The notes beneath the pieces were generated by a model that was given only the letters and a program-made list of their open reading frames with translations, was not told where the DNA came from and searched no databases. Made by a program: the position numbers and the translations under genes. From Lachnospiraceae bacterium MD335 (lineage in GTDB: Bacteria; Bacillota; Clostridia; Lachnospirales; Lachnospiraceae): DNA of 64,000 nucleotides. Each line of letters starts with the position of its first letter. Positions within the stretch are counted from its first letter, which is position 1. The stretch covers positions 1 to 64,000 of the forward strand of contig KE159633.1 in NCBI GenBank assembly GCA_000403335.2, written 5' to 3'. Shown piece after piece: positions 1-64,000 of the stretch.

Positions 1-672
<672 letters not shown>

Positions 673-758
673 ACAAGCATGGTTGGTGCTGTGGGTAAGA
701 GGATAGGAAAAAGAGGTTTATAAGGTTTCTGTGTTCGGTTTTGAGGGAATACTAATTA

Positions 759-830
759 GGCTCCATGGTCAAGCGGTTAAGACATCGCCCTTTCACGGCG
801 GTAACACGGGTTCGATTCCCGTTGGAGTCA
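759..830 (+). tRNA. tRNA-Glu (anticodon TTC)
   Basis: Acceptor arm GGCTCCA (759-765) pairs with TGGAGTC (823-829), with A830 as discriminator. The anticodon loop CTTTCAC gives TTC. The T arm carries GGTTCGATTCC. The 3' CCA is not encoded. It lies about 85 bases after the 23S end and is probably in the same transcript. Confidence 0.96.
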
Positions 831-833
831 TAC

Positions 834-907
834 GGCCTCATGGCTCAGTTGGTTAGAGCGCCGCCCTGTCACGGCGGAGGTCGTCGGTTCGAGTCCGATT
901 GGGGTCG
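834..907 (+). tRNA. tRNA-Asp (anticodon GTC)
   Basis: Acceptor arm GGCCTCA (834-840) pairs with TGGGGTC (900-906, with G-T wobbles), discriminator G907. The anticodon loop CTGTCAC gives GTC. Only three bases separate it from tRNA-Glu. CCA is not encoded. Confidence 0.96.
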
Positions 908-911
908 TTAT

Positions 912-984
912 GGGATCTTAGCTCAGCTGGGAGAGCATCTGCCTTACAAGCAGAGGGTCACAGGTTCGAGCCCTGTAGGTCCCA
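912..984 (+). tRNA. tRNA-Val (anticodon TAC)
   Basis: Acceptor arm GGGATCT (912-918) pairs with AGGTCCC (977-983), discriminator A984. The anticodon loop CTTACAA gives TAC. It is the last tRNA of the rRNA-linked cluster and is followed directly by a hairpin terminator. Confidence 0.96.
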
Positions 985-991
985 TTATAAG

Positions 992-1022
992 AATGAAGCG
1001 TTTTTTAGCGCTTCATTTTGTC
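992..1022 (+). terminator. Rho-independent terminator of rRNA/tRNA operon
   Basis: Arms AATGAAGCG (992-1000) and CGCTTCATT (1009-1017) form a perfect 9-bp stem with a T-rich loop and T-rich tail. It closes the 23S-Glu-Asp-Val transcript. Confidence 0.85.
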
Positions 1023-1157
1023 TTTAGAACATGGAGGAAAACATTGAATAAAAAGCTTTGCTGATATGTTATTCTTTGAGAATGTTTTCAGAGGTGTAAG
1101 TTTATTGGGATTATAAAATAGAGATCAAAAGTTATGCAAAAACTATCAAAAAATCTG

Positions 1158-1186
1158 TTGACATATCTCATAAAACACGATACAAT
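1158..1186 (+). promoter_or_regulatory. Promoter of tRNA-Leu
   Basis: A perfect -35 box TTGACA (1158-1163) and a near-perfect -10 box TACAAT (1181-1186) are 17 bp apart and end 11 bases before the tRNA. The strength fits a stand-alone tRNA gene. Confidence 0.85.
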
Positions 1187-1197
1187 ATTAATTGTTT

Positions 1198-1281
1198 GCA
1201 GGAGTGGCGGAATTGGCAGACGCGCAGGCTTCAGGTGCCTGTGGTAGCAATATCGTGTGGGTTCAAGTCCCATCTCCTGCA
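1198..1281 (+). tRNA. tRNA-Leu (anticodon CAG)
   Basis: Acceptor arm GCAGGAG (1198-1204) pairs with CTCCTGC (1274-1280), discriminator A1281. The anticodon loop TTCAGGT gives CAG. The long variable arm makes it a class II tRNA of 84 bases. CCA is not encoded; a T-run follows immediately, which may help termination. Confidence 0.96.
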
Positions 1282-1309
1282 TTTTTTATTGCCATTTGGC
1301 GAATCTCTT

Positions 1310-2131
1310 CTATGCGTTATAGATTGGAATTTCAATCTGCATGATATAATCTTCAACGCAGTCAATTACGTTTTCGTTAATTCCCATTTCATATGAATAG
1401 CCCGACAACATCAGTCGATGTACCTTTGCATAATCAAGGAGCTGCTGATAGCGCTGTGGGATTTTGTCCCAACCGCCCTTGTGAAAAGCTCTTAAATAGG
1501 TTCCTTTGGGCTGGATATGCAGTCCGTTTTTTTGTGTCAGAAAAGGAATTTCGATAAATAGTTTGGTGTAATCGTCAAAGCTTCCGCTTTGCAAACTGGC
1601 GACTGGTATCATGGAGCCGTAGGAAGCGTCGTGAAGGCGTCCGAGCTGATATTTCTCAGTTTCGGCAGTGATCCGTTCGACTTCTTCTTCAAAAGACGTG
1701 TTTTTGTCAATGTCCACCGTGATAAGGCAGCGTTCCTCTTTTTCGATAATACTGATTTCAGACAAATCCATTGTAAGCAGAGTTTCCATGTTTTGATGAT
1801 AATTGCATAATGTTTTGCGAACTGCCTGTAAATGCATGATGCTGCAGTCTAAGTCGGTTATTTTTTCCGCTAAGAGTTGTTTCATGTTAGTGGCGGAGCG
1901 GTTTTTCATGAAATCCTGTATTTCGGTTAGAGAGACATCTAGTTCCCGCAGCAAAAGAATGGTTTCGAGGATGGGGCTTTGGTGGTAGCTGTAGCATCGA
2001 TAGCCATTTTCGGAATTAACGGCAGCGGGGCGAAACAGACCGATTTCATCGTACCACATCAGGGTTTTTTTGTTGATGCCGTGTAATGCGGCAAATTGAC
2101 CGATGGTGAGCAGTTTCTTTTTTTTGTTCAT
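1310..2131 (-). CDS. MerR-family transcriptional regulator with C-terminal effector-binding domain
   Basis: The 273-residue protein starts with a MerR winged helix (residues about 8-75: LLTIGQFAALHGINKKTL, then WYDEIGLF and NGYRCYSY), continues with a coiled-coil dimerisation helix (about 80-125), and ends in a GyrI-like effector domain (about 130-270), the layout of BmrR/TipA-type drug-sensing activators. It reads away from a MATE-type gene, and the space between the two holds a MerR-type promoter with a 19-bp spacer (2171-2201), so it probably activated that pump. The pump is now broken, so its present target may be the redox operon downstream. The ligand is unknown. Confidence 0.85.
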   Translation of the reverse strand: MNKKKKLLTIGQFAALHGINKKTLMWYDEIGLFRPAAVNSENGYRCYSYHQSPILETILLLRELDVSLTEIQDFMKNRSATNMKQLLAEKITDLDCSIMHLQAVRKTLCNYHQNMETLLTMDLSEISIIEKEERCLITVDIDKNTSFEEEVERITAETEKYQLGRLHDASYGSMIPVASLQSGSFDDYTKLFIEIPFLTQKNGLHIQPKGTYLRAFHKGGWDKIPQRYQQLLDYAKVHRLMLSGYSYEMGINENVIDCVEDYIMQIEIPIYNA

Positions 2132-2170
2132 GTGAATATGATGTTCCTTTCTAAAAGTGAGGATTTTTGC

Positions 2171-2201
2171 TTGACCATACTGTTACTGTATGGTTTATGA
2201 T
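2171..2201 (+). promoter_or_regulatory. MerR-type promoter with operator dyad in a 19-bp spacer
   Basis: The -35 box TTGACC (2171-2176) and -10 box TATGAT (2196-2201) are 19 bp apart, which is the over-long spacing typical of MerR-activated promoters. The spacer region holds a perfect inverted repeat, ACCATAC (2174-2180) and GTATGGT (2188-2194), the expected place for a MerR dimer. It points toward the broken MATE gene and the redox operon behind it. Confidence 0.8.
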
Positions 2202-2260
2202 ACTCCATACAAGAAGCAAATGCAAGCAAATATGAAATTTTCGGAATGGAGGGGAAACGG

Positions 2261-2608
2261 ATGAAGAACGAAAATGCTTATTTAAAACCTGTAACACTGA
2301 GAAATATTTTAAAGTTTGCGGTTCCGACAGTTGCGATGACGGTGTTTATGTCTTTTTACACAATGGTTGACGGATTGTTTGTGTCGAATCTGATTGGCAC
2401 GGATGCACTGTCCGCAATTAATCTGACGGCGCCTCTTATTCAGCTTGTCACGGCGATTTCGACCATGCTTGCCACGGGAGGCAGTGCGGTGATTATGAAA
2501 AAAATGGGGGAGGGCAAAATTGATGAGGCGAAGTATAGCATTATTTTTTATAGTTAAAATGCAGTAGTTATCGCGGCGGTATTGTGGTAGACTATAGGTG
2601 ATGTCCAA
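2261..2608 (+). pseudogene. Decayed MATE-family efflux gene (N-terminal remnant)
   Basis: The first 98 codons encode a normal MATE start (VTLRNILKFAVPTVAMTVF, then MVDGLFVSNLIG and AINLTAPLIQLV) against about 450 residues for the family. A TAA at 2555-2557 stops it, but the same frame continues with MATE-like hydrophobic sequence (NAVVIAAVLW), then TAG at 2588 and TAG at 2609. The two first stops look like point changes of Leu codons. The rest of the gene is gone and the TlpA-like gene follows. ATG 2261 is chosen because GGAGGGG lies 5 bases upstream. A short functional peptide is unlikely. Confidence 0.8.
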
Positions 2609-2657
2609 TAGAATAAAGAAAACAAATAGCATTATTATAAAAAAGAGGTACAGCATT

Positions 2658-3275
2658 ATGAAAAACAAAAAAGCAATGACAACAATTTTGAGCACATTTT
2701 TATTATGCGGTCTGATGTTGAACGGCTGCGGTGACAAGCAAACTGCCCCGCAATCCCCGCAGGAGCAAAGCAGCACAACGCAAACCACGGCAGATGTGCA
2801 AACCACGAGCAGTGCGGATGGTATCTTGCAGTCCTTTACGGCGAATACACTGGACGGTGAGACGTATACACAGGATAATTTTGCAGGCGCAGACGTTACA
2901 ATTATCAATTTTTGGGCGACCTTTTGTGGTCCGTGCCTTGCGGAAATGCCGGATATTGCAGCGTTTGAGAAGAACCTTCCAGACAATGTGCAAATGATTA
3001 CGGTTTGTCTTGACGGTACAGGTAATACGGACGGGGTGAAGCGTATTTTGGATGAGGCTGGCTATGAGGGGACGACGCTCTTGAACGGGGACGGCGATTT
3101 TGAGAGTGTGTGCGGGGAAATTTTATATATTCCGACAACCATTCTCGTTGACCAAAACGGAGCGATGCTGGGCGACGCGATTATCGGCGGACAGCAGGAT
3201 TTGGAGGACACCTATAAGGCGGCGGTCAACAATGCATTGTTGTCTATGGGAAAGGCGGAGATTGGCGATGAATAA
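2658..3275 (+). CDS. TlpA/ResA-like thioredoxin-fold lipoprotein
   Basis: This 205-residue protein has a lipoprotein signal peptide (lipobox LNGC, lipidated Cys24), a Thr/Gln-rich linker (about 28-55) and a thioredoxin-like domain with WATFCGPC (Cys90 and Cys93) and a cis-Pro region (YIPTTILVDQNG). It should sit on the outer face of the membrane and reduce or exchange disulfides. The start is ATG 2658, with GAGG about 8 bases upstream; an upstream in-frame ATG at 2598 lacks a good site and would bury the signal peptide. It overlaps the next gene by 8 bases, so the two are translationally coupled. Confidence 0.88.
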   Translation: MKNKKAMTTILSTFLLCGLMLNGCGDKQTAPQSPQEQSSTTQTTADVQTTSSADGILQSFTANTLDGETYTQDNFAGADVTIINFWATFCGPCLAEMPDIAAFEKNLPDNVQMITVCLDGTGNTDGVKRILDEAGYEGTTLLNGDGDFESVCGEILYIPTTILVDQNGAMLGDAIIGGQQDLEDTYKAAVNNALLSMGKAEIGDE

Positions 3276-3408
3276 GCGGTCGGTTGTTTCGGCGGGGATT
3301 TTAGCGCTTTCCGTTCTGATGATTGGGATTGGCGTTGCAAATAAGGAGCATTTGGAAGTGATGCAGAAGGCGGTGATGGTATGTTTGGAATGCATCGGCA
3401 TCGGGTAG
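3268..3408 (+). CDS. Small CXXC-motif membrane protein (CD1871A-like)
   Basis: A 46-residue protein with one membrane helix (about 6-23) and the C-terminal motif VCLECIGIG, which carries a CXXC pair at the very end. This matches the clostridial family of tiny CXXC proteins that usually lies between a thioredoxin-like lipoprotein and a 4Fe-4S membrane protein, as here. It starts inside the last codons of the TlpA-like gene (ATGAATAA overlap) and its end overlaps the next gene by 28 bases. It is probably a redox partner of both neighbours; the exact role is not known. Confidence 0.75.
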   Translation: MNKRSVVSAGILALSVLMIGIGVANKEHLEVMQKAVMVCLECIGIG

Positions 3409-4268
3409 GGCGGCTGTCTATTCAGAGGGTCTGCCAGTTGACGTTTGCTGTTTTGATAAACGGTTATGCGGTTGGATTTCAAAAGGGAAAAATTTATACC
3501 GGAAAGAGTAAGGCGTTGTGTGTTCCTGTGCTGAACTGTTATTCGTGTCCGGGGGCGTTGGGGGCGTGTCCGATTGGCTCATTGCAAACAGTGCTTGGCG
3601 GAAGAGAACAGCGCGTCCCTTTTTACGTGTTGGGAATGCTGATGCTGGTCGGAATTTTGATTGGGCGCGCGGCGTGCGGACTTTTGTGTCCGTTCGGACT
3701 GGTGCAGGATTTGCTGCATAAAATTCCTGCACCGAAAATCAAGGTGCCCTTGAAAATTGACAAGCCGGCGCGGTATTTGAAATATTTGATATTGCTTGTG
3801 ACGGTAATTTTGCTGCCGCTTTTTGCGGCGGATCAAACGGGGATTGCGCCGCCGTATTTCTGCAAATATATTTGTCCTGCGGGTACGCTTGAGGGCGGTA
3901 TTCCGCTTTTGCTGACGAATGAGAGTCTGCGTGTGGCGGCAGGGGCGCTGTTTTCATGGAAATTGTTGGTGCTTGTGGTGATTGTGCTTGCGTCTGTCTG
4001 TATCCATCGCCCGTTTTGCCGTTATCTTTGTCCATTAGGGGCGTTTTATGCGCTGTTTCAGCGGTTTAGCTTTTACCGGCTGCATTTGGATACAAAAAAG
4101 TGTATTGACTGCAAAAAATGTGAGCATTCCTGTCCGATGGCGGTGGAAGTGACAAAAAATATTAATAGTCCCGAATGCATTCGCTGCGGCAAGTGTAAGG
4201 CGGTCTGCCCGACGGGGGCGATTTCTTCGGCGAAACAGGTTGAGAAGGGGGAAGCGTTATTTAAATGA
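3381..4268 (+). CDS. 4Fe-4S membrane polyferredoxin (NapH/YccM-like)
   Basis: The 295-residue protein has four or five membrane segments (about 15-35, 80-105, 130-150, 185-210) joined by Cys-Pro motifs (CYSCPGALGACP, CGLLCPFG, CKYICPAG, CRYLCPLG), then two classical 4Fe-4S motifs near the C terminus (CIDCKKCEHSCP and CIRCGKCKAVCP). Proteins of this kind pass electrons through the membrane. With the TlpA-like lipoprotein and the CXXC micro-protein it probably moves electrons to extracytoplasmic thiols. ATG 3390 is an alternative start. Its stop overlaps the next start (ATGA). Confidence 0.85.
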   Translation: MFGMHRHRVGRLSIQRVCQLTFAVLINGYAVGFQKGKIYTGKSKALCVPVLNCYSCPGALGACPIGSLQTVLGGREQRVPFYVLGMLMLVGILIGRAACGLLCPFGLVQDLLHKIPAPKIKVPLKIDKPARYLKYLILLVTVILLPLFAADQTGIAPPYFCKYICPAGTLEGGIPLLLTNESLRVAAGALFSWKLLVLVVIVLASVCIHRPFCRYLCPLGAFYALFQRFSFYRLHLDTKKCIDCKKCEHSCPMAVEVTKNINSPECIRCGKCKAVCPTGAISSAKQVEKGEALFK

Positions 4269-7200
4269 AACATTTACGAAAGCTTGCGGGGCTTACCGTT
4301 TTTTTAATCGGTGTTTTTATGGTGATTGCACTGATACGGTATCAGACTGATGCGACTGTATCAATGCTTCCGGAGCGGCTGGAATATGATTTTAACGAAG
4401 GTTGGAGCATCGGTTCTTTGGATATTGCGTCAGCATCGGAAATCACGCTGCCGTACATAGAAAAACAGCATACTACGGAAACGATGGTGTTTCAAAATAC
4501 ACTTTCGGAAGATTTTGTCGGCATGACAATGCACTTTTCAACTGAGAATGCGAATGTGCGTGTTGTCTTGGACGGTGAGGAGATTTACCGGAAAGAAGAG
4601 AGCATAAATTCGGATTCGGAGCATTTTGTGGATATTCCGGAGACGTTTTCAAACGGGGAACTGCAGATTGAATTGACGGTTTTGGAACAGGAGACGGATG
4701 TGGCGATCGGAGAGGTCGTCCTTGAATTGCAGGATATGCTTGTGATCGGGTTAAACGGGAGTAATCTTGTCGATATTGCATGCTGTCTGATGATTATGAT
4801 TGCGGCAGTTGTTATGCTGGTGCTCGCGTTAATCCGGTGGCATACTGAACAGCCGGAGCGGGGAGAGCTGTTTTTAGGATTGTTCGGACTGGTGGCGGGC
4901 GTTTACTGTTTTATCGGTACAAACACACTGCGCATATTTTTCTACAGCACAGAGGGTGCATATATGGTGCAGGATTATATTATCCTGATGCTTCCGCTGC
5001 TTTTGGCGTTTTATTTTGAGCGCAATTTGCGGACACTATTCCCGCGCCGATTTGCCGTGCTGCTTGGCGGTGTAATTCTGAACGCGGGCGTACAGATTTT
5101 TTTGCAGTGGATGGGACTGCAGCGGTTAGAGAATATGGCGGAGGTATCGACGGTTCTGATGTGCGTGGTCTGCGCGGTGGGGATTTTCAGTCTGATACAG
5201 ATTGAAAGCAGGGATCGCAAAAACCAAACGCTGCTTTCGATTATGTCACTTGCCGCGCTGTTTGCGGGAGAGATTGCAAAGCTGATTTTATATGCGTTAT
5301 TTCTGTATTCGTACGGCAATATGGCAGGAATGTACGGGATGACCGTGTTTGGCGTGACGATTGCGGTAATGCATATTTTGCGTGTTTCCAAGGAGTATCG
5401 GGCAGATGCGGAGGAACGGATTAAGACTGCGGAGAAGCAAAGTATCATGCTTGTGCAGGCAAAAAAGAATGCTGATATAGCAAGGAAGGAGGCGCTTGTC
5501 GCAAACGACGCGAAGGGAAAATTTTTGGCGCATATGTCCCACGAAATCCGCACGCCGATTAATGCGGTGCTTGGTATGGATGAAATGATTTTGCGTGAAA
5601 CAAAAGAACCGAATATTAAGGAGTATGCGATGGACATCCGCTCGGCGGGGCAGACACTGCTGTCGCTGATTAACGATATTTTGGATTTCTCTAAGATTGA
5701 GTCGGGGAAAATGGAAATTGTTCCGGTTTTGTATGATTTCAGCAGTTTTATTCATGATTTGGTGAATATGACGGCGCAGCGGGCAGCGGACAAAAACCTT
5801 TGCTTTACGGTAGAGGTTGACCACACCATTCCTTCCCGACTGTATGGGGATGATGTGCGTATCCGTCAGGTATTGACCAATGTTTTGACTAATGCGGTCA
5901 AATACACACATGAGGGAACGGTGTGGCTGCGGGTAAAAAGCCGCAAGACGGGAGAGACGGTTTGTCTTTGGTTTGAGGTTGAGGATACGGGAATTGGGAT
6001 TAAAAAAGAGGATTTGCCAAAGCTGTCTGCGGAGTTTGAGCGGATTGAGGAGGACAGGAACCGCAATATCGAGGGCAGCGGGCTTGGTATGAATATTACC
6101 ATTCAGCTTTTGAACCTTTTGGGCAGCAGGCTGCAGGTGGAGAGTGAATATGGAAAGGGCTCTAAGTTTTCATTTGAACTGGAGCAGAAAATTGTTGATG
6201 AAACGCCGATTGGGGACTTTGAGACGAAGGTGCGGCAGGCGGCGGATACATACAGCTATGACACAAGCATTTACGCGCCCAACGCGGAGGTTTTGGTGGT
6301 GGACGACAATGCCGTCAACCGCAAGGTGCTGCGCAGTCTGCTGAAGGAAACGCAGATTCAGGTGACGGATGCGGATGGGGGTGCACAGTGTCTTAGACTG
6401 GTTTCGGAGCGGCATTTTGATTTGATTTTTTTGGATCACATGATGCCGGAGATGGACGGCGTGGAAACACTGCACCATATCAAAGCCATGCCGGATTCCC
6501 CTTGTAAGGACGCGCCGATTATTGTGCTGACAGCGAACGCAGTTTCGGGAGCGAAGGAGAAATATTTATCGGAAGGGTTTGATGATTTTTTGTCAAAGCC
6601 AGTTATGCCGGAAAAGCTGGAGGCAATGTTGAAAACGTATTTGCCCAGGGAACTGCTTTTAACTGTCCCGGTCAGAGCGGCGGGCACGCTGCCGGAACAG
6701 AAAACGGACAATGCACGGGATATGGTTTTGTCAGAGCTGCCTTTGGTGGAGGGCTTGGACTGGGATTATGCGTGGCTGCATTTGCCGGACAAGGCGCTTT
6801 TGGAAGATACGGTGAAGGAATTTTATGCGCAGCTTGATACGGCGGCGCAGCGCCTGGAGCAGGCGTATCTGCATCTTTCGGACGAGGGACAGCTGGAGCA
6901 GTACCGCATTCAGGTGCACGCGATGAAGAGTCTTGCGGGGACGGTTGGCATTGTGACGCTTTTTGGGATGGCAAGGGTCTTGGAATATGCGGCAAGGGAC
7001 GGGAAAACAGAGGCAATTTTGGCGATGACGCCGGTCTTTTTGGAGGAGTGGCGCGCTTATCGGCAAAGGCTGCAAGGTGTTTTCGGGATTGGAGTCGAGG
7101 CAGGGGAGGAGGTAACCGACTATTCGGTGCTCCTTGCGCTTGTGGAGATGGTGCGTGTGAGTATGCAGGAAATGGAGTTTGACGCGGCGGACGAGGCGGC

Positions 7201-7351
7201 GGCAAAGCTGCGCGGGTATACGTATCCTGAACAAATCGGTGCGGATATTCAGGCGCTTTTGGAGGCGGTGACGAACCTTGACGTGGAGGAAGTGCAGCGA
7301 ATTGCCGAGCGGCTGTCGGAGGAGATGGCGGACGGTGTGTGGGGTGACTGA
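4265..7351 (+). CDS. Hybrid sensor histidine kinase (HisKA-HATPase-receiver-Hpt)
   Basis: A 1028-residue multi-domain kinase. It has an N-terminal membrane helix (8-26), an extracellular beta-rich sensor region (about 40-160), a seven-helix membrane block (about 165-375), a HisKA domain with HMSHEIRTP (phospho-His426), an HATPase domain (NVLTNAVKYT, DTGIGI, EGSGLGMNI), a receiver domain (VVDD at 680-681, phospho-Asp724 in FLDHMMPEMDG) and an Hpt domain (His885 in HAMKSLAGTVG). The full phosphorelay is present in one chain, but no DNA-binding partner lies beside it. It overlaps the polyferredoxin gene by 4 bases, so it is in the redox operon and may sense the state of that system. Confidence 0.93.
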   Translation: MKHLRKLAGLTVFLIGVFMVIALIRYQTDATVSMLPERLEYDFNEGWSIGSLDIASASEITLPYIEKQHTTETMVFQNTLSEDFVGMTMHFSTENANVRVVLDGEEIYRKEESINSDSEHFVDIPETFSNGELQIELTVLEQETDVAIGEVVLELQDMLVIGLNGSNLVDIACCLMIMIAAVVMLVLALIRWHTEQPERGELFLGLFGLVAGVYCFIGTNTLRIFFYSTEGAYMVQDYIILMLPLLLAFYFERNLRTLFPRRFAVLLGGVILNAGVQIFLQWMGLQRLENMAEVSTVLMCVVCAVGIFSLIQIESRDRKNQTLLSIMSLAALFAGEIAKLILYALFLYSYGNMAGMYGMTVFGVTIAVMHILRVSKEYRADAEERIKTAEKQSIMLVQAKKNADIARKEALVANDAKGKFLAHMSHEIRTPINAVLGMDEMILRETKEPNIKEYAMDIRSAGQTLLSLINDILDFSKIESGKMEIVPVLYDFSSFIHDLVNMTAQRAADKNLCFTVEVDHTIPSRLYGDDVRIRQVLTNVLTNAVKYTHEGTVWLRVKSRKTGETVCLWFEVEDTGIGIKKEDLPKLSAEFERIEEDRNRNIEGSGLGMNITIQLLNLLGSRLQVESEYGKGSKFSFELEQKIVDETPIGDFETKVRQAADTYSYDTSIYAPNAEVLVVDDNAVNRKVLRSLLKETQIQVTDADGGAQCLRLVSERHFDLIFLDHMMPEMDGVETLHHIKAMPDSPCKDAPIIVLTANAVSGAKEKYLSEGFDDFLSKPVMPEKLEAMLKTYLPRELLLTVPVRAAGTLPEQKTDNARDMVLSELPLVEGLDWDYAWLHLPDKALLEDTVKEFYAQLDTAAQRLEQAYLHLSDEGQLEQYRIQVHAMKSLAGTVGIVTLFGMARVLEYAARDGKTEAILAMTPVFLEEWRAYRQRLQGVFGIGVEAGEEVTDYSVLLALVEMVRVSMQEMEFDAADEAAAKLRGYTYPEQIGADIQALLEAVTNLDVEEVQRIAERLSEEMADGVWGD

Positions 7352-7669
7352 TCTGTTACAAATGACAGCAGGGTTTTTGAGGGTGAGCGTCTTTATTTCA
7401 TGGAAAAAGGAAGTGCGCAGATAATGGCAGTTGCCATTATCATATCCTAAAGTTTGTTTATGAATTATATAGTCCTAAAATTCAAAATTTAGATTTCAGA
7501 AAGTTTCACAAAATTTTGCACTTCCTTTACAATGACAGGCAATGACGGGAAAATAACTACTAACTCAAAAGGTGTAAGGTCTTATTTAATTATTAAGACT
7601 TTACACCTTTTTGCGAAAAAAATATTTATAAATAATATAACAGCATATATAGGTTTGGGCATTAAGTAA
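7352..7669. other. Intergenic region, 318 bp, with one hairpin
   Basis: AT-rich sequence between two convergent genes. The only clear structure is the bidirectional terminator at 7567-7612. No gene, repeat or remnant was recognised. Confidence 0.6.
7567..7612. terminator. Bidirectional terminator between hybrid kinase and MATE gene
   Basis: AAAAGGTGTAA and GTCTTA on the left pair with TAAGAC and TTACACCTTTT on the right, with a T-run after the stem on the plus strand and a matching one on the minus strand. It can end both convergent transcripts. Confidence 0.8.
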
Positions 7670-9043
7670 TTATTGCGCTTTTTTTCGAAACGCTGGCTTT
7701 TTCCAAATTTTCATGTGATATAAGAGATACAAAATCGCCGCGGAAATACCGTTGCTGATGACAACACTGTACCAAATGCTGCGCACGCCCATATGGAATA
7801 CCGTTTCACAGATAAACAGCGTCAGAAACCGGAATACCCAAAGTCTTGTTGCATCGATCATCATGGTAACTTCCGTATGCCCCGTGCCCTGAAACAGCCC
7901 GTTTGTGGCGTTGTGGATTCCGTTTGTCCAGCACCAAAATGCCATAATGCTCAAAAAATCCGCAGCCATGCCGATTACGGCGTCGTTATCGGAAAAAATG
8001 CTGACAATACTTCTTGAAATCGGGGCGCGAGACAAAATAAACCCGCCGACGAACAGGAACACAATGCTGATATTGCGAGACAGCTTGTAGCCGTGCTGCG
8101 CCCTGTCGTATTGGTTCGCGCCGATATTCTGACCGACAATCGTGGCGACGGCGGAACCGATGCCGTTTGACGGAAGCGTAATCAGCCCGTTTACCTTGTT
8201 GCCGATACCGTACGCTGCCATTGCCTGCGTGCCGTATTTGTAGACGTTTTTACTCATTAACAGAAAACCAAGCTGCATGGTGGAGCCTCCGATTGCAGTC
8301 GGAAGCCCCACACGGAAAATAGAAAGCAGCTTGTCTTTCTCAAACCGCAGGTGCCGCAGATCAAGATATACTGTCTGCGTGCGCCGCGTGAGCGCCCAAA
8401 AGGCAATCAGCGCGGAGGGGACTTTCGCAAGCAGCGTTGCAAGTGCGGCACCGGTGATGTTGAGATCTAATGTAATCATCAAAAGCGGATCCAAAACCAT
8501 GTTGATAAGAATCCCGAGAAAATTTAAAAGCATTGGACGCACGGTATCGCCCTGCGCCTGGTGTATGGCATTGTATATATTAATGGTGTACAAAAGCGGC
8601 ATATCAAGAACAACAATTTGTAAATAGACAGTGCCGTAGTTAAACGTAACGCCGTCTGCACCAAGCCAGCGCACAATGGAGGGAGTGGCTAAAAAACAAA
8701 CACCCGCGCATACAACCGCAAAAATCATTGCGCAGGCAAAAATCTGATTTGCCATGCTTTTGGCATTTTCGTCGTCCTTTGCGCCGATATACTGTGCAAT
8801 CAGAACGGAGCCGGCGACGGTGATGCCTGTCCCGAAATTTAAGATAATATTCTGCACCGGCGTGACAAGGTTGATGGCGGCAAGCTGTTCCGTGCCGATT
8901 TTTCCAAGCCAGTAGGTGTCGGTAAGGTTATACATTGTCTGTAAAAACGAATTAATTACAACGGGGATGGCAATTGATAAAATCGCCTGCAGCATGTTAC
9001 CGTTTAAGATTAAATCGCGGTTTATTTTTTTTGTGGTTTTCAT
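7670..9043 (-). CDS. MATE-family multidrug/metabolite exporter
   Basis: A 457-residue protein of normal family length with twelve predicted membrane helices. It shows the duplicated MATE halves: IAIPVVINSFLQTMYNLTDTYW near residue 25 and IFRVGLPTAIGGSTMQ near residue 250, and the SNGIGSAVATIVGQNIGA segment near 300. It should export a cationic or hydrophobic compound with Na+ or H+ coupling. It is divergent from the pectin operon with 298 bp between, so a link to that pathway is possible but not shown. The SD is AAAGGA about 12 bases before ATG. Confidence 0.92.
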   Translation of the reverse strand: MKTTKKINRDLILNGNMLQAILSIAIPVVINSFLQTMYNLTDTYWLGKIGTEQLAAINLVTPVQNIILNFGTGITVAGSVLIAQYIGAKDDENAKSMANQIFACAMIFAVVCAGVCFLATPSIVRWLGADGVTFNYGTVYLQIVVLDMPLLYTINIYNAIHQAQGDTVRPMLLNFLGILINMVLDPLLMITLDLNITGAALATLLAKVPSALIAFWALTRRTQTVYLDLRHLRFEKDKLLSIFRVGLPTAIGGSTMQLGFLLMSKNVYKYGTQAMAAYGIGNKVNGLITLPSNGIGSAVATIVGQNIGANQYDRAQHGYKLSRNISIVFLFVGGFILSRAPISRSIVSIFSDNDAVIGMAADFLSIMAFWCWTNGIHNATNGLFQGTGHTEVTMMIDATRLWVFRFLTLFICETVFHMGVRSIWYSVVISNGISAAILYLLYHMKIWKKPAFRKKAQ

Positions 9044-9341
9044 ATTGATAATTGTTTCCTTTCAAAGTCTGATTGTTTGACCGCAGTATGCCAAGGACAT
9101 GGGTACTGCGTTGTGTTTTGCTTTATCATATAACAGAGTAAACGGAAAAGCTATCATATTTTTTCATCATAGTAAGGAAACGCAAAATTATTTCATAAAA
9201 TGACAAGAAATTGTAAGAGAGGAATGTTGTTATATGTTTGAATCATTTTTTAGTAGCTATTTGTTTCCAAATGTGTTATCGTAGAAATATATGAAAAATG
9301 TCGGGACAGGTTTTGAATTGTCTGACAGAATGGAGGAAAAT

Positions 9342-10892
9342 ATGAAGTACGATGTAATCTACAAAACTTCCACAAGCTTTGTCGTCGAAATCAAAGACAA
9401 TGGCTACTTTTCATCAGAGCATGTGCATGAAATTTATATAAATGGAAGTCTTGCAGAAAAAAGCGACAGAAATGTGGCAAGTGTGTTTGGACTTGCACCT
9501 GCGACCACATACGATGTGGAGCTTCGGTATGACGGCGAAACGCAGCGCTTTGAAGTGACAACAGATGATGAATACGTGACTTTAAATGTAAAGGATTTTG
9601 GTGCAAAGGGTGACGGGGAAACAGATGATACTCTATTTATCCAGTGTGCAATCAATGCATGTCCGAAAGGCGGCAGGGTGTACATTCCTGAGGGTGTTTA
9701 CAAAATTTATCCGCTGTTTTTAAAGAGCGACCTTGTGCTTGAAATTGGAAAGGATGCGGTGCTTTCCGCTTTTACGGACAGAAATAAATTTCCCATTCTG
9801 CCGGGAAAAATCGAGTGTGTTGATAAGGAAAAGGAATATTTGCTTGGAACGTGGGAGGGCGATCCGCTTGACATGTTCGCAGGCATTATAACGGGCATCA
9901 ACGTAGAAAATGTCGTAATAACGGGACAGGGAACGATTGACGGCTGTGCGACGCACCAAAACTGGTGGGAAAATGCGAAAGTAAAGCGCATTGCATGGAG
10001 ACCGCGCATGATTTTCTTAAATCATTGCAAAAATGTCGTGCTTCACGGAATTACGGTACAGAACAGTCCGTCATGGAATATCCATCCATACTTTTCGGAT
10101 GATTTGCGGTTTATCGGCATCAGTGTCCTTGGACCAAAGGATTCGCCAAACACGGACGGCTTGGATCCAGAATCATGCAAAAATGTTGAGATTGTCGGCG
10201 TTTATTTTTCGGTCGGAGATGACTGTATCGCAATTAAATCAGGAAAGATTTATATGGGGGCAAAGTACAAGACGCCGTCGGAAAATCTGACGATAAGACA
10301 GTGCTGTATGCGGGACGGACACGGTTCGATTACAATCGGAAGCGAGATGGCGGGCGGTGTAAAGAACCTGAAGGTGGAAAACTGTTTATTCCTGCATACG
10401 GACAGGGGACTGCGTATTAAGACGCGCCGCGGACGCGGCAAGGACGCGATTGTCACGGGAATTACATTTGAAAATATCGTGATGGATCACGTGATGACTC
10501 CGGTGGTAATCAATTCGTTCTATTTCTGTGATGCGGACGGGCATTCGGATTATGTCCAGTCAAAAGAGGTTCATCCCGTTGACGAGCGCACGCCGTATCT
10601 TGGCGATTTCCTGTTTAAGAACCTGACGGCGGTGAACTGTCACGCAGCGGCATCGTATCTGTACGGACTGCCGGAACAGAAAATTCATCATGTAACGTTT
10701 GAGAATGCCGCGTTTTCGTTTGCGGAACATCCGACGGCAGGCGTACCTGCGATGATGGACGGTGTGGAGGAGCAGACCAACACAGGAATTTTTGCAAAGA
10801 ATATTGAGACACTGGAATTAAAGAATGTGACTGTACAGGGACAAATCGGCGATGCGGTCATAAGCGATGGAATAGATACTTTTGTGCGATAG
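9342..10892 (+). CDS. Glycoside hydrolase family 28 (polygalacturonase-type)
   Basis: This 516-residue right-handed beta-helix enzyme hydrolyses alpha-1,4-galacturonide bonds. A short N-terminal beta domain (1-80) precedes the pectate-lyase-like entry motif VKDFGAKGDGETDDT (near 85). The GH28 active-site motifs are all there: NTDG (270-273), GDD (292-294), GHG (326-328) and RIK (358-360). No signal peptide is visible, so it probably acts inside the cell on imported oligogalacturonides. ATG 9342 is chosen for its GGAGG six bases upstream; an upstream ATG at 9291 lacks one. It heads a four-gene pectin operon. Confidence 0.93.
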   Translation: MKYDVIYKTSTSFVVEIKDNGYFSSEHVHEIYINGSLAEKSDRNVASVFGLAPATTYDVELRYDGETQRFEVTTDDEYVTLNVKDFGAKGDGETDDTLFIQCAINACPKGGRVYIPEGVYKIYPLFLKSDLVLEIGKDAVLSAFTDRNKFPILPGKIECVDKEKEYLLGTWEGDPLDMFAGIITGINVENVVITGQGTIDGCATHQNWWENAKVKRIAWRPRMIFLNHCKNVVLHGITVQNSPSWNIHPYFSDDLRFIGISVLGPKDSPNTDGLDPESCKNVEIVGVYFSVGDDCIAIKSGKIYMGAKYKTPSENLTIRQCCMRDGHGSITIGSEMAGGVKNLKVENCLFLHTDRGLRIKTRRGRGKDAIVTGITFENIVMDHVMTPVVINSFYFCDADGHSDYVQSKEVHPVDERTPYLGDFLFKNLTAVNCHAAASYLYGLPEQKIHHVTFENAAFSFAEHPTAGVPAMMDGVEEQTNTGIFAKNIETLELKNVTVQGQIGDAVISDGIDTFVR

Positions 10893-10917
10893 TGCATGTG
10901 ATAAATGGAGGATAAAA

Positions 10918-12051
10918 ATGGCGATTGAGATAGTAGAAAAATATGTAAACGAGTTAATAGACAGAAGCACACTGGAAGAGCCAGTGTGGAATATTGAGAA
11001 AATCAGGGCAGGAAAGAAGGCAACATGGGATTATATTGACGGCTGCATGATTATGTCGCTTTTGGAGCTTTACAAGGTGACAAAGAACGAAAAGTTCCTG
11101 AAGTTTTCGGATGAATATATCGGACACCGTGTCGAGGAAGACGGAACAATCAGAGGCTATGACAAGGACGAGCTGAATCTCGATAATATTAACGAGGGAA
11201 AGAACCTCTTTACGCTCTATGATTTGACGGGTAAGGAGAAGTATGCGAAAGCTACGAAAAATATCTATGCACAGATTTTGGAGATGCCCCGTACGAAGGA
11301 AGGAAATTTTTGGCATAAGATGATTTACCCAAATCAGGTGTGGCTTGACGGTCTGTATATGGCACAGCCCTACTATATGGAATATGAAAAGCGATTTAAT
11401 GATAAAAAGAATTATACAGATATTTACAACCAGTTTTTCAATGTGGAGAAGAATTTAAAAGACCCCGAAACAGGGCTTTATTATCATGCATATGATTCGG
11501 AACGTGTGATGTTCTGGGCAGATCCCGAGACAGGACTTTCAAAACATTTTTGGCTCAGAGCGCTTGGATGGTTTTCAATGGCGCTGCTCGATACGCTTGT
11601 ATTGGCGGATGAGGGAACGCCGGAGTATGAGCACTTGTTAAAGATGTATCGGGATTTGATTGATTCGATGCTCAAATATCAGTCGCCGGAGGGAATGTGG
11701 TATCAAATTCCCAATTTACCGGGTAAGGAGAAGAATTATTTGGAGACGAGCGGCAGTTCGATTATGGCGTACTGTCTGTTGAAGGGCGCGCGTCTTGGGT
11801 ATCTTCCGAAAGAGTACAGTGCGTATGGCGTGAAGGCATTTCATGGTATTTGTGATAAATATTTAACAACGGTTGACGGGGTAATGAGCCTTGGCGGAAT
11901 TTGTCTTGTGGCAGGTCTTGGACCGGATAAAAACAGAAGACGTGACGGCAGCTATGAATACTATATGTCAGAGCCGATTGTAAAAGACGATGCAAAAGGA
12001 ACAGCGCCATTTTTACTAGCATATGCGGAAATGTGTGTGCTGGAGGGATAA
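10918..12051 (+). CDS. Glycoside hydrolase family 105 (unsaturated galacturonyl/rhamnogalacturonyl hydrolase)
   Basis: The 377-residue protein is an (alpha/alpha)6 barrel like YteR/YesR. The motif WLDGLYMAQPYY places the catalytic acid at Asp144. Other family marks are WHKMIYPNQVWLDG, SKHFWLRALGWF and ETSGSSIMAYCLLKGARLGYL. It removes the unsaturated sugar left by pectin lyases from the non-reducing end. It has no signal peptide and so is likely cytoplasmic. ATG 10918 is preceded by GGAGG. Its last codons (YAEMCVLEG) are duplicated just downstream as a decayed tandem repeat. Confidence 0.93.
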   Translation: MAIEIVEKYVNELIDRSTLEEPVWNIEKIRAGKKATWDYIDGCMIMSLLELYKVTKNEKFLKFSDEYIGHRVEEDGTIRGYDKDELNLDNINEGKNLFTLYDLTGKEKYAKATKNIYAQILEMPRTKEGNFWHKMIYPNQVWLDGLYMAQPYYMEYEKRFNDKKNYTDIYNQFFNVEKNLKDPETGLYYHAYDSERVMFWADPETGLSKHFWLRALGWFSMALLDTLVLADEGTPEYEHLLKMYRDLIDSMLKYQSPEGMWYQIPNLPGKEKNYLETSGSSIMAYCLLKGARLGYLPKEYSAYGVKAFHGICDKYLTTVDGVMSLGGICLVAGLGPDKNRRRDGSYEYYMSEPIVKDDAKGTAPFLLAYAEMCVLEG

Positions 12052-12146
12052 AATGAAAATCCGCATAGGCTTGTATATGCGGAAATGTGCGTGCTGAAGG
12101 GATAAAATGAAAATCTGCGTATGCAGAAATGTTATTCTTGAGGAGA
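12022..12146 (+). repeat. Tandem degenerate repeat of the GH105 3' end, carrying stop and RBS
   Basis: The end of the GH105 gene from TATGCGGAAATGTG (12022) recurs at 12076 after 54 bp with only a few changes, and again in poorer form at 12120. Copies one and two hold the same order of parts: codons for YAEMCVL, a TAA stop, and a GGAGGGATAAAATG or GAAGGGATAAAATG start signal. The third copy supplies the AGGAG of the pectinesterase gene. Confidence 0.75.
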
Positions 12147-12154
12147 AGATTATA

Positions 12155-13114
12155 ATGATGGACGTAAAAGAGTTGTATGTTTCGGCAGACGGTGACGGGG
12201 CATTTTCAAAGATTGCAACGGCGCTCGAGGCTGCGAAACAATATGACGGCATGAAGGTTGTGATACACATTGCACCAGGTGTGTACCACGAAAGGCTTGT
12301 TGTGCGTCAAAATCATATTTCATTTATCGGTGCGGATGAAAACAGCACAAAGATAACTTATTCGGACGCGGCGCGCGATCTGATGCCGGAGGGCGACAAG
12401 CGCGGAACGTTCCGGACGCCGAGTGTATTTATTGATGCGGATGATTTTTATGCCTGCCATGTTTCCTTTTTAAATGAGGCAGGGCAGGGCGATAAGGCAG
12501 GACAGGCGCTTGCCGTTTACGCAGACGGCGATCACCTGACTTTTGAACATTGCAGATTTGAAGGGTTTCAGGACACGCTGTTTACGGCGCCGCTTCCCAA
12601 GCAGCCGAAGGAGCCGGGCGGCTTTAAGGGACCAAAGGAGTTCGCGCCGCGCCGTCATGGCAGGCATTTGTATAAGGACTGCTTTATCTCCGGAAATATT
12701 GATTTTATTTTTGGCAGTGCGACGGCATATTTTGAGAACTGTGAGATTTTTATGCGTAACAGGAATGACGAGATTAACGGGTATGTGACAGCGCCCTCTA
12801 CATATGAAGGGGAACCGTACGGATATGTATTTAACCGCTGCCGCTTTACAAGCGACTGTCCGAAAGAGAGCGCGTATCTTGGCAGACCGTGGCGGAATTT
12901 TGCCAAGGCAGTTATTATAAATTCAGAAATCGGCGCGCATATTAAAAAAGAGGGCTGGCATGACTGGAACAAGAAGGATGCCTGGGACACCATGTTTTTT
13001 GCGGAGTACGGAAACTTTGGCGAGGGCGCGGGAGAGGCGCGCGCCCCGTTTGTTAAGCTTTTAACGGAAAGTGAAGCGGCACAGTACACGCGTGAGAACG
13101 TGATTGGCTTTTAA
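12155..13114 (+). CDS. Pectinesterase (carbohydrate esterase family 8)
   Basis: A 319-residue beta-helix enzyme that removes methyl esters from pectin. Its family motifs are GFQDTLF (oxyanion Gln and catalytic Asp), GNIDFIFGSATAYFENCEI (nucleophile Asp) and YLGRPWR (Arg). The length is that of an intracellular CE8; no signal peptide is visible. ATG 12155 has AGGAG 9 bases upstream. An in-frame ATG at 12107 also has a start signal (GAAGGG), because it lies in a duplicated stretch, and would add 16 residues; which one is used is unclear. Third gene of the pectin operon. Confidence 0.92.
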   Translation: MMDVKELYVSADGDGAFSKIATALEAAKQYDGMKVVIHIAPGVYHERLVVRQNHISFIGADENSTKITYSDAARDLMPEGDKRGTFRTPSVFIDADDFYACHVSFLNEAGQGDKAGQALAVYADGDHLTFEHCRFEGFQDTLFTAPLPKQPKEPGGFKGPKEFAPRRHGRHLYKDCFISGNIDFIFGSATAYFENCEIFMRNRNDEINGYVTAPSTYEGEPYGYVFNRCRFTSDCPKESAYLGRPWRNFAKAVIINSEIGAHIKKEGWHDWNKKDAWDTMFFAEYGNFGEGAGEARAPFVKLLTESEAAQYTRENVIGF

Positions 13115-13129
13115 AGGAGGTTTAAAATA

Positions 13130-13966
13130 ATGCAGTTTGGAATTCGGCTGCACGATGCAGTAAAGGCTCCCCTGGAGGAGCGGTTAAAGGCGGTGCATGA
13201 GCAGGGGTTTGCCTGTGCGCACTTGGCGCTTTCAAAGGTTATCAGCGAGAATTCGGTGGCGGACAGTGCGCTGACACCGGGATATGCAATGTATTTGAAG
13301 CGGCTTTTTGACAAATATGGGTTGGATGTGGCAGTGCTTGGCTGTTATTTGAATCTTGCCAATCCGGATTCGGAAAAGTTAAAGACAATTCAGAATAAAT
13401 ATATGGCAAACATTCGCTTTGCAGCGCATTTGGGCGCGGGTGTGGTCGGCACGGAAACGGGTGCGCCAAATCTTGAGTATAAGTTTGAGGAGGCATGTTG
13501 GAACGAGGAGTCTTTGCAGACTTTTATCAACAATCTGCGTCCCGTGGTAAAGTATGCGGAGCAGATGGGCGTGCTGATGGCGATTGAACCGGTGGTACGG
13601 CATATCGTGTGCAATCCTGTCCGCGCAAGACGTGTGCTGGATGAAATTAATTCGCCGAATTTGCGCATTATTCTTGACCCTGTCAATCTGCTTGAAATTT
13701 ATAATTATGAAAAGCAGGATGAAATTTTGGATGAGGCGGTGGAATTGCTGGGCAAAGATGTGGCGGTGCTTCATGTGAAGGATTTTCAAATCAAGGACGG
13801 CAAGCTCGTGTCTGTGCCTGTGGGACAGGGAATGTGCCATTGGGAGCGCGTTATTCCGTATATGAAAAAGGAAAAGCCGTTTATGCACGCTACGCTGGAG
13901 AACACCAGTCCGGAGAATGCGGTCGCTGCTTTGGAGCATATCAGGGAGATTTATCGAAACAGTTGA
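13130..13966 (+). CDS. Sugar phosphate isomerase/epimerase-like TIM-barrel protein
   Basis: The 278-residue protein has the xylose-isomerase-like TIM-barrel pattern with metal ligands in order: Glu in MAIEPVVRH (near 157), Asp/Asn in IILDPVNLLE (near 185), His in VLHVKDF (near 216) and Glu near LENTSPEN (near 262). It could act on a keto-uronate or other product of pectin breakdown, since it is the fourth gene after GH28, GH105 and CE8 with only 15 bp spacing and an AAAGGAGG site. The substrate cannot be told from sequence. Confidence 0.8.
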   Translation: MQFGIRLHDAVKAPLEERLKAVHEQGFACAHLALSKVISENSVADSALTPGYAMYLKRLFDKYGLDVAVLGCYLNLANPDSEKLKTIQNKYMANIRFAAHLGAGVVGTETGAPNLEYKFEEACWNEESLQTFINNLRPVVKYAEQMGVLMAIEPVVRHIVCNPVRARRVLDEINSPNLRIILDPVNLLEIYNYEKQDEILDEAVELLGKDVAVLHVKDFQIKDGKLVSVPVGQGMCHWERVIPYMKKEKPFMHATLENTSPENAVAALEHIREIYRNS

Positions 13967-13971
13967 GTTTT

Positions 13972-14003
13972 TAAAGAGAGCTTGTGAATGCAGGCTCTTT
14001 TTC
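13972..14003 (+). terminator. Terminator after the pectin operon
   Basis: AGAGAGCTTG and CAGGCTCTTT form an imperfect stem with a 6-base loop followed by a T-run (CTTTTTCT). It lies a few bases after the stop of the TIM-barrel gene. Confidence 0.65.
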
Positions 14004-14140
14004 TGTATGATGACAGGAGAGTGTGCAGGTGTACGATTTTTTGAAAAATAAGGGTTGCAAGTTTGTTAAAAATATGTCAAAATAAATGTAAGTATAAAAT
14101 ATGTGATTTGGCAGGCAAAGAAAGGGGCGGAAATTTAGAT

Positions 14141-15637
14141 ATGAGAGGAATTGATACACAGGTTCGAAAGACAAGGCGTGCGATTTTCAGGGAAGTTGCG
14201 AATATGGCATATCATTCTGAAAATATTGTGGATGATATGGAGGCGCTTCCGTATAAACTGGTTGATGCGGAAAATTCGCCGTATTGGGACAATATCTACC
14301 GGGAGCGTGAAATTGTGCGTGAGCGTACGAGGCTTGCGATGGGCATGTCGCTTCGCCCCGAGGATGAGCCGGTTCAGGTCAGTCAGGGCGTGGAGGAGAG
14401 CAATATTGACGAAAAGTATTATGAGCCGCCTTTAATGCAGGTAATTGCGTCGGCGTGCAATGCGTGTGCGGAGAACAAGTATGAGGTTACCAATAAGTGC
14501 ATGGGCTGTCTTGCGCACCCGTGTAACGAGGTGTGTCCGCGTGGGGCAATTACAATGCAAAACGGACGCTCGGTGATTGATCAGGAAAAGTGTATCAAGT
14601 GCGGAAAGTGTAAGACAGTCTGTCCTTATGATGCGATTTCGCATCAGCAGCGTCCTTGTCTTTCACACTGCGGCGTCAATGCCATTTATTCGGACAGTCA
14701 CGGCAGGGCTGTGATTGACGATGAAAAGTGCGTTTCCTGCGGACAGTGTATGGTAAGCTGCCCGTTTGGTGCGATTGCCGATAAGTCGCAGATTTTCCAG
14801 TTAATCCGGGCGATGCAGTCAGGAAGAAAGATTATTGCACAGGTTGCCCCTGCGTTTGTCGGACAGTTTGGTCCAAAGGTGACGCCGGATATGCTAAAGA
14901 CTGCTTTGAAGGAGCTTGGTTTTTATGATGTGTATGAAACGGCAATCGGTGCGGATATGGGAGCGATGACGGAGGCAGAGCATTATGTCAATGAGGTGGC
15001 GACAGGGGAAGTGCCGTTTCTTTTGACTTCATGTTGTCCGTCATGGTCAATGCTTGCAAAGAAGTTTTTCCCTGAGACAATTGACAAAATCAGCAATGCG
15101 CTTACGCCGATGGTGGCGACGGCAAGGGTGATTAAGGAAGAACACCCTGACGCGAGCGTGGTTTTTATCGGACCATGTGCAAGCAAGAAGCTTGAGGCGA
15201 TGCGCAGAACGGTGCGTTCCGATGTGGATTTTGTCATTACGTTCGAGGAGCTTACGGGAATGTTTGAGGCAAAAGGCATTCTGCTTGAGGAGATACAGGC
15301 GCTTGACACGATGGACGGAGCAACGGCAGCAGGACGCGGCTATGGCGTTGCGGGCGGCGTTGCGAGCGCGATTGAGAGTTGTATTAAGGAATATTATCCC
15401 GATACGGAAATCCATATCGAGCACGCGGAGAGCCTTTCGGAATGTAAAAAAATTCTGATGCTCGCAAAGGCGGGGAAGAAAAACGGCTGTCTGATAGAGG
15501 GAATGGCGTGTCCCGGAGGCTGCGTTGCGGGAGCCGGAACCAATATTGCAATTCCGGTAGCCACAAAGGATTTGCTGGGCTATAAAAATGCTTCGGAAAA
15601 GAAGCTGCCGGAGGCGGATGTGCGCCAGCCGGAATAA
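14141..15637 (+). CDS. [FeFe] hydrogenase with ferredoxin-like domains (group B type)
   Basis: A 498-residue protein. The N-terminal part has Cys-rich cluster motifs (SACNACAEN, NKCMGCLAHPCNEVCP, CIKCGKCKTVCP and CVSCGQCMVSCP), consistent with several 4Fe-4S clusters. The catalytic H-cluster signatures are TSCCPSW (Cys298/299), GPCASKK (Cys346) and MACPGGC (Cys457 and Cys461). The Cys spacing and the SCC form fit group B rather than the classical group A enzymes. It should use ferredoxin to make or consume H2, or sense it. ATG 14141 follows AAAGGGGCGG; an upstream ATG at 14063 has no site. No maturase genes (hydEFG) are nearby. Confidence 0.9.
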   Translation: MRGIDTQVRKTRRAIFREVANMAYHSENIVDDMEALPYKLVDAENSPYWDNIYREREIVRERTRLAMGMSLRPEDEPVQVSQGVEESNIDEKYYEPPLMQVIASACNACAENKYEVTNKCMGCLAHPCNEVCPRGAITMQNGRSVIDQEKCIKCGKCKTVCPYDAISHQQRPCLSHCGVNAIYSDSHGRAVIDDEKCVSCGQCMVSCPFGAIADKSQIFQLIRAMQSGRKIIAQVAPAFVGQFGPKVTPDMLKTALKELGFYDVYETAIGADMGAMTEAEHYVNEVATGEVPFLLTSCCPSWSMLAKKFFPETIDKISNALTPMVATARVIKEEHPDASVVFIGPCASKKLEAMRRTVRSDVDFVITFEELTGMFEAKGILLEEIQALDTMDGATAAGRGYGVAGGVASAIESCIKEYYPDTEIHIEHAESLSECKKILMLAKAGKKNGCLIEGMACPGGCVAGAGTNIAIPVATKDLLGYKNASEKKLPEADVRQPE

Positions 15638-15654
15638 GAACTTTGGCAGATTAC

Positions 15655-15683
15655 TTGACTTTATGTAAAACGCTTGGTAAAAT
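15655..15683 (+). promoter_or_regulatory. Promoter upstream of gltX
   Basis: TTGACT (15655-15660) and TAAAAT (15678-15683) are 17 bp apart. Transcription would start just before the structured repeat element at 15698. Confidence 0.65.
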
Positions 15684-15697
15684 CGTATGATAGATTT

Positions 15698-15776
15698 TGT
15701 TTTATGCACACGGGCACCCGAAGGAAATATGTCATCAAACCGATAAATCGGTTCGTTGACAGGTGCCCGGCGCGAC
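15698..15776. repeat. Dispersed hairpin element, copy 1
   Basis: An intergenic element of about 80 bp that starts TGTTTTATGCACACGGG, has an outer stem GGGCACC/GGTGCCC and an inner hairpin AACCGA-TAAA-TCGGTT. A second copy lies inverted at 50754-50829. The outer stems differ in sequence but still pair in both copies. Here it forms part of the 5' leader of gltX. Confidence 0.75.
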
Positions 15777-15835
15777 GAGTAGGGGGCTCTGCTCGATTTT
15801 GATGATAAAGATATGGAGAGGAGCAAGGTTATAAA

Positions 15836-17299
15836 ATGGCACAGAAGGTAAGGTGCAGATTTGCGCCAAGTCCCACGGGAAAAATGCACGTTGGAAATCT
15901 GCGTTCCGCGTTGTATGAGTTTTTAATTGCAAAGCACGCGGGGGGAGATTTCGTTTTTCGTATCGAGGATACGGACCGTGAGCGCTATGTTGAGGGCGCA
16001 ACGGAAATTATATACAATACGCTTGAAAAAACAGGGCTTGTCTATGACGAAGGACCGGATAAGGATAAAGGATATGGTCCGTATGTACAGAGCGAGCGCG
16101 TCAAGGCAGGGATTTATATGAAGTACGCAAAAGAGCTTGTGGATAAGGGCGAGGCGTATTACTGTTTTTGCGATAAAGAGCGGCTTGCAAGCCTCAAATC
16201 GGAGGTTGTTGAGGGAAAGGAAATTACGGTGTACGATAAGCATTGCCTGGGGCTTTCCAAGGAGGAAGTCGAGGAGAAGCTTGCGAGTGGTATCCCGTAT
16301 GTCATCAGACAGAATAATCCGACAGAGGGTACGACAAGCTTTCACGATGAGCTGTACGGAGATATTTCCGTGGATAATTCCGAGCTTGACGATATGATTT
16401 TGATTAAGTCGGACGGGTATCCAACTTACAACTTTGCCAACGTTGTAGATGATCATTTAATGGAGATTACGCATGTGGTGCGCGGAAACGAATATCTTTC
16501 TTCCACACCAAAGTATAACAGGCTCTATGAGGCGTTTGGCTGGGAGATACCGGTGTATGTGCATCTGCCGCTGATTACCGACGAGGAGCACAAAAAGCTC
16601 AGTAAGCGCAGCGGGCATTCTTCGTTTGAGGATATTGTGGAGCAGGGAATTTTGCCGGAGGCAATCATTAATTTTGTGGCGCTTCTTGGGTGGAGTCCGG
16701 AGGATAACCGGGAAATTTTTACACTGGACGAGCTGATTGCGGATTTTGATTATACAAGGATTAACAAGTCGTCTTCCGTTTTTGATATGAATAAGCTTAG
16801 GTGGATGAACGGGGAGTACATCAAGGCGATGGATTTTGACCGGTTTTATGACATGGCTCTTCCGTATATCAAAAATGTCATTCACAAGGATTTGGATTTG
16901 AAAAAGATTGCGGAAATGGTGAAAACGCGTATCGAAGTCTTTCCGGATATTGAAAATCTGATTGGATTTTTTGAGACGCTGCCGGAGTATGATACTGCCA
17001 TGTATGCGCATAAGAAGATGAAGACAACACAGGAGAGTGCGATTGAAGTATTAAAGGAAGTGCTTCCAATGTTAGAGGCGCAGGAGGATTACACAAATGA
17101 TGCGCTTTATCAGCTTCTGTTGTCGTATGTGGAAAAGAAGGGTGTTAAGAACGGCTACGTGATGTGGCCGATAAGAACAGCAGTTTCGGGTCTTCAGATG
17201 ACGCCGGCTGGTGCGACGGAAATCATGGAGGTACTCGGAAAAGAGGAAACCCTGATTCGAATCAGAAAGGGTATTGAATTACTTGAACATGCTAAATAA
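15836..17299 (+). CDS. gltX: Glutamyl-tRNA synthetase
   Basis: A 487-residue class I synthetase that charges tRNA-Glu. It has the HIGH-like motif (APSPTGKMHVGN, residues 10-21), the FRIEDTDRERY motif, THVVRGNEYLSSTPK, and the KMSKS-like KKLSKRSG. Length is normal. The leader carries a good promoter and a hairpin element. Its last 11 bases overlap the helicase start, so the two are probably co-transcribed. A tRNA-Glu gene is in the same window, but the family is universal, so no special link is implied. Confidence 0.96.
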   Translation: MAQKVRCRFAPSPTGKMHVGNLRSALYEFLIAKHAGGDFVFRIEDTDRERYVEGATEIIYNTLEKTGLVYDEGPDKDKGYGPYVQSERVKAGIYMKYAKELVDKGEAYYCFCDKERLASLKSEVVEGKEITVYDKHCLGLSKEEVEEKLASGIPYVIRQNNPTEGTTSFHDELYGDISVDNSELDDMILIKSDGYPTYNFANVVDDHLMEITHVVRGNEYLSSTPKYNRLYEAFGWEIPVYVHLPLITDEEHKKLSKRSGHSSFEDIVEQGILPEAIINFVALLGWSPEDNREIFTLDELIADFDYTRINKSSSVFDMNKLRWMNGEYIKAMDFDRFYDMALPYIKNVIHKDLDLKKIAEMVKTRIEVFPDIENLIGFFETLPEYDTAMYAHKKMKTTQESAIEVLKEVLPMLEAQEDYTNDALYQLLLSYVEKKGVKNGYVMWPIRTAVSGLQMTPAGATEIMEVLGKEETLIRIRKGIELLEHAK

Positions 17300-19160
17300 T
17301 TTGAACGTAAATGAGGCGCAGTTTGCTGCCATAACACACGGAGACGGGGCGATGCTTGTACTGGCAGGTCCCGGCTCCGGAAAAACACTTGTCATTACCC
17401 AAAGAATCCGATATTTAATAGAGGAACATCAGGTAAAGCCGGAAGATATTCTTGTGATTACATTCACAAAGGCTGCTGCCACGGAAATGCAGGAGCGGTT
17501 TCTTAAAATCTCAAATCAAAAAGGCTGTCCCGTTAACTTCGGAACATTTCATGCCACATTTTTCAACATTTTAAAACATACCTATAAATTTACTGCTGAA
17601 AATATTATCAGAGAACGTGATAAATATAAGCTGATTGCCACAATCCTTGCGGAGGCGCCGCCTGAGGTGATGTGTCAGGATGCAAACGAGAGTTACGCAC
17701 AGGATACAGACAATGATTTAATACAGCGGCTTTTGGCAGAGATTAGCAAGGTCAAGAACAACGGAATTTGCCCGCAGGAATTTGCAAGCGAAACGCTGCC
17801 GCAAACTGCATTTGAATATCTTTATGACACTTATAAAAAGGAGATGAACCGCCGCAGACGGATTGATTTTGACGATATGGTGCTTTTGTGCCGTGATTTG
17901 CTGCTGGCGCGTCCCGAGGTGCTTAAATTGTGGCAGGAGCGCTTCCGGTATATTTTAATTGACGAATTTCAGGACATCTGTCCTTTGCAGTACGAGGTAG
18001 TACGGCTGCTTGCCGCGCCGCGGGACAATCTGTTTATTGTGGGGGATGACGATCAGGCGATTTATGGCTTCCGCGGTTCAAAACCTGAGATTATGCTTAA
18101 TTTTCAGAAGGATTATCCGAGTGCCAAACAAGTCCTGCTAAATGTCAACTACAGAAGCAGGCGGGACATTGTGGAGACGGCGGGGCGGCTGATTTCACAT
18201 AATAAATCGCGTTTTCCCAAAGCGGTGGAAACACAAAATCCAATGACTGACGGGGTCAAAATTTATTCTTTTACATCAAAACACCAGCAGGCGAAAAATA
18301 CGGCGCTTTTAATCAGGCAGTATATGGAGCAGGAAGGCGCGCATTACAGTGACATCGCCATTCTTTACAGGACGGGGAACCATATGGTCAATACGGCGCA
18401 GTGTCTTGTGCAGGAAGGCATCCCGTTTCGGATGAGGGAAAAGCCGAAAAATATATATCAGTCACCGATTGCAATGGATTTGACAGCGTATTTGAGATAT
18501 GCGCTGTATGAGGATACCGTTTCGGATTTTTTCCGTATTATGAACAGTCCCGTGCGTTATATCCGCAGAAATTATGTGCCGCTAAAGCCTTTTTCCATGC
18601 AGGAGCTGATGTCTGCCTGCCGGAATGAAGATTATGTTGTCCAAAATATTATACAGATGTATGATGATTTGCATTTTATGAAAGGTTTAAATCCATATGC
18701 GGCAGTGAATTTTATTCGAAAAGGAGTAGGGTATGATGCGCATATTCAAAAACAGTGCCTTGAGAGGGGCGTTGACAGCAGGGAAAAATTTGCGGAGCTT
18801 GATGCGCTGCAGCAGCTAGCAAAGGATTTTGAGACAATCGAGGAGTGGCTTTCGCATATTGCATGTTACGATGCGGTTATGGAAAAAGCGTCTGCGGACA
18901 GGCAAAAGGATACGGCGGATGCCGTCAATATCGTGACAATGCATGCGTCAAAAGGACTTGAGTGGAAGCTTGTGATTTTGCCTGACGTAAACGAAGGTGT
19001 TGTGCCGCATAAGAAAGCGGTGACGGACGCGGAGCTTGAGGAAGAGCGTCGAATGTTTTATGTGGCGATGACGCGCGCGAAAGAACTGCTGTTTTTGTTT
19101 TATATACAAGAAAAAGAGGCAGGAAACTTCCTGCCCTCAAGATTTTTAAATGAATTATAA
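17289..19160 (+). CDS. UvrD/PcrA-family ATP-dependent DNA helicase (superfamily 1)
   Basis: The 623-residue protein has the SF1A helicase motifs in order: Q-like motif (NLNVNEAQFAAI), Walker A (AGPGSGKT, near 27), Ia (VITFTKAAATEM), II (ILIDEFQDICPLQYE), III (GDDDQAIYGFRGS), V (VTMHASKGLEWKLVILPDVNEG) and VI (FYVAMTRAKELLFL). It is shorter than PcrA/UvrD (about 720) and lacks the usual long C-terminal tail. It should unwind DNA 3'-5' in repair or replication restart. ATG 17289 overlaps the end of gltX; no strong SD is seen, in line with coupled translation. Confidence 0.9.
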   Translation: MLNNLNVNEAQFAAITHGDGAMLVLAGPGSGKTLVITQRIRYLIEEHQVKPEDILVITFTKAAATEMQERFLKISNQKGCPVNFGTFHATFFNILKHTYKFTAENIIRERDKYKLIATILAEAPPEVMCQDANESYAQDTDNDLIQRLLAEISKVKNNGICPQEFASETLPQTAFEYLYDTYKKEMNRRRRIDFDDMVLLCRDLLLARPEVLKLWQERFRYILIDEFQDICPLQYEVVRLLAAPRDNLFIVGDDDQAIYGFRGSKPEIMLNFQKDYPSAKQVLLNVNYRSRRDIVETAGRLISHNKSRFPKAVETQNPMTDGVKIYSFTSKHQQAKNTALLIRQYMEQEGAHYSDIAILYRTGNHMVNTAQCLVQEGIPFRMREKPKNIYQSPIAMDLTAYLRYALYEDTVSDFFRIMNSPVRYIRRNYVPLKPFSMQELMSACRNEDYVVQNIIQMYDDLHFMKGLNPYAAVNFIRKGVGYDAHIQKQCLERGVDSREKFAELDALQQLAKDFETIEEWLSHIACYDAVMEKASADRQKDTADAVNIVTMHASKGLEWKLVILPDVNEGVVPHKKAVTDAELEEERRMFYVAMTRAKELLFLFYIQEKEAGNFLPSRFLNEL

Positions 19161-19173
19161 TATTGTGTGATTA

Positions 19174-19920
19174 CTAATTTTCATGAAGTTTTGAACTAAC
19201 GAGATCTTTTAGCTCTAAGCTTTTATCTTTTAAACGGGGTGAGGTACTCCTGTTTGTAACCACACCAGAAAGAAGCTGCATACAGGTCTGATATTCGCCC
19301 TTTTTGTAAGCGTAGTACGCGAGGAGATAATCAAGCGTCGTCTCGTTCATGCCTGCAATCGGGAAGTTTTCCTTCATTCTTGCATTGGAAAGATGCTCAT
19401 ATGCCTTAAATGCGGCATTGTCTGCTTCCTTGAGATAGAGTGCGCGTTTTTCTTCCGTAGCAGGGTCGTTCTCGTCAAGCTCCTCTGCAAGGCTTTCATA
19501 AAGCCAGCTGATTTTTACGCACACATTTCCGATTTCGCTGTCCTTTCCGCCTTTTGTAACGGTGCACAGAAGCGCCATTTTCATACGGCTTATGGCAACT
19601 TCGGTCGTGTATGTATCACATTCCACTTCCTCGTGCGATTTGTAGTTTGCCTGTATCTGCTCACGAAGCAGTTTGCGCTGTGTGGCGGTCGTGTTGGTAA
19701 AATTTTTCGTAAGTGCTGAGAACCCACAGTTCGGGCAGCAGACTGCGTCGTATTTTGTGACGTTGACATTGTTGTGAATTGGTCTTAAGTCTGCCATCGT
19801 GTCAATAAATTTTGCGGAATTGGATTTCACCGATTTTGCACGAATTTTCTTATCACAGACAGGGCAGGTATATGACCTGTCTATAAGAAGTGTTTTCTCC
19901 TTAGCAATTGCTTCATCCAT
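19174..19920 (-). CDS. DUF2225-family protein
   Basis: A 248-residue soluble protein. The N-terminal third holds two zinc-ribbon-like Cys pairs (CPVCDKK near 19 and CCPNCGFSAL near 61) around the family motif DLRPIHNNVNVTKYDAV. The rest is helical with TPR-like spacing. Function is unknown. Its ATG overlaps the TAA of the DUF1292 gene by one base, and its SD (AAGGAGGA) is supplied by a repeat element also found in front of serC. Confidence 0.8.
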   Translation of the reverse strand: MDEAIAKEKTLLIDRSYTCPVCDKKIRAKSVKSNSAKFIDTMADLRPIHNNVNVTKYDAVCCPNCGFSALTKNFTNTTATQRKLLREQIQANYKSHEEVECDTYTTEVAISRMKMALLCTVTKGGKDSEIGNVCVKISWLYESLAEELDENDPATEEKRALYLKEADNAAFKAYEHLSNARMKENFPIAGMNETTLDYLLAYYAYKKGEYQTCMQLLSGVVTNRSTSPRLKDKSLELKDLVSSKLHEN

Positions 19921-20345
19921 TATTGGTTATCCTCCTTGTTTTTCGAAGAAAAATGCGAGCTGCTTTCAGCAAGCAGAGGATTTTCCTCCTTGTTTTTCGA
20001 AGAAGTTTCTTCTTCGTTTTTGTCAGAGCCGACAATTTCATCAAATTCAACGTTGTCAAGATATTCGTCGAACGCGTCGGCTACGGTTTCGTATTCCTCA
20101 TCATTGTCAATATAGGAAAGGGAAGGTTCAGCGTCCGGATTGCTTTCATTCTCCTCATACCGGTAGAACCACACTTCGCCATCCTCATTGTTTCCGTTTT
20201 CGTCAAGCGGAAGAAGAACAATATAGTCCTTTTGTGCAACCGTCAGAATGGTGATTATTGCACAGTTGACCGTTTTGCCGTCATCAAGCTCTAGCTCGAC
20301 GGTCATTTCCTCGTCATCATAGCCGTTTGTTTCATTTCCAGCCAT
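19920..20345 (-). CDS. DUF1292-family acidic protein
   Basis: A 141-residue very acidic protein of the YrzB/DUF1292 type: MTVELELDDGKTVNCAIITI, then YIVLLPLDENG and EVWFYRYEENE. Family members are about 85-110 residues; the extra C-terminal tail (about residues 113-141) contains the peptide SSKNKE twice and is encoded by a repeat element. The function of the family is unknown. First gene of an operon with DUF2225, behind a promoter at 20410-20438. Confidence 0.8.
   Translation of the reverse strand: MAGNETNGYDDEEMTVELELDDGKTVNCAIITILTVAQKDYIVLLPLDENGNNEDGEVWFYRYEENESNPDAEPSLSYIDNDEEYETVADAFDEYLDNVEFDEIVGSDKNEEETSSKNKEENPLLAESSSHFSSKNKEDNQ
19930..19992 (-). repeat. RBS-carrying repeat element, copy 1
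   Basis: Read on the minus strand it runs AAGGAGGAAAA, TCCTCTGC, a small hairpin CTGCTT/AAGCAG, then TCGCATTTTTCTTCG and AAAAACAAGGAGGA. The same order and nearly the same sequence occur at 44241-44304. Its final AAGGAGGA is the SD of the DUF2225 gene; its body encodes the last residues of the DUF1292 protein. A further half-copy of TTCTTCGAAAAACAAGG lies just upstream. Confidence 0.75.
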
Positions 20346-20409
20346 TTTTATACCATGCCTTTCTATGCCTTTTGGTTTTCCAAAACGGCAAATATATTTG
20401 TATAACTAT

Positions 20410-20438
20410 ATATTACCTAAATTGTGTGTGCAAATCAA
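20410..20438 (-). promoter_or_regulatory. Promoter of the DUF1292-DUF2225 operon
   Basis: On the minus strand TTGATT (20438-20433) and TAATAT (20415-20410) are 17 bp apart, about 65 bases before the ATG. Confidence 0.6.
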
Positions 20439-20504
20439 GCGATTCTTGATAAATTATGGGTAAATGTTTTTATGGAGGTTTCGGTGCAACCTTTGCGCAG
20501 ATAC

Positions 20505-20534
20505 TTGACACAGGGTATGAAAAGCAGGTATTAT
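20505..20534 (+). promoter_or_regulatory. Promoter of the sirtuin-like gene
   Basis: A perfect TTGACA (20505-20510) and TATTAT (20529-20534) are 18 bp apart, about 40 bases before the ATG at 20573. Confidence 0.7.
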
Positions 20535-20572
20535 AAAAGTGGGGTATCGTTTGAAAAGCAGAGGGACTGTCT

Positions 20573-21319
20573 ATGAAATTAGAAACAGATGAGAAAGTGA
20601 TAAACTATATTCGGAGAAAAATTGCGGAAGCAGGAAAAATTGTGGCGGTGCTTGGAATTGAGATGTTGGTAGAGGGCGGCGGCTATGACCTTGACAGCAA
20701 CGAAGAAACCTACCGGGTAGAGGAGCTTTACGGATATACCCCGGAGGACATGCTCTCCACCAGCTTTTTTAATGCGAAGGGTGAACGGTTTTTCCGCTTT
20801 TACAAGAATGAGATTTTAACAATGGAGGTGAAATCGACGCCTGCTTATGATGCATTGTTACGGCTGCAGGCGCAGGGGAAACTTTCTGCGGTGATTTGTC
20901 AGAATTTTCACGGGATACCGCAGGGGATTCGGTTTCATAAAATCATTGAATTGAACGGGAATATGAATTCGAACAGGTGTCCGCACTGCAGTAAGCTTTT
21001 TGACATCAATTATATGAGAAACGCGGTCGGCATACCGCTTTGCGATAACTGCAAAAAGACTGCGGTAAGACCGAATATTCGTCTGCTCGGTGAGCGTGTA
21101 AACGCAAAATTGATGACAGAAGCGGAAAACGCGTGCGAGGAGGCGGACGTACTTCTGATTATGGGAAAAGATATGTATGATGACAGACTCGAATATAGCG
21201 CCGATCCCAGCCGCAGCCAATTAAAAATCCTGTTTTCACAAGAAAAGCAGCTGTCTGACAGAAAAGTTGATTTTGTCATACAGGATGAGATACAGCTTTT
21301 TTTACCTGTTGTGATATAA
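20573..21319 (+). CDS. Sirtuin-like protein (SIR2 fold) with altered catalytic motif
   Basis: The 248-residue protein follows the layout of bacterial sirtuins: ICQNFHGIPQ (residues 108-117, in place of TQNIDGLH), IIELNGN (124-130, in place of VxELHGN), a four-Cys zinc site (Cys136, Cys139, Cys157, Cys160) and VRPNIRLLGE (166-174, in place of xRPxVVxFGE). The catalytic His is Asn128 here, and the N-terminal GAGxSxxSGIPDFR motif is also not conserved. NAD-dependent deacylation is therefore doubtful; it may bind NAD or peptides without turning them over. RBS is weak. Its stop lies in the first unit of a 79-bp tandem repeat. Confidence 0.75.
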   Translation: MKLETDEKVINYIRRKIAEAGKIVAVLGIEMLVEGGGYDLDSNEETYRVEELYGYTPEDMLSTSFFNAKGERFFRFYKNEILTMEVKSTPAYDALLRLQAQGKLSAVICQNFHGIPQGIRFHKIIELNGNMNSNRCPHCSKLFDINYMRNAVGIPLCDNCKKTAVRPNIRLLGERVNAKLMTEAENACEEADVLLIMGKDMYDDRLEYSADPSRSQLKILFSQEKQLSDRKVDFVIQDEIQLFLPVVI

Positions 21320-21469
21320 TGAGCGTTAGCGAGAAGAGCAAACTTGTTTGTTCGGCGAGCGGCGAATGTCGATCATAAATAGCAGATTTATGATATAATG
21401 AGCGTTAGCGAGAAGAGCAAACTTGCTTGTTCGGCGAGCGGCGAATGTCGATCATAAATAGCAGATTTA
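21312..21469 (+). repeat. 79-bp tandem duplication
   Basis: Two directly adjacent copies (21312-21390 and 21391-21469) differ at one base in the AAACTTGTTTG / AAACTTGCTTG segment. Each unit has an inverted repeat ATCATAAAT/ATTTATGAT and a second small hairpin (GAGCAAAC with GTTTGTTC in unit 1). The first unit includes the stop codon of the sirtuin-like gene. Confidence 0.9.
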
Positions 21470-21540
21470 TGATATGATATGGCATGTGATTGTAAATAGG
21501 GCAGTGTATTATCTGAAACGGAAAGAATAAAGAGGTTTTT

Positions 21541-23493
21541 ATGAGAAAACTAAGAATTAAGAACGGACATCCATATCCATTGGGAGCCTCCCTGAAAGCG
21601 GACGGCAGCATTAATTTCTCAATGGTAAACAATACGAATGAAGAATGCGGTATTATTCTTTACCGCAAAGGAGTGGAACAGAAGGAGCGTATTTTATTTG
21701 ACAAAAAACACAGGATAGGAAATATTTTTTGTGCCTTAATTGAAGGCATTGACAGTGCGCGCTATGAGTATAATTTTTTTGTTGGCGAAAAGGTTCTTGT
21801 TGACACGTATGCAAAGCGTATTGTCGGAAATGAAAAGTGGAGAGGCGGGGAATTTAAGCGTCCGTTTTTGCGCGGAAGCTTTTATAATGATGCGTTTGAC
21901 TGGCAGGGAACGCAGCGTCTTTGCATTCCATACAGCGACAGTATTATGTATTGTCTGAATGTGCGCAGTTTTACAAAGCACGCCTCGTCAAAGGTGAAGA
22001 ATAAGGGAACCTTTATGGGGATGACAGAAAAGCTGCCTTATTTAAAGGAACTTGGAATTAATGCGGTGGAGCTGATGCCCGCGTATGAATTTGAGGAATG
22101 TGAGTGGGAAAATGTGCCGGACACTGCCGTAACACATACAATCGAGTATCAGGTATCGCATATTGACGCGGAAATCGATGCGGAGCCGGTCAGGGCAAAA
22201 CGGATAAACTGTTGGGGATATAAGGAGGCGTTTTATTTCGTGCCCAAGGCTTCCTTTGCGGCCGGGGATGACGCCGTGACGGAATTTAAGCGCATGGTAC
22301 GGGAGTTTCACAAAAGCGGCATAGAGGTTATTATGCAGTTTTACTTCCCCACTAATATTAAGCAGGGTTATATATTAGAAATTTTAAAGCACTGGGTGCT
22401 GGAGTACCATATTGACGGATTTCATTTAAAGGGTGCATGTGTGCCTGCGACATTGATTGCGACGGAGCCTCTGTTTGCAAATACGAAGCTGATGTATGAA
22501 GATTTCAGGCTTTCGGAAATATATCATGGCACAGAGGGTGCGGCTTGTAAAAATCTTGCCTATTACAGGGATGAATTTATGTATGATATGCGCAGGTATT
22601 TAAAGGGCGATTACGGGATGCTTAAAAGCTTCCAGTATCATATGCGCAATTATCATACGAAATGCGGTATCATTCATTTTATGGCAAATTATTATGGATT
22701 TACGCTTGCGGATTTAGTTTCGTACGATACAAAGCACAATGAGGCAAACGGTGAGGACAATACGGACGGAACGAATCACAATTACAGTTGGAACTGCGGT
22801 GTGGAAGGACCGTCACGCAAGAAGGCGATTAATAAACTGCGCCATACGCAGATGAAAAATGCGTTAAGCTTTCTGTTTTTGGCACAGGGTGTTCCGCTGC
22901 TTATGGCGGGAGACGAGTTCGGAAACAGTCAGCACGGAAATAACAACTGTTATTGTCAGGACAATGAGACCGGCTGGGTGGATTGGCGCGGCTTGGCAAA
23001 GAATGCGGATATTTACGAGTATGTGAAGGAGCTGATTGCCTTTCGGCGGTCGCATCCGATGATTCATTTGGAGGATTCGATGTCCATGCTTGACCGTTTT
23101 GGTCACGGTTATCCGGATTTGTCGTACCACGGCGAGGAAGCGTGGAAGGTACAGCTTAATGAGAACAACCGGCATATCGGTATTATGTACTGCGGACACG
23201 CAGAGGACGGCAAGAGCGCCGATTACATTTATATTGCAAGCAACATGCATTGGAATTCGCACCGCTTTGCGCTGCCGTCGATTGCAAATTATGAGTGGGT
23301 TAAGGCGTTTGAAACAACGGAAAATGTGCTTGTGACGGACTATGAGAAGAACACGGGATATATTGATATTGCACCGAGAAGCGTTACGGTACTGGTTGGG
23401 AAAAGGCTTCCGGAATCCGTAAAGAAGAGTCCGAAAAAAACGACCGCAAAAAAGGCGGACGGAAAGAAAAAGCAGGATGTGCAGACTGCATAG
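21541..23493 (+). CDS. GH13 glycogen-debranching-like protein without catalytic residues
   Basis: The 650-residue protein aligns by eye with GlgX/isoamylase enzymes: an N-terminal beta domain (1-130), a barrel (about 140-540) and a C-terminal beta domain, then a Lys-rich tail (about 625-650). The family block LADLVSYDTKHNEANGED and SWNCGVEG is intact, as is MAGDEFGNSQHGNNNCYCQDN. But region II reads IDGFHLKGA, with Lys297 where the nucleophile Asp is expected, and region IV reads FMANYYGF, where AHDG is expected (His and Asp become Tyr384 and Tyr385). It may be a glycan-binding or regulatory relative of the debranching enzyme, not a hydrolase. Confidence 0.8.
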   Translation: MRKLRIKNGHPYPLGASLKADGSINFSMVNNTNEECGIILYRKGVEQKERILFDKKHRIGNIFCALIEGIDSARYEYNFFVGEKVLVDTYAKRIVGNEKWRGGEFKRPFLRGSFYNDAFDWQGTQRLCIPYSDSIMYCLNVRSFTKHASSKVKNKGTFMGMTEKLPYLKELGINAVELMPAYEFEECEWENVPDTAVTHTIEYQVSHIDAEIDAEPVRAKRINCWGYKEAFYFVPKASFAAGDDAVTEFKRMVREFHKSGIEVIMQFYFPTNIKQGYILEILKHWVLEYHIDGFHLKGACVPATLIATEPLFANTKLMYEDFRLSEIYHGTEGAACKNLAYYRDEFMYDMRRYLKGDYGMLKSFQYHMRNYHTKCGIIHFMANYYGFTLADLVSYDTKHNEANGEDNTDGTNHNYSWNCGVEGPSRKKAINKLRHTQMKNALSFLFLAQGVPLLMAGDEFGNSQHGNNNCYCQDNETGWVDWRGLAKNADIYEYVKELIAFRRSHPMIHLEDSMSMLDRFGHGYPDLSYHGEEAWKVQLNENNRHIGIMYCGHAEDGKSADYIYIASNMHWNSHRFALPSIANYEWVKAFETTENVLVTDYEKNTGYIDIAPRSVTVLVGKRLPESVKKSPKKTTAKKADGKKKQDVQTA

Positions 23494-23508
23494 AGAAGGT
23501 TGACAGGG

Positions 23509-24075
23509 TTGAAGATTTGGAGACACTTTAAAACAATTACAGAGCATAAGAGAATGGTGATGAGGGGCTGTTTTTCGGTGGGGCTTTACCGGCAGGGAAT
23601 TTTGCATGACCTTTCGAAATATATGCCAAGCGAGTTTTTGGTGGGCGCACGGTACTATCAGGGAACGCAAAGTCCTAATAATGCAGAGCGTTTGGAAAAA
23701 GGATACTCGTCGGCGTGGCTTCACCACAAGGGCAGAAACAAGCATCATTATGAGTATTGGACAGATTACAGTGTAAAGCGGGGGGCAGGGATTGTTCCGG
23801 CAAAAATGCCGCTGCGGTATGTGGTGGAGATGTTTATGGACCGTGTGGCGGCATCCAAGAATTATAATAAGGGCAGCTATACGGACGATCTGCCGTTACG
23901 GTATTATCAAAGCGGCAGCGCCGCGAAGTATATGCATGATGATACGAGAAGACTCTTGGAAAAGCTGCTTAAGATGCTGGCACAAAAGGGCGAGAAATAT
24001 ACCGTACGTTATATACGGAGAAAAATAATTCCGCAAATCAGGGCAGAAGAACGCTGTAGACAGGAACAAAAATAA
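23509..24075 (+). CDS. DUF5662-family protein
   Basis: A 188-residue His/Arg-rich soluble protein with the conserved block GILHDLSKYMPSEF, ARYYQGTQSPNNAERL, GYSSAWLHHKGRNKHHYEYW. The HD and HHKGRNKHHYEYW motifs suggest a metal site of HD-domain type, but function is unknown. Start is uncertain: TTG 23509 has AAGG 9 bases upstream; TTG 23500 is directly against the SD. It follows the GH13-like gene by 15 bases and is likely co-transcribed. Confidence 0.75.
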   Translation: MKIWRHFKTITEHKRMVMRGCFSVGLYRQGILHDLSKYMPSEFLVGARYYQGTQSPNNAERLEKGYSSAWLHHKGRNKHHYEYWTDYSVKRGAGIVPAKMPLRYVVEMFMDRVAASKNYNKGSYTDDLPLRYYQSGSAAKYMHDDTRRLLEKLLKMLAQKGEKYTVRYIRRKIIPQIRAEERCRQEQK

Positions 24076-24077
24076 AT

Positions 24078-24131
24078 ACTCCTCATACATTAGTTATTAG
24101 AATAAGTGCTTAGTGTATGAGGAGTTGTTTT
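24078..24131 (+). terminator. Terminator-like hairpin whose 3' arm contains the next gene's SD
   Basis: ACTCCTCATACATTAG (24078 on) pairs with CTTAGTGTATGAGGAGT (ending 24125), followed by TGTTTTT. The GAGGAG in the 3' arm (24119-24124) is at the right distance from ATG 24133, so the stem would both end upstream transcripts and hide this SD. Confidence 0.65.
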
Positions 24132-24132
24132 T

Positions 24133-24354
24133 ATGAATTGTTGTTGTTTATTGATTCTGTTAATGCTTTGTGGAGGAAACGGATGCGGTTCGAACTGCGG
24201 CTGCAGAAGGGAGCATTGCTGTGACGACGATAAAAGACCGGTACCGCTTCCGGCGCCTGCACCTTGCGGATGCAATGACGATATGATACAGCCGCGCGGA
24301 TTTGCGGGTTTCCCGAATGTCGGCACCTGCGGATGCGAGGAGAAGAACGACTAA
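24133..24354 (+). CDS. Small Cys-rich protein
   Basis: A 73-residue protein with 13 Cys. It starts with a short hydrophobic stretch (residues 3-12, itself with CCC), then CGGNGCGSNCGC, HCC, a Pro-rich piece (PVPLPAPAP), CGCNDD and a final CGC. I do not recognise a family; similar short Cys-rich proteins occur in clostridia. It is flanked by its own start signal within a hairpin and by its own terminator, so it is probably a real gene. Metal binding is possible but not shown. Confidence 0.6.
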   Translation: MNCCCLLILLMLCGGNGCGSNCGCRREHCCDDDKRPVPLPAPAPCGCNDDMIQPRGFAGFPNVGTCGCEEKND

Positions 24355-24372
24355 GGAAAGTCAGATTGACGC

Positions 24373-24402
24373 AAGGGTTCGCTGTCGGGCGGACCCTTTT
24401 TA
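24373..24402 (+). terminator. Terminator after Cys-rich gene
   Basis: AAGGGTTCGC and GGCGGACCCTT form a GC-rich stem with loop TGTCG and a T-tail. Confidence 0.8.
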
Positions 24403-24517
24403 TGTGCAGCCCCATGCAGGGGAAGTATGCCGCCAAAGCGGCGAATGGGTATAACTTGATTCTTGACGAAAGAAACGCATGATGGTAGACTTTGTATAGT
24501 TGTTGGAGAGGATGAAA

Positions 24518-25192
24518 ATGGAAATTAATAGGGATGTTATTGAACGTGCGATAAACAGGAAAGAAATTTACAGATACCTTGGATACGGCATGAACGAACC
24601 GGAGTCTTGTGTGCTTGCGCTTGTGGACGAGGCGCTTTTGTCGCTTTTAACGGCAATCAAACCAAAAAGCATTTATAAGATTTACGACTGTCGGACGGAT
24701 AAAGAACGTGTATTTGTGGGAGGAATGGAATTTAAGAGCAGAAATCTTGCGGAAAATTTGGCACAGTGTAACAGTGCGGCGATTTTGGCGGCTACTTTGG
24801 GGATTGAAGCGGACAAGCTTTTGCAACGCTGTGAGGTCGTCAATATGGCGAAAGCGTCGGTTTTGCAGGCATGTGCGGCGGCGTGTATTGAGGCATACTG
24901 CAATCTGATACAGGAGGAAATACGGATTGCGGCACAAAAGCAGAGCAGGCAGACGCTCTATTTAAGACCGCGCTTTAGCGCCGGATACGGGGATTTGCCG
25001 CTTGCGGCGCAGAAAGACATTTTCCGTGCGCTTGACTGTACGAAGCGGATTGGTCTGACGCTGACACAAAATTTGTTTATGTATCCGTCAAAGAGTGTGA
25101 CGGCATTCATCGGACTGACTGAAAATTCACAAAACTGCCATATTGAAAAGTGCAAAAGCTGTCAAAAGACAGACTGCGCGTTCCGGGTTTGA
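24518..25192 (+). CDS. Methionine synthase activation-domain protein (stand-alone)
   Basis: A 224-residue protein that corresponds to the C-terminal AdoMet-dependent reactivation domain of MetH. The motif RPRFSAGYGDLPL (near 153) is the AdoMet-binding loop of this domain, followed by RIGLTLTQNLFMYPSKSVTAFIG and a terminal CHIEKCKSCQKTDCAFRV Cys cluster. It lies 30 bp before metH, whose product lacks this domain, so the two together make the full enzyme. ATG 24518 is chosen because GGAGAGG is 7 bases upstream; ATG 24512 would be too close. Confidence 0.88.
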   Translation: MEINRDVIERAINRKEIYRYLGYGMNEPESCVLALVDEALLSLLTAIKPKSIYKIYDCRTDKERVFVGGMEFKSRNLAENLAQCNSAAILAATLGIEADKLLQRCEVVNMAKASVLQACAAACIEAYCNLIQEEIRIAAQKQSRQTLYLRPRFSAGYGDLPLAAQKDIFRALDCTKRIGLTLTQNLFMYPSKSVTAFIGLTENSQNCHIEKCKSCQKTDCAFRV

Positions 25193-25222
25193 GAAAAATA
25201 ATTTAAGAAAGGGCATGGTGCA

Positions 25223-27661
25223 ATGAGCTTTAGGGATAAAATCGGAAAAGAACTGATGGTTTTTGACGGAGGAATGGGAACGCTGCTGCAGGAAAGAGGG
25301 CTGAAGGCGGGGGAAGTGCCGGAGACATGGAATATTCTGCATCCTGAAATTATTCAGCAGATTCATAAAGAGTACCTTCTTGCGGGCAGCAATGTGGTAT
25401 CGGCAAATACGTTCGGTGTCAACAGTTTTAAGTGTAAAGACCTTGATTACGGTGTGGACGAGCTTGTGGACGCCGGCGTGCGGCTTGTAAGGAATGCAAT
25501 GGATGAAGTTCGTGCGCAGGGAAACGGCGAGGCGCATCCGATGTACTGTGCATTGGACATCGGTTCGCTTGGAAAGCTTTTAAAGCCGCTTGGGGAAATT
25601 TCGTTTGACGAGGCGTACGAGGCGTTTCGCGAGATTTCCGTGGCAGGAGAGCGGGCAGGTGCGGATCTGATTTTGATAGAAACAGTGAGCGATTCCTATG
25701 AGATTAAGGCAGCAGTGCTTGCGGCGCGGGAGAATACAAATCTTCCGATTGTCGTCACCATGATTTTTGACGAGGGCGGAAAGCTTCTGACGGGCGGAGA
25801 CGTGGAGAGTGTGACGGCAATGCTTGAGGGACTTGGCGTGGATGCGGTCGGCTTTAACTGCGGCTTAGGACCGGAGCAGATGAAGGCATTGCTGCCGCAG
25901 CTTACGGCGTGCTGTAGTGTGCCGATTGTTATTAATCCCAACGCCGGACTTCCGGTCGTGGTCAATGGAAAGACAATGTTTACCGTGGAGCCGGATGCAT
26001 TTGCGGACAGCGTCAGGACGCTTGTAGAAATGGGGGCAAGTGCGGTCGGCGGCTGCTGCGGAACAACGCCGGGACATATTCAGAAGGTGGTGGAAACCTG
26101 TCAGGGAATAAAAATAGCACCTGTTACGGATAAAAAAATAACAGTTGTTTCTTCATATAACCATGCGGTACGCTTTACGGAAAAACCGCTGATTATCGGC
26201 GAACGCATTAATCCCACGGGAAAACCGAAGCTCAAGCAGGCGCTGCGTGATAACAATATGGAGTACCTCTATAAAGAAGGACTGGCGCAGGAGGAAAACG
26301 GTGCGCACATTCTTGACGTGAATGTCGGGCTTCCGGAAATTGACGAACCTGTGCTGATGCGGGAGGCAGTGACCGGAATACAGGCGATTATTGATCTGCC
26401 TTTGCAGATTGACACTTCCGATCCTGTTGCAATGGAAGAAGGGCTTCGGTATTATAACGGAAAGCCGATGTTAAACTCGGTAAACGGGAAAAAGGAGTCG
26501 ATGGAGAGCGTTTTTCCGATTGCGAAAAAATATGGTGCGGTGGTAGTATGCCTGTGTCTTGATGAGGACGGCATTCCTGAGACGGTTGAAGGCAGGCTGA
26601 AGGTAGCGCAGAAAATTGTGGACACTGCTGCCTCGTATGGGATTGCGAAGAAAAACCTTGTGATGGACGCGCTTGTGCTCACAATCAGCACAGGGCAGGA
26701 CAATGCGCGCGTGACGCTGGAGACGCTTCGAAAAATCCGTTATGAGATGGGACTTCATACGGTGTTAGGTGTGTCTAACATATCGTTTGGTCTTCCGGAC
26801 AGGGTTAAGATTAACACGGCATTTTTTACGATGGCGATGAACAACGGCTTGAGTGCGGGGATTGTCAATCCGTCAAGCGAGCCGATGATGGCGGCGTATT
26901 ACAGCTTTAATGCGCTGATTGGCGAAGACGAGCAGTGTATGCAGTATATTGAAAAATGCGCGCGGCAAAATGACAAAGAAAAGCCGCAGGCAGGGATTGA
27001 ACAAGGGAAGGCATCCGAATCGGGGACGCTTGGTCTGCAGGATGCGATTGTCAAAGGGCTTTCCGAGAGCGCGTATCAGGCAACGATAAAGCTTTTGGAG
27101 GAAAAGACGGATTCGCTTTTCATTATAAATGAGATGTTAATTCCCGCGCTTGACGTGGTGGGAAAGGGCTTTGAGGAGAAAAAAATGTTTCTGCCGCAGC
27201 TTTTGATGAGCGCGGACGCGGCAAAGGCGTCTTTTGAGGCGATTAAGGAAACGCTGTCAAGGCAGGGAAAAAACAGCGAGAGCAAAGGAAAAATCGTGAT
27301 TGCGACAGTGAAAGGCGATATTCATGATATTGGGAAAAATATTGTGAAGACGCTGTTGGAAAATTACGGGTTTGAGATGATTGACTTGGGCAAAGATGTT
27401 GCGCCGGAGTTGATTTTGAAGACGGTGCAGGACAATGATATTAAGCTTGTGGGGCTGAGTGCGCTGATGACAACGACGGTGGTGCATATGGAGGAGACGA
27501 TTAAGCTGCTTCGTGAGAATAACGCGGGCTGTAAGGTGATGGTTGGCGGCGCGGTGCTGACGCAGGAATATGCGGATATGATCGGCGCGGATTTTTACTC
27601 GAAGGACGCGATGGGCTCGGTGCGGTATGCGAATGGGCTGCATGAGAAGGGAATGTTATAG
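25223..27661 (+). CDS. metH: Cobalamin-dependent methionine synthase
   Basis: The 812-residue protein transfers the methyl group of 5-methyltetrahydrofolate to homocysteine. Domains in order: homocysteine/zinc domain (about 1-290, VGFNCGLGP and GGCCGTTP near 277), pterin-binding domain (about 320-590, IIGERINPTGKPK and LQIDTSDP), cobalamin cap (about 610-680) and B12 domain with GDIHDIGKNIV (698-708; His701 is the lower cobalt ligand). Typical MetH has about 1200 residues; the missing activation domain is the gene just upstream. No B12 or SAM riboswitch was seen upstream. Confidence 0.96.
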   Translation: MSFRDKIGKELMVFDGGMGTLLQERGLKAGEVPETWNILHPEIIQQIHKEYLLAGSNVVSANTFGVNSFKCKDLDYGVDELVDAGVRLVRNAMDEVRAQGNGEAHPMYCALDIGSLGKLLKPLGEISFDEAYEAFREISVAGERAGADLILIETVSDSYEIKAAVLAARENTNLPIVVTMIFDEGGKLLTGGDVESVTAMLEGLGVDAVGFNCGLGPEQMKALLPQLTACCSVPIVINPNAGLPVVVNGKTMFTVEPDAFADSVRTLVEMGASAVGGCCGTTPGHIQKVVETCQGIKIAPVTDKKITVVSSYNHAVRFTEKPLIIGERINPTGKPKLKQALRDNNMEYLYKEGLAQEENGAHILDVNVGLPEIDEPVLMREAVTGIQAIIDLPLQIDTSDPVAMEEGLRYYNGKPMLNSVNGKKESMESVFPIAKKYGAVVVCLCLDEDGIPETVEGRLKVAQKIVDTAASYGIAKKNLVMDALVLTISTGQDNARVTLETLRKIRYEMGLHTVLGVSNISFGLPDRVKINTAFFTMAMNNGLSAGIVNPSSEPMMAAYYSFNALIGEDEQCMQYIEKCARQNDKEKPQAGIEQGKASESGTLGLQDAIVKGLSESAYQATIKLLEEKTDSLFIINEMLIPALDVVGKGFEEKKMFLPQLLMSADAAKASFEAIKETLSRQGKNSESKGKIVIATVKGDIHDIGKNIVKTLLENYGFEMIDLGKDVAPELILKTVQDNDIKLVGLSALMTTTVVHMEETIKLLRENNAGCKVMVGGAVLTQEYADMIGADFYSKDAMGSVRYANGLHEKGML

Positions 27662-27696
27662 GAAATACCGCTTGAAAGTTTATAAATGAATACGAT

Positions 27697-27730
27697 AGAG
27701 AGTGTCGATTGATTTTGGCGCTCTTTTTTG
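27697..27730 (+). terminator. Terminator after metH
   Basis: AGAGAGTGTC and GGCGCTCT pair with a G-T wobble and are followed by TTTTTT. Confidence 0.6.
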
Positions 27731-27754
27731 TACGGCGGAGTTATTGAAAAGATA

Positions 27755-27783
27755 TTGACAGAAGTTCCCAAATAGCATATACT
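27755..27783 (+). promoter_or_regulatory. Promoter of the GntR-ABC operon
   Basis: A perfect TTGACA (27755-27760) and TATACT (27778-27783) are 17 bp apart. The operator dyad begins 5 bases after the -10. Confidence 0.8.
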
Positions 27784-27787
27784 GTAT

Positions 27788-27810
27788 CTGTATTAATTGT
27801 ATTAATACAG
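27788..27810 (+). promoter_or_regulatory. Operator for the GntR regulator
   Basis: A perfect 9-bp inverted repeat CTGTATTAA (27788-27796) and TTAATACAG (27802-27810) around TTGTA. It covers the expected transcription start, where a repressor would block initiation. It lies directly before the gene for a YtrA-type GntR protein, so autoregulation is likely. Confidence 0.8.
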
Positions 27811-27829
27811 ATGGAAGGGAGGGGAAAAC

Positions 27830-28216
27830 GTGATTTTAATTAACCACAAAGACAGACGCCCGATTTATGAGCAGATTATCGAACGCTTTGAGCAGCTGAT
27901 TCTGTGCGGGGCGTTGGAAACAAACGCCCCGATGCCCTCGGTGCGCAGTCTTGCGATGGAGCTTTCGCTAAATCCCAATACGATTCAGCGTGCCTATCAG
28001 GAGCTTGAGCGAGCGGGATATATCTATACAATCAAGGGCAAAGGGAGCTTTGTGAGCGAAACCTCTCAAAATGCGGACAAAAAGCGTCAGGAAGTGAAAA
28101 AGGAGATGCGTGAGGGCATCGAGAAGGCGTTGTTTGCGGGCATATCGGCGCAGGAGTTAAGACAAATGCTAGAGGAGTGCATTGAAGAAGCAAAGAAGGG
28201 GAGGAATGGCGGATGA
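27830..28216 (+). CDS. GntR-family regulator, YtrA type
   Basis: A 128-residue repressor-type protein. Its N-terminal winged helix (about 10-75) shows RRPIYEQIIERFEQLI, MPSVRSLAMELSLNPNTIQRAYQELERAGYI and KGKGSFVSE; the short helical C-terminal part (80-128) is typical of the YtrA subfamily, which has no large ligand domain. It starts at GTG 27830 after GGAGGGG and overlaps the ABC gene by 4 bases. Such regulators control the adjacent ABC transporter, often in response to cell-envelope antibiotics. Confidence 0.92.
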   Translation: MILINHKDRRPIYEQIIERFEQLILCGALETNAPMPSVRSLAMELSLNPNTIQRAYQELERAGYIYTIKGKGSFVSETSQNADKKRQEVKKEMREGIEKALFAGISAQELRQMLEECIEEAKKGRNGG

Positions 28217-29115
28217 TAACGGCAAGTCAGATCAGCAAGCAATTTGACGGGATAGAGGCGGTGAAGGACATCAGCGTCAGCATTAGAAACGGGGAAGTGT
28301 TTGGATTAATCGGCACCAACGGCGCGGGGAAGAGTACCTTTTTGCGCATGGCGTGCGGTATATTGAAGCCTGACAGCGGTACGCTTTTGGTGGACGAAAA
28401 GCAGGTGTATGAAAACGATGCGGTCAAGGCGGAGATTTTTTACATATCGGATGATCAGTATTTTCTGCCGAATGCCACGCCGCTTGACATGGCGGACTTT
28501 TATCACGACTATTATGTGAAATTTGACATGGGGCGCTTTCGGGAGCTGCTTGGGAAATTTCAACTGGAACAGCGGCGCAAGGTAGCGACGTTTTCCAAAG
28601 GGATGAAAAAACAGCTTTCAGTGCTGCTTGGCGTTTGTGCAAATACCAAATATATGTTCTGCGATGAGACGTTTGACGGCTTGGACCCGATGATGCGTCA
28701 GGCCGTGAAAAGCATTTTTGCAGGGGAGCTTGCGGGCAGGGATTTTACGCCTGTCATTGCCTCGCATAACCTTCGTGAGCTGGAGGATATTTGTGACAGC
28801 GTAGGGATTTTACATCAGGGCGGCGTGATAATGCAGAAGGATTTGGAGGAAATGAAGCTCAATATCCACAATATCCAGTGCGTATTCCATACGCCTGAGG
28901 ACGAAGCGGCGGCGCTGCGAGGGCTTGCGATTGTAAAATCTGAGAAGCGCGGTTCGCTCAATACGCTTACGGTGCGGGGAAAGATTGAGGAGATTATGGC
29001 AGGCATTAACCTCCATAATCCAGTGTTTGCGGAAAACATTTCGCTTACACTTGAAGAAATTTTTATCAGTGAAACGGAGGTGGCAGGCTATGACATCAAG
29101 AATCTTATTTTTTAA
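28213..29115 (+). CDS. ABC transporter ATP-binding protein
   Basis: The 300-residue ATPase has Walker A GTNGAGKST (34-42), a Q-loop near DDQY, a signature of the form FSKGMKKQL, Walker B MFCDETFDGLDP and the H-loop IASHNL. The C-terminal 80 residues form an extra domain. It belongs to the ABC-2 exporter group. Its end overlaps the permease gene by 26 bases, so the pair is a transporter under the GntR regulator. Confidence 0.92.
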   Translation: MITASQISKQFDGIEAVKDISVSIRNGEVFGLIGTNGAGKSTFLRMACGILKPDSGTLLVDEKQVYENDAVKAEIFYISDDQYFLPNATPLDMADFYHDYYVKFDMGRFRELLGKFQLEQRRKVATFSKGMKKQLSVLLGVCANTKYMFCDETFDGLDPMMRQAVKSIFAGELAGRDFTPVIASHNLRELEDICDSVGILHQGGVIMQKDLEEMKLNIHNIQCVFHTPEDEAAALRGLAIVKSEKRGSLNTLTVRGKIEEIMAGINLHNPVFAENISLTLEEIFISETEVAGYDIKNLIF

Positions 29116-31273
29116 GCTGATCAGACAGGACGTGAAAAAGCGCATTTGGTGTCCGATTGTCATTTTTTTAGGGTACTTTTTAGCCCTTGAGGTCAATATG
29201 CTGCGCCTAATGGGCAAAATTGAGGAAGGTGCGGATTATTATTATTGTAAGGATATTCCGGAATATGTGGAAAAGTGCCTGTTTGGGACGGACATAAAAA
29301 TGTTTGTGATGCTTGCGTGCCTTGCCGCGTTTTTGTGCGCGGTCAGCGGCTTTTCGTATCTGCACTCGCGGGTGCAGCTTGACTTGTACCACAGTCTTCC
29401 GGTAAAACGCACGCAGGCTTTTTTGGCGAAATATGTGTCGGGTGCGCTGCAGTTTTTCCTTCCTTTTGCGGTTCATGTCGGAATCTGCATGGGGATTGCT
29501 GCAGGAAAAGCCGCATTTTCGGGTGCAGCGTTTGGCAATGCCGTAAAGATGGTCGGCGTGGTGACGCTGGCATTCCTGCTAAGCTATGGCGTGTTTCTCG
29601 TGGCGGTCTGCCTGACGGGGAATGTGGTTATCAGCGTGTTTGGCTGTTTGGTGCTGTTTTTTTATAGTGCGGTGGCGTCGCTTTTGACAAGCACCCTGTT
29701 TCAGACATTTTTCAGCACTTATATGGTAGTTAGCTGGAATGATGGTTTGGATTATGTAAGCTATTGGCGGTTTTCGCCGGTTTCGATGCTGGTGGATTTG
29801 TTTGAGCCCCGCTACTCGGGAGCGTTTCAGAACAATACCTTTTTTCGGTACAATGCGGACTGTCTTTGGAAAATTGCAGCAGCTGCATTTGTGTATACGT
29901 TGATTGCGTTTGTGCTATACAAAAAGCGCGCGTCGGAGGCGGCGGGAAGGGCGATTGCATTCCGCTGGGCGGAGCCTGTGATAAAAACGCTGCTTGTCAT
30001 TCCTTTGGCGCTGCTGTCAGGGCTGTTTTTCCGGGAGATTGCTTCGGAAAAGGGCGCGGATTCCTGGTATCTGTTTGGAGTGGTGTTTGGGTATGTGCTT
30101 GCCGCGGTGCTGTTGGAGATTATTTTCCGGCTGGACATCAAGGGGGCGTTCTGCCATAAGAAGCAGTTTGTATTTAACGCGGCATGTCTTGCGGTGCTTG
30201 CGGTTGTTCTACGGTTTGACGTGCTGGGTTATAATACGTATGTTCCTGCAGATTCGGAGCTTGTAAGCTGTGCCGTTTCAATTGAGAATTTGATGCACGT
30301 GTCGCCTGCAAGGAGCGCGGGATCGGGAAGAGCGATGTGGTATACGTATATCGGGGTGACGGATTACCGGATGGACAGCGTGAAGATACAGGGGAATCCC
30401 AGCGTGATGGACTTGGCGAGGAAGGCGGCGTCGGAGCATCTGACATATGGGAGTGACAACGAGGCGCAGAAGGACTACAGGATGGTTGCGTTTGGGTACA
30501 ATCTGAAGAACGGGAAGCATATTTACAGAATGTATACCATTGACATGGCGGACGCGCAGACGAGGGCGCTTGTGGCGGATGTATTTAATGACAGCAGTTA
30601 TAAAACGGGTATCAGTCCGATGTTAAACGACGGGTGGAAAAAGGAATACATAAAGCTGAACTGTGTGGGAACGTTTCACAACGCAGTGCTTGATGTGACG
30701 CCGGAGTTTCAGACGAAGCTTTTGGAAACGTATCAGGAGGAGTTCTTGAAGCTTGATTTTGATATGATGCTTGACACGTATCCGATTGGCTGTATTTCGC
30801 CGTTGACTGCCGAGGAGTATCAGGCGGATTTGAGCTGGGGACATAGCGTGCGGTATGACCGTTATGACGGAAGCCTGATTTACCCGCAGTTTACAAAGAC
30901 GATTGCGCTGCTGAAAGAATATGGGTTTGACGTGTATGAGGCGGTTAACATGGACGACATTGACTATATCAATGTGCTTTACCGCAAGGAGAATACGGAG
31001 TTTAACGGGACGTATTCTTATGTAACATACGATTATCTTGAGGTCGGATCTGTTTATGACGCGCAGGAACAGGCGCAGATTTTGGAACAGGCGCTCAATA
31101 CGGATTACCACTGGCAGGTGGGAACGTATACGGATTTGGTAGAGGATACGTTTGAATTTTCTATTCATACAAAGACGGACAATGAATCGCTGCAGAGTAA
31201 ATTCCATTTTAAGAAGGGGATGGTGCCGGACTTTATCTATGCGATGGAGGGGTATCAGAAGGCAGTGAAATGA
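29090..31273 (+). CDS. ABC-2-type permease (DUF6449-like)
   Basis: A 727-residue membrane protein. It has about eight membrane helices in the first 385 residues (for example IVIFLGYFLALEV, MLACLAAFLCAVSGF, VVTLAFLLSYGVFLVAVCL) and a large C-terminal extracytoplasmic domain (about 410-727). Short motifs such as YLHSRVQLDLYHSLPVKRTQ are typical of YtrC/D-like permeases. ATG 29090 has GGAGG upstream inside the ATPase gene. Together with the ATPase it probably exports or senses an envelope-active compound; the substrate is unknown. Confidence 0.85.
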   Translation: MTSRILFFKLIRQDVKKRIWCPIVIFLGYFLALEVNMLRLMGKIEEGADYYYCKDIPEYVEKCLFGTDIKMFVMLACLAAFLCAVSGFSYLHSRVQLDLYHSLPVKRTQAFLAKYVSGALQFFLPFAVHVGICMGIAAGKAAFSGAAFGNAVKMVGVVTLAFLLSYGVFLVAVCLTGNVVISVFGCLVLFFYSAVASLLTSTLFQTFFSTYMVVSWNDGLDYVSYWRFSPVSMLVDLFEPRYSGAFQNNTFFRYNADCLWKIAAAAFVYTLIAFVLYKKRASEAAGRAIAFRWAEPVIKTLLVIPLALLSGLFFREIASEKGADSWYLFGVVFGYVLAAVLLEIIFRLDIKGAFCHKKQFVFNAACLAVLAVVLRFDVLGYNTYVPADSELVSCAVSIENLMHVSPARSAGSGRAMWYTYIGVTDYRMDSVKIQGNPSVMDLARKAASEHLTYGSDNEAQKDYRMVAFGYNLKNGKHIYRMYTIDMADAQTRALVADVFNDSSYKTGISPMLNDGWKKEYIKLNCVGTFHNAVLDVTPEFQTKLLETYQEEFLKLDFDMMLDTYPIGCISPLTAEEYQADLSWGHSVRYDRYDGSLIYPQFTKTIALLKEYGFDVYEAVNMDDIDYINVLYRKENTEFNGTYSYVTYDYLEVGSVYDAQEQAQILEQALNTDYHWQVGTYTDLVEDTFEFSIHTKTDNESLQSKFHFKKGMVPDFIYAMEGYQKAVK

Positions 31274-31303
31274 TTGACAATGGTTTTTCTGAAACGCTAT
31301 AAT
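31274..31303 (+). promoter_or_regulatory. Promoter of the hypothetical gene at 31339
   Basis: TTGACA (31274-31279) and TATAAT (31298-31303), both perfect, 18 bp apart. It begins directly after the permease stop codon. Confidence 0.85.
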
Positions 31304-31338
31304 GGGGATATAAAAATAGCATTAGGAGGTTGTTTAGA

Positions 31339-32247
31339 ATGGGTTCAAAATTAACAAATCTGTTACAGTTGTTTCGAAGTGTTCTTCCTGCCCGCAATAT
31401 GGAGGAGTTGGAGCAGCGGCTTTTAAAGGCGCAGGAGAATAAGAATTTGGCGGAGATGGCAAAAATTTACTACGATATGGGCGTCTTTTGCATGAAGAAT
31501 GACGATCCCAACCGTGCAAGGATGTATTTGAGCCGGTGTGACAGCATTTACAGTTCGGATGATGATGTGTATGATAAGGTAAAAAAATCGGTTCGTGAGG
31601 ACTGCTCCGAACGGCTTGGCGAGTTGGAAGAGTTACCTTTGCTGACGAACGAGATACCGCAGCAGATAGAAGAGCAGGCGGAAGCATTAAATGATTTGCA
31701 GATTCGGCTATGGGGACTTATGACGATGGCGCGTCTTGTACAGGTAGGAAATCGGCTGTCTGATCTTCCGGGCTGTGAGGTGCTGGGAGATTTAGATGAG
31801 GCGGTAGATTTGATTCTGCGCTCTTTCAGGGAGCCGATTTCGCAGGCGGATTTCCAGTTTTTGATGGATGTCTGCGACCAGCTCTATGATTTGGGTGATG
31901 ATGAGTTTGGCGGACAGGTGGAAGTGCCCGGCGCTGATCCGTTCCAAGTGTTTGATTTGGATGGTCTGTTAGTGGCAACAGAAATGAACCTTTATTTTGA
32001 CAGTCATTTGCGGCTTTTAAGCCAGGGACCGGATTCCAGTCCGGCGGAAACGGGGATGGTTGCCTGTGCGCTTTTGCCTGATTATTACCTGCGCACCTGT
32101 AAGGAGGATTTGGCAGGGCTCCCGCAGATTATGCAGGAGGTAGAGCGTATTCAGGCGGACTATGCGTTTGTCAGTTCTGAAGTGACTTGGGAAGAGATTG
32201 CGCAGCGGATTGCGGAGTATAAGGAGCTGGATATACTGGCATCATAA
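31339..32247 (+). CDS. Conserved hypothetical protein, TPR-like N terminus
   Basis: A 302-residue acidic cytoplasmic protein that I do not recognise. Residues about 18-75 look like one or two helical TPR-type repeats (LEQRLLKAQENKNLAEMAKI, then DDPNRARMYLSRCDSIY). The rest is mixed helical without motifs. It has a perfect consensus promoter and AGGAGG at the right distance from ATG 31339, so it is well expressed as a single gene. A structured palindromic repeat follows its stop. Confidence 0.7.
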   Translation: MGSKLTNLLQLFRSVLPARNMEELEQRLLKAQENKNLAEMAKIYYDMGVFCMKNDDPNRARMYLSRCDSIYSSDDDVYDKVKKSVREDCSERLGELEELPLLTNEIPQQIEEQAEALNDLQIRLWGLMTMARLVQVGNRLSDLPGCEVLGDLDEAVDLILRSFREPISQADFQFLMDVCDQLYDLGDDEFGGQVEVPGADPFQVFDLDGLLVATEMNLYFDSHLRLLSQGPDSSPAETGMVACALLPDYYLRTCKEDLAGLPQIMQEVERIQADYAFVSSEVTWEEIAQRIAEYKELDILAS

Positions 32248-32255
32248 TAAAGTTG

Positions 32256-32409
32256 CAAAGCTTTCGTAACAGTTCAGCCTTTGGCTTCCTGTTCCAAGCA
32301 TCAAGCCTTGCAAAACCACTTCGTGGTGGCTTGATGCACCTTAGCCACTACGCTGTTTCACGGACTTTGCAGTAAATGCAAAGTCCTGGGCTGAACTGTT
32401 ACAAGCTTT
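32256..32409. repeat. Palindromic intergenic element, copy 1
   Basis: About 154 bp bounded by inverted repeats (AAAGCTTTCGTAACAGTTCAG on the left, CTGAACTGTTACAAGCTTT on the right). Inside are GCATCAAGCC/GGCTTGATGC enclosing AACCACTTCGTGGT, and ACTTTGCA/TGCAAAGT. A second copy in the opposite orientation is at 37824-37966. No coding capacity and no transposase, so it looks like a MITE-type or structured-RNA repeat. Confidence 0.8.
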
Positions 32410-32431
32410 CCATAAAACGTTCTTAAAACAC

Positions 32432-32460
32432 TTAACAAATAAAAAATCCTGTGATATAAT
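32432..32460 (+). promoter_or_regulatory. Promoter of the lactonase-fold gene
   Basis: TTAACA (32432-32437) and TATAAT (32455-32460), 17 bp apart, 60 bases before ATG 32520. Confidence 0.75.
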
Positions 32461-32519
32461 TTTCACAAAGAAGAATACCGTACATGGCAGTACGTGTTTA
32501 TATCATAAGGAGGCTTATC

Positions 32520-33578
32520 ATGGCAAAAAAATATGTAGCATACGTATCGACTTACACAATGGACAAGGATAAAAACGGTATTAAAGTTTTCGATGTAGAC
32601 TTAGAGCACGGACGCCTTATTCCAAAGAGCTCGGTTGAAATCACTAACTCCTCCTATGTTACCATTTCCCACAACCGCAAATATCTCTATGCAATCACGG
32701 ATTTTGGCGTTGAGAGCTTTCGGATTTTAGAGGATGGCGGGCTTAAATGCATTAACAGGGCATTGATTAACGGTATGAGAGGCTGTTATCTTTCAACGGA
32801 TTATGAGGATCGGTATCTTTTCTGTGCAGGCTATCATGACGGAAAGATAACGGTGATGCGTATCGACCAAAGAACGGGCGCAGTGGGAATGATTACGGAC
32901 GAGGTGTTTCATAAAGGGCTTGGAAGTATTGCGGAGCGCAGCTTCCGCCCGCATATCAGCTGTGTGAAGATGACAAGGGATAATCACTACCTTTGTGCGG
33001 CGGATTTGGGGATTGACTATGTGAATATCTATCGTGTCAATCATGAACGCGGTACGCTGCGTCAGGTTGATATTATCCGGTGCGATTTGGAATCCGCACC
33101 GCGTCACCTCAAGTTTACTGAGGACGGGCGTTTTATGTATATTATCAGCGAGCTGAAAAACTGTATTGACGTCTATGCATACCATGAGGAGAATAATCAG
33201 CCGTTCTTTGACTTGATCCAAACCATTCCGACTTCGGATAAATACGACGTGAAGGGAGTTGCGGCGAGTGCACTCAATATTTCCGATGACGGACGCTACA
33301 TTCTTGCATCCAATGCGGGAGAGAACAGTGTGGCGCTCTTTGCAATTGATATAGAGCAGGGAAAGCTTTCAAGACTGTTCTGCCTGCCGGTAAGCGGGGA
33401 GTATCCAAAGGATGCGGCGCTGTTTCCTGACAACAGACATCTCGTAAGCCTGAACCATGAATCCAATACGATGACCTTCTTCCGGGTAGATTATGAAAAC
33501 AATTGTATTGTGATGAACGGAAAGGAGATGGAAATAAAGCAGGCAAACTGTATTATTTTCCACGAATTAAAAGAATAA
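32520..33578 (+). CDS. Lactonase-family seven-bladed beta-propeller protein (Pgl/YbhE-like)
   Basis: A 352-residue protein with repeated propeller blades: YVTISHNRKYLYAITDFG, HLKFTEDGRFMYIISEL, ALNISDDGRYILASNAGEN and AALFPDNRHLVSLNHESN each end with the family pattern of a blade. This is the fold of cytoplasmic 6-phosphogluconolactonase, but lactonase activity is not proved by the fold and no pentose-pathway genes lie beside it. ATG 32520 follows AAGGAGG. It is a single-gene unit with its own promoter and terminator. Confidence 0.8.
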   Translation: MAKKYVAYVSTYTMDKDKNGIKVFDVDLEHGRLIPKSSVEITNSSYVTISHNRKYLYAITDFGVESFRILEDGGLKCINRALINGMRGCYLSTDYEDRYLFCAGYHDGKITVMRIDQRTGAVGMITDEVFHKGLGSIAERSFRPHISCVKMTRDNHYLCAADLGIDYVNIYRVNHERGTLRQVDIIRCDLESAPRHLKFTEDGRFMYIISELKNCIDVYAYHEENNQPFFDLIQTIPTSDKYDVKGVAASALNISDDGRYILASNAGENSVALFAIDIEQGKLSRLFCLPVSGEYPKDAALFPDNRHLVSLNHESNTMTFFRVDYENNCIVMNGKEMEIKQANCIIFHELKE

Positions 33579-33599
33579 TTTTAGACAGGGATATAAATT

Positions 33600-33631
33600 A
33601 GGGCTGTGCACATTGGCACAGCCCTGTTTCT
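33600..33631. terminator. Terminator between the lactonase-fold gene and aroC
   Basis: AGGGCTGTGC and GCACAGCCCT make a perfect 10-bp stem with loop ACATTG and a T-rich tail. It can serve both convergent genes. Confidence 0.88.
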
Positions 33632-33642
33632 CTTTTGCAGAA

Positions 33643-34743
33643 TTACTTCTGATAAAAGTTTTGAATGCTGTCCAATCTTGCCGTCATATTCTGAAGCAGC
33701 ATGTCAAGAATCGTGATGGCGGTCATTGCTTCTACGACAACGACAGCTCTTGGTACAATCACGGGGTCGTGGCGTCCCTTGATTTGAATTGCAATTTCCT
33801 CGCCGTTACGGTTTACGGTTTTCTGCTCCTGAAAAATCGAGGGCGTCGGCTTAAAATAAGCTTTTAAAAGGATTTCCGAGCCGTCGCTGATGCCGCCAAG
33901 AGTACCGCCGGCATGGTTGGTCGTTTTGGATACCTTGCCGTTGTTTATACAAAAACAGTCGTTATTAATAGATCCCTTTGTCATGGAAACCGCCGTTCCG
34001 TCACCGATTTCAAATGCTTTTACCGCGCCGATGGATAGAATGGCTTTTGCAAGGTTTGCATCAAGTTTTTCAAACACAGGTTCCCCGATGCCGGCGGGCA
34101 TGTTTTTTACGGAACATGCAACGACACCGCCTGCGGAGTCGAGGTTTTCCATACATGTGCGCAGATACGCGGCGGCTTTTTCGGATGCCTCCTTGTCTGG
34201 CATTCCGGTATGATTATTTCTTGCTTCTTCTAAATCAAAGTGTTCCATGTTGACTGTAATGTCACCGATTGCGTAAGTATATGCGGTCACAAAGATGCCA
34301 AGCTGTTCCAAAAGCTTTGAGGCGATTGCGCCGGCGGCAACACGCCCGATGGTTTCCCGTCCTGATGAGCGTCCGCCGCCGCGGTAGTCGCGAAACCCGT
34401 ATTTTTGATCAAATGTGTAATCGGCGTGTCCGGGGCGGTAGTAGGAAGCGATTTCACTGTAATCTGACGAGCGCTGTGATGTGTTTCGGACAAGCATGGA
34501 GATTGGTGTTCCGGTGGTTTTTCCCTCGAAAACGCCTGAGAGAATTTCCACGCTGTCTGCTTCTTTTCTCTGAGTGGCAAATTTGGTTGCGCCGGGTTTT
34601 CTGCGGTCAAGAAACGCCTGAATATCCTCCTCACAAAGTGCAAGTCCTGCGGGACAGCCGTCCACCACAACGCCAAGCGCTGCGCCGTGCGATTCCCCCC
34701 ATGTTGTTATTTTAAAGATTGTTCCGAATGTAGAGCCTGCCAT
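33643..34743 (-). CDS. aroC: Chorismate synthase
   Basis: A 366-residue enzyme for the last step of the shikimate pathway, FMN-dependent. Signatures: GESHGAALGVVVDGCPAGL (near 17), YRPGHADYTFDQKYGFRDYRGGGRSSGRET (near 104-133) and the C-terminal GRHDPVIVPRAV. The start is ATG 34743, 7 bases after AAAGGA; the longer in-frame start at 34791 adds residues not found in the family. It stands alone, not with other aro genes, behind a promoter at 34847-34875. Confidence 0.96.
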   Translation of the reverse strand: MAGSTFGTIFKITTWGESHGAALGVVVDGCPAGLALCEEDIQAFLDRRKPGATKFATQRKEADSVEILSGVFEGKTTGTPISMLVRNTSQRSSDYSEIASYYRPGHADYTFDQKYGFRDYRGGGRSSGRETIGRVAAGAIASKLLEQLGIFVTAYTYAIGDITVNMEHFDLEEARNNHTGMPDKEASEKAAAYLRTCMENLDSAGGVVACSVKNMPAGIGEPVFEKLDANLAKAILSIGAVKAFEIGDGTAVSMTKGSINNDCFCINNGKVSKTTNHAGGTLGGISDGSEILLKAYFKPTPSIFQEQKTVNRNGEEIAIQIKGRHDPVIVPRAVVVVEAMTAITILDMLLQNMTARLDSIQNFYQK

Positions 34744-35091
34744 AAAATTGTCCTTTCCGTGTTTTTTCTCATATTTAAAGACAAAATGCAAAAATATAAA
34801 AATTATTTAAAATAATGTATTGCATAAACCCAAAGTAACGTATATTATTATAATCGTATAAGTATGTAAAATCAAGAAGCAGTATGATTTTGCAGCATTA
34901 AAATTTTATTTTTCATAACGTTTGTTTTTTTAATAAAAAAAAGATTTGTTGTTTTTGATATTTTTTTGCAATATTTGATGCAAAAGAAAAAATTATATGA
35001 TATGATAGAAATATGAGTTTTAAGGCATTGCAGTGCGGCATGATATGGGGGGGATAATGGCTGCAGTTGCGTTTTTTATGGGGATGATAAA
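34744..35091. other. Divergent intergenic region, 348 bp
   Basis: Very AT-rich. It holds the aroC promoter (34847-34875, minus strand) and, near 34975-35006, weak -35/-10-like sequences (TTGATG and two TATGAT) that may drive the M15 peptidase gene. No gene or repeat was recognised. Confidence 0.6.
34847..34875 (-). promoter_or_regulatory. Promoter of aroC
   Basis: On the minus strand TTGATT (34875-34870) and a perfect TATAAT (34852-34847) are 17 bp apart. Confidence 0.75.
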
Positions 35092-36129
35092 ATGAAAAGA
35101 ACATGGAAGGATAACATTACGGCAATAATAAAACAGAAAATAAAACAGAACAGGCGTTTAAAGCTGCCAATGACAGTGTGCATTATTGTCATTACGATAT
35201 TCTATAACACATGTTATCACTTTGCGCATAATACAAGGCGTTTTGCAAGTGTATTGGCTGTTATTGTATTTTTTGTGGCAAGCAGCAGTTTCTCATTCCT
35301 GTCGGAGGAAGAACGGATGGGAATTATGCCTGAATCGCAGGAGTGGGCGCAGATACAGGAAAACTATGAGTATGTACCGACGACTTTTCATATTCCGGCA
35401 GCGGATATGATTGACGATAACGATGTGCTTGAGGGTTATGACAACAAAGAGCTCGAAGTGGAAGTGTCAAAGATTGACCAGTATTCGCTTGACGATTTTC
35501 TTGAGGCAGAGGCAGCAGGAGAAGCGCAGCAGGTGAAGAGTCCGTCGCTTGCAAAGCTTTCCAAGGATGACTGGCAGCTTGTTCTTGTTAATAAGCAGCA
35601 TCCCGTTCCTGATGATTATACGTTTACGCTTGGCACAATCAAGGGCAAAATGAAGTGCGACGCGCGGATTATTGATGACCTTACGGAAATGATGAAGGCG
35701 GCGAAGGCAGACGGCATCAATTTAATGGTTTGTTCGCCATACCGGGATTATAACAGGCAGACGGTGCTGTTTAACAGAAAAATTGACTATTATATGGAAA
35801 AGGGATATTCGTATCTTGAGGCGTATAAGATTTCATCGATGACAGTAACGGTTCCGGGCGCAAGCGAACATCAGATCGGATTGGCGCTCGACATTATCAG
35901 CAGTACATATTATGCGCTTGACGAGGGCTTTGGCGAGACAAAGGCAGGTATTTGGCTGCGGGAGCATTGTGACGAGTATGGATTTATTTTGCGTTATCCG
36001 CTCGGCAAGGAGTATATTACGGGAATCCAGTATGAGCCGTGGCACTTCCGTTATGTAGGCAGGGAGGCGGCGCATAATATTATGGAGCGCGGTATTACAT
36101 TAGAAGAGTTTCTTGAAGATTTAGACTAA
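35092..36129 (+). CDS. M15-family D-alanyl-D-alanine carboxypeptidase (VanY-like)
   Basis: A 345-residue membrane-anchored peptidase. A single membrane helix lies near residues 50-68 after a basic N terminus, followed by an acidic linker and a catalytic domain with the zinc motifs SEHQIGLALDI (Ser-x-His-x3-Gly-x3-Asp) and EPWHFRY (Glu and His), plus MVCSPYRDYNRQ. It should trim the terminal D-Ala from peptidoglycan stems outside the membrane. It lies 17 bases before tgt but this is probably chance grouping. Confidence 0.9.
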   Translation: MKRTWKDNITAIIKQKIKQNRRLKLPMTVCIIVITIFYNTCYHFAHNTRRFASVLAVIVFFVASSSFSFLSEEERMGIMPESQEWAQIQENYEYVPTTFHIPAADMIDDNDVLEGYDNKELEVEVSKIDQYSLDDFLEAEAAGEAQQVKSPSLAKLSKDDWQLVLVNKQHPVPDDYTFTLGTIKGKMKCDARIIDDLTEMMKAAKADGINLMVCSPYRDYNRQTVLFNRKIDYYMEKGYSYLEAYKISSMTVTVPGASEHQIGLALDIISSTYYALDEGFGETKAGIWLREHCDEYGFILRYPLGKEYITGIQYEPWHFRYVGREAAHNIMERGITLEEFLEDLD

Positions 36130-36146
36130 CGAGAGGATTTTGATCA

Positions 36147-37280
36147 ATGTATCGATTATTAAAGCAGGAGGGGCGTGCCAAGCGCGCGGAGGTTACGACC
36201 GTGCACGGCACAATCCAGACGCCCGTGTTTATGAATGTAGGTACAGTTGCCGCGATTAAGGGCGCTGTATCTACTGCTGATTTAGAGGAAATCGGAACAC
36301 AGGTAGAGTTATCCAACACGTATCATCTTCATGTGCGCACAGGAGATGAGACGATTAAAAAATTGGGAGGGCTTCATCGGTTTATGTCGTGGGACAAGCC
36401 GATTCTTACGGATTCCGGCGGCTTTCAGGTTTTTTCGCTTGCGGGACTTCGGAGGATTAAAGAGGAAGGCGTATATTTCAATTCGCATATTGACGGGAAA
36501 AAGATTTTTATGGGACCGGAGGAGAGTATGCGGATACAGTCCAACCTTGCGTCAACCATTGCGATGGCGTTTGACGAGTGTCCTCCAAGCAAGGCGGAGC
36601 GAGAGTATGTGGAAAATTCCGTTGCGCGCACGACGCGGTGGTTGGAGCGGTGTAAGCTTGAGATGAACAGGCTGAACGGTTTGGAAGATACAATCAATAA
36701 AAATCAAATGCTTTTTGGCATCAATCAGGGTGCGGTTTTTGCGGATATCCGGATAGAACACGCAAAGCGCATTGCAGAACTTGACCTTGACGGTTACGCG
36801 GTGGGCGGGCTTGCGGTGGGCGAGACGCATGAGGAGATGTATTATATATTGGAAGAAACGGTGCCATATCTTCCGAAGGATAAGCCGACATATCTGATGG
36901 GCGTGGGAACGCCTGCCAATATTTTGGAGGGTGTGGAGCGAGGCATTGACTTTTTTGACTGCGTGTATCCTTCAAGGAACGGCAGACATGGGCATTTGTA
37001 TACAAATCATGGCAAAATTAATCTGTTTAACGCGAAGTACGAGCTGGATGAGCGTCCGATTGAGGAGGGCTGTCAGTGTCCGGCGTGTAAGCGGTATTCG
37101 CGCGCGTATATCCGTCATTTGTTAAAGGCAAAAGAAATGCTTGGCATGCGGCTTTGCGTGTTGCATAACCTGTATTTTTACAATACAATGATGACGGAAA
37201 TCCGAAACGCGCTTGATGAGGGGGAATTTGCGGCGTATAAAAAGCGCAAGCTTGAAGGCATGGCGCAGAGCCGGCAGTAG
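36147..37280 (+). CDS. tgt: Queuine/preQ1 tRNA-ribosyltransferase
   Basis: A 377-residue TIM-barrel enzyme that swaps guanine 34 for preQ1 in tRNAs with GUN anticodons. Marks: LTDSGGFQVFSL, GLAVGETHEEM, DFFDCVYPSRNGRHG (catalytic Asp) and the zinc site CQCPACKRYSRAYIRHL with a later His. The tRNA-Asp (GTC) in this window is a standard substrate type. Its common partner yajC follows, as in many bacteria. Confidence 0.96.
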   Translation: MYRLLKQEGRAKRAEVTTVHGTIQTPVFMNVGTVAAIKGAVSTADLEEIGTQVELSNTYHLHVRTGDETIKKLGGLHRFMSWDKPILTDSGGFQVFSLAGLRRIKEEGVYFNSHIDGKKIFMGPEESMRIQSNLASTIAMAFDECPPSKAEREYVENSVARTTRWLERCKLEMNRLNGLEDTINKNQMLFGINQGAVFADIRIEHAKRIAELDLDGYAVGGLAVGETHEEMYYILEETVPYLPKDKPTYLMGVGTPANILEGVERGIDFFDCVYPSRNGRHGHLYTNHGKINLFNAKYELDERPIEEGCQCPACKRYSRAYIRHLLKAKEMLGMRLCVLHNLYFYNTMMTEIRNALDEGEFAAYKKRKLEGMAQSRQ

Positions 37281-37327
37281 CGGATTGCCCCGGACTTTAC
37301 GGGCAGAGAAATTTATAAAGATTTTAC

Positions 37328-37356
37328 TTGAAGTATTGGTAAATTTTGTGTATGAT
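37328..37356 (+). promoter_or_regulatory. Promoter of yajC
   Basis: TTGAAG (37328-37333) and TATGAT (37351-37356), 17 bp apart, about 60 bases before ATG 37418. yajC may thus be read both from here and from tgt. Confidence 0.6.
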
Positions 37357-37417
37357 AGTTTTTGTGCACTAACAGAGCGTGTATGGTTACTGTTGAGAAA
37401 GGAGCAGGGTTATAAAA

Positions 37418-37747
37418 ATGAATTTATTGTTAGCAGAAGCAGGCGATGCTGCGGCGGCAGGTTCGGGAACGGCGAGCATGCTTTCGATGGTTTTGATGAT
37501 TGCCGTATGGTTTGTCATTATTTATTTTTTGATGATACGTCCACAGAAGAAGGAGCAGAAAAAAAAGGCTGCTTTGGTGAATTCCGTTGCAGTGGGAGAC
37601 AGCATTCTTACGACGAGCGGATTTTACGGGATTGTTATTGACGTTACGGATGATGACGTGATTGTGGAGTTTGGAAATAATAAAAACTGCCGTATTCCGA
37701 TGAAGAAGGCGGCGATTGAGCAGGTTGAGAAACCGGATGCAGAGTAA
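37418..37747 (+). CDS. yajC: Preprotein translocase subunit YajC
   Basis: A 109-residue protein with one membrane helix (about 18-37, MVLMIAVWFVIIYFLMI) directly followed by RPQKKEQKKKAALVNSV, the fixed signature of YajC, and a small beta domain (GDSILTTSGFYGIVIDV). It assists SecDF at the Sec translocon. The tgt-yajC order is widely conserved. Confidence 0.93.
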   Translation: MNLLLAEAGDAAAAGSGTASMLSMVLMIAVWFVIIYFLMIRPQKKEQKKKAALVNSVAVGDSILTTSGFYGIVIDVTDDDVIVEFGNNKNCRIPMKKAAIEQVEKPDAE

Positions 37748-37764
37748 CTGAATCACTATGAAAA

Positions 37765-37800
37765 TAAGGTGCAGGGTCTTATGACAGTGCACCTTTTCCT
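37765..37800 (+). terminator. Terminator after yajC
   Basis: AAGGTGCA and TGCACCTT form an 8-bp stem around GGGTCTTATGACAG, followed by TTCC and T-rich sequence. Confidence 0.65.
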
Positions 37801-37823
37801 ATTGTTTTTTCAATGAATTTCCT

Positions 37824-37966
37824 GGTAACAGTTCAGCCCAGGACTTTGCACTTGCTGCAAAGTCCGTGTAACAGAGTAGTGGAAGAGATGCATCAAGCCA
37901 CGGTACGTGGCTTTGACACCACGAAGTGGATTTGCATGGCTTGATGCTTGTAACAACTGTTACATT
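37824..37966. repeat. Palindromic intergenic element, copy 2
   Basis: The reverse-complement orientation of the element at 32256-32409. Shared blocks include GTAACAGTTCAGCCCAGGAC, CTGCAAAGTCCGTG, GCATCAAGCCA and GGCTTGATGCTTG. The right end is shorter here (AACTGTTAC), so the inverted ends are only about 9 bases long. Confidence 0.8.
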
Positions 37967-37991
37967 TCCTGAAACAATTTTATGGTTACGG

Positions 37992-38020
37992 TTGAAATTT
38001 TTTGTCGAATGTAATATGAT
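37992..38020 (+). promoter_or_regulatory. Promoter of the leuB-ilvD-ilvB cluster
   Basis: TTGAAA (37992-37997) and TATGAT (38015-38020), 17 bp apart, about 110 bases before ATG 38134. Confidence 0.65.
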
Positions 38021-38133
38021 AAAAAATATGTATAATTATTCACTGACTGCGATTTGGGGCAGAATGTCATAAAAAGGAGTCGGATTGAAATAAAAAAAGA
38101 TTTTTTAATTGGCAAGAATGGGGGATTTATAGA

Positions 38134-39237
38134 ATGAATTTAAATATCGTATGCATACCGGGAGACGGTATCGGTCCGGAAATTGTGGCGGAAGCAAAGA
38201 AAGTACTGGATAAGGTTGCAAAAACATTTCATCACAGTATTACATATCAGGATATTCTTATGGGGGGCGCATCCATTGACGCGTGCGGCAAGCCGCTTAC
38301 GGATGAGGCAATTGCCGCGGCAAAAGCTGCCGATGCGGTGCTTATGGGTTCTATCGGTGGAAATACCGCAACTTCACCGTGGTATCAGCTGCCGCCTGAG
38401 TTAAGACCGGAAGCAGGATTGTTAAAGCTCAGGAAGGAATTAAATCTTTTTGCAAATTTAAGACCGGCGTATTTATATGAGGAGCTGAAAGAGGCGTGTC
38501 CGCTGCGGGACGACATTATCGGAAGCGGGTTTGATATGATGATTATGCGTGAGCTTACGGGCGGGCTTTACTTTGGCGAGCGCAGTACGAAAGAGGTCAA
38601 CGGCGTGATGACGGCGGTCGATACGCTTACATATACGGAGAATGAAATCAGGCGCATTGCGGTAAAAGGTTTTGACATTGCGATGAAGCGCAGGAAGAAG
38701 GTCACAAGCGTTGATAAGGCAAATGTGCTGGATTCCTCAAGGTTATGGCGCAAGGTCGTGGAGGAGGTCGCCAAGGACTATCCCGAGGTGACGCTGGAGC
38801 ATATGCTTGTGGATAACTGTGCAATGCAGCTTGTGAAGGATCCGAAGCAGTTTGATGTGATTTTGACTGAAAATATGTTCGGTGATATTTTGTCCGATGA
38901 GGCGAGCATGGTGACTGGTTCGATCGGAATGCTTTCTTCGGCAAGCTTAAACGACACGAAATTTGGTCTTTATGAGCCGAGCGGCGGTTCGGCGCCGGAT
39001 ATTGCGGGAAAAGGAATTGCAAATCCGATTGCAACGATTTTGAGTGCGGCGATGATGCTTCGGTATTCGTTTGATTTGGATAAAGAGGCGGCGGCAATTG
39101 AGGCGGCTGTAAAGCAGGTGCTTGAAGAGGGGTACCGCACGATTGACATTATGCCGCAGGAGGAGAGTAAGCGTGCAGCCGTTACGCAAATTGGAACAGT
39201 GCAGATGGGTGATTTGATTGCGGAGCGGATAGATTGA
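38134..39237 (+). CDS. leuB: 3-isopropylmalate dehydrogenase
   Basis: A 367-residue NAD-dependent enzyme of leucine synthesis. Motifs: [17 protein letters not shown] at the N terminus, [35 protein letters not shown], and the metal/substrate site [19 protein letters not shown]. The C-terminal [18 protein letters not shown] marks IPMDH. leuA, leuC and leuD are not in the window. It heads a branched-chain amino acid cluster with ilvD and ilvB. Confidence 0.96.
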
Positions 39238-39319
39238 TAAATAAAGGATTCCATTCAACAAAAAGCCTGCGCTTTTCGTTGGCATGAATTCGCAGATGGA
39301 GAAAGGAGTATGTTATAGT

Positions 39320-40993
39320 ATGAGAAGTGATAATGTAAAAAAGGGGATGCAGCAGGCACCCCATAGAAGTCTTTTTAACGCACTTGGATTTACGGAGGAG
39401 GAAATGCAAAAACCGATGGTCGGCATTGTCAGCTCCTACAATGAGATTGTTCCGGGTCACATGAATCTTGATAAAATTGTAAATGCCGTAAAGCTCGGTG
39501 TTGCGGAGGCAGGCGGCGTGCCTGTTGTTTTTCCTGCAATTGCAGTGTGCGACGGAATTGCAATGGGGCATGTCGGCATGAAGTATTCGCTTGTGACAAG
39601 GGATTTGATTGCCGATTCGACAGAGGCAATGGCATTAGCACATCAGTTCGATGCGCTTGTCATGGTGCCAAACTGTGATAAAAATGTTCCTGGTCTTTTG
39701 ATGGCGGCAGCGCGAATCAATGTGCCGACGGTATTTGTGTCGGGTGGTCCGATGCTTGCGGGACACGTGAAGGGACAGAAGAGAAGCCTTTCTTCGATGT
39801 TTGAGGCGGTGGGTTCTTATGCGGCAGGAACGATGACGGAGGAGGATGTGTGTGAATTTGAGAACAAGGCATGTCCGACCTGCGGTTCATGCTCCGGCAT
39901 GTATACGGCAAATTCGATGAACTGTCTTACGGAAGCGCTTGGCATGGGCTTACAGGGCAACGGCACAATCCCTGCGGTGTATTCGGAGCGCATCAAGCTT
40001 GCAAAGCATGCGGGAATGGCAGTTATGGAGCTGTTAAAGAAGAACATCTGTCCGCGTGATATTATGACGAAAGATGCCGTCTTAAATGCACTTACTGTAG
40101 ATATGGCGCTTGGATGTTCGACAAATTCCATGCTGCATCTGCCAGCGATTGCGCATGAAATCGGCTTTGATTTTGATATTGCGTTTGCAAACGAAATCAG
40201 TGCAAAGACGCCGAATTATTGTCACCTTGCACCGGCAGGTCCGACTTATATGGAGGATTTGAACGAGGCGGGCGGTGTGTATGCCGTGATGAACCAGCTT
40301 TCGGAGCTGGGGCTTTTGAATACGGACTGCATGACGGTTACGGGAAAGACGATTGGAGAGAATATTCAAGGCGTAAGAAATAAAAATCCTGAGGTTATCA
40401 GACCAAACGATAATCCATATAGTAAAACAGGCGGTCTTGCCGTACTGAAAGGAAATTTGGCTCCGGACGGAAGTGTTGTAAAGCGTTCGGCGGTCGCACC
40501 GGAAATGCTGGTGCATGAAGGTCCGGCACGCGTGTTTGAGTGTGAGGAGGATGCGATTGAGGCAATCAAGGGCGGAAAGATTGTGGCAGGTGATGTCGTG
40601 GTTATCCGCTATGAGGGTCCCAAGGGCGGTCCGGGTATGCGTGAAATGTTAAATCCGACATCGGCAATCGCAGGCATGGGGCTTGGCTCAACGGTTGCAC
40701 TGATTACGGACGGACGGTTTTCCGGTGCGTCAAGGGGCGCGTCGATTGGTCATGTTTCGCCGGAGGCAGCGGTTTGCGGACCGATTGCATTGGTAGAAGA
40801 GGGCGATATGATTTCAATTAATATTCCGGATTATTCGCTGAATGTCAAGGTTTCGGACGAGGAGCTTGCAGCGCGCAGGGCGAAATGGCAGCCGAGGGAG
40901 CCGAAGATTACGACAGGCTATCTTGCAAGATACAGGGAGCTTGTGACAAGCGGCAACAGGGGTGCAATTTTGGAAATCCCGAAAAAGAATTAA
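39320..40993 (+). CDS. ilvD: Dihydroxy-acid dehydratase
   Basis: A 557-residue Fe-S enzyme of valine/isoleucine synthesis. Cluster and active-site motifs: [77 protein letters not shown] and [24 protein letters not shown] 39320 has AAAGGAG upstream; ATG 39284 is an unlikely earlier start. It follows leuB by 82 bp and precedes ilvB by 26 bp. Confidence 0.96.
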
Positions 40994-41019
40994 TTGTTGG
41001 ACAAAAAGGAGAATGATAA

Positions 41020-42699
41020 ATGCAGTTGACAGGTTCACAGATTGTAATTGAATGTCTGAAGGAGCAGGGGGTAGATACCGTATTTGGGTATCCGGGCGGT
41101 TCGATTTTAAATATTTACGATGAATTATATAAACATAGCGACGAGATTAAGCATATTCTGACTTCCCACGAGCAGGGCGCGTCCCATGCCGCCGACGGCT
41201 ATGCGCGGGCGACGGGCAAGGTTGGCGTGTGCTTTGCAACAAGCGGTCCGGGCGCTACGAATTTGGTGACTGGTATTGCTACGGCATACATGGATTCCGT
41301 GCCGATGGTTGCGATTACCGCAAACGTGACTTTGCCGCTGCTTGGCAAGGACTCGTTTCAGGAGGTTGACATTGCGGGCGTGACCATGCCGATTACAAAG
41401 CATGGCTATATTGTTAAAGATGTAACAAAGCTTGCCGATACTATCCGGGAGGCATTCCAAATTGCAAAATCAGGAAGACCCGGTCCGGTGCTGGTGGACA
41501 TTACAAAAGACGCGACGGCAAATAAGTGCGAGTTTACTCCGGTAAAGCCGGAAACTCCCGCATTGAAAAATGCGTATAGCGAGCAGGACATTGACGTGGC
41601 GTTGGAGCTGATTAAAAATGCAAAGAAACCGTATATTTATCTTGGCGGCGGCGCGGTTATTTCGAATGCGTCGAGAGAGGTAAAGGAATTTGCGGAGAAA
41701 ATTCAGGCTCCGGTCTGCGATACGCTGATGGCAAAGGGTGCATTTGACGCAAGGAGTGCGATGTATACCGGAATGATTGGTATGCACGGCACAAAAACCT
41801 CAAATTATGGCGTCAGCCAGTGTGATTTGCTGATTGCGCTTGGCGCGCGGTTTTCTGACCGTGTCATCGGTAATCCAAAGAAGTTTGCGGAGAATGCGAA
41901 AATCTTGCAGATTGATATTGACGCGGCGGAGGTCAACAAAAACATTAAGACGGACGCAGCGGTCATCGGTGATTTAAAGACGGTATTAAAGGAGCTCAAC
42001 AGTAAGTTAGAGCAGCAAAACCATGACGCCTGGATTGCACAGATTCAGGATATGAAAGCAAAGTATCCGTTAAAATATGAGTCCGATAAGCTGACTTGCC
42101 CGTATGTGATTGAGGAGCTTGACCGCATTACGAAGGGTGAGGCGATTATCTCGACGGACGTTGGACAGCATCAGATGTGGGCGGCACAGTTTTATCAGTA
42201 CACGCAGCCGCGCACTTTCCTTTCTTCGGGCGGACTTGGAACAATGGGTTACGGGCTTGGCGCATGTATCGGTGCGAAGGTTGGAAAGCCTGAAAAAATC
42301 TGCGTTAATATCGCGGGTGACGGCTGTTTTCGAATGAATATGAACGAGCTTGCGACGGCAAGCAGATATAATATTCCGATTATTCAGATAGTGATTAACA
42401 ATCATGTGCTTGGCATGGTGAGACAGTGGCAGACGCTGTTTTATGAAAAACGGTATTCGCAGACGGTGCTGACGGATAAGGTTGATTTTGTGAAGGTTTC
42501 GGAGGGACTTGGCTGCGAGGCAATCCGCGTGACGACGCGCGAGGAGGTTGCGCCTGCGATTGAGAAGGCGATTGCGCTGCAAAAGCCGGTTGTGATTGAG
42601 TGCGTGATTGAGGAGGACGACAAGGTATTTCCGATGGTTCCGGCAGGAGCGCCAATCAGTGACGCCTTTGATGCAGACGATTTGAACAGCAGACAATAA
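41020..42699 (+). CDS. ilvB: Acetolactate synthase, large subunit
   Basis: A 559-residue ThDP enzyme that makes acetolactate. Motifs: VFGYPGGSILNIYDEL with the active-site Glu in LTSHEQGASHAADGYARATGKVG, SGPGATNLVTGIATAYMDS, and the ThDP/Mg motif GDGCFRMNMNELATASRYNIPIIQIVINN. Length and C terminus (VLTDKVDFVKVSEGLG) fit the anabolic AHAS form. The regulatory subunit gene ilvN is not next to it. Confidence 0.95.
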   Translation: MQLTGSQIVIECLKEQGVDTVFGYPGGSILNIYDELYKHSDEIKHILTSHEQGASHAADGYARATGKVGVCFATSGPGATNLVTGIATAYMDSVPMVAITANVTLPLLGKDSFQEVDIAGVTMPITKHGYIVKDVTKLADTIREAFQIAKSGRPGPVLVDITKDATANKCEFTPVKPETPALKNAYSEQDIDVALELIKNAKKPYIYLGGGAVISNASREVKEFAEKIQAPVCDTLMAKGAFDARSAMYTGMIGMHGTKTSNYGVSQCDLLIALGARFSDRVIGNPKKFAENAKILQIDIDAAEVNKNIKTDAAVIGDLKTVLKELNSKLEQQNHDAWIAQIQDMKAKYPLKYESDKLTCPYVIEELDRITKGEAIISTDVGQHQMWAAQFYQYTQPRTFLSSGGLGTMGYGLGACIGAKVGKPEKICVNIAGDGCFRMNMNELATASRYNIPIIQIVINNHVLGMVRQWQTLFYEKRYSQTVLTDKVDFVKVSEGLGCEAIRVTTREEVAPAIEKAIALQKPVVIECVIEEDDKVFPMVPAGAPISDAFDADDLNSRQ

Positions 42700-42712
42700 T
42701 ATATAAAATAAC

Positions 42713-44134
42713 ATGAAAAAAATACTGATTCGATTATTTGGTACAATGCTTGTGACGGCTGCGCTTTTGGCGGCGGCTGTCACTGCGCTGAATGAACTTT
42801 ACTATAAAAATGTATTTCCGATGGGGGTATGGATTAACGGGATTTACTGTACCGGAATGACGCCGCAGGAGGTGACGGCACGGCTGGACGGCGCCGCAGA
42901 GGGTGATTCTAAAAGCGTCAACATACATACCCTTGATGGTTTGGTACATACGGTACAACTGGATGCGTATGGGGTGAGCGCTTCGTACGCGCCTGCCGTG
43001 GAGAACATTTATCATCAGAACAGGGGCTATTCGTGGCTTGCACATTTTGCACAGAGCGGCGTTTATCAGATTGTGCCCGAATACAGTTATGACCTGGCGC
43101 TGATGAAAGAAAAGCTCGGTGAACTGGATTGGCTCAATGACAGGCTTTACAATCCTGAAAATTCCGTTTCCATTGTAAAGAGTGCGGCGGCAGGATATAT
43201 TCTTGTGGATGAAACAAGGGATTTACTTTTGAAAGAGAATGCGGTAGAATTGATTTGCGAAGGGATTGTTAATGAATTAACAGATATAGACCTTTCGGCA
43301 GATGAGAACAAAAAGCACTGTTATCAATCCATACCATATACGGACGAAATGAAGGATACGCTTGCAAAATGGGAGGGTGTCCGGGATTTTCAGGGTTTTC
43401 AAATGACGTATTTGTTTGGAGACCGGCAGGAGATTATTGACGAGAATGTGGTATGTGACTGGATGGCGCTTGACGGGAACGGGGACATTGTATTTGACGA
43501 GGACAATAAGCCGGTGCTTGATCCGTCCCTGATACAAGAATACGTAGAATATTTGTCCATGACGTATGATACGGTAGGCGTGGAACGGGAGTTTTTGGCA
43601 ACTAGCGGAAAGCGTGTAACCGTTGCGGGAGGCAGTTACGGAAATGCCATTGATACCAAAGAGGAGTATGCGTTTTTATTAAATGCTTTTCTGAACGGTG
43701 AGAGCGGCACAAGAGTGCCTGCGTACCGGTCAGAGGTATGGGAAAAGGGCGCGGACGATATTGGAGACACGTATGTTGAGGTGGATATGGGCGCGCAGCA
43801 TATGTATTACTACAAGGACGGAGAGATTGTGATTGATACGCCTGTTGTGACGGGAAACCGTTCCAGAGGCTGGGATACGCCGGCGAAAGTGTGCTATGTT
43901 TATTTTAAACAGCAAAACAGGGTGCTGCGGGGCAGAAATTACGCGACGCCCGTAAAATACTGGATGGCGGTTGACGGCAATATCGGTATTCATGATGCAA
44001 CATGGCGCAAGGAGTTTGGCGGGGACATTTATCTGACGGACGGTTCCCACGGCTGTATTAATACGCCGCTTGAGATTATGAGCGAGATGTATGAGGTCGT
44101 GGAAAAAGGGACGCCTGTGATTTTGTTTTATTAA
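42713..44134 (+). CDS. L,D-transpeptidase (YkuD domain) with peptidoglycan-binding repeat domain
   Basis: A 473-residue membrane-anchored enzyme: basic start and one helix (about 8-27), a PG_binding_4-like region (about 35-330) and a YkuD catalytic domain (about 350-473) with IGIHDATW and SHGCINTP (nucleophile Cys448). It forms 3-3 crosslinks in peptidoglycan or attaches proteins to it. No clear SD is seen before ATG 42713, and it lies 13 bases after ilvB, so its translation may depend on readthrough from ilvB. Confidence 0.9.
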   Translation: MKKILIRLFGTMLVTAALLAAAVTALNELYYKNVFPMGVWINGIYCTGMTPQEVTARLDGAAEGDSKSVNIHTLDGLVHTVQLDAYGVSASYAPAVENIYHQNRGYSWLAHFAQSGVYQIVPEYSYDLALMKEKLGELDWLNDRLYNPENSVSIVKSAAAGYILVDETRDLLLKENAVELICEGIVNELTDIDLSADENKKHCYQSIPYTDEMKDTLAKWEGVRDFQGFQMTYLFGDRQEIIDENVVCDWMALDGNGDIVFDEDNKPVLDPSLIQEYVEYLSMTYDTVGVEREFLATSGKRVTVAGGSYGNAIDTKEEYAFLLNAFLNGESGTRVPAYRSEVWEKGADDIGDTYVEVDMGAQHMYYYKDGEIVIDTPVVTGNRSRGWDTPAKVCYVYFKQQNRVLRGRNYATPVKYWMAVDGNIGIHDATWRKEFGGDIYLTDGSHGCINTPLEIMSEMYEVVEKGTPVILFY

Positions 44135-44240
44135 TTATTGGAAATAATCATAATTATGAAGGAACTGAATAGTTACAAATATTCAACATACATATGTTGT
44201 ATATAGAGAAACGGGGAGTTTCCCCCAATTTAATGAGAAA

Positions 44241-44304
44241 TCAGGAGGAAAATTCCTCTGCTCCTGTAGGGACAGTCGCATTTTTCTTCGAAAAACAAGG
44301 AGGA
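44241..44304 (+). repeat. RBS-carrying repeat element, copy 2
   Basis: Runs AGGAGGAAAATTCCTCTGC, a small hairpin, then TCGCATTTTTCTTCG and AAAAACAAGGAGGA. It matches the element at 19930-19992 on the minus strand. Its final AAGGAGGA is the SD of serC, 7 bases before GTG 44312. Here the element is not translated. Confidence 0.75.
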
Positions 44305-44311
44305 ATTAAAA

Positions 44312-45391
44312 GTGGCAAGAGTGTATAACTTTTCAGCAGGTCCGGCAGTTTTACCTGAAGAAGTTTTAAAAGAAGCTGCAGACGAGATGTTAGATTACAG
44401 AGGAACCGGAATGTCGGTCATGGAAATGAGCCATCGTTCAAAGGCGTACGATACGATTATCAAGGAGGCAGAGGCGGATTTAAGAGAGCTGATGAATATT
44501 CCAAACAATTACAAGGTTTTGTTTTTACAGGGCGGGGCGAGCCAGCAGTTTGCGATGATACCGATGAATTTGATGAAAAACGGTGTGGCGGACTATATTG
44601 TGACAGGTCAGTGGGCAAAGAAGGCATATCAGGAAGCCTGCATGTATGGTAAGGCAAACAAGATTGCTTCCAGTGAGGATCAGACATTCTCATACATACC
44701 GGACTGTTCGGATTTACCGATTTCCGAGGACGCGGATTATGTTTATATCTGTGAAAACAATACGATTTATGGAACGAAGTTTAAGACGCTTCCTAACACA
44801 AAGGGAAAGACGCTTGTAGCGGATGTTTCCTCATGCTTTTTGTCAGAGCCTGTTGACGTGACGAAGTACGGCGTAATTTACGGCGGCGTTCAGAAGAATA
44901 TCGGTCCTGCCGGCGTGGTGATTGTAATCATCAGAGAAGATTTAATTACGGACGACGTGCTTGCAGGTACGCCGACCATGCTCAAGTATAAGACACATGC
45001 GGACAATGATTCGCTGTACAATACACCGCCTGCGTATGGTATTTATATCTGCGGCAAGGTATTCAAGTGGCTCAAGAAAATGGGCGGGCTTGAGAAGATG
45101 AAGGAATACAACGAGAAGAAGGCTAAGATTTTATATGATTTTTTGGACGAGAGCAAACTCTTTAAGGGTACGGTGAGAAAAGAAGACCGTTCGCTGATGA
45201 ATGTACCGTTTGTTACGGGTAATGAGGAGCTTGACGCGAAGTTTGTAAAAGAGGCGAAAGAGGCAGGCTTTGAGAACCTGAAAGGGCACAGAACCGTTGG
45301 CGGTATGAGAGCAAGCATTTACAATGCAATGCCGATTGAGGGTGTGGAGAAGCTTGTGGCATTTATGAAAAAATTTGAGGAGTCAATGTGA
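44312..45391 (+). CDS. serC: Phosphoserine aminotransferase
   Basis: A 359-residue class V aminotransferase that forms 3-phosphoserine. Marks: YNFSAGPAVLPEEVL, LFLQGGASQQFAMIPMNL, ADVSSCFLSEPVDV, the PLP-lysine segment YGGVQKNIGPAGV and the C-terminal HRTVGGMRASIYNAMPIEG. It starts with GTG; the SD comes from the upstream repeat element. It pairs with serA for serine synthesis; serB is not in the window. Confidence 0.96.
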   Translation: MARVYNFSAGPAVLPEEVLKEAADEMLDYRGTGMSVMEMSHRSKAYDTIIKEAEADLRELMNIPNNYKVLFLQGGASQQFAMIPMNLMKNGVADYIVTGQWAKKAYQEACMYGKANKIASSEDQTFSYIPDCSDLPISEDADYVYICENNTIYGTKFKTLPNTKGKTLVADVSSCFLSEPVDVTKYGVIYGGVQKNIGPAGVVIVIIREDLITDDVLAGTPTMLKYKTHADNDSLYNTPPAYGIYICGKVFKWLKKMGGLEKMKEYNEKKAKILYDFLDESKLFKGTVRKEDRSLMNVPFVTGNEELDAKFVKEAKEAGFENLKGHRTVGGMRASIYNAMPIEGVEKLVAFMKKFEESM

Positions 45392-45411
45392 AAAATAAAT
45401 TTTTCACATTG

Positions 45412-45437
45412 CAAATTTGAGCAGAGGCTCAAATTTG
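45412..45437 (+). other. Hairpin between serC and serA
   Basis: CAAATTTGAG and CTCAAATTTG make a perfect 10-bp stem with loop CAGAGG. There is no T-run, so it is more likely an mRNA processing or stability structure than a terminator. A smaller palindrome, GTGAAAAAT/ATTTTTCAC, lies just upstream at the serC stop. Confidence 0.6.
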
Positions 45438-45466
45438 TGAATTGAGAAAGGAGCAAGGGTGTTAAA

Positions 45467-46630
45467 ATGTATCAGTATCATTGTCTGAATCCGATTTCAA
45501 ATATCGGTTTATCAAGATTTACGGAAGAGTATCAGAAAACGGACAGCATGGAGGATGCGGAGGGCGTGCTTGTAAGAAGCGCGGCAATGCATGATTTGGA
45601 GCTGCCAAAGAAGCTGCTTGCGGTGGCAAGGGCCGGTGCGGGAACAAACAATATTCCGCTTGAGAAGTGTGCCGAGCAGGGGATTGTGGTATTTAACACG
45701 CCGGGCGCAAACGCAAACGGCGTCAAGGAGCTTGTGCTTGCAGGTATGCTGCTCGCATCAAGAGACGTGGTTGGCGGTATTGACTGGGTGAAGGCGAATG
45801 CCGATGTAGAGACCGTCGGCAAGGACGCGGAGAAGGCAAAGAAGAATTTTGCAGGTACGGAAATTTACGGAAAAAGGCTTGGTATCATCGGACTTGGCGC
45901 AATCGGTATCCGCGTGGCAAATGCGGCGGTAGCGCTTGGCATGGAAGTATACGGATATGACCCGTATCTTTCGGTGGATGCGGCGCTTAAATTGACCAGG
46001 GAAGTCAAACATGTAAAAAATGTAGATGATATTTATACGGACTGCGACTACATTACAGTGCATGTGCCTCTTATAGACGCTACAAAGGGCATGATTGACG
46101 CTGCGGCAATCGAGAAGATGAAAGAGGGCGTGATTGTCTTAAATTTTGCGAGAGACCAGCTTGTAAATGAAAAGGATATGGTTGCCGCCCTGGAGGCAGG
46201 CAAGGTAAGAAAGTATGTTTCTGATTTCCCGAACCCGACAACGGCGGGAACAAAGGGTTGTATTGTGATTCCGCACCTTGGCGCTTCGACGGAGGAGTCG
46301 GAGGACAATTGTGCCATGATGGCAGTGGATGAGCTGATGGATTACCTTGAGAACGGTAATATCAGAAACAGTGTGAATTATCCTGCATGCAATATGGGTG
46401 TGTGCTCGAATGTGGGCAGGATTGCGGTTCTGCATAAGAATATCGCAAACATGATTACGCAGTTTACGGCGGCGTTTGGCGAGGCTGGCATTAATATCAG
46501 CGATATGACGAATAAGTCAAGAGGCGAGTATGCGTATACGCTGATGGATATTGCGGCAGCGGCAGATGAGAAGATTCTTGCACGGCTCAACAGCATTGAA
46601 GGTGTGTTCCGTGTACGGGTTGTAAAATAA
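45467..46630 (+). CDS. serA: D-3-phosphoglycerate dehydrogenase
   Basis: A 387-residue NAD-dependent dehydrogenase, first step of serine synthesis. It has the substrate-domain motif RAGAGTNNIPLEKCAEQGI, the Rossmann motif GIIGLGAIGIRVANAA, VHVPLIDATKGMI, the catalytic HLGASTEESEDN and a C-terminal ACT domain (about 320-387, INISDMTNKSRGEYAYTLMDI). The ACT domain suggests feedback control by serine. It lies 75 bp after serC in the same direction. Confidence 0.95.
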   Translation: MYQYHCLNPISNIGLSRFTEEYQKTDSMEDAEGVLVRSAAMHDLELPKKLLAVARAGAGTNNIPLEKCAEQGIVVFNTPGANANGVKELVLAGMLLASRDVVGGIDWVKANADVETVGKDAEKAKKNFAGTEIYGKRLGIIGLGAIGIRVANAAVALGMEVYGYDPYLSVDAALKLTREVKHVKNVDDIYTDCDYITVHVPLIDATKGMIDAAAIEKMKEGVIVLNFARDQLVNEKDMVAALEAGKVRKYVSDFPNPTTAGTKGCIVIPHLGASTEESEDNCAMMAVDELMDYLENGNIRNSVNYPACNMGVCSNVGRIAVLHKNIANMITQFTAAFGEAGINISDMTNKSRGEYAYTLMDIAAAADEKILARLNSIEGVFRVRVVK

Positions 46631-47243
46631 TCAGAATGTATGGAATATGAGTATTGCGTTTTTAGGTCTTGAAATTTGCGTTATTTCTTTTGCTTAAAAC
46701 GGGAACAGAACCTCATGCAGTATTTCCTGTTGGAGGCGTTGTGCTTATATATTTTTAAGCTGACGCAGGGTTTGGAACTGATTGTAGACCGATACAGGAA
46801 AAAAGGGGATATGTTGCCCTTATTTTGGACGTAAGTGTAGTTGTTAGAGAGTAATTAACTCTGACATCTGCACTTATTTTATTATAATAAGGGGAGTAAT
46901 TGGTCTGCCGTTACTCTTCTACCACTTAATCCATAAATTTATCTGTCATCTTTTGTCCTTCTGATTTGATATATGAAAATATTTCATTTTAATATTATAA
47001 AGTCAAACGATTCTTTCTTTTTTAGGTTGTATATTCTAACCAAATTTACAATAAACACAACCAAATCTACAAATGCTCTCTATAGTTTCAGAAAATATGC
47101 TAAAATGTTCAAAAATACATACCAATAATTATTAATTATTAAATTTCTATAAACTTAAAGTCAAACCCAAACCTGCAATGAACCGTAATTTTTATACAAT
47201 AACACAGAAAAAGCAATAACACAACAAAAGCGAGGTGTCAACC
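46631..47243. other. Gap of 613 bp with a 39-codon reading frame and LytTR-type sites
   Basis: The first 200 bp hold a short frame (46715-46834, ATG to TAA) with the peptide start MQYFLLEALCLYIFK and end LPLFWT; it has no convincing SD and I cannot assign it, so it may be a gene remnant. The middle part is AT-rich with no recognised feature. The right end holds a pair of 21-bp-spaced repeats (47038-47071) and a -10-like TAAAAT (47101-47106) in front of the LytTR regulator gene. Confidence 0.5.
47038..47106 (+). promoter_or_regulatory. Direct-repeat (LytTR-type) site and -10 upstream of the regulator gene
   Basis: AACCAAATTTACA (47038-47050) and AACCAAATCTACA (47059-47071) start 21 bp apart, two turns of the helix. 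A -10-like TAAAAT (47101-47106) follows after 29 nt, and no -35 box is visible. This is the layout of promoters activated by LytTR-domain regulators and suggests autoregulation. Confidence 0.65.
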
Positions 47244-47990
47244 ATGTATCAGATTGCAATCTGCGATGACGAACAACAGGAATTGGATAAGGTGGAGCAT
47301 ATGCTGCGGGCGTTTGACAGACCGTCCGACGGATTTGCCATAAAACGGTATACGGATGCAAAAGCTCTGCTTTTGGAGATTAAAACAAATACATACCAGC
47401 CGGACATTATTCTGCTGGACATTTATATGCCGTATGCGACGGGAATTGAGACGGCAAGAAAACTGCGTGATATGGGGAATACAGGCAGTGTTATTTTTGT
47501 GACCTCATCAAAGGAGCATGCGTTGGAGGCGTTCGGAGTGTCGGCGTCCGGCTATTTGGTGAAACCGATTTGCGAGAAAGCGCTTTTTGACGCGATGGAG
47601 CGGGCAATGGAAAATCTCGCGGCAAGACAGTGCCGTTATATTCTTTTGGAAACAGAAGATCATGTCCGCAAGGTTGCGCTTGGCGACATTATCTATTGTG
47701 AGGCGCAGCGTAAGACGCAGTGCGTTTACCTGCAGGGCGGCGAGACTGTTTTGCTGCATATGACGATGGCAAAGCTGTGCGAAACGCTTTGCAGCTATCG
47801 GGAGTTTACAAAGATTGGCGTGTCTTATGTCGTCAATTTGGAGCATATCGAGCGGTTAGGCACACAGATGCTGTATTTGGATAACGGGACGGAAATTTAT
47901 CTGCCGCGCGGCTCATACCGGTCTTTACGGGAAAAATATTTCGACTATTATTTTGAGGACGAATCATTTCGTGCAATCCGTACCCTCTAA
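47244..47990 (+). CDS. LytTR-family response regulator
   Basis: A 248-residue regulator with a receiver domain (1-120: AICDDE with the acidic pair, phospho-Asp59 in IILLDIYMP, Thr/Ser in VTSSKEH, Lys in YLVKPI) and a LytTR DNA-binding domain (about 140-240: IIYCEAQRKTQCVYL, FTKIGVSYVVNLEHIERL, LPRGSYRSLREKY). ATG 47244 has GAGG 8 bases upstream; GTG 47235 is less likely. A direct-repeat site lies over its own last codons and continues downstream (47972-48005). It probably drives the surface-protein genes that follow. Confidence 0.92.
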   Translation: MYQIAICDDEQQELDKVEHMLRAFDRPSDGFAIKRYTDAKALLLEIKTNTYQPDIILLDIYMPYATGIETARKLRDMGNTGSVIFVTSSKEHALEAFGVSASGYLVKPICEKALFDAMERAMENLAARQCRYILLETEDHVRKVALGDIIYCEAQRKTQCVYLQGGETVLLHMTMAKLCETLCSYREFTKIGVSYVVNLEHIERLGTQMLYLDNGTEIYLPRGSYRSLREKYFDYYFEDESFRAIRTL

Positions 47991-48041
47991 ACTGCAATCC
48001 GTACCAAACCACTATCTTTTTTTTATATTTTACAATATGAT
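47972..48041 (+). promoter_or_regulatory. Direct-repeat (LytTR-type) site and -10 of the surface-protein operon
   Basis: TGCAATCCGTACC occurs twice without mismatch, at 47972-47984 and 47993-48005, exactly 21 bp apart. TATGAT (48036-48041) follows after 30 nt. The first repeat is inside the end of the regulator gene. The half-site is close to that at 58222-58255 (GCAAATTGTACC), which has the same spacing. Confidence 0.8.
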
Positions 48042-48246
48042 AAACAGACATGAAAAGCATGTCGGGGACGCTGCCATATTTCCCCCCTCGCAGCGTTTCC
48101 GGCATGAATTCATGTCCAGACAGGCGGCGTATGGAGCGAAAACAAAAATATTACAAAAGAATTTGGCAGGCAGCCCGCGAAGTACGCCGATGTTTGGAAA
48201 CTAAAATACGCACGTAGGAGCGTGCATGAAAGAAAGGAGTTCAACT

Positions 48247-49197
48247 ATGAAAAGAAAATCATTATGGAAGGTACTGGGAACAGGAATGCTTGCATTCAGC
48301 CTGATCGTTTCCCCGCTTGCAGCAACGGCGGCGCAGGCGGCAGAGATGCCCGAGGGACAGACCACAGAGCCGACTGAAACCGAAGAGGAGACCTTGGACG
48401 GACAGCAGGAAAACCGCGCGGGAGAAGGCGGCGATACGAACGTAACCCCTGCGGCAGAGGGCGACGGCACAGGGGATGGCGCTGCCGGCGGTACGGACGA
48501 CGGTACAACTGAAGACCCGATGGTGAAAGAGGGCGGTGAGAAAACAGACCTTGACCCGCTGCGCGACGAGGAGATTCCGGCAGAAGGGATAGAAGGCGAG
48601 CCAGACTACAAGCCTGCAAAAGAAGCATATGCCGACGTAGAAATCCCCGTTTGGGGCTTTACCGAGGACGCGACCGTCTATTCGGTTGACGTGGAGTGGG
48701 GCGCGATGACGTTCCAGTGGGAGAACAGCAGCTGGGATCCCGAGACGCACATGAAGAAAGCGGGAGCAGGCTGGAAGGTTTACGACAGCGCTGCAAACAG
48801 GGCGCTCAATGAAACAGTGCATGAAATCAACGAGATTAAAGTCACAAATCATTCCAACGCGAAAGTTTATGCATCGCTTTGGTACACGGCAGTGAATGAT
48901 GGCACCGGCGATTTTTCGGACACGAGAGGATGTTTTTCTGCGGCAACCGATTATGATGAAAACAGAACATTCTTCCAAGAAAACTATATGACAAGTCCTG
49001 CGTACCTGCGGCTTGATACCGCAGATAATTCTGAGGTGGAAGGCGAAGCAGGAACGCCGACTGTCGCAAAGGCGTATTTTATGCCCTACGACTTAAAGGA
49101 GGAGTTAAAGAAGGACGACGGTATTACAAAATGGACAAAAATCGGCACAATTACTGTCGGCATTAAGACGGAAGTACCGACATGGCCCGAACCTTAA
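48247..49197 (+). CDS. Secreted surface protein with 'WGxMxF' C-terminal domain
   Basis: A 316-residue exported protein: signal peptide (1-32, cleavage near AQAAEM), a long acidic, Gly/Thr/Glu-rich linker (about 33-130) and a C-terminal domain (137-316) with DATVYSVDVEWGAMTFQ, WKVYDSAANRAL, IKVTNHSNAKVYASLWY and FMPYDLKEELKK. The same domain ends the next gene, with long nearly identical nucleotide stretches, so one copied from the other. I do not know the function; related domains are common in exported Lachnospiraceae proteins. No cell-wall anchor is seen. It is the first gene after the direct-repeat promoter at 47972. ATG 48247 follows AAAGGAG. Confidence 0.75.
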   Translation: MKRKSLWKVLGTGMLAFSLIVSPLAATAAQAAEMPEGQTTEPTETEEETLDGQQENRAGEGGDTNVTPAAEGDGTGDGAAGGTDDGTTEDPMVKEGGEKTDLDPLRDEEIPAEGIEGEPDYKPAKEAYADVEIPVWGFTEDATVYSVDVEWGAMTFQWENSSWDPETHMKKAGAGWKVYDSAANRALNETVHEINEIKVTNHSNAKVYASLWYTAVNDGTGDFSDTRGCFSAATDYDENRTFFQENYMTSPAYLRLDTADNSEVEGEAGTPTVAKAYFMPYDLKEELKKDDGITKWTKIGTITVGIKTEVPTWPEP

Positions 49198-49284
49198 TTT
49201 AATGCATACAGCCGTTTGGCGGCGCCGGTTTGCACCGACAAAGCGGCAGAATAGTATAAAAACAAATAAAGGAGGATAGCAGGG

Positions 49285-50718
49285 ATGAAACACAAACAGT
49301 TCAAACAGCGTATCCGCAAGGGAATTGCCGTTTTTATGGCAGGTGTTGCGGCGTGCTTTCTTCTGCTTTCATACACAGGGGACGCAGGCATTGTGAATGC
49401 ATTAAGCGCCGGCTTTGTTGAAAAGCATCTTTGGATTGGGGGAACAGAGGTGACGAGGCGGAATTGCGACAATATTTTTAACGAGTTGGGAGAGGATGGA
49501 AATCCGACCGCTCGCTTTGACCTGAAAACAGGCACCCTGTATTTAAACGGCGTAGATATTCGCGACACCTATAAATATTCTAATAAATATTACTCCTTTT
49601 ATTCTTACGGACCAATGCTGGACAATTTGGTTATTACCGGAGAGAATTATTTTTCCGATGGAATTTTTTCCATTGATAATCCGACAGATTTATACACACA
49701 AAATTCCATAACGGGTACGGGAACGTTGCGCTGCAATGGGAAGTTTCGGTGGGAAGGTACGTCGTTTCAAGCGGAAAAATATCTCATATATGGAAGCGAA
49801 ACGGAAAAGACAGGACCAAAGATTGAGGCGAAAGAAGGAGTTGCAATTAACGGTATAGGAATAAAAATGTATGGAGGCGTTATCAAGGGGTTCTCAAAGG
49901 ACGGCATAGGTTTTCAAAACCTGATGAACGCTTCATATGAAAGTAGATTTGTGCAATTGTATAACGACAGTGTTATCATGGCAAAAAAGGGCAAAGCATC
50001 AACAGAATCCCCCGTTGATGCATACACGGGCCGGACTAAGCGGGTTATGGGCATAAACAGTGAAGACTATTTTGGCTGGGTAGTGTATAAAGCAAAAGAT
50101 GCCAAAGATACGATTCCCGAACTGGATGATTGGGATATGGAAATTGACCTGACTGATGAAGATTATTGTGATACGGAAATCGACGTTTTGGGATTTACGG
50201 AGGACGCGACCGTCTACTCGGTTGACGTGGAATGGGGTGCGATGACGTTCCAATATGAAAACGCGACATGGGACGCTACAGCGCACAAGACCGCTGAGAG
50301 TGCGCAATGGAAAGTGTATGACAGCGAAAACAGCAAGGCGCTTGATACGACGCAGGATGCAATCAACCAAATCAAAGTCACGAATCACTCCAACGCCGGC
50401 GTTTATGCGACGCTTCATTACGCAGGGACAAAAACGGACGCCGTGGATTATACGGATACTACAGGCGGTTTTACCAAAAGTGCGGAGGATACAGATACAC
50501 AGCTTACCGAAAAAGAAGGCGATGTGCCGGAGTATCTGACACTTTCTACCGCCGACAACAGCGGGGACGCCTCCGTGGCGGGAACGCCGACAACGGGTAC
50601 GGTCTTCTTTATGCCGTCGGGCATTAAGGAGGAATACAAAAAAGCGGACGGAATTACCAAATGGTCGCAGATTGGAACGATTACGATCGGAATTGAGACT
50701 GAGCAGCCGACTGCATAA
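49285..50718 (+). CDS. Secreted surface protein, paralogue of previous, with extra N-terminal domain
   Basis: A 477-residue exported protein. It has a basic signal peptide (1-40), a beta-rich middle (about 44-250) that starts LWIGGTEVTRRNCDNIF and TGTLYLNGVDI, a pattern frequent in clostridial surface proteins, and the C-terminal domain (303-477) shared with the gene before it (ATVYSVDVEWGAMTFQ, IKVTNHSNAGVYATLHY, FFMPSGIKEEYKK). No LPXTG or S-layer motif is present. It may be assembled with its paralogue into one structure. AGGAGG is before ATG 49285. Confidence 0.75.
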   Translation: MKHKQFKQRIRKGIAVFMAGVAACFLLLSYTGDAGIVNALSAGFVEKHLWIGGTEVTRRNCDNIFNELGEDGNPTARFDLKTGTLYLNGVDIRDTYKYSNKYYSFYSYGPMLDNLVITGENYFSDGIFSIDNPTDLYTQNSITGTGTLRCNGKFRWEGTSFQAEKYLIYGSETEKTGPKIEAKEGVAINGIGIKMYGGVIKGFSKDGIGFQNLMNASYESRFVQLYNDSVIMAKKGKASTESPVDAYTGRTKRVMGINSEDYFGWVVYKAKDAKDTIPELDDWDMEIDLTDEDYCDTEIDVLGFTEDATVYSVDVEWGAMTFQYENATWDATAHKTAESAQWKVYDSENSKALDTTQDAINQIKVTNHSNAGVYATLHYAGTKTDAVDYTDTTGGFTKSAEDTDTQLTEKEGDVPEYLTLSTADNSGDASVAGTPTTGTVFFMPSGIKEEYKKADGITKWSQIGTITIGIETEQPTA

Positions 50719-50726
50719 TAATTGAG

Positions 50727-50747
50727 AATGGGAAAACATTTCCCATT
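50727..50747 (+). other. Hairpin after the second secreted-protein gene
   Basis: AATGGGA and TCCCATT around AAACATT. It lacks a T-run and directly precedes hairpin element copy 2. It may protect the mRNA 3' end or adjust expression of genes in the operon. Confidence 0.5.
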
Positions 50748-50753
50748 GTCGTA

Positions 50754-50829
50754 CGCCGGTCGTCCGTCAGGGAACCGATTTATCGGTTTGATAACATATT
50801 ACATTTGGACGCCCCGTGTGCATAAAACA
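50754..50829. repeat. Dispersed hairpin element, copy 2 (inverted)
   Basis: The reverse complement of this stretch begins TGTTTTATGCACACGGGG and includes ATCAAACCGATAAATCGGTT, as in copy 1 at 15698. The outer stem here is CGTCC/GGACG in place of CACC/GGTG, so pairing is kept while sequence differs. Confidence 0.75.
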
Positions 50830-50832
50830 TAC

Positions 50833-50856
50833 GCGGGAAGCTTTACGGCTTCCCGC
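50833..50856 (+). other. GC-rich hairpin just before the GLUG-protein gene
   Basis: GCGGGAAGC and GCTTCCCGC form a perfect 9-bp stem with a short loop. There is no T-run. It ends 12 bases before the SD of the next gene, so it may tune its translation. Confidence 0.6.
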
Positions 50857-50876
50857 AGTAACAGAAAGGAAGAGCC

Positions 50877-52292
50877 ATGAGCAGACAGATTAAAATGGAA
50901 GGCGGCTTTGCATACCGCAATACGGGAACCATCAAAAACAGCTATGCTGCCGTAAAATTAAGCACGGCAGTGCGGTTTGGCAGAAATAAGAGCGAGAATG
51001 CAGGTTTTGTTTATGACAACAGCGGAGAACTTGACCACTGCTTTTCACGCAGTATTGTGCGCACGTGGAGGAAAGGGAAGGACGGTCTGATTGCCGTTAA
51101 CAAGGGCAGATTTCACTGGTGCTTTTTTGTCGTGGGCAAGGATAGGAAATTGAAGAAATTCAGGGACAGGGAGCATGGATTTGCCAAAAAGGATGTTGTG
51201 CCCGCATTTCTTGAGGACGCCTATCAGTGGGATTTTACCGTTTTTGAGCGCGAGCCTGCGGGAAAAATGGAGTTTTTGCAGGAAAGCTGGCGCTGCGCGC
51301 CGAACGGCTTAGAGCAGGCGGCAGTCAAAAAGCCGTTGGAAATCGCAAGCCGCAGACAGCTTTTGGACTGGATTGAACGTGTCAACCGCGGGGAGCCTGA
51401 GGCGGCGCAGGGGAGTGTCCTTCTGACACAAGACCTGGACTTTCACGGAAAGGAAATCCCTTCGATTGGCTGCGACAGACAGCACCCCTTTTTGGGAACA
51501 TTTGACGGCGGAGGGCATCAGATTAAGGGTTTTATTTTGAATGGAAAGGGCATGGCGGAAATCGGCTTTTTCGGCGTGCTCAAGGGAACGGTCCGCAATC
51601 TTACCATTGACTGCATCGTAAAAGGAAAGAACTGTCCGATTACGGCGGCGTTCTGCGCGGTCAACGAGGGCGAAATCCACTGCTGTGAGGCGCTCTGCAG
51701 TATCCACGCAAATCGCTATGTCGGGGGCTTCGCCGGCGAAAACAACGGCGTGATAGAACGCTGCTGCGTCAGCGGGAAAAGCCACGGTCTGTTTCTGATT
51801 TGGCTGTTTCCGTTTCTGCCGTACCTTGCGCTGTTGTTTTTGTTTCTGTTTTATCCGCCGCTGCCCCCGCCAGACTATGTGCCCGTGATGGCGGACGCGG
51901 CGATTATTCCCAATACCGACAACGACTTCGGGGAGCGCACGAACGACAATAAGGCAAGCTACGAGGTGCCAAAGGTGCTGCGGGTGGATACCGCAACGCT
52001 TACGGCGGAGAGCGAGCCCTACGTGATTAAGAACCCAAGCCGCGGGGCGAATTATGATTTTGTGGCGGTGTTGTACATGGTGGACAGCAGCGGGAAAGAT
52101 GTGGAGATTTACCGCTCGGGGCGTATTCCTGTCGGATTTCATATCGAGAATCTGACGCTTACGCCGCCTGAGGGGATTGTGCTTACCAAAGGGACGTATG
52201 AGGCGAAAATGGTCTTCTCGTTTTATAACCACGACACCGGCGAGAAGGGCATGGTGGACTCGGTTGTGCCGATTACGGTGGAGTTGAAATAA
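50877..52292 (+). CDS. GLUG-repeat membrane protein
   Basis: A 471-residue protein. The first 300 residues carry GLUG-like repeats (GGFAYRNTGTIKNSYA, AGFVYDNSGELDHCFS, IGFFGVLKGTVRNLTID, AAFCAVNEGEIHCCEA, GGFAGENNGVIERCCV), also including PFLGTFDGGGHQIKGF. One membrane helix follows (about 305-327, very Leu/Phe-rich, then PPLPPP) and a C-terminal beta domain of about 140 residues (VGFHIENLTLTPPEGIVL, GTYEAKMVFSFYN). GLUG motifs are usually extracellular, yet there is no signal peptide and the helix is central, so the GLUG part may be inside the cell. Its partner and role are unknown. The SD is AAAGGAAG. Confidence 0.75.
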   Translation: MSRQIKMEGGFAYRNTGTIKNSYAAVKLSTAVRFGRNKSENAGFVYDNSGELDHCFSRSIVRTWRKGKDGLIAVNKGRFHWCFFVVGKDRKLKKFRDREHGFAKKDVVPAFLEDAYQWDFTVFEREPAGKMEFLQESWRCAPNGLEQAAVKKPLEIASRRQLLDWIERVNRGEPEAAQGSVLLTQDLDFHGKEIPSIGCDRQHPFLGTFDGGGHQIKGFILNGKGMAEIGFFGVLKGTVRNLTIDCIVKGKNCPITAAFCAVNEGEIHCCEALCSIHANRYVGGFAGENNGVIERCCVSGKSHGLFLIWLFPFLPYLALLFLFLFYPPLPPPDYVPVMADAAIIPNTDNDFGERTNDNKASYEVPKVLRVDTATLTAESEPYVIKNPSRGANYDFVAVLYMVDSSGKDVEIYRSGRIPVGFHIENLTLTPPEGIVLTKGTYEAKMVFSFYNHDTGEKGMVDSVVPITVELK

Positions 52293-52332
52293 GGTTTGAT
52301 TGTATAGAACAGGTTGGAGGTTTACATAAAAT

Positions 52333-52830
52333 ATGAAACGGAAAAATTGTGTCACCGATGCGAGGAGAAAAACAAAAATCGGGATTTTGACAAGTCTTGC
52401 CATCATTTTGTGTATCGCCCTTTCACTCGGATACGTCCGCTTTGCGCAGGGCTACCGCGTATTCCGCGCGCCCGCGCACGAGGAGACGGCGGCAGAAGGA
52501 CTTCCCGAGGCAGGACAGGGCTGGCAGGAGCTGCCCGTAAAAGAGGGATACACCATCGGACTCGAAACTGCTCCGATGGTTTTGGGCGGCGGCTTGCAGG
52601 TAAATTTGGCGAATTATGCCGAAAACGCAGTGTGGATTTTGGCACGCATATATCAGGAGGAGGAGCTGATTGGTCAAACTGGTGTTCTGTATCAGGGCGA
52701 GTATGTTGCGCAGGTGCCATGTGAAAAAACAGTATCCGCAGGCGATACCGTGCTGCTGCAGATTATCGCGTATGAGCCGGAAACATATCATAGTGAAGGC
52801 GTGGCGCGGATTTCGTGTCAGGTGCAGTAA
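52333..52830 (+). CDS. Small membrane-anchored extracytoplasmic protein
   Basis: A 165-residue protein: basic N terminus, one helix (about 16-37), a linker and a beta domain (about 70-165) with the pattern GQTGVLYQGEYVAQVPCEKT then TVLLQIIAYEP. This domain resembles the C-terminal domain of the GLUG protein just before it, so both probably display the same small domain outside the cell. ATG 52333 follows GGAGG at some distance. Function unknown. Confidence 0.65.
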   Translation: MKRKNCVTDARRKTKIGILTSLAIILCIALSLGYVRFAQGYRVFRAPAHEETAAEGLPEAGQGWQELPVKEGYTIGLETAPMVLGGGLQVNLANYAENAVWILARIYQEEELIGQTGVLYQGEYVAQVPCEKTVSAGDTVLLQIIAYEPETYHSEGVARISCQVQ

Positions 52831-52863
52831 AACGGGGGGGCGGATCAGAAAGGAGACAGGTAT

Positions 52864-54042
52864 ATGTTAGGAGGTTCTTTTTGGATTGCAATGCTTCGGC
52901 ATATGATGGGAGCGGCGCTGATGATGGGCGTGTTTTTTCTGCTTGACAGACCGCGGTTTTCGATAAAAAGGACAGCAGTATATTACTGCGTGTTCGGGGT
53001 GCTTGCCGCGGCGGTGTTTGGCGTGTGGTATTTGGTTGACGTGCAGATTTTTATCAGGCTTTCAGGATTTATGGCGATTTTGGTGGTCGGAATCTTCTGC
53101 ATTGCCATGAGCGCGGATTTTCTATACCTGTCCGTTTATAAGCTGACGCTTGGCTTTTACCTGCTCTCCGTCATGGTATTTTTGGGCATTGACGGTTCGC
53201 GTTTATGGTTTGGAGGCAGTCTTTGGGCGGATATTGCGCTGCGTGCGGCGACCGGGACGGTAATGCTGCTGTTTATCATAAAAAGCGTGCGTCCACGCTT
53301 CCAATCGGGACGGGAATATCTGAGTGCAGTGATGGATTTGCCGAGCGCAATTACGCTGGTGGTCATGCTGATGATTGCGGGCGTAGGGGCATATTGGCCT
53401 GACGACCATGCATTATCCGTAAACCGCGTGGTGCGTATTGCGGTCATGCTTGCGATGACAGGCATTATTCAGTGGATGACGTTTCGCACGTATCTTTACC
53501 GCGGAAAAGAATACTGCTGCCGGATGGAAAAGGAGCTTATGGAACTCAACGAGCTGCTGCTGGAGCGCCAATTGCGTCAGATGCAGGTGTCCGGTGCAAA
53601 TGCTGCACATGCGCAGCAGATTTGTGACAATGTGACAGTCAGCAATATATTGTCCACTTACATAGCGTATGCAGATGAGGAAAAAATCGGGATTAAGGTG
53701 CAGGCGGATATAGATGCGCAGATTCAAGTGCGTGAGTTTGACATTGCGGCAATTCTTGTCAGCATTTTTGAGAATGCGATATACGAGTGCCGCAATTCGT
53801 ACGGAAAAAAGCGTCAGATTAACGTGGTCCTTCTGCAAAACAAAAACAAGGTGGTGTTGATGTGCCAAAACACCTGTGCGCCTAAGCGGGAACAGGAGGA
53901 GTATCCTGCGTATTGGAAGGAAAAAGCGGAATGCATCCGCAAGCTGGTGCGGTATTACAACGGCGAGGTGGAGTTTTTGGTAGAGGACAACGTGCGCGTT
54001 TCCAAGGTTTTACTGGACGTTTCCATGCAGGGCAGGCGGTAG
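52864..54042 (+). CDS. GHKL-type sensor protein lacking the phospho-acceptor motif
   Basis: A 392-residue membrane protein with six or seven helices (1-205), a coiled-coil linker (210-245) and a GHKL ATPase-like domain (about 255-390). The N box is recognisable (SIFENAIYEC, near Asn304). However the usual HDxRHH phospho-acceptor segment should be near residue 245 and is absent: the sequence goes directly from LERQLRQMQVSGANAAHAQQ to ICDNVTVSNIL. The Gly-rich lid motifs are also missing after MCQNTC. It is therefore likely a pseudokinase. It is last in the surface operon that begins behind a LytTR regulator gene. Confidence 0.8.
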   Translation: MLGGSFWIAMLRHMMGAALMMGVFFLLDRPRFSIKRTAVYYCVFGVLAAAVFGVWYLVDVQIFIRLSGFMAILVVGIFCIAMSADFLYLSVYKLTLGFYLLSVMVFLGIDGSRLWFGGSLWADIALRAATGTVMLLFIIKSVRPRFQSGREYLSAVMDLPSAITLVVMLMIAGVGAYWPDDHALSVNRVVRIAVMLAMTGIIQWMTFRTYLYRGKEYCCRMEKELMELNELLLERQLRQMQVSGANAAHAQQICDNVTVSNILSTYIAYADEEKIGIKVQADIDAQIQVREFDIAAILVSIFENAIYECRNSYGKKRQINVVLLQNKNKVVLMCQNTCAPKREQEEYPAYWKEKAECIRKLVRYYNGEVEFLVEDNVRVSKVLLDVSMQGRR

Positions 54043-54178
54043 CGCCGCTCCTTGTGCAGGATAGGAACTGTAGCGCAATTAGGCATAAAACGGATGCAAT
54101 TATTAGAACGAAAATTTTACACAAAATATCATATTCCGACATAAACTATTAATAAAATAATAGAATGGGGTATGAAGT

Positions 54179-55096
54179 ATGTATTTTCTCTTTTTCATTT
54201 TACTGATGATTGCATTTTTTAGCTGTATTTTATTTCACATAAGAAAAAAGCGCATTATCAAAAAGATTAAATGCATGGATGAATGTCAGAAATGTTCTGT
54301 AATAGAGGAACTTGTAAAGCCATTCGGCTACTGTTATCATTGCCGGTGCGGCTTCTTTTCAGCCACACTGGATGCATGGCAGAGAAAAGCCGGTTATACC
54401 TGGTTTTATGACTATATGGCGCCTCGGTTTCAGATGGTTTTTGACGCACTGCCGATCTATTTTGACTATAGGGGCAGAACATGGTTAATTGAGTTTTGGA
54501 AAGGACAATATGGAATCAATACCGGAGCGGAAATCGGTATTTACCATGCAGATGAAATTATTGCCGAAAATGCGTATAAATCGACGCTGTTTGAATGTGC
54601 GTCGGATGAGGAACTGCTAAACTGTTCATTGACGCTTTGCGACGCAAATGGCGACTGTGTGAAAACCTGTCAGAAGCATTGGTGGATTACGGCATTTTTA
54701 ACGGGATGCTTTACACAGCCTTACAATTTGTGTCTGAAATCAACGCTGACATTTCCAAACGGGGAAATGCAGAGTGCCTTTATTGACGGAATGTATCGGG
54801 CAGGATATACACGGCACGATTTTGTATTATGCGGTCTGTCGCTGACATTTACATTCCTTCGGCAAAAAAAGACAGACTATAACTTGCCGACACGCTTTTG
54901 GCGCCGCTTTTCACAGTGGAAAAACAAGATTTCGTGCCGATTGTATTTATGGGTGACAAAGCCCTTTCAGAGCAGTGAAGACCGGATTTTATGCCTGTAC
55001 TACTGCATTCCCATAGCATTCAGAAAACTGCTTCGAATGCGTCGCTTTCATAAACGCTGCCATAAAAAGAGACGCTGCTGCCGGAGACGGTCATGA
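54179..55096 (+). CDS. DUF4474-family protein
   Basis: A 305-residue protein with an N-terminal membrane helix (about 3-20), the DUF4474 core (about 45-260: FGYCYHCRCGFFSATLDAWQ, FDALPIYFDYRGRTWLIEFW, KGQYGINTGAEIGIYHAD) and a very basic, Cys-containing C-terminal tail (about 285-305). Family function is unknown. Its TGA overlaps the ATG of the metallophosphoesterase gene, so the two are translationally coupled and probably act together. Confidence 0.8.
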   Translation: MYFLFFILLMIAFFSCILFHIRKKRIIKKIKCMDECQKCSVIEELVKPFGYCYHCRCGFFSATLDAWQRKAGYTWFYDYMAPRFQMVFDALPIYFDYRGRTWLIEFWKGQYGINTGAEIGIYHADEIIAENAYKSTLFECASDEELLNCSLTLCDANGDCVKTCQKHWWITAFLTGCFTQPYNLCLKSTLTFPNGEMQSAFIDGMYRAGYTRHDFVLCGLSLTFTFLRQKKTDYNLPTRFWRRFSQWKNKISCRLYLWVTKPFQSSEDRILCLYYCIPIAFRKLLRMRRFHKRCHKKRRCCRRRS

Positions 55097-55914
55097 GTGT
55101 TTCGTCGCGTTTGGTGCACGCTTTTGAAAACGCCCTTGTGCTGCCGTTTACACATCGTTCCCGATATGTGTTAATGAGCGACTGCCACAGGGGCGTTGGC
55201 ACCGCTTCCGATAATTTTTTAAAGAACCGGCATTTATATTACGCAGCGTTAGAGCACTATTACAAAAACGGATTTACTTATATTGAACTTGGCGACGGTG
55301 ACGAGCTGTGGGAAAATCGCAGCATGAAAAACATTATCGAGGTGCATGAGGATGTCTTTGAGATGTTTACAAAATTCAGCAGTCAGGGCAGGCTGTACCT
55401 TATTTACGGAAATCATGATATGGTAAAAAAGAAGAAATCCCGATGCCCGGCGTTTCCTTTTTATGAGGGAATTATCCTGTGTCCGCCCAATATGCCGCAG
55501 CGCGCGCTTTATCTGACGCATGGTCATCAGGCGAGCCTGTTAAATTCTACGTTTTGGCGGGCAGCGTGTTTTTTGGTGAGATATATTTGGAGTCCGTTGG
55601 AAAATGTGGGCGTTTTGGACCCGACAAGCGCAGCGAAAAATTATCATGTGAAAAATAACTGTGAAACGCGTTTAAAAGATTGGGCAGTAGAAAACAAACA
55701 CATTTTGATTACCGGACATACGCACCGCCCTGTAATGCCCAAGGAACCTGCCTATTACTATAATACGGGAAGCTGTGTCCATCCGCGCTGCATTACCTGC
55801 ATTGAAATAGAGCGGGGGGCTATGACGCTGGTAAAATGGTACACGAGTGTCAGACCGGATCATTCGCTCTATGTGGCGCGGGAAGAAATAGGCGGACCTG
55901 TTTCGGTGTTGTAA
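55093..55914 (+). CDS. Calcineurin-like metallophosphoesterase
   Basis: A 273-residue enzyme with the five metal-site blocks of the family: MSDCHRG (Asp, His), ELGDGDELWE (Asp), YGNHDM (Asn, His), THGHQ (His) and TGHTHRP (His-x-His). No signal peptide or membrane helix is seen. The substrate is not known. It starts in the last codons of the DUF4474 gene (ATGA overlap), which suggests a functional pair. Confidence 0.85.
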   Translation: MSVSSRLVHAFENALVLPFTHRSRYVLMSDCHRGVGTASDNFLKNRHLYYAALEHYYKNGFTYIELGDGDELWENRSMKNIIEVHEDVFEMFTKFSSQGRLYLIYGNHDMVKKKKSRCPAFPFYEGIILCPPNMPQRALYLTHGHQASLLNSTFWRAACFLVRYIWSPLENVGVLDPTSAAKNYHVKNNCETRLKDWAVENKHILITGHTHRPVMPKEPAYYYNTGSCVHPRCITCIEIERGAMTLVKWYTSVRPDHSLYVAREEIGGPVSVL

Positions 55915-55954
55915 TATCTTCTCCCATTATGTTTTGTCCTGTTTCGATAATCAG

Positions 55955-57241
55955 TTACAGAACAATGCGCAGGACAAACTGCCCGTTTGATACGGAAAAA
56001 TCGTACAATGCATGGTACTTGTTACAAAAGGTAAAAATCGAGCGTGTTCCGATACCATGCCCGTGTTCCTTGGAGAGCGGCAGTCCGTCCGCTGAGAAGG
56101 CAACCGGTTCGCTGCAGGGATTGGAAATCTCAAACATGAGCTTTGGCGTACAGATACACCGGACAGCAATCCTGCGTTTCTCCTTCGGGAGGAGACGGCA
56201 GGCGTTGATGGCATTTTCAAGCGCGTTTGCAATGACAATCGCAAATTCCCCCGAATCGACCGGCAGCGTATCCGAAAACTGCAGCCGTGTCTCCAACGTA
56301 ATTCCCGCCTCCTTTGCCTGAGCGAAATAGGAGGAGAGCGTCGCGTTGATGATAACGTCCTGACAATAGCGTACCGGTGTGTGCGTTTGGAACTGGCGGA
56401 TGGACTGACTGATATAGTCAAGTGCATCCGCCGTTTTTCCTTCCTCCAACAAGGATGCAGCCGTGCAAAGGATATGGCGTGTATCATGTCTGTCAATACG
56501 GGATTTTTCCGCCGCGATTGCATCCGCCGAAAGCTTGTCCTTTAAACGGTTCACCTGAACTTCCATAAGCTCTAAATCCTGTTTCGTTATCTGCAGGCGG
56601 TACTGCATGGCAAGATACTGAAAAACAGAGAAATAAATGACGGCAATGACTGCGCTAAACAGATAGATATATACAATGTTTGGCGGGTTTTGCGTGTAGG
56701 GGACCGGATAGGAGGCAAGCATGACGGCATATGCAATCAGGGAGCAGGGAATAAGCGCCAAAATAAGCCATCCGCTATCGGTAACGTTGGTAAACCACAG
56801 AAACGGACGGCGCAAAAAGCGGTATTCCAACAGAATAATCAGTACATAAAACGTCAGGCGCATGAAAAAATCGGTCAGCTCATTGCCGCTGATGGCAGCG
56901 TTGATGAGAGTCGTAGTTGCAGCGGCATACGCGGAGATTAATATCTGCGTCATATAGTTAAATACCGCTTTTGCAGGCTGGTCCTTTGCCATTTTAAAAA
57001 CCAGCACAATCGCAGGTACGGAAATGGTGAACAGAAAGACGCGCAGAAAAACCGGGTAGCCCAAAAAGAAAATAATTGCGGCGCTGGATGCCGCCACATA
57101 GCTCAGATATAGGAAAAAATGCAGCGCAACGCGTTTTGCACTGTATTTAAAACGCGTGGTGGTGCACATCATGCCAAGCGTTCCAAGCACAATCAGCAAG
57201 GTTTTTAGGGTACTGTATGGAATATTGTCTTCAAATAACAT
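55955..57241 (-). CDS. GHKL sensor histidine kinase (intact)
   Basis: A 428-residue kinase of the AgrC-like type: six or seven membrane helices (about 10-215), a coiled coil, the phospho-acceptor motif RHDTRH (His252), and a GHKL ATPase domain with IVIANALENAINAC (N box) and HGHGIGTRSI (G box). In contrast to the kinase-like gene at 52864 it keeps all catalytic motifs. ATG 57241 has AAGGAG 6 bases upstream and overlaps the end of the regulator gene by 11 bases, so the two form a coupled pair. Confidence 0.9.
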   Translation of the reverse strand: MLFEDNIPYSTLKTLLIVLGTLGMMCTTTRFKYSAKRVALHFFLYLSYVAASSAAIIFFLGYPVFLRVFLFTISVPAIVLVFKMAKDQPAKAVFNYMTQILISAYAAATTTLINAAISGNELTDFFMRLTFYVLIILLEYRFLRRPFLWFTNVTDSGWLILALIPCSLIAYAVMLASYPVPYTQNPPNIVYIYLFSAVIAVIYFSVFQYLAMQYRLQITKQDLELMEVQVNRLKDKLSADAIAAEKSRIDRHDTRHILCTAASLLEEGKTADALDYISQSIRQFQTHTPVRYCQDVIINATLSSYFAQAKEAGITLETRLQFSDTLPVDSGEFAIVIANALENAINACRLLPKEKRRIAVRCICTPKLMFEISNPCSEPVAFSADGLPLSKEHGHGIGTRSIFTFCNKYHALYDFSVSNGQFVLRIVL

Positions 57242-57983
57242 GGCATTCTCCTTGGCGAAACCAGTAATCCATCCACTTGGCTTTGACCTCTTCATAGATA
57301 CGGCGCGGTACCGGAACAAGGCGTCCGCCGCGCATGATAAGGGCGGATTTGGTGATTTCCGACACGTGGGAAAGGTTTACGATAAAGGACGCGCCGACAG
57401 GAAGCATGGAGTCAAAGCAAAGCAGCGGTGCGACGGCGTTTTGAAAGGTACCATTAAACGTTATGCCGGTTACGGCGGTATTGTCGCTTAAATAATAACA
57501 GACGCAGCGTTCCACGCGCTCTGCGTAGAGAATGTCCGAAACGGGCAGTATGCGCAGTGCGTTTGCGGTTTTTACGGAGATATTTTCTGTTTGTATCTTG
57601 GAAAAATACGCCATTGCCTTATCCATAGCGGCAAAAAACTGCCCTTGTTCCACGGGCTTCAACAGATAGTGCAGCGCCTCCGTACTGTAGGACTCTACCG
57701 CAAAATCGGGGGAAAAGGTCAGATAAATAATAATTCCCCTGTCGTTTCTGCCACGCAGAGCGGCGCCTGTCTCAATGCCGTTTTGTCCGGGCATCAGCAC
57801 ATCCAATAAGTAAATGTCAAACGCGCCGTGCTCCAGGGTATAATCCAATAACTCCTGCCCTGAGGAAAACAAGGTGAGGGTAAACGTGTCGGAAGGTCTT
57901 GTCTGCCGGTATTGTTTTAAAAGCGCGGCAGCCGTTTCATGAAAAGATATTTCGTCATCACATAAAGCAATTCTCATTTGCAC
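57231..57983 (-). CDS. LytTR-family response regulator (partner of the GHKL kinase)
   Basis: A 250-residue regulator with a receiver domain (RIALCDDE, phospho-Asp in DIYLLDVLMP, Lys in HYLLKPV) and a LytTR domain (about 145-245: ILYAERVERCVCYYL, FIVNLSHVSEI, VPVPRRIYEEVKAKW). GTG 57983 is chosen because AAGGAG lies 8 bases upstream; ATG 57977, two codons later, is possible. It is read away from the giant surface-protein gene, with a direct-repeat LytTR-type site (58222-58255) between them. Confidence 0.88.
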   Translation of the reverse strand: MQMRIALCDDEISFHETAAALLKQYRQTRPSDTFTLTLFSSGQELLDYTLEHGAFDIYLLDVLMPGQNGIETGAALRGRNDRGIIIYLTFSPDFAVESYSTEALHYLLKPVEQGQFFAAMDKAMAYFSKIQTENISVKTANALRILPVSDILYAERVERCVCYYLSDNTAVTGITFNGTFQNAVAPLLCFDSMLPVGASFIVNLSHVSEITKSALIMRGGRLVPVPRRIYEEVKAKWMDYWFRQGECHVI

Positions 57984-58379
57984 GGGGTCGACTCCTTTTC
58001 GAATATATGTTTTAATGGCATGAAATACGGATATTGCATCTTTGATTAAAATTATATCAAAAAATTGCTTAAAATGCAAAAGCGGAATAATGAATATTTG
58101 CAAATAATTAAAATTTTATAAACAAAGTTTAAACAGGGAAAAAAGTGGGTTGAAATCTTGAAGAATAGCGGTTTTGTGTATGCATCAAACCGTCTGTCAA
58201 GAGAAAATTTCAACTTAAAACTGCAAATTGTACCCTCAAAATGACAAATTGTACCAAGACGGTGTGCAAAAGGTTATTTTTTCCGTAAAATGATAAGTAA
58301 TAAATTATTAAATTACTATAAAATAACATGCGTGATTAAAAACACAACACAACGCAGTCACAGGAGGAGGTACAACATT
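57984..58379. other. Divergent control region, 396 bp
   Basis: AT-rich region between the minus-strand LytTR/GHKL pair and the giant surface gene. It holds the direct-repeat site and -10 at 58222-58291. No reading frame or repeat element was recognised in the rest. Confidence 0.65.
58222..58291 (+). promoter_or_regulatory. Direct-repeat (LytTR-type) site and -10 of the giant surface gene
   Basis: GCAAATTGTACC (58223-58234) and ACAAATTGTACC (58244-58255) start 21 bp apart. TAAAAT (58286-58291) follows after exactly 30 nt, the same distance as in the promoter at 47972. The half-sites share the core CAAnnnGTACC. Confidence 0.8.
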
Positions 58380-61300
58380 ATGAATGCAGAAGAATACCGT
58401 GCATGGTTAAAGAAAAGGAGAAAAAGGCGCATGCGCATACTGGCAGCAGTGCTGTGCTTTTGCGTAGTATGCAGCACTTATCCAAACATACTGGAAACAT
58501 TGTCCGTCATCGCGTCGGCAGATGCAGACGCTGCGCGGATAACGGCATTTGTACAACTGCCAAAGGAAGTGCAGAATCAGACTGTCGCGCCCGGAACCAA
58601 ACAGGAAGAGCTGGCACTGCCTGACACACTTGAGGCATACATAGAACAATCAGATACAGAACAATCAGATACAGAACAATCGGATACACAACAATCAGAT
58701 ACAGAACAATCGGATACACAACAATCAGATACAAAACCTGATACAGAACAATCCGACCCGCCGGAAACGAAACAGGAGTCGGACACGATACCGCCGACAA
58801 CGGAGCCGGAAACGAAACAGGAGCCTGACACGGCAACAGAGCCGGAAACAAAACAGGAGCCTGACACGGCAACGGAGCCGGAAACAAAACAGGAGCCGGG
58901 CACGATACCGCCGACAACAGTACCGGAAACGAAACAGGAGCCTGATACAACAACCGTGCCGGAAACAAAACAGGAACCGGAACCGACACCAAAGCCGGAA
59001 CCGGACGAAAAAACCGAAACGCATACCGTTACCCTGCCCACATATGAGGCACAAAACAAAATAACGGTAAACACCCTGCAAACCGCCAACGGGGAAAGTG
59101 CGCCCCAACCCACAGGGGAAAGTGCGCCCGAAAACAACGGGGAAAGTGCGCCCGTTACCATAGAAAACATCACATGGACCAGCGCCCCCGTATACGACAA
59201 AGACCGTGAAGGCATATACACCTTTACTGCCGTCCTCCCAAAAGGCTACACAACGGCAGACGGCGTATCCCTGCCCCAAATCACGGTCGAGGTAACCCAA
59301 GACGCCGCATGGCAGCAGGAGCTCCAAGCCCTGCTCACGCTCCTGCGCGCCCTCCCGAATCCCGAGGACTACCTGACCTACAACAAAACCACTCAGACAA
59401 TCACCGAAAACAAAGACCTCATAGAAGAACCTAAGCTGACGGAGGCGAGAGCTGCCGCGGACGCTTACATACAGAAATACCCGGCGGAAAACGAGCTCCT
59501 TTCCCTTCTGACGCGTTTAGAGGGCTTAGAGCACATCCGCGACACAAAAAAAGACTGCATGGACTTCGACTGCCCGTATCACTATCCGCACTCTGCCCGG
59601 GACCTGATAAATCAGGACGAAACGCCGGATCCGCTCACACTGGAGGACTTGGTAGAGGACTATGGCGTAGAACCGACTGTGCAGCCTAAGGCATACAGCA
59701 AGGCAAGAGCCGCAGTGACGCACCCACGGACGCTCATGATTACGGACGATAACGAGAACAACTCCCACACCGGGACAGCGGATGGCGATATAGACAGTTA
59801 TATGTCTGGACATAAAGCGCATGCGCCAATTGAACTTTCCTTTACACTGGACGAGCTGCCCACGCAGAGTGCGTATTTGGCAATCAAGGCAAATGATGTG
59901 GATGAGGACTATGGTGAGACAGATTATGTATATCTCAATGATGATATTTTTCTGCCGATGGATCGCAGAAATCAGTGGTATGAGTCATATAATGCAGAGA
60001 CAATCGGCTATCTTTCCGGCACAAACAATACATGGAACACAACCATACTGGAAATACCGCTGGAAAAATTAAAAAAAGGAAAAAATGTAATTTCCGTAAC
60101 AATTGCATCCGGCTGGTCAGTGAAAGTGGACTGGATGCAGCTCATTTTGGACGGCGGAACGAAGGACAATGCGGTTGAGGAATTTTCGATTAAACTGCAG
60201 AACGCCATTAATAATGGAGACAAAACAACAGTAGACGCCCAGGTGACCATTAAGCAGACAGGGACAACAGAATATGCAACAGAATATACCCTGATATGTG
60301 AGGAGACGGGCGACGCGCTGGATGCCTGTTTCGGAAAAGCGTCAGCCGATGAGACGGTTTCGCTTACCATGCCGTTAGACTCCCCGTCAGGCAGATATAA
60401 AATTACAGGTATTTTAAAAAATGCCGATACGGAGGAAATTAAGGCGACAGATACGGTCAGCTTCGATTTCATACAAGGCGAAGGCGCCAATGTCTTGTTA
60501 AAGACCAGCCATACCCTGACGCCTGCCGTGTTTACAAATCAGAATGTAGAGATACGGGTGAAGGCAGAGCCGGTGGACAATTCCGTGACAAATATCACCG
60601 TACAGGACGGCGGAAAACGAACAGTCACACAAAACGGTACATACGATTTCACCGTCAGCTATCAGCAGGACGGACAACCGAAATCAAAAACGTACACCGT
60701 AAATGTGACAAACATTGACAAGGAGCCGCCCCAAATCGAATACACGCCAATCACAGTGTCAGAAAAGATGGATAATGCACAGGCAAAAAAGCTCTTCGAG
60801 CAGGCATTGCACGTCACAGACAACATGACGCAGGAATGCGAGGTAAGCTACATATTTCCAAACCCGCTTACCGATGCCGCAATAAAAGTAACGGCAAAGG
60901 ACAAGGCAGGCAATCAGACCACAAAAGACTGCCCAATCCTCATTTTGGAGACCCTAAAAATCGGACAGCCCACAGCCACAAGACAGGGAACCTCAACAAG
61001 CTTCACCCTTTCTGCGAAACTGGAGGGCGCAGGCGGCAAAACCATAACGGAAAGCGGTTTTGTGTGGGGCACCATGCAAAATCCCACGGTAACGCTCAAT
61101 CAGGGCAGCGCCAAATCCGCTGTGACTGCGGTAAAGAAAAATGACGCCATCAAAGTAACAGCCGCTGACATCATATCAGGGGTTCATTACTATGCCCGCG
61201 CCTACGCAAAGGCGGATAACACCTGTTATTACAGCTCCAACGTGGCATTTAACATCGGCGCAAAGCAATACGGCGCCTTCACCATCAAAAACAACGGAAA

Positions 61301-64000
61301 CAACACCTTCACCGTCACAAGGACAAACGGAACCGAAGGCACACAGAAAGTATACTACCGCACCGTAAACGGCTCCGCTGCAGGCGGCACGCACTTCACG
61401 CACCGGGCAAGCAGCCTGACCTTTACGGCAGGAGAGACCACAAAGACCATCAGCATAACAGAGCGCGGGGTAAACACTGCCTACGGCAGTAAAACCGCCA
61501 CCGCCTACACCAACGCCGACCGTACCTATCAGGTCGAGCTATACCGCGTCACAGGCGGCGCCACCCTCGGGGACACCGTAAGGGCGACAAGGACAATGAC
61601 AAAAGGAAGCGCCTACACCGTTAACAGAAACGTATATTCGGAAAAGCAGCAAAGCTTTCCCACCAACAATGACAACAATATCGTCGCCGACCGCAGCAAA
61701 ACAAAAGACCACCAGCCCTATTTTCGCAACAACCGAGGCTACAACCAGTCGCACGGACAGCTAAATTTCAACGTCCAAAGAACCTTTAGCATATCAGGCA
61801 GCGACAAGGAAAAGGCTTACATCAAGGCAACCGCGGACGGCTATTACTACAGACTGCGCTTCAAAGGCAGGGAAGACAGCGACGGCTACGAGCACATATG
61901 GATAGCCGACCACAAGCCGAACAACTTCGACAGCGCCAATGAGCACAACGGCGCAATCAACATCGACGACAACCTTTTCGGCGCCGCAAAATACACCGCA
62001 AGATGGGACATCGACAACGGCAAAACAGCCACCATCACCGTACCCGGGGCAAATATGCGAAGCAACCTCTCAGGCTGGAGAGAGTCCGCAAGAAGCGGCG
62101 CCGAGGAAGGAGACTACATCGCGTTCGGCTTCGACGACGAAGTGAACGTATGGTTTGCGTCAACAGGAAGCGCCACCGACAAATGGCTCGTCGATACCTA
62201 CGACGACTATATCAAGGTAAAAGACGCCACGGAACCGCAGCTTTTGGCAGTTGCGCCAATGGCAGGCGGCACCTATAAGACAGGCGATACCGTCACCGTT
62301 TCCCTCATATTTGATGAAATCGTAGACAGCAAAAACAGCGACCTTGGCAGCGTGTCCATCGACACCACATGGGGCAGCTTTGCCTACGCAGGCGGCGCCG
62401 ACACCAACGTCCTCTACTTCACGGGGACAGTGCCCGCAAACGCCACAGGCACATTAAAAGTAAATAAAATCAACAACGCGGCAAAAATCAAGGATATGTG
62501 CGATACGGCAGGAAAGGCGTCAGGCGGTACAGGCAGCGCGTCAGTGACCGTGGACACCAAAACGCCCGTCGTTTCCGTCACCAATCCGACACTGATCAGC
62601 GGAACGGCATCCGGCACCATCACCGCCTCAAACGCCGATACTCTGCGCTATGCATGGAGCGATAGCGCCACCATGCCCGTAGACGGCTGGTTCTCATGTA
62701 AAAGCGGCTACCGGGCAGGCACAAGACGCGCAAGCGGCAAATGGTATCTCCATGTAATGGGCGAACGAAACAACAACGGCGCCGTGGCGCACGCATACCA
62801 CGAATTTGATTTTGGCACACCTGAAAATCCCACATCGCCGCTGCCCGAGCTTATCGCTGCGGCAGACAACACCAACTGGGCGCGCAGCAGGGAAGTAAAG
62901 CTCACCAAAAGACCAGCCGATGCGCCGGTTACCGTCAGGTTTCCCGACGGCAGCACGCAGAGCCTGAAAAATACCGACACCACATTTTCGGTTGATACAA
63001 ACGGCGTCTGCACCGTCACAATGACCGCAGGCGACGAGGTCATCACGCAGGACGTGACAATCGAAAAAATAGACAGGGATAATCCCACGCTCACACTGAC
63101 CCAAGCAGGCAGTGTGGATGCCGTCTACAACAAACTGGTCATGGCGGCGATGGCACAGGACGCCCTCTCCGGCATCAAAACAGTGCAATACGCGTTTACC
63201 ACAAGCCGGACCGCGCCTGTAAACGGATGGCAGACCGCGGACGACAGCAGCAAAACAGCCGACGGAAAGTATGCATTTACCTACACGGCAACACAGACCG
63301 CGAGGACAAAAATATATCTCCATGTAAAAGTAACAGATGCGGCAGGCAACAGCACTGCAGAAACCTCCGAAGGCTACACCGTGATCAAAGAACCTGCGTC
63401 TGCAAGCCAGCCGCAGATAACGCTGACTGTACCGGATACGAACTGGACAAATCAGGACGTGACACTCACATGGAAGCTGACAGCCACAGGGGCAGGAGGC
63501 TGCACGGTCTACGCAGATGATAAAATGCTCACCAACCAAAGCGTCAATGCCACAGGGACAATCACCGCGTCCAAAAACGGCATCTACACAGTGTCCGTCG
63601 TAGACCAAAACGGGGCGTCGGCGGACGCGACGCTGGTGGTTAACCACATTGACAAGGAACCGCCGACACTGGAGGACCCTGAATTTTTGAATCCGAAAAA
63701 ATGGGCACGTAGTAAAACAATAAAGTTTTTAACAGTAGACGATAATAATACTCTGCAGTATGACGAAAAAGGCATGACAGGAAAAGGCGGCAGCGGAAAG
63801 ACAAAAGGGTATGAGTACAAGGGGGTGAATATGGAATGGGTTTCCTCTTCGTCTACAACTGTTCAGCTTACGGTATTGTCCAATGGAACCTATACGTTCA
63901 GAATAACCGACAATGCAGGCAACGTGACCGAAAAGAGCGTTGTGGTGGACGGGGTAGACAAAACCAAACCGGAAGTGACCGCCACAGTCAACGCGACAAA
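58380..64000 (+). CDS. Giant secreted surface protein with repeat stalk and Calx-beta domain (C terminus outside window)
   Basis: An open frame of at least 1873 codons from ATG 58380 (SD AGGAGGAGG) runs to the window edge without a stop. It starts with a very basic segment and a long signal peptide (about 11-47). Residues 89-118 are six EQSDT/QQSDT repeats, followed by PETKQEPDT-type repeats to about 215 and three GESAP units near 240-258. Then come a domain with ITWTSAPVYDKDREGIYTFT (near 262), a Calx-beta domain (about 965-1035, VYYRTVNGSAAGGTHF then SLTFTAGETTKTISI), and several Ig-like or bacterial surface domains (APMAGGTYKTGDTVTVSLIF, TVTDAAGN-type motifs). It should be an adhesin or surface-layer-like protein under LytTR control. 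Codons end in C far more often than in neighbouring genes. Confidence 0.85.
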   Translation, partial: MNAEEYRAWLKKRRKRRMRILAAVLCFCVVCSTYPNILETLSVIASADADAARITAFVQLPKEVQNQTVAPGTKQEELALPDTLEAYIEQSDTEQSDTEQSDTQQSDTEQSDTQQSDTKPDTEQSDPPETKQESDTIPPTTEPETKQEPDTATEPETKQEPDTATEPETKQEPGTIPPTTVPETKQEPDTTTVPETKQEPEPTPKPEPDEKTETHTVTLPTYEAQNKITVNTLQTANGESAPQPTGESAPENNGESAPVTIENITWTSAPVYDKDREGIYTFTAVLPKGYTTADGVSLPQITVEVTQDAAWQQELQALLTLLRALPNPEDYLTYNKTTQTITENKDLIEEPKLTEARAAADAYIQKYPAENELLSLLTRLEGLEHIRDTKKDCMDFDCPYHYPHSARDLINQDETPDPLTLEDLVEDYGVEPTVQPKAYSKARAAVTHPRTLMITDDNENNSHTGTADGDIDSYMSGHKAHAPIELSFTLDELPTQSAYLAIKANDVDEDYGETDYVYLNDDIFLPMDRRNQWYESYNAETIGYLSGTNNTWNTTILEIPLEKLKKGKNVISVTIASGWSVKVDWMQLILDGGTKDNAVEEFSIKLQNAINNGDKTTVDAQVTIKQTGTTEYATEYTLICEETGDALDACFGKASADETVSLTMPLDSPSGRYKITGILKNADTEEIKATDTVSFDFIQGEGANVLLKTSHTLTPAVFTNQNVEIRVKAEPVDNSVTNITVQDGGKRTVTQNGTYDFTVSYQQDGQPKSKTYTVNVTNIDKEPPQIEYTPITVSEKMDNAQAKKLFEQALHVTDNMTQECEVSYIFPNPLTDAAIKVTAKDKAGNQTTKDCPILILETLKIGQPTATRQGTSTSFTLSAKLEGAGGKTITESGFVWGTMQNPTVTLNQGSAKSAVTAVKKNDAIKVTAADIISGVHYYARAYAKADNTCYYSSNVAFNIGAKQYGAFTIKNNGNNTFTVTRTNGTEGTQKVYYRTVNGSAAGGTHFTHRASSLTFTAGETTKTISITERGVNTAYGSKTATAYTNADRTYQVELYRVTGGATLGDTVRATRTMTKGSAYTVNRNVYSEKQQSFPTNNDNNIVADRSKTKDHQPYFRNNRGYNQSHGQLNFNVQRTFSISGSDKEKAYIKATADGYYYRLRFKGREDSDGYEHIWIADHKPNNFDSANEHNGAINIDDNLFGAAKYTARWDIDNGKTATITVPGANMRSNLSGWRESARSGAEEGDYIAFGFDDEVNVWFASTGSATDKWLVDTYDDYIKVKDATEPQLLAVAPMAGGTYKTGDTVTVSLIFDEIVDSKNSDLGSVSIDTTWGSFAYAGGADTNVLYFTGTVPANATGTLKVNKINNAAKIKDMCDTAGKASGGTGSASVTVDTKTPVVSVTNPTLISGTASGTITASNADTLRYAWSDSATMPVDGWFSCKSGYRAGTRRASGKWYLHVMGERNNNGAVAHAYHEFDFGTPENPTSPLPELIAAADNTNWARSREVKLTKRPADAPVTVRFPDGSTQSLKNTDTTFSVDTNGVCTVTMTAGDEVITQDVTIEKIDRDNPTLTLTQAGSVDAVYNKLVMAAMAQDALSGIKTVQYAFTTSRTAPVNGWQTADDSSKTADGKYAFTYTATQTARTKIYLHVKVTDAAGNSTAETSEGYTVIKEPASASQPQITLTVPDTNWTNQDVTLTWKLTATGAGGCTVYADDKMLTNQSVNATGTITASKNGIYTVSVVDQNGASADATLVVNHIDKEPPTLEDPEFLNPKKWARSKTIKFLTVDDNNTLQYDEKGMTGKGGSGKTKGYEYKGVNMEWVSSSSTTVQLTVLSNGTYTFRITDNAGNVTEKSVVVDGVDKTKPEVTATVNAT
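58644..58733 (+). repeat. 15-bp coding tandem repeat (EQSDT units)
   Basis: Six adjacent 15-bp units of the form GAACAATCAGATACA encode EQSDT or QQSDT. They open the stalk of the giant protein, and further degenerate ETKQEPDT units follow to about 59000. Confidence 0.9.
59091..59153 (+). repeat. GESAP coding repeat
   Basis: The 15-mer GGGGAAAGTGCGCCC occurs three times at 24-bp spacing, separated by short variable linkers, and encodes NGESAP/GESAP units at the end of the stalk. Confidence 0.85.

Follow-up and report, generated by a model that had tools for sequence, protein, structure and literature searches.

A candidate LytTR/GHKL-controlled surface-display locus in Lachnospiraceae bacterium MD335, with exported proteins and two related families of membrane-anchored beta-sandwich proteins

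Introduction

Do the LytTR regulators, GHKL proteins and surface proteins that lie side by side in about 17 kb of the Lachnospiraceae bacterium MD335 genome build and control one cell-surface structure? A sequence-only reading of the window, the 64,000-nucleotide stretch analysed here, had proposed that they may, with an intact kinase and a pseudokinase providing two inputs. Profile scans and motif inspection located every part named in that reading, and the locus is laid out as follows.

47039..47072, + strand: class-B tandem repeat (ACCAAATYTRCAA, 21-bp period), 5' of RR1, from a direct-repeat scan
47244..47990, + strand: RR1, LytTR response regulator (Pfam Response_reg and LytTR); GTG at 47235 is an alternative start
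47974..48005, + strand: class-A tandem operator, CAANNNGTACC-N10-CAANNNGTACC, 5' of ExpA; a -10-like TATGAT begins 30 nt past the operator end
48247..49197, + strand: ExpA, exported, with a C-terminal Exp domain (hydrophobic N-terminal signal segment; domain alignment); possible ORF start at 48226
49285..50718, + strand: ExpB, exported, with an N-terminal beta-helix, a linker and a C-terminal Exp domain (about 50164-50703)
50877..52292, + strand: GLUG-Sand, with an N-terminal GLUG beta-helix (predicted cytosolic), a TM segment from about residue 307 and a C-terminal beta-sandwich (predicted outside)
52333..52830, + strand: Anch, one N-terminal TM segment and a beta-sandwich related to Sand
52864..54042, + strand: psGHKL, putative GHKL membrane pseudokinase (no His segment or G box; omega)
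54179..55914, + strand: DUF4474 and metallophosphoesterase pair, judged a bystander
55955..57319, - strand: GHKL2, GHKL kinase with intact motifs (motif inspection; orthologs 93% in G006, 60% in G492)
57231..58103, - strand: RR2, LytTR response regulator (Pfam; orthologs 98% in G006, 54% in G492)
58224..58255, + strand: class-A tandem operator 5' of the giant gene; a -10-like TAAAAT begins 30 nt past the operator end
58380..64000 (window part), + strand: giant surface protein, 4709 aa from the ATG at 58380, running on to contig position 72509; a TM segment lies at its C-terminus

Results

Exported proteins and their membrane anchors

ExpA and ExpB are indeed paralogues, being 56% identical across their C-terminal domain. 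This Exp domain is a common C-terminal domain of exported proteins, recognizable by the signature YxVDxxWGxMxF…NHSN; it has no confident Pfam match, and a sequence search of solved structures at E up to 1 returned no homolog. Exp-bearing proteins of other genomes reach about 3000 aa and match LRR and Listeria-Bacteroides repeats among the matches listed (the best 25 of 43 families, and the best 25 of 28 for the full-length set). Such repeats are typical of surface adhesins. Of 53 full-length Exp proteins, 16 match ExtJ weakly (E 0.00035 at best, among the best 25 of 28 families).

Two related families of membrane-anchored beta-sandwich proteins, Sand and Anch, accompany Exp. The domain thought to be common to Anch and the C-terminus of the GLUG protein was recovered by profile comparison with a probability of 98.4 (E 1e-14). 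For GLUG, the Pfam match falls under the cut-off (17.7 versus 20.5 bits), but the structure model contains a beta-helix, which among PDB entries is closest to 3n6z (Z 11.7, rmsd 6.6, 162 aligned). Both families seem to be inserted with the N-terminus inside. The N side of the TM segment, sought solely in the expected part of the protein, is the more positive flank in 35/35 GLUG/Sand and 27/27 Anch proteins, and whole-protein scans place the hydrophobic segment N-terminal to the sandwich, a few Sand proteins having a second stretch inside it. In all ten GLUG-Sand proteins counted there are 10-16 Cys residues before the TM segment and 0-1 after it. The GLUG beta-helix is thus probably cytosolic and not an adhesin.

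A few scattered matches were also recorded. Among 27 Anch proteins, four weakly match DUF5719 (E 0.00078 at best; all 9 families listed), and one of 35 GLUG/Sand proteins weakly matches DUF7269 (E 2e-5, among the best 25 of 27 families). Up to two of these 35 matched the pilin subunits UpsA/UpsB (best E 0.008), and a sequence search of solved structures with Sand gave two weak matches.

Recurrence across genomes

We collected 62 loci, of which 61 contain Exp, 36 an Exp protein of at least 400 aa and 50 at least one anchor (Sand or Anch); not all loci have all three. The three profiles had no match in 21 control loci covering 343 kb. Some of the 12 loci lacking an anchor are contig ends, and three (L164, L169, L207) are 20-kb stretches. 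LytTR genes, counted with a profile built here from four sequences, number 14 in these loci versus 2.6 expected (from 353 in 125.7 Mb), and were seen in only 13 of the 62. Some loci also encode a small protein with a signal peptide and a C-terminal TM segment.

In the window's family, 15 of 396 genomes, including its own, have the Exp/Sand/Anch set, which also occurs in other Clostridia; the Exp/anchor layout was seen in isolates as well as MAGs, with the labels Lachnospiraceae, Oscillospiraceae or Clostridia, and Diplocloster agilis and Dorea phocaeensis have versions of the locus. Among the titles and abstract openings listed in searches of open-access literature, none describes this set. 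The earlier reading is supported in part: Exp, GLUG-Sand and Anch form a recurrent unit with LytTR genes enriched nearby, whereas DUF4474 falls outside and the giant usually lies elsewhere. At most, these parts may build one physical structure.

The DUF4474/phosphoesterase pair exists as described (DUF4474 at 278 bits, followed by a metallophosphoesterase), but its membership in the system was rejected because of its distribution and neighbours: DUF4474 occurs in 23 of 38 genomes of the genus, 21 of them without Exp. The direct-repeat scan found no 21-bp repeat 5' of the pair. A simple insertion of the locus between serA and tyrA was also considered and rejected; an empty site could not be demonstrated, because serA and tyrA are never on one contig in the other listed genus genomes that have both. 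Phage origin was likewise set aside, a phage collection searched in near mode having no match to 2.8 kb.

ExpA and ExpB appear to be swapped as a cassette between close relatives: DNA identity to G006 is 46-76% over 48794-50793 and mostly 93-98% in the flanks.

Regulators and pseudokinase

Both LytTR response regulators score above the cut-off of 22.6 bits (48.5 and 30.4 bits). GHKL2 is the intact GHKL protein, with RHDTRH, the N box NALENAINA and HGHGIG all present, whereas in psGHKL, the motif-less one, the His segment and the G box are absent in all three orthologs (own, G006 and G031). With an omega of 0.19 at a dS of 1.0, psGHKL is, judging from its sequence, a pseudokinase under purifying selection. 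RR1 orthologs adjoin Exp genes in G006 (96%) and G031 (78%). The proposed pairing of kinase and pseudokinase as two inputs does not hold generally: G031, whose genome is 91% complete, has RR1 and psGHKL, and a GHKL2 ortholog was not found there. For this reason we rejected GHKL2 as a regular partner of psGHKL.

Tandem operators

An identical tandem LytTR-type site, the class-A operator, lies 5' of both ExpA and the giant, at equal distance to a -10-like box. The 4.96-Mb genome contains three exact sites, namely these two and one more. Both sites found in the window are exact, versus 0.38 expected at up to 3 mismatches, and 5 of 100 shuffled windows had two or more sites. The half-site occurs five times in the window versus 1.27 expected, four of the five within the ExpA and giant operators. 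A -10-like hexamer follows 29 or 30 nt past the operator at all 16 sites listed; at +30, the -10 score over 13 of these 16 is 55 of 78, the best among 2000 shuffles being 45. When up to 2 mismatches are allowed, the genome has as many sites for the pattern as for its reversed control (5 versus 5), so that information comes from exact or near-exact sites only.

Scans of G488, G491 and G492 found no class-A operator at ExpA; in G492 another 21-bp repeat takes its place. Repeats of 21 bp related to class B occur 5' of RR1 in G006 and G031 and 5' of the giant in G024. As expected for LytTR two-component regulation, a LytTR regulator, a GHKL kinase and 21-bp-period tandem repeats 5' of candidate targets are present, and the regulators are presumed to bind these repeats.

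The giant protein

The predicted giant is real and extends beyond the window; the domain scan covered its window part. Its unit (GHKL kinase, LytTR regulator, giant) usually forms a locus of its own, and seven other giant loci that were fetched contain no Exp, Sand or Anch. Nevertheless, three observations tie it to the Exp genes: the common operator with its spacing, contiguity in G492, and a giant ending in Exp in G344. In G492, GHKL2/RR2 and a further RR/GHKL pair are contiguous with ExpA, ExpB, GLUG, Anch and two genes that are giant-like in part; identities to the window are 60% (GHKL2), 54% (RR2), 55% (ExpA), 61% (GLUG) and 57% (Anch). Its giant-like proteins match parts of the giant only (182 aa at 31% and 595 aa at 39%), and G492 did not pass the genome search with the giant's central region. 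In G344, residues 780-1867 of the window giant are matched at 39% identity by a protein that ends in an Exp domain; after its gene come Sand, two Exp genes and Anch.

Discussion

The reading we favour, and hold to be somewhat probable, is a surface-display system under LytTR/GHKL control. Exp proteins, which join a variable N-terminal module to the common Exp domain, would be secreted and would dock through that domain on the beta-sandwiches of the two N-in anchors, GLUG-Sand and Anch, which would retain them at the outer face of the membrane. The giant would be a second large surface protein, co-regulated and held by its own TM anchor. LytTR regulators binding the tandem 21-bp-period operators, which would replace the -35 box, may jointly activate ExpA-ExpB-GLUG-Anch and the giant. 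psGHKL might act as a membrane-bound partner or antagonist of RR1, not as a kinase, and the exported genes would be exchanged as a cassette while anchors and regulators are retained. A bolder extension, which we regard as rather improbable, is that the inverted anchors signal: the cytosolic GLUG beta-helix would report Exp docking outside via the pseudokinase to the LytTR circuit, and the cell would sense completion of its coat.

These genes could instead be independent neighbours: one operon for Exp and the anchors, a DUF4474/phosphoesterase pair with a housekeeping role, and a GHKL-LytTR-giant unit, all simply adjacent in this genome and its sister. The uneven spread among the 38 genus genomes (Exp in 3, DUF4474 in 23, GHKL2 orthologs above 50% identity in 2) suits this explanation, as do the seven giant loci devoid of Exp or anchors and four draft genomes (G429, G488, G489, G493) with giants and the GLUG gene on different contigs. 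However, the exact operator common to ExpA and the giant with equal -10 spacing, the contiguity in G492 and the Exp domain on the G344 giant argue against it, and we consider it unlikely. A role in defence, toxin delivery or another non-structural function appears very improbable, as Pfam and NCBIfam scans of the window proteins revealed no such domain and Exp-bearing proteins elsewhere match the adhesin-type repeats listed above.

Fibre assembly deserves separate mention. Exp could form polymers through strand exchange, as TasA and chaperone-usher pilins do, while Sand and Anch would serve as membrane-bound chaperones. Among others, Exp has fold matches to pilin domains and to the TasA fibre 8aur_A (Z 4.8, rmsd 4.2, 128 aligned). 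Sand has matches to, among others, the archaeal AAP filament 8q30 (Z 6.8, rmsd 2.9, 90 aligned), a chain of the type 1 pilus assembly, 9fx8_C (Z 6.4, rmsd 3.5, 99 aligned), and the CsuC chaperone 6fq0_C (Foldseek E 0.009). Nevertheless, all Exp and Sand matches are below Z 8, the range of generic common arrangements; equal or higher scores were obtained with integrin and chitin-binding chains for Exp and, for Sand, with the LPMO GbpA (Z 7.7); and Foldseek gave no match at E 0.001 for either. Exp is also often terminal on very large proteins, which would be odd for a major subunit. We regard fibre assembly as rather improbable.

If surface display is correct, a three-part set without confident Pfam matches would hold non-covalent surface proteins on gut Clostridia, and many large adhesin-like proteins with a terminal Exp domain would gain a role. 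The operator, the conserved pseudokinase and the cytosolic GLUG domain would offer entry points to LytTR surface control.

Comparison with known systems

TasA/TapA fibres and chaperone-usher pili likewise combine an exported beta-sandwich protein with a beta-sandwich partner, but in the Exp locus the partners are membrane-bound, and neither fold nor sequence searches with Exp and Sand gave a significant match; Z values for the two in this comparison (4.8 to 6.8) are under the level that separates relatives.

The layout of the Exp locus appears to mirror the WxL/WxLIP clusters, built from different parts and with no detected sequence relationship. WxL/WxLIP (DUF916-DUF3324) and csc clusters are described from lactobacilli, enterococci and Listeria in the available parts of two papers (PMC10599100; PMC1534035), the latter of which, in that part, reports csc genes as absent from clostridia. 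As far as the available part of PMC10599100 describes them, they share with the Exp locus a small protein consisting of the shared domain only, a large one whose binding modules are followed by the shared domain at the C-terminus, and a partner anchored by a TM segment, the genes being clustered. By the same partial account, the TM segment is C-terminal in WxLIP, whereas in the Exp locus it is N-terminal to the sandwich (N-in), and the Exp locus differs in having two related anchor families and nearby LytTR genes. None of 26 Exp domains matched Pfam WxL at E up to 0.1 (all 8 families listed), although remote homology is possible. DUF916/DUF3324 were absent from 27 Anch proteins (full list, 9 families) and from 35 GLUG/Sand proteins (among the best 25 of 27 families); the absence of WxL structures from the Exp and Sand fold matches is uninformative.

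The LytTR systems of Streptococcus mutans, according to the available part of PMC6193735, have tandem repeats of 9 bp beside the promoter, mostly spaced by 12 bp (21-bp period), and a LytTR regulator whose membrane partner is not called a kinase there. These two features resemble the Exp locus; relative to that partial description, however, RR1 has a receiver domain, psGHKL appears to be a degenerate GHKL protein, and the repeats also precede surface-protein genes.

A recurrent set of exported and anchored proteins

All eleven genes named by the sequence-only reading were found by sequence and domain scans in the window (positions 1-64000 of contig C17 in a 4.96 Mb genome). Those discussed here are:

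47244..47990, +, RR1, LytTR response regulator
48247..49197, +, ExpA, exported protein with a C-terminal Exp domain
49285..50718, +, ExpB, exported protein with a C-terminal Exp domain
50877..52292, +, GLUG-Sand, TM-anchored beta-sandwich protein with a GLUG part
52333..52830, +, Anch, small TM-anchored beta-sandwich protein
52864..54042, +, psGHKL, motif-less GHKL protein
55955..57319, -, GHKL2, intact kinase
57231..58103, -, RR2, LytTR response regulator
58380 to contig position 72509, +, giant, large surface protein (4709 aa counted from the ATG at 58380)

The Exp domain common to ExpA and ExpB (56% identical) is described by a profile with YxVDxxWGxMxF, a Trp, and NHSN, which matches 15/396 family genomes including our own, 11 of these 15 having 2 to 7 copies. 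Judging by how named relatives are labelled, this family is taken as Lachnospiraceae. Scanning named genomes gave 50 loci, chiefly in MAGs labelled Clostridia, Clostridiales, Lachnospiraceae, or Oscillospiraceae, and also in Diplocloster agilis, Dorea phocaeensis, Blautia sp. MSJ-19, and Pseudoflavonifractor capillosus. We counted these together with 12 of 19 Exp-bearing stretches from other searches, the 7 excluded being duplicates of loci among the 50; some of the resulting 62 loci lie within the same genome. Exp is present in 61, Sand or GLUG-Sand in 43, Anch in 37, both anchors in 30, and an Exp protein of at least 400 aa in 36. The three profiles gave zero matches in 21 control loci (342,926 bases).

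Two layouts are observed. One consists of a large exported protein (~450 to 3000 aa, C-terminal Exp), Sand, at least one small Exp protein, and Anch, with an additional protein bearing a signal peptide and C-terminal TM in some loci. The other, found in the window, has ExpA, ExpB, sometimes a third Exp, GLUG fused to Sand, and Anch. Profile comparison indicates that Sand and Anch are homologous (probability 98.4), and shows no likeness between Exp and Sand. Against Pfam, 26 Exp domains matched 8 families at E <=0.1, each in a single member (best 0.022), and only scattered weak matches were obtained for 27 Anch proteins and, GLUG aside, for 35 GLUG/Sand proteins (25 of 27 families listed). Among the matches listed for full-length Exp proteins are BspA-type LRR (9/53) and Listeria-Bacteroides repeats (3/53).

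The GLUG match in the window is under the Pfam cut-off, and this part is modeled as a beta-helix, with 3n6z as top PDB match (Z 11.7, rmsd 6.6, 162 aligned). The pre-TM side is more positive than the post-TM side in 35/35 GLUG/Sand and 27/27 Anch proteins, GLUG-Sand proteins have 10-16 cysteines before the TM and 0-1 after (10/10), and no signal peptide was seen on them. These three features most likely place the beta-helix in the cytosol and the sandwich on the outer side, a predicted placement that speaks against GLUG as an adhesin.

Three units in the locus

By distribution across genomes, the locus consists of three units. Among 98 genomes searched for Exp genes, the 38 of the genus include 3 carriers (our own, its close relative G006, and G031), compared with 23/38 for DUF4474 and 2/38 for GHKL2 orthologs above 50% identity. 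G031 has the order RR1-ExpA-ExpB-GLUG-Anch-psGHKL, plus an extra ExpA copy cut by the contig end; it lacks DUF4474. A phosphoesterase accompanies DUF4474 in 9/9 sampled loci, where Exp, GLUG, Anch, psGHKL, and giant gave no match and RR or GHKL matches were only ~22% identical. Given this distribution and these neighbours, we judged the DUF4474/phosphoesterase pair a bystander, and its proposed place within one surface system was not borne out.

The giant gene has Pfam matches to Calx-beta and BiPBP_C in its window portion and a TM segment at its C-terminal end. Its central region occurs at 8 places in 6/71 genomes; since a GHKL gene lies near 7/8 and a LytTR gene near 5/8, LytTR-GHKL-giant is a separate unit. 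Whether the giant belongs to the same system, as had been proposed, receives a mixed answer. Exp, Sand, and Anch profiles had no match in 7/8 giant-region stretches, whereas three links favour membership: a common operator (in our genome, in G006 with one mismatch, and at one G488 giant); a giant-like protein in G344 (39% over 1157 columns), Exp-ended and preceding Sand-Exp-Exp-Anch; and a contiguous G492 array of GHKL2 (60% identical to the window), RR2 (54%), a second RR and GHKL, ExpA, ExpB, GLUG, Anch, and two partly giant-like proteins. In the suggested comparison of gene order, Exp, Sand, and Anch recur together (at least one anchor in 50/62 loci); the sampled DUF4474 pairs and those seven giant stretches lie apart from them.

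Between RR2 and giant, G006 has a RelB/ParE-type toxin-antitoxin-like pair (L102, ~2290-3058; named by reading), absent there in the window.

Putative operators and promoters

The upstream regions of ExpA and giant share a tandem element, CAANNNGTACC-N10-CAANNNGTACC, with the same 21-bp period as the LytTR arrangement given in PMC6193735 (9-bp repeats, spacing mostly 12 bp). Our genome has 3 exact copies, at ExpA, at giant, and adjoining a LytTR/GHKL pair on C12; C12 also has weaker copies, with 1 and 2 mismatches, found by a psGHKL-like GHKL gene and immediately ahead of large exported-type genes. At 2 mismatches the pattern shows no excess in our genome (5 versus 5 in the control), and 5/100 window shuffles had at least 2 sites at up to 3 mismatches. 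A second repeat type occurs at RR1's own promoter (47039-47072) and at the G024 giant.

Among 16 operator sites of our choosing, many orthologous, 13 are followed by a -10-like hexamer (at least 4/6 matches to TATAAT) starting at 30 nt (11) or 29 nt (2). Their summed score at +30 is 55/78, versus 45 as the best of 2000 mononucleotide shuffles at all offsets, a comparison that overstates independence because many sites are orthologs. The three remaining sites, C12:848296 in our genome and two in G011, have their fit at 29 nt, scoring 4, 5, and 4.

The third exact copy, within the stretch C12:310280-314656, stands beside an opposite-facing integrase-like gene (named by reading). In the stretch C12:846793-853775, which has a weaker operator, a GHKL gene spans two overlapping frames and is 38% identical to psGHKL in its N-terminal part; genes for large exported-type proteins follow. 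LRR-like proteins (named by reading) are encoded at the corresponding locus of G011.

Regulators

With a LytTR profile built here from four sequences, 14 LytTR genes were located in 13/62 loci, versus 2.6 expected at the mean density across 37 such genomes (353 genes in 125.7 Mb), a figure that masks between-genome differences. Our genome has 28 LytTR domains. The reported motif loss in one GHKL protein was confirmed: psGHKL is without the RHDxRH segment and G box in our genome, G006, and G031. It is under purifying selection despite the lost motifs (omega 0.19 at dS 1.0, versus G031). In G492 the second regulator (L203:7667-8325) is split over two frames beside a GHKL partner with motifs retained; the window shows the opposite, an intact regulator with a motif-less GHKL protein.

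Apparent exchange of the exported genes

Across RR1, GLUG, and Anch, DNA identity to G006 (L101) is mostly 93-98%, dropping to 86% and 89% in two comparison segments of the flanks, and it is 46-76% over the 2 kb of exported genes (48794-50793), with dS 0.48 for ExpA versus 0.08-0.12 for RR1, GLUG, and Anch. The exported genes appear to have been swapped out, with regulators and anchors retained. Upstream of RR1 (47031-47244), the window has serA and G006 a recJ-like gene (named by reading). Because these flanks differ and homology starts ~200 bases ahead of RR1, the alignment indicates that the locus moved or its RR1-side flank was rearranged.

Proposed mechanism and comparison with WxL

In the model that we propose, where Exp-anchor docking, joint expression, the signal, and what psGHKL does are all inferred, Exp would serve as a docking domain that the N-in anchors Sand and Anch hold in place, the N-terminal parts of Exp proteins would be variable displayed modules, and LytTR regulators would switch the Exp/anchor set and giant together. 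By the sequence profiles tried, this system does not appear to be a member of the WxL/WxLIP clusters. For these, PMC10599100 predicts that a TM-anchored protein of IgG-like fold inserts a hairpin strand into WxL, and the architecture described here would work alike.
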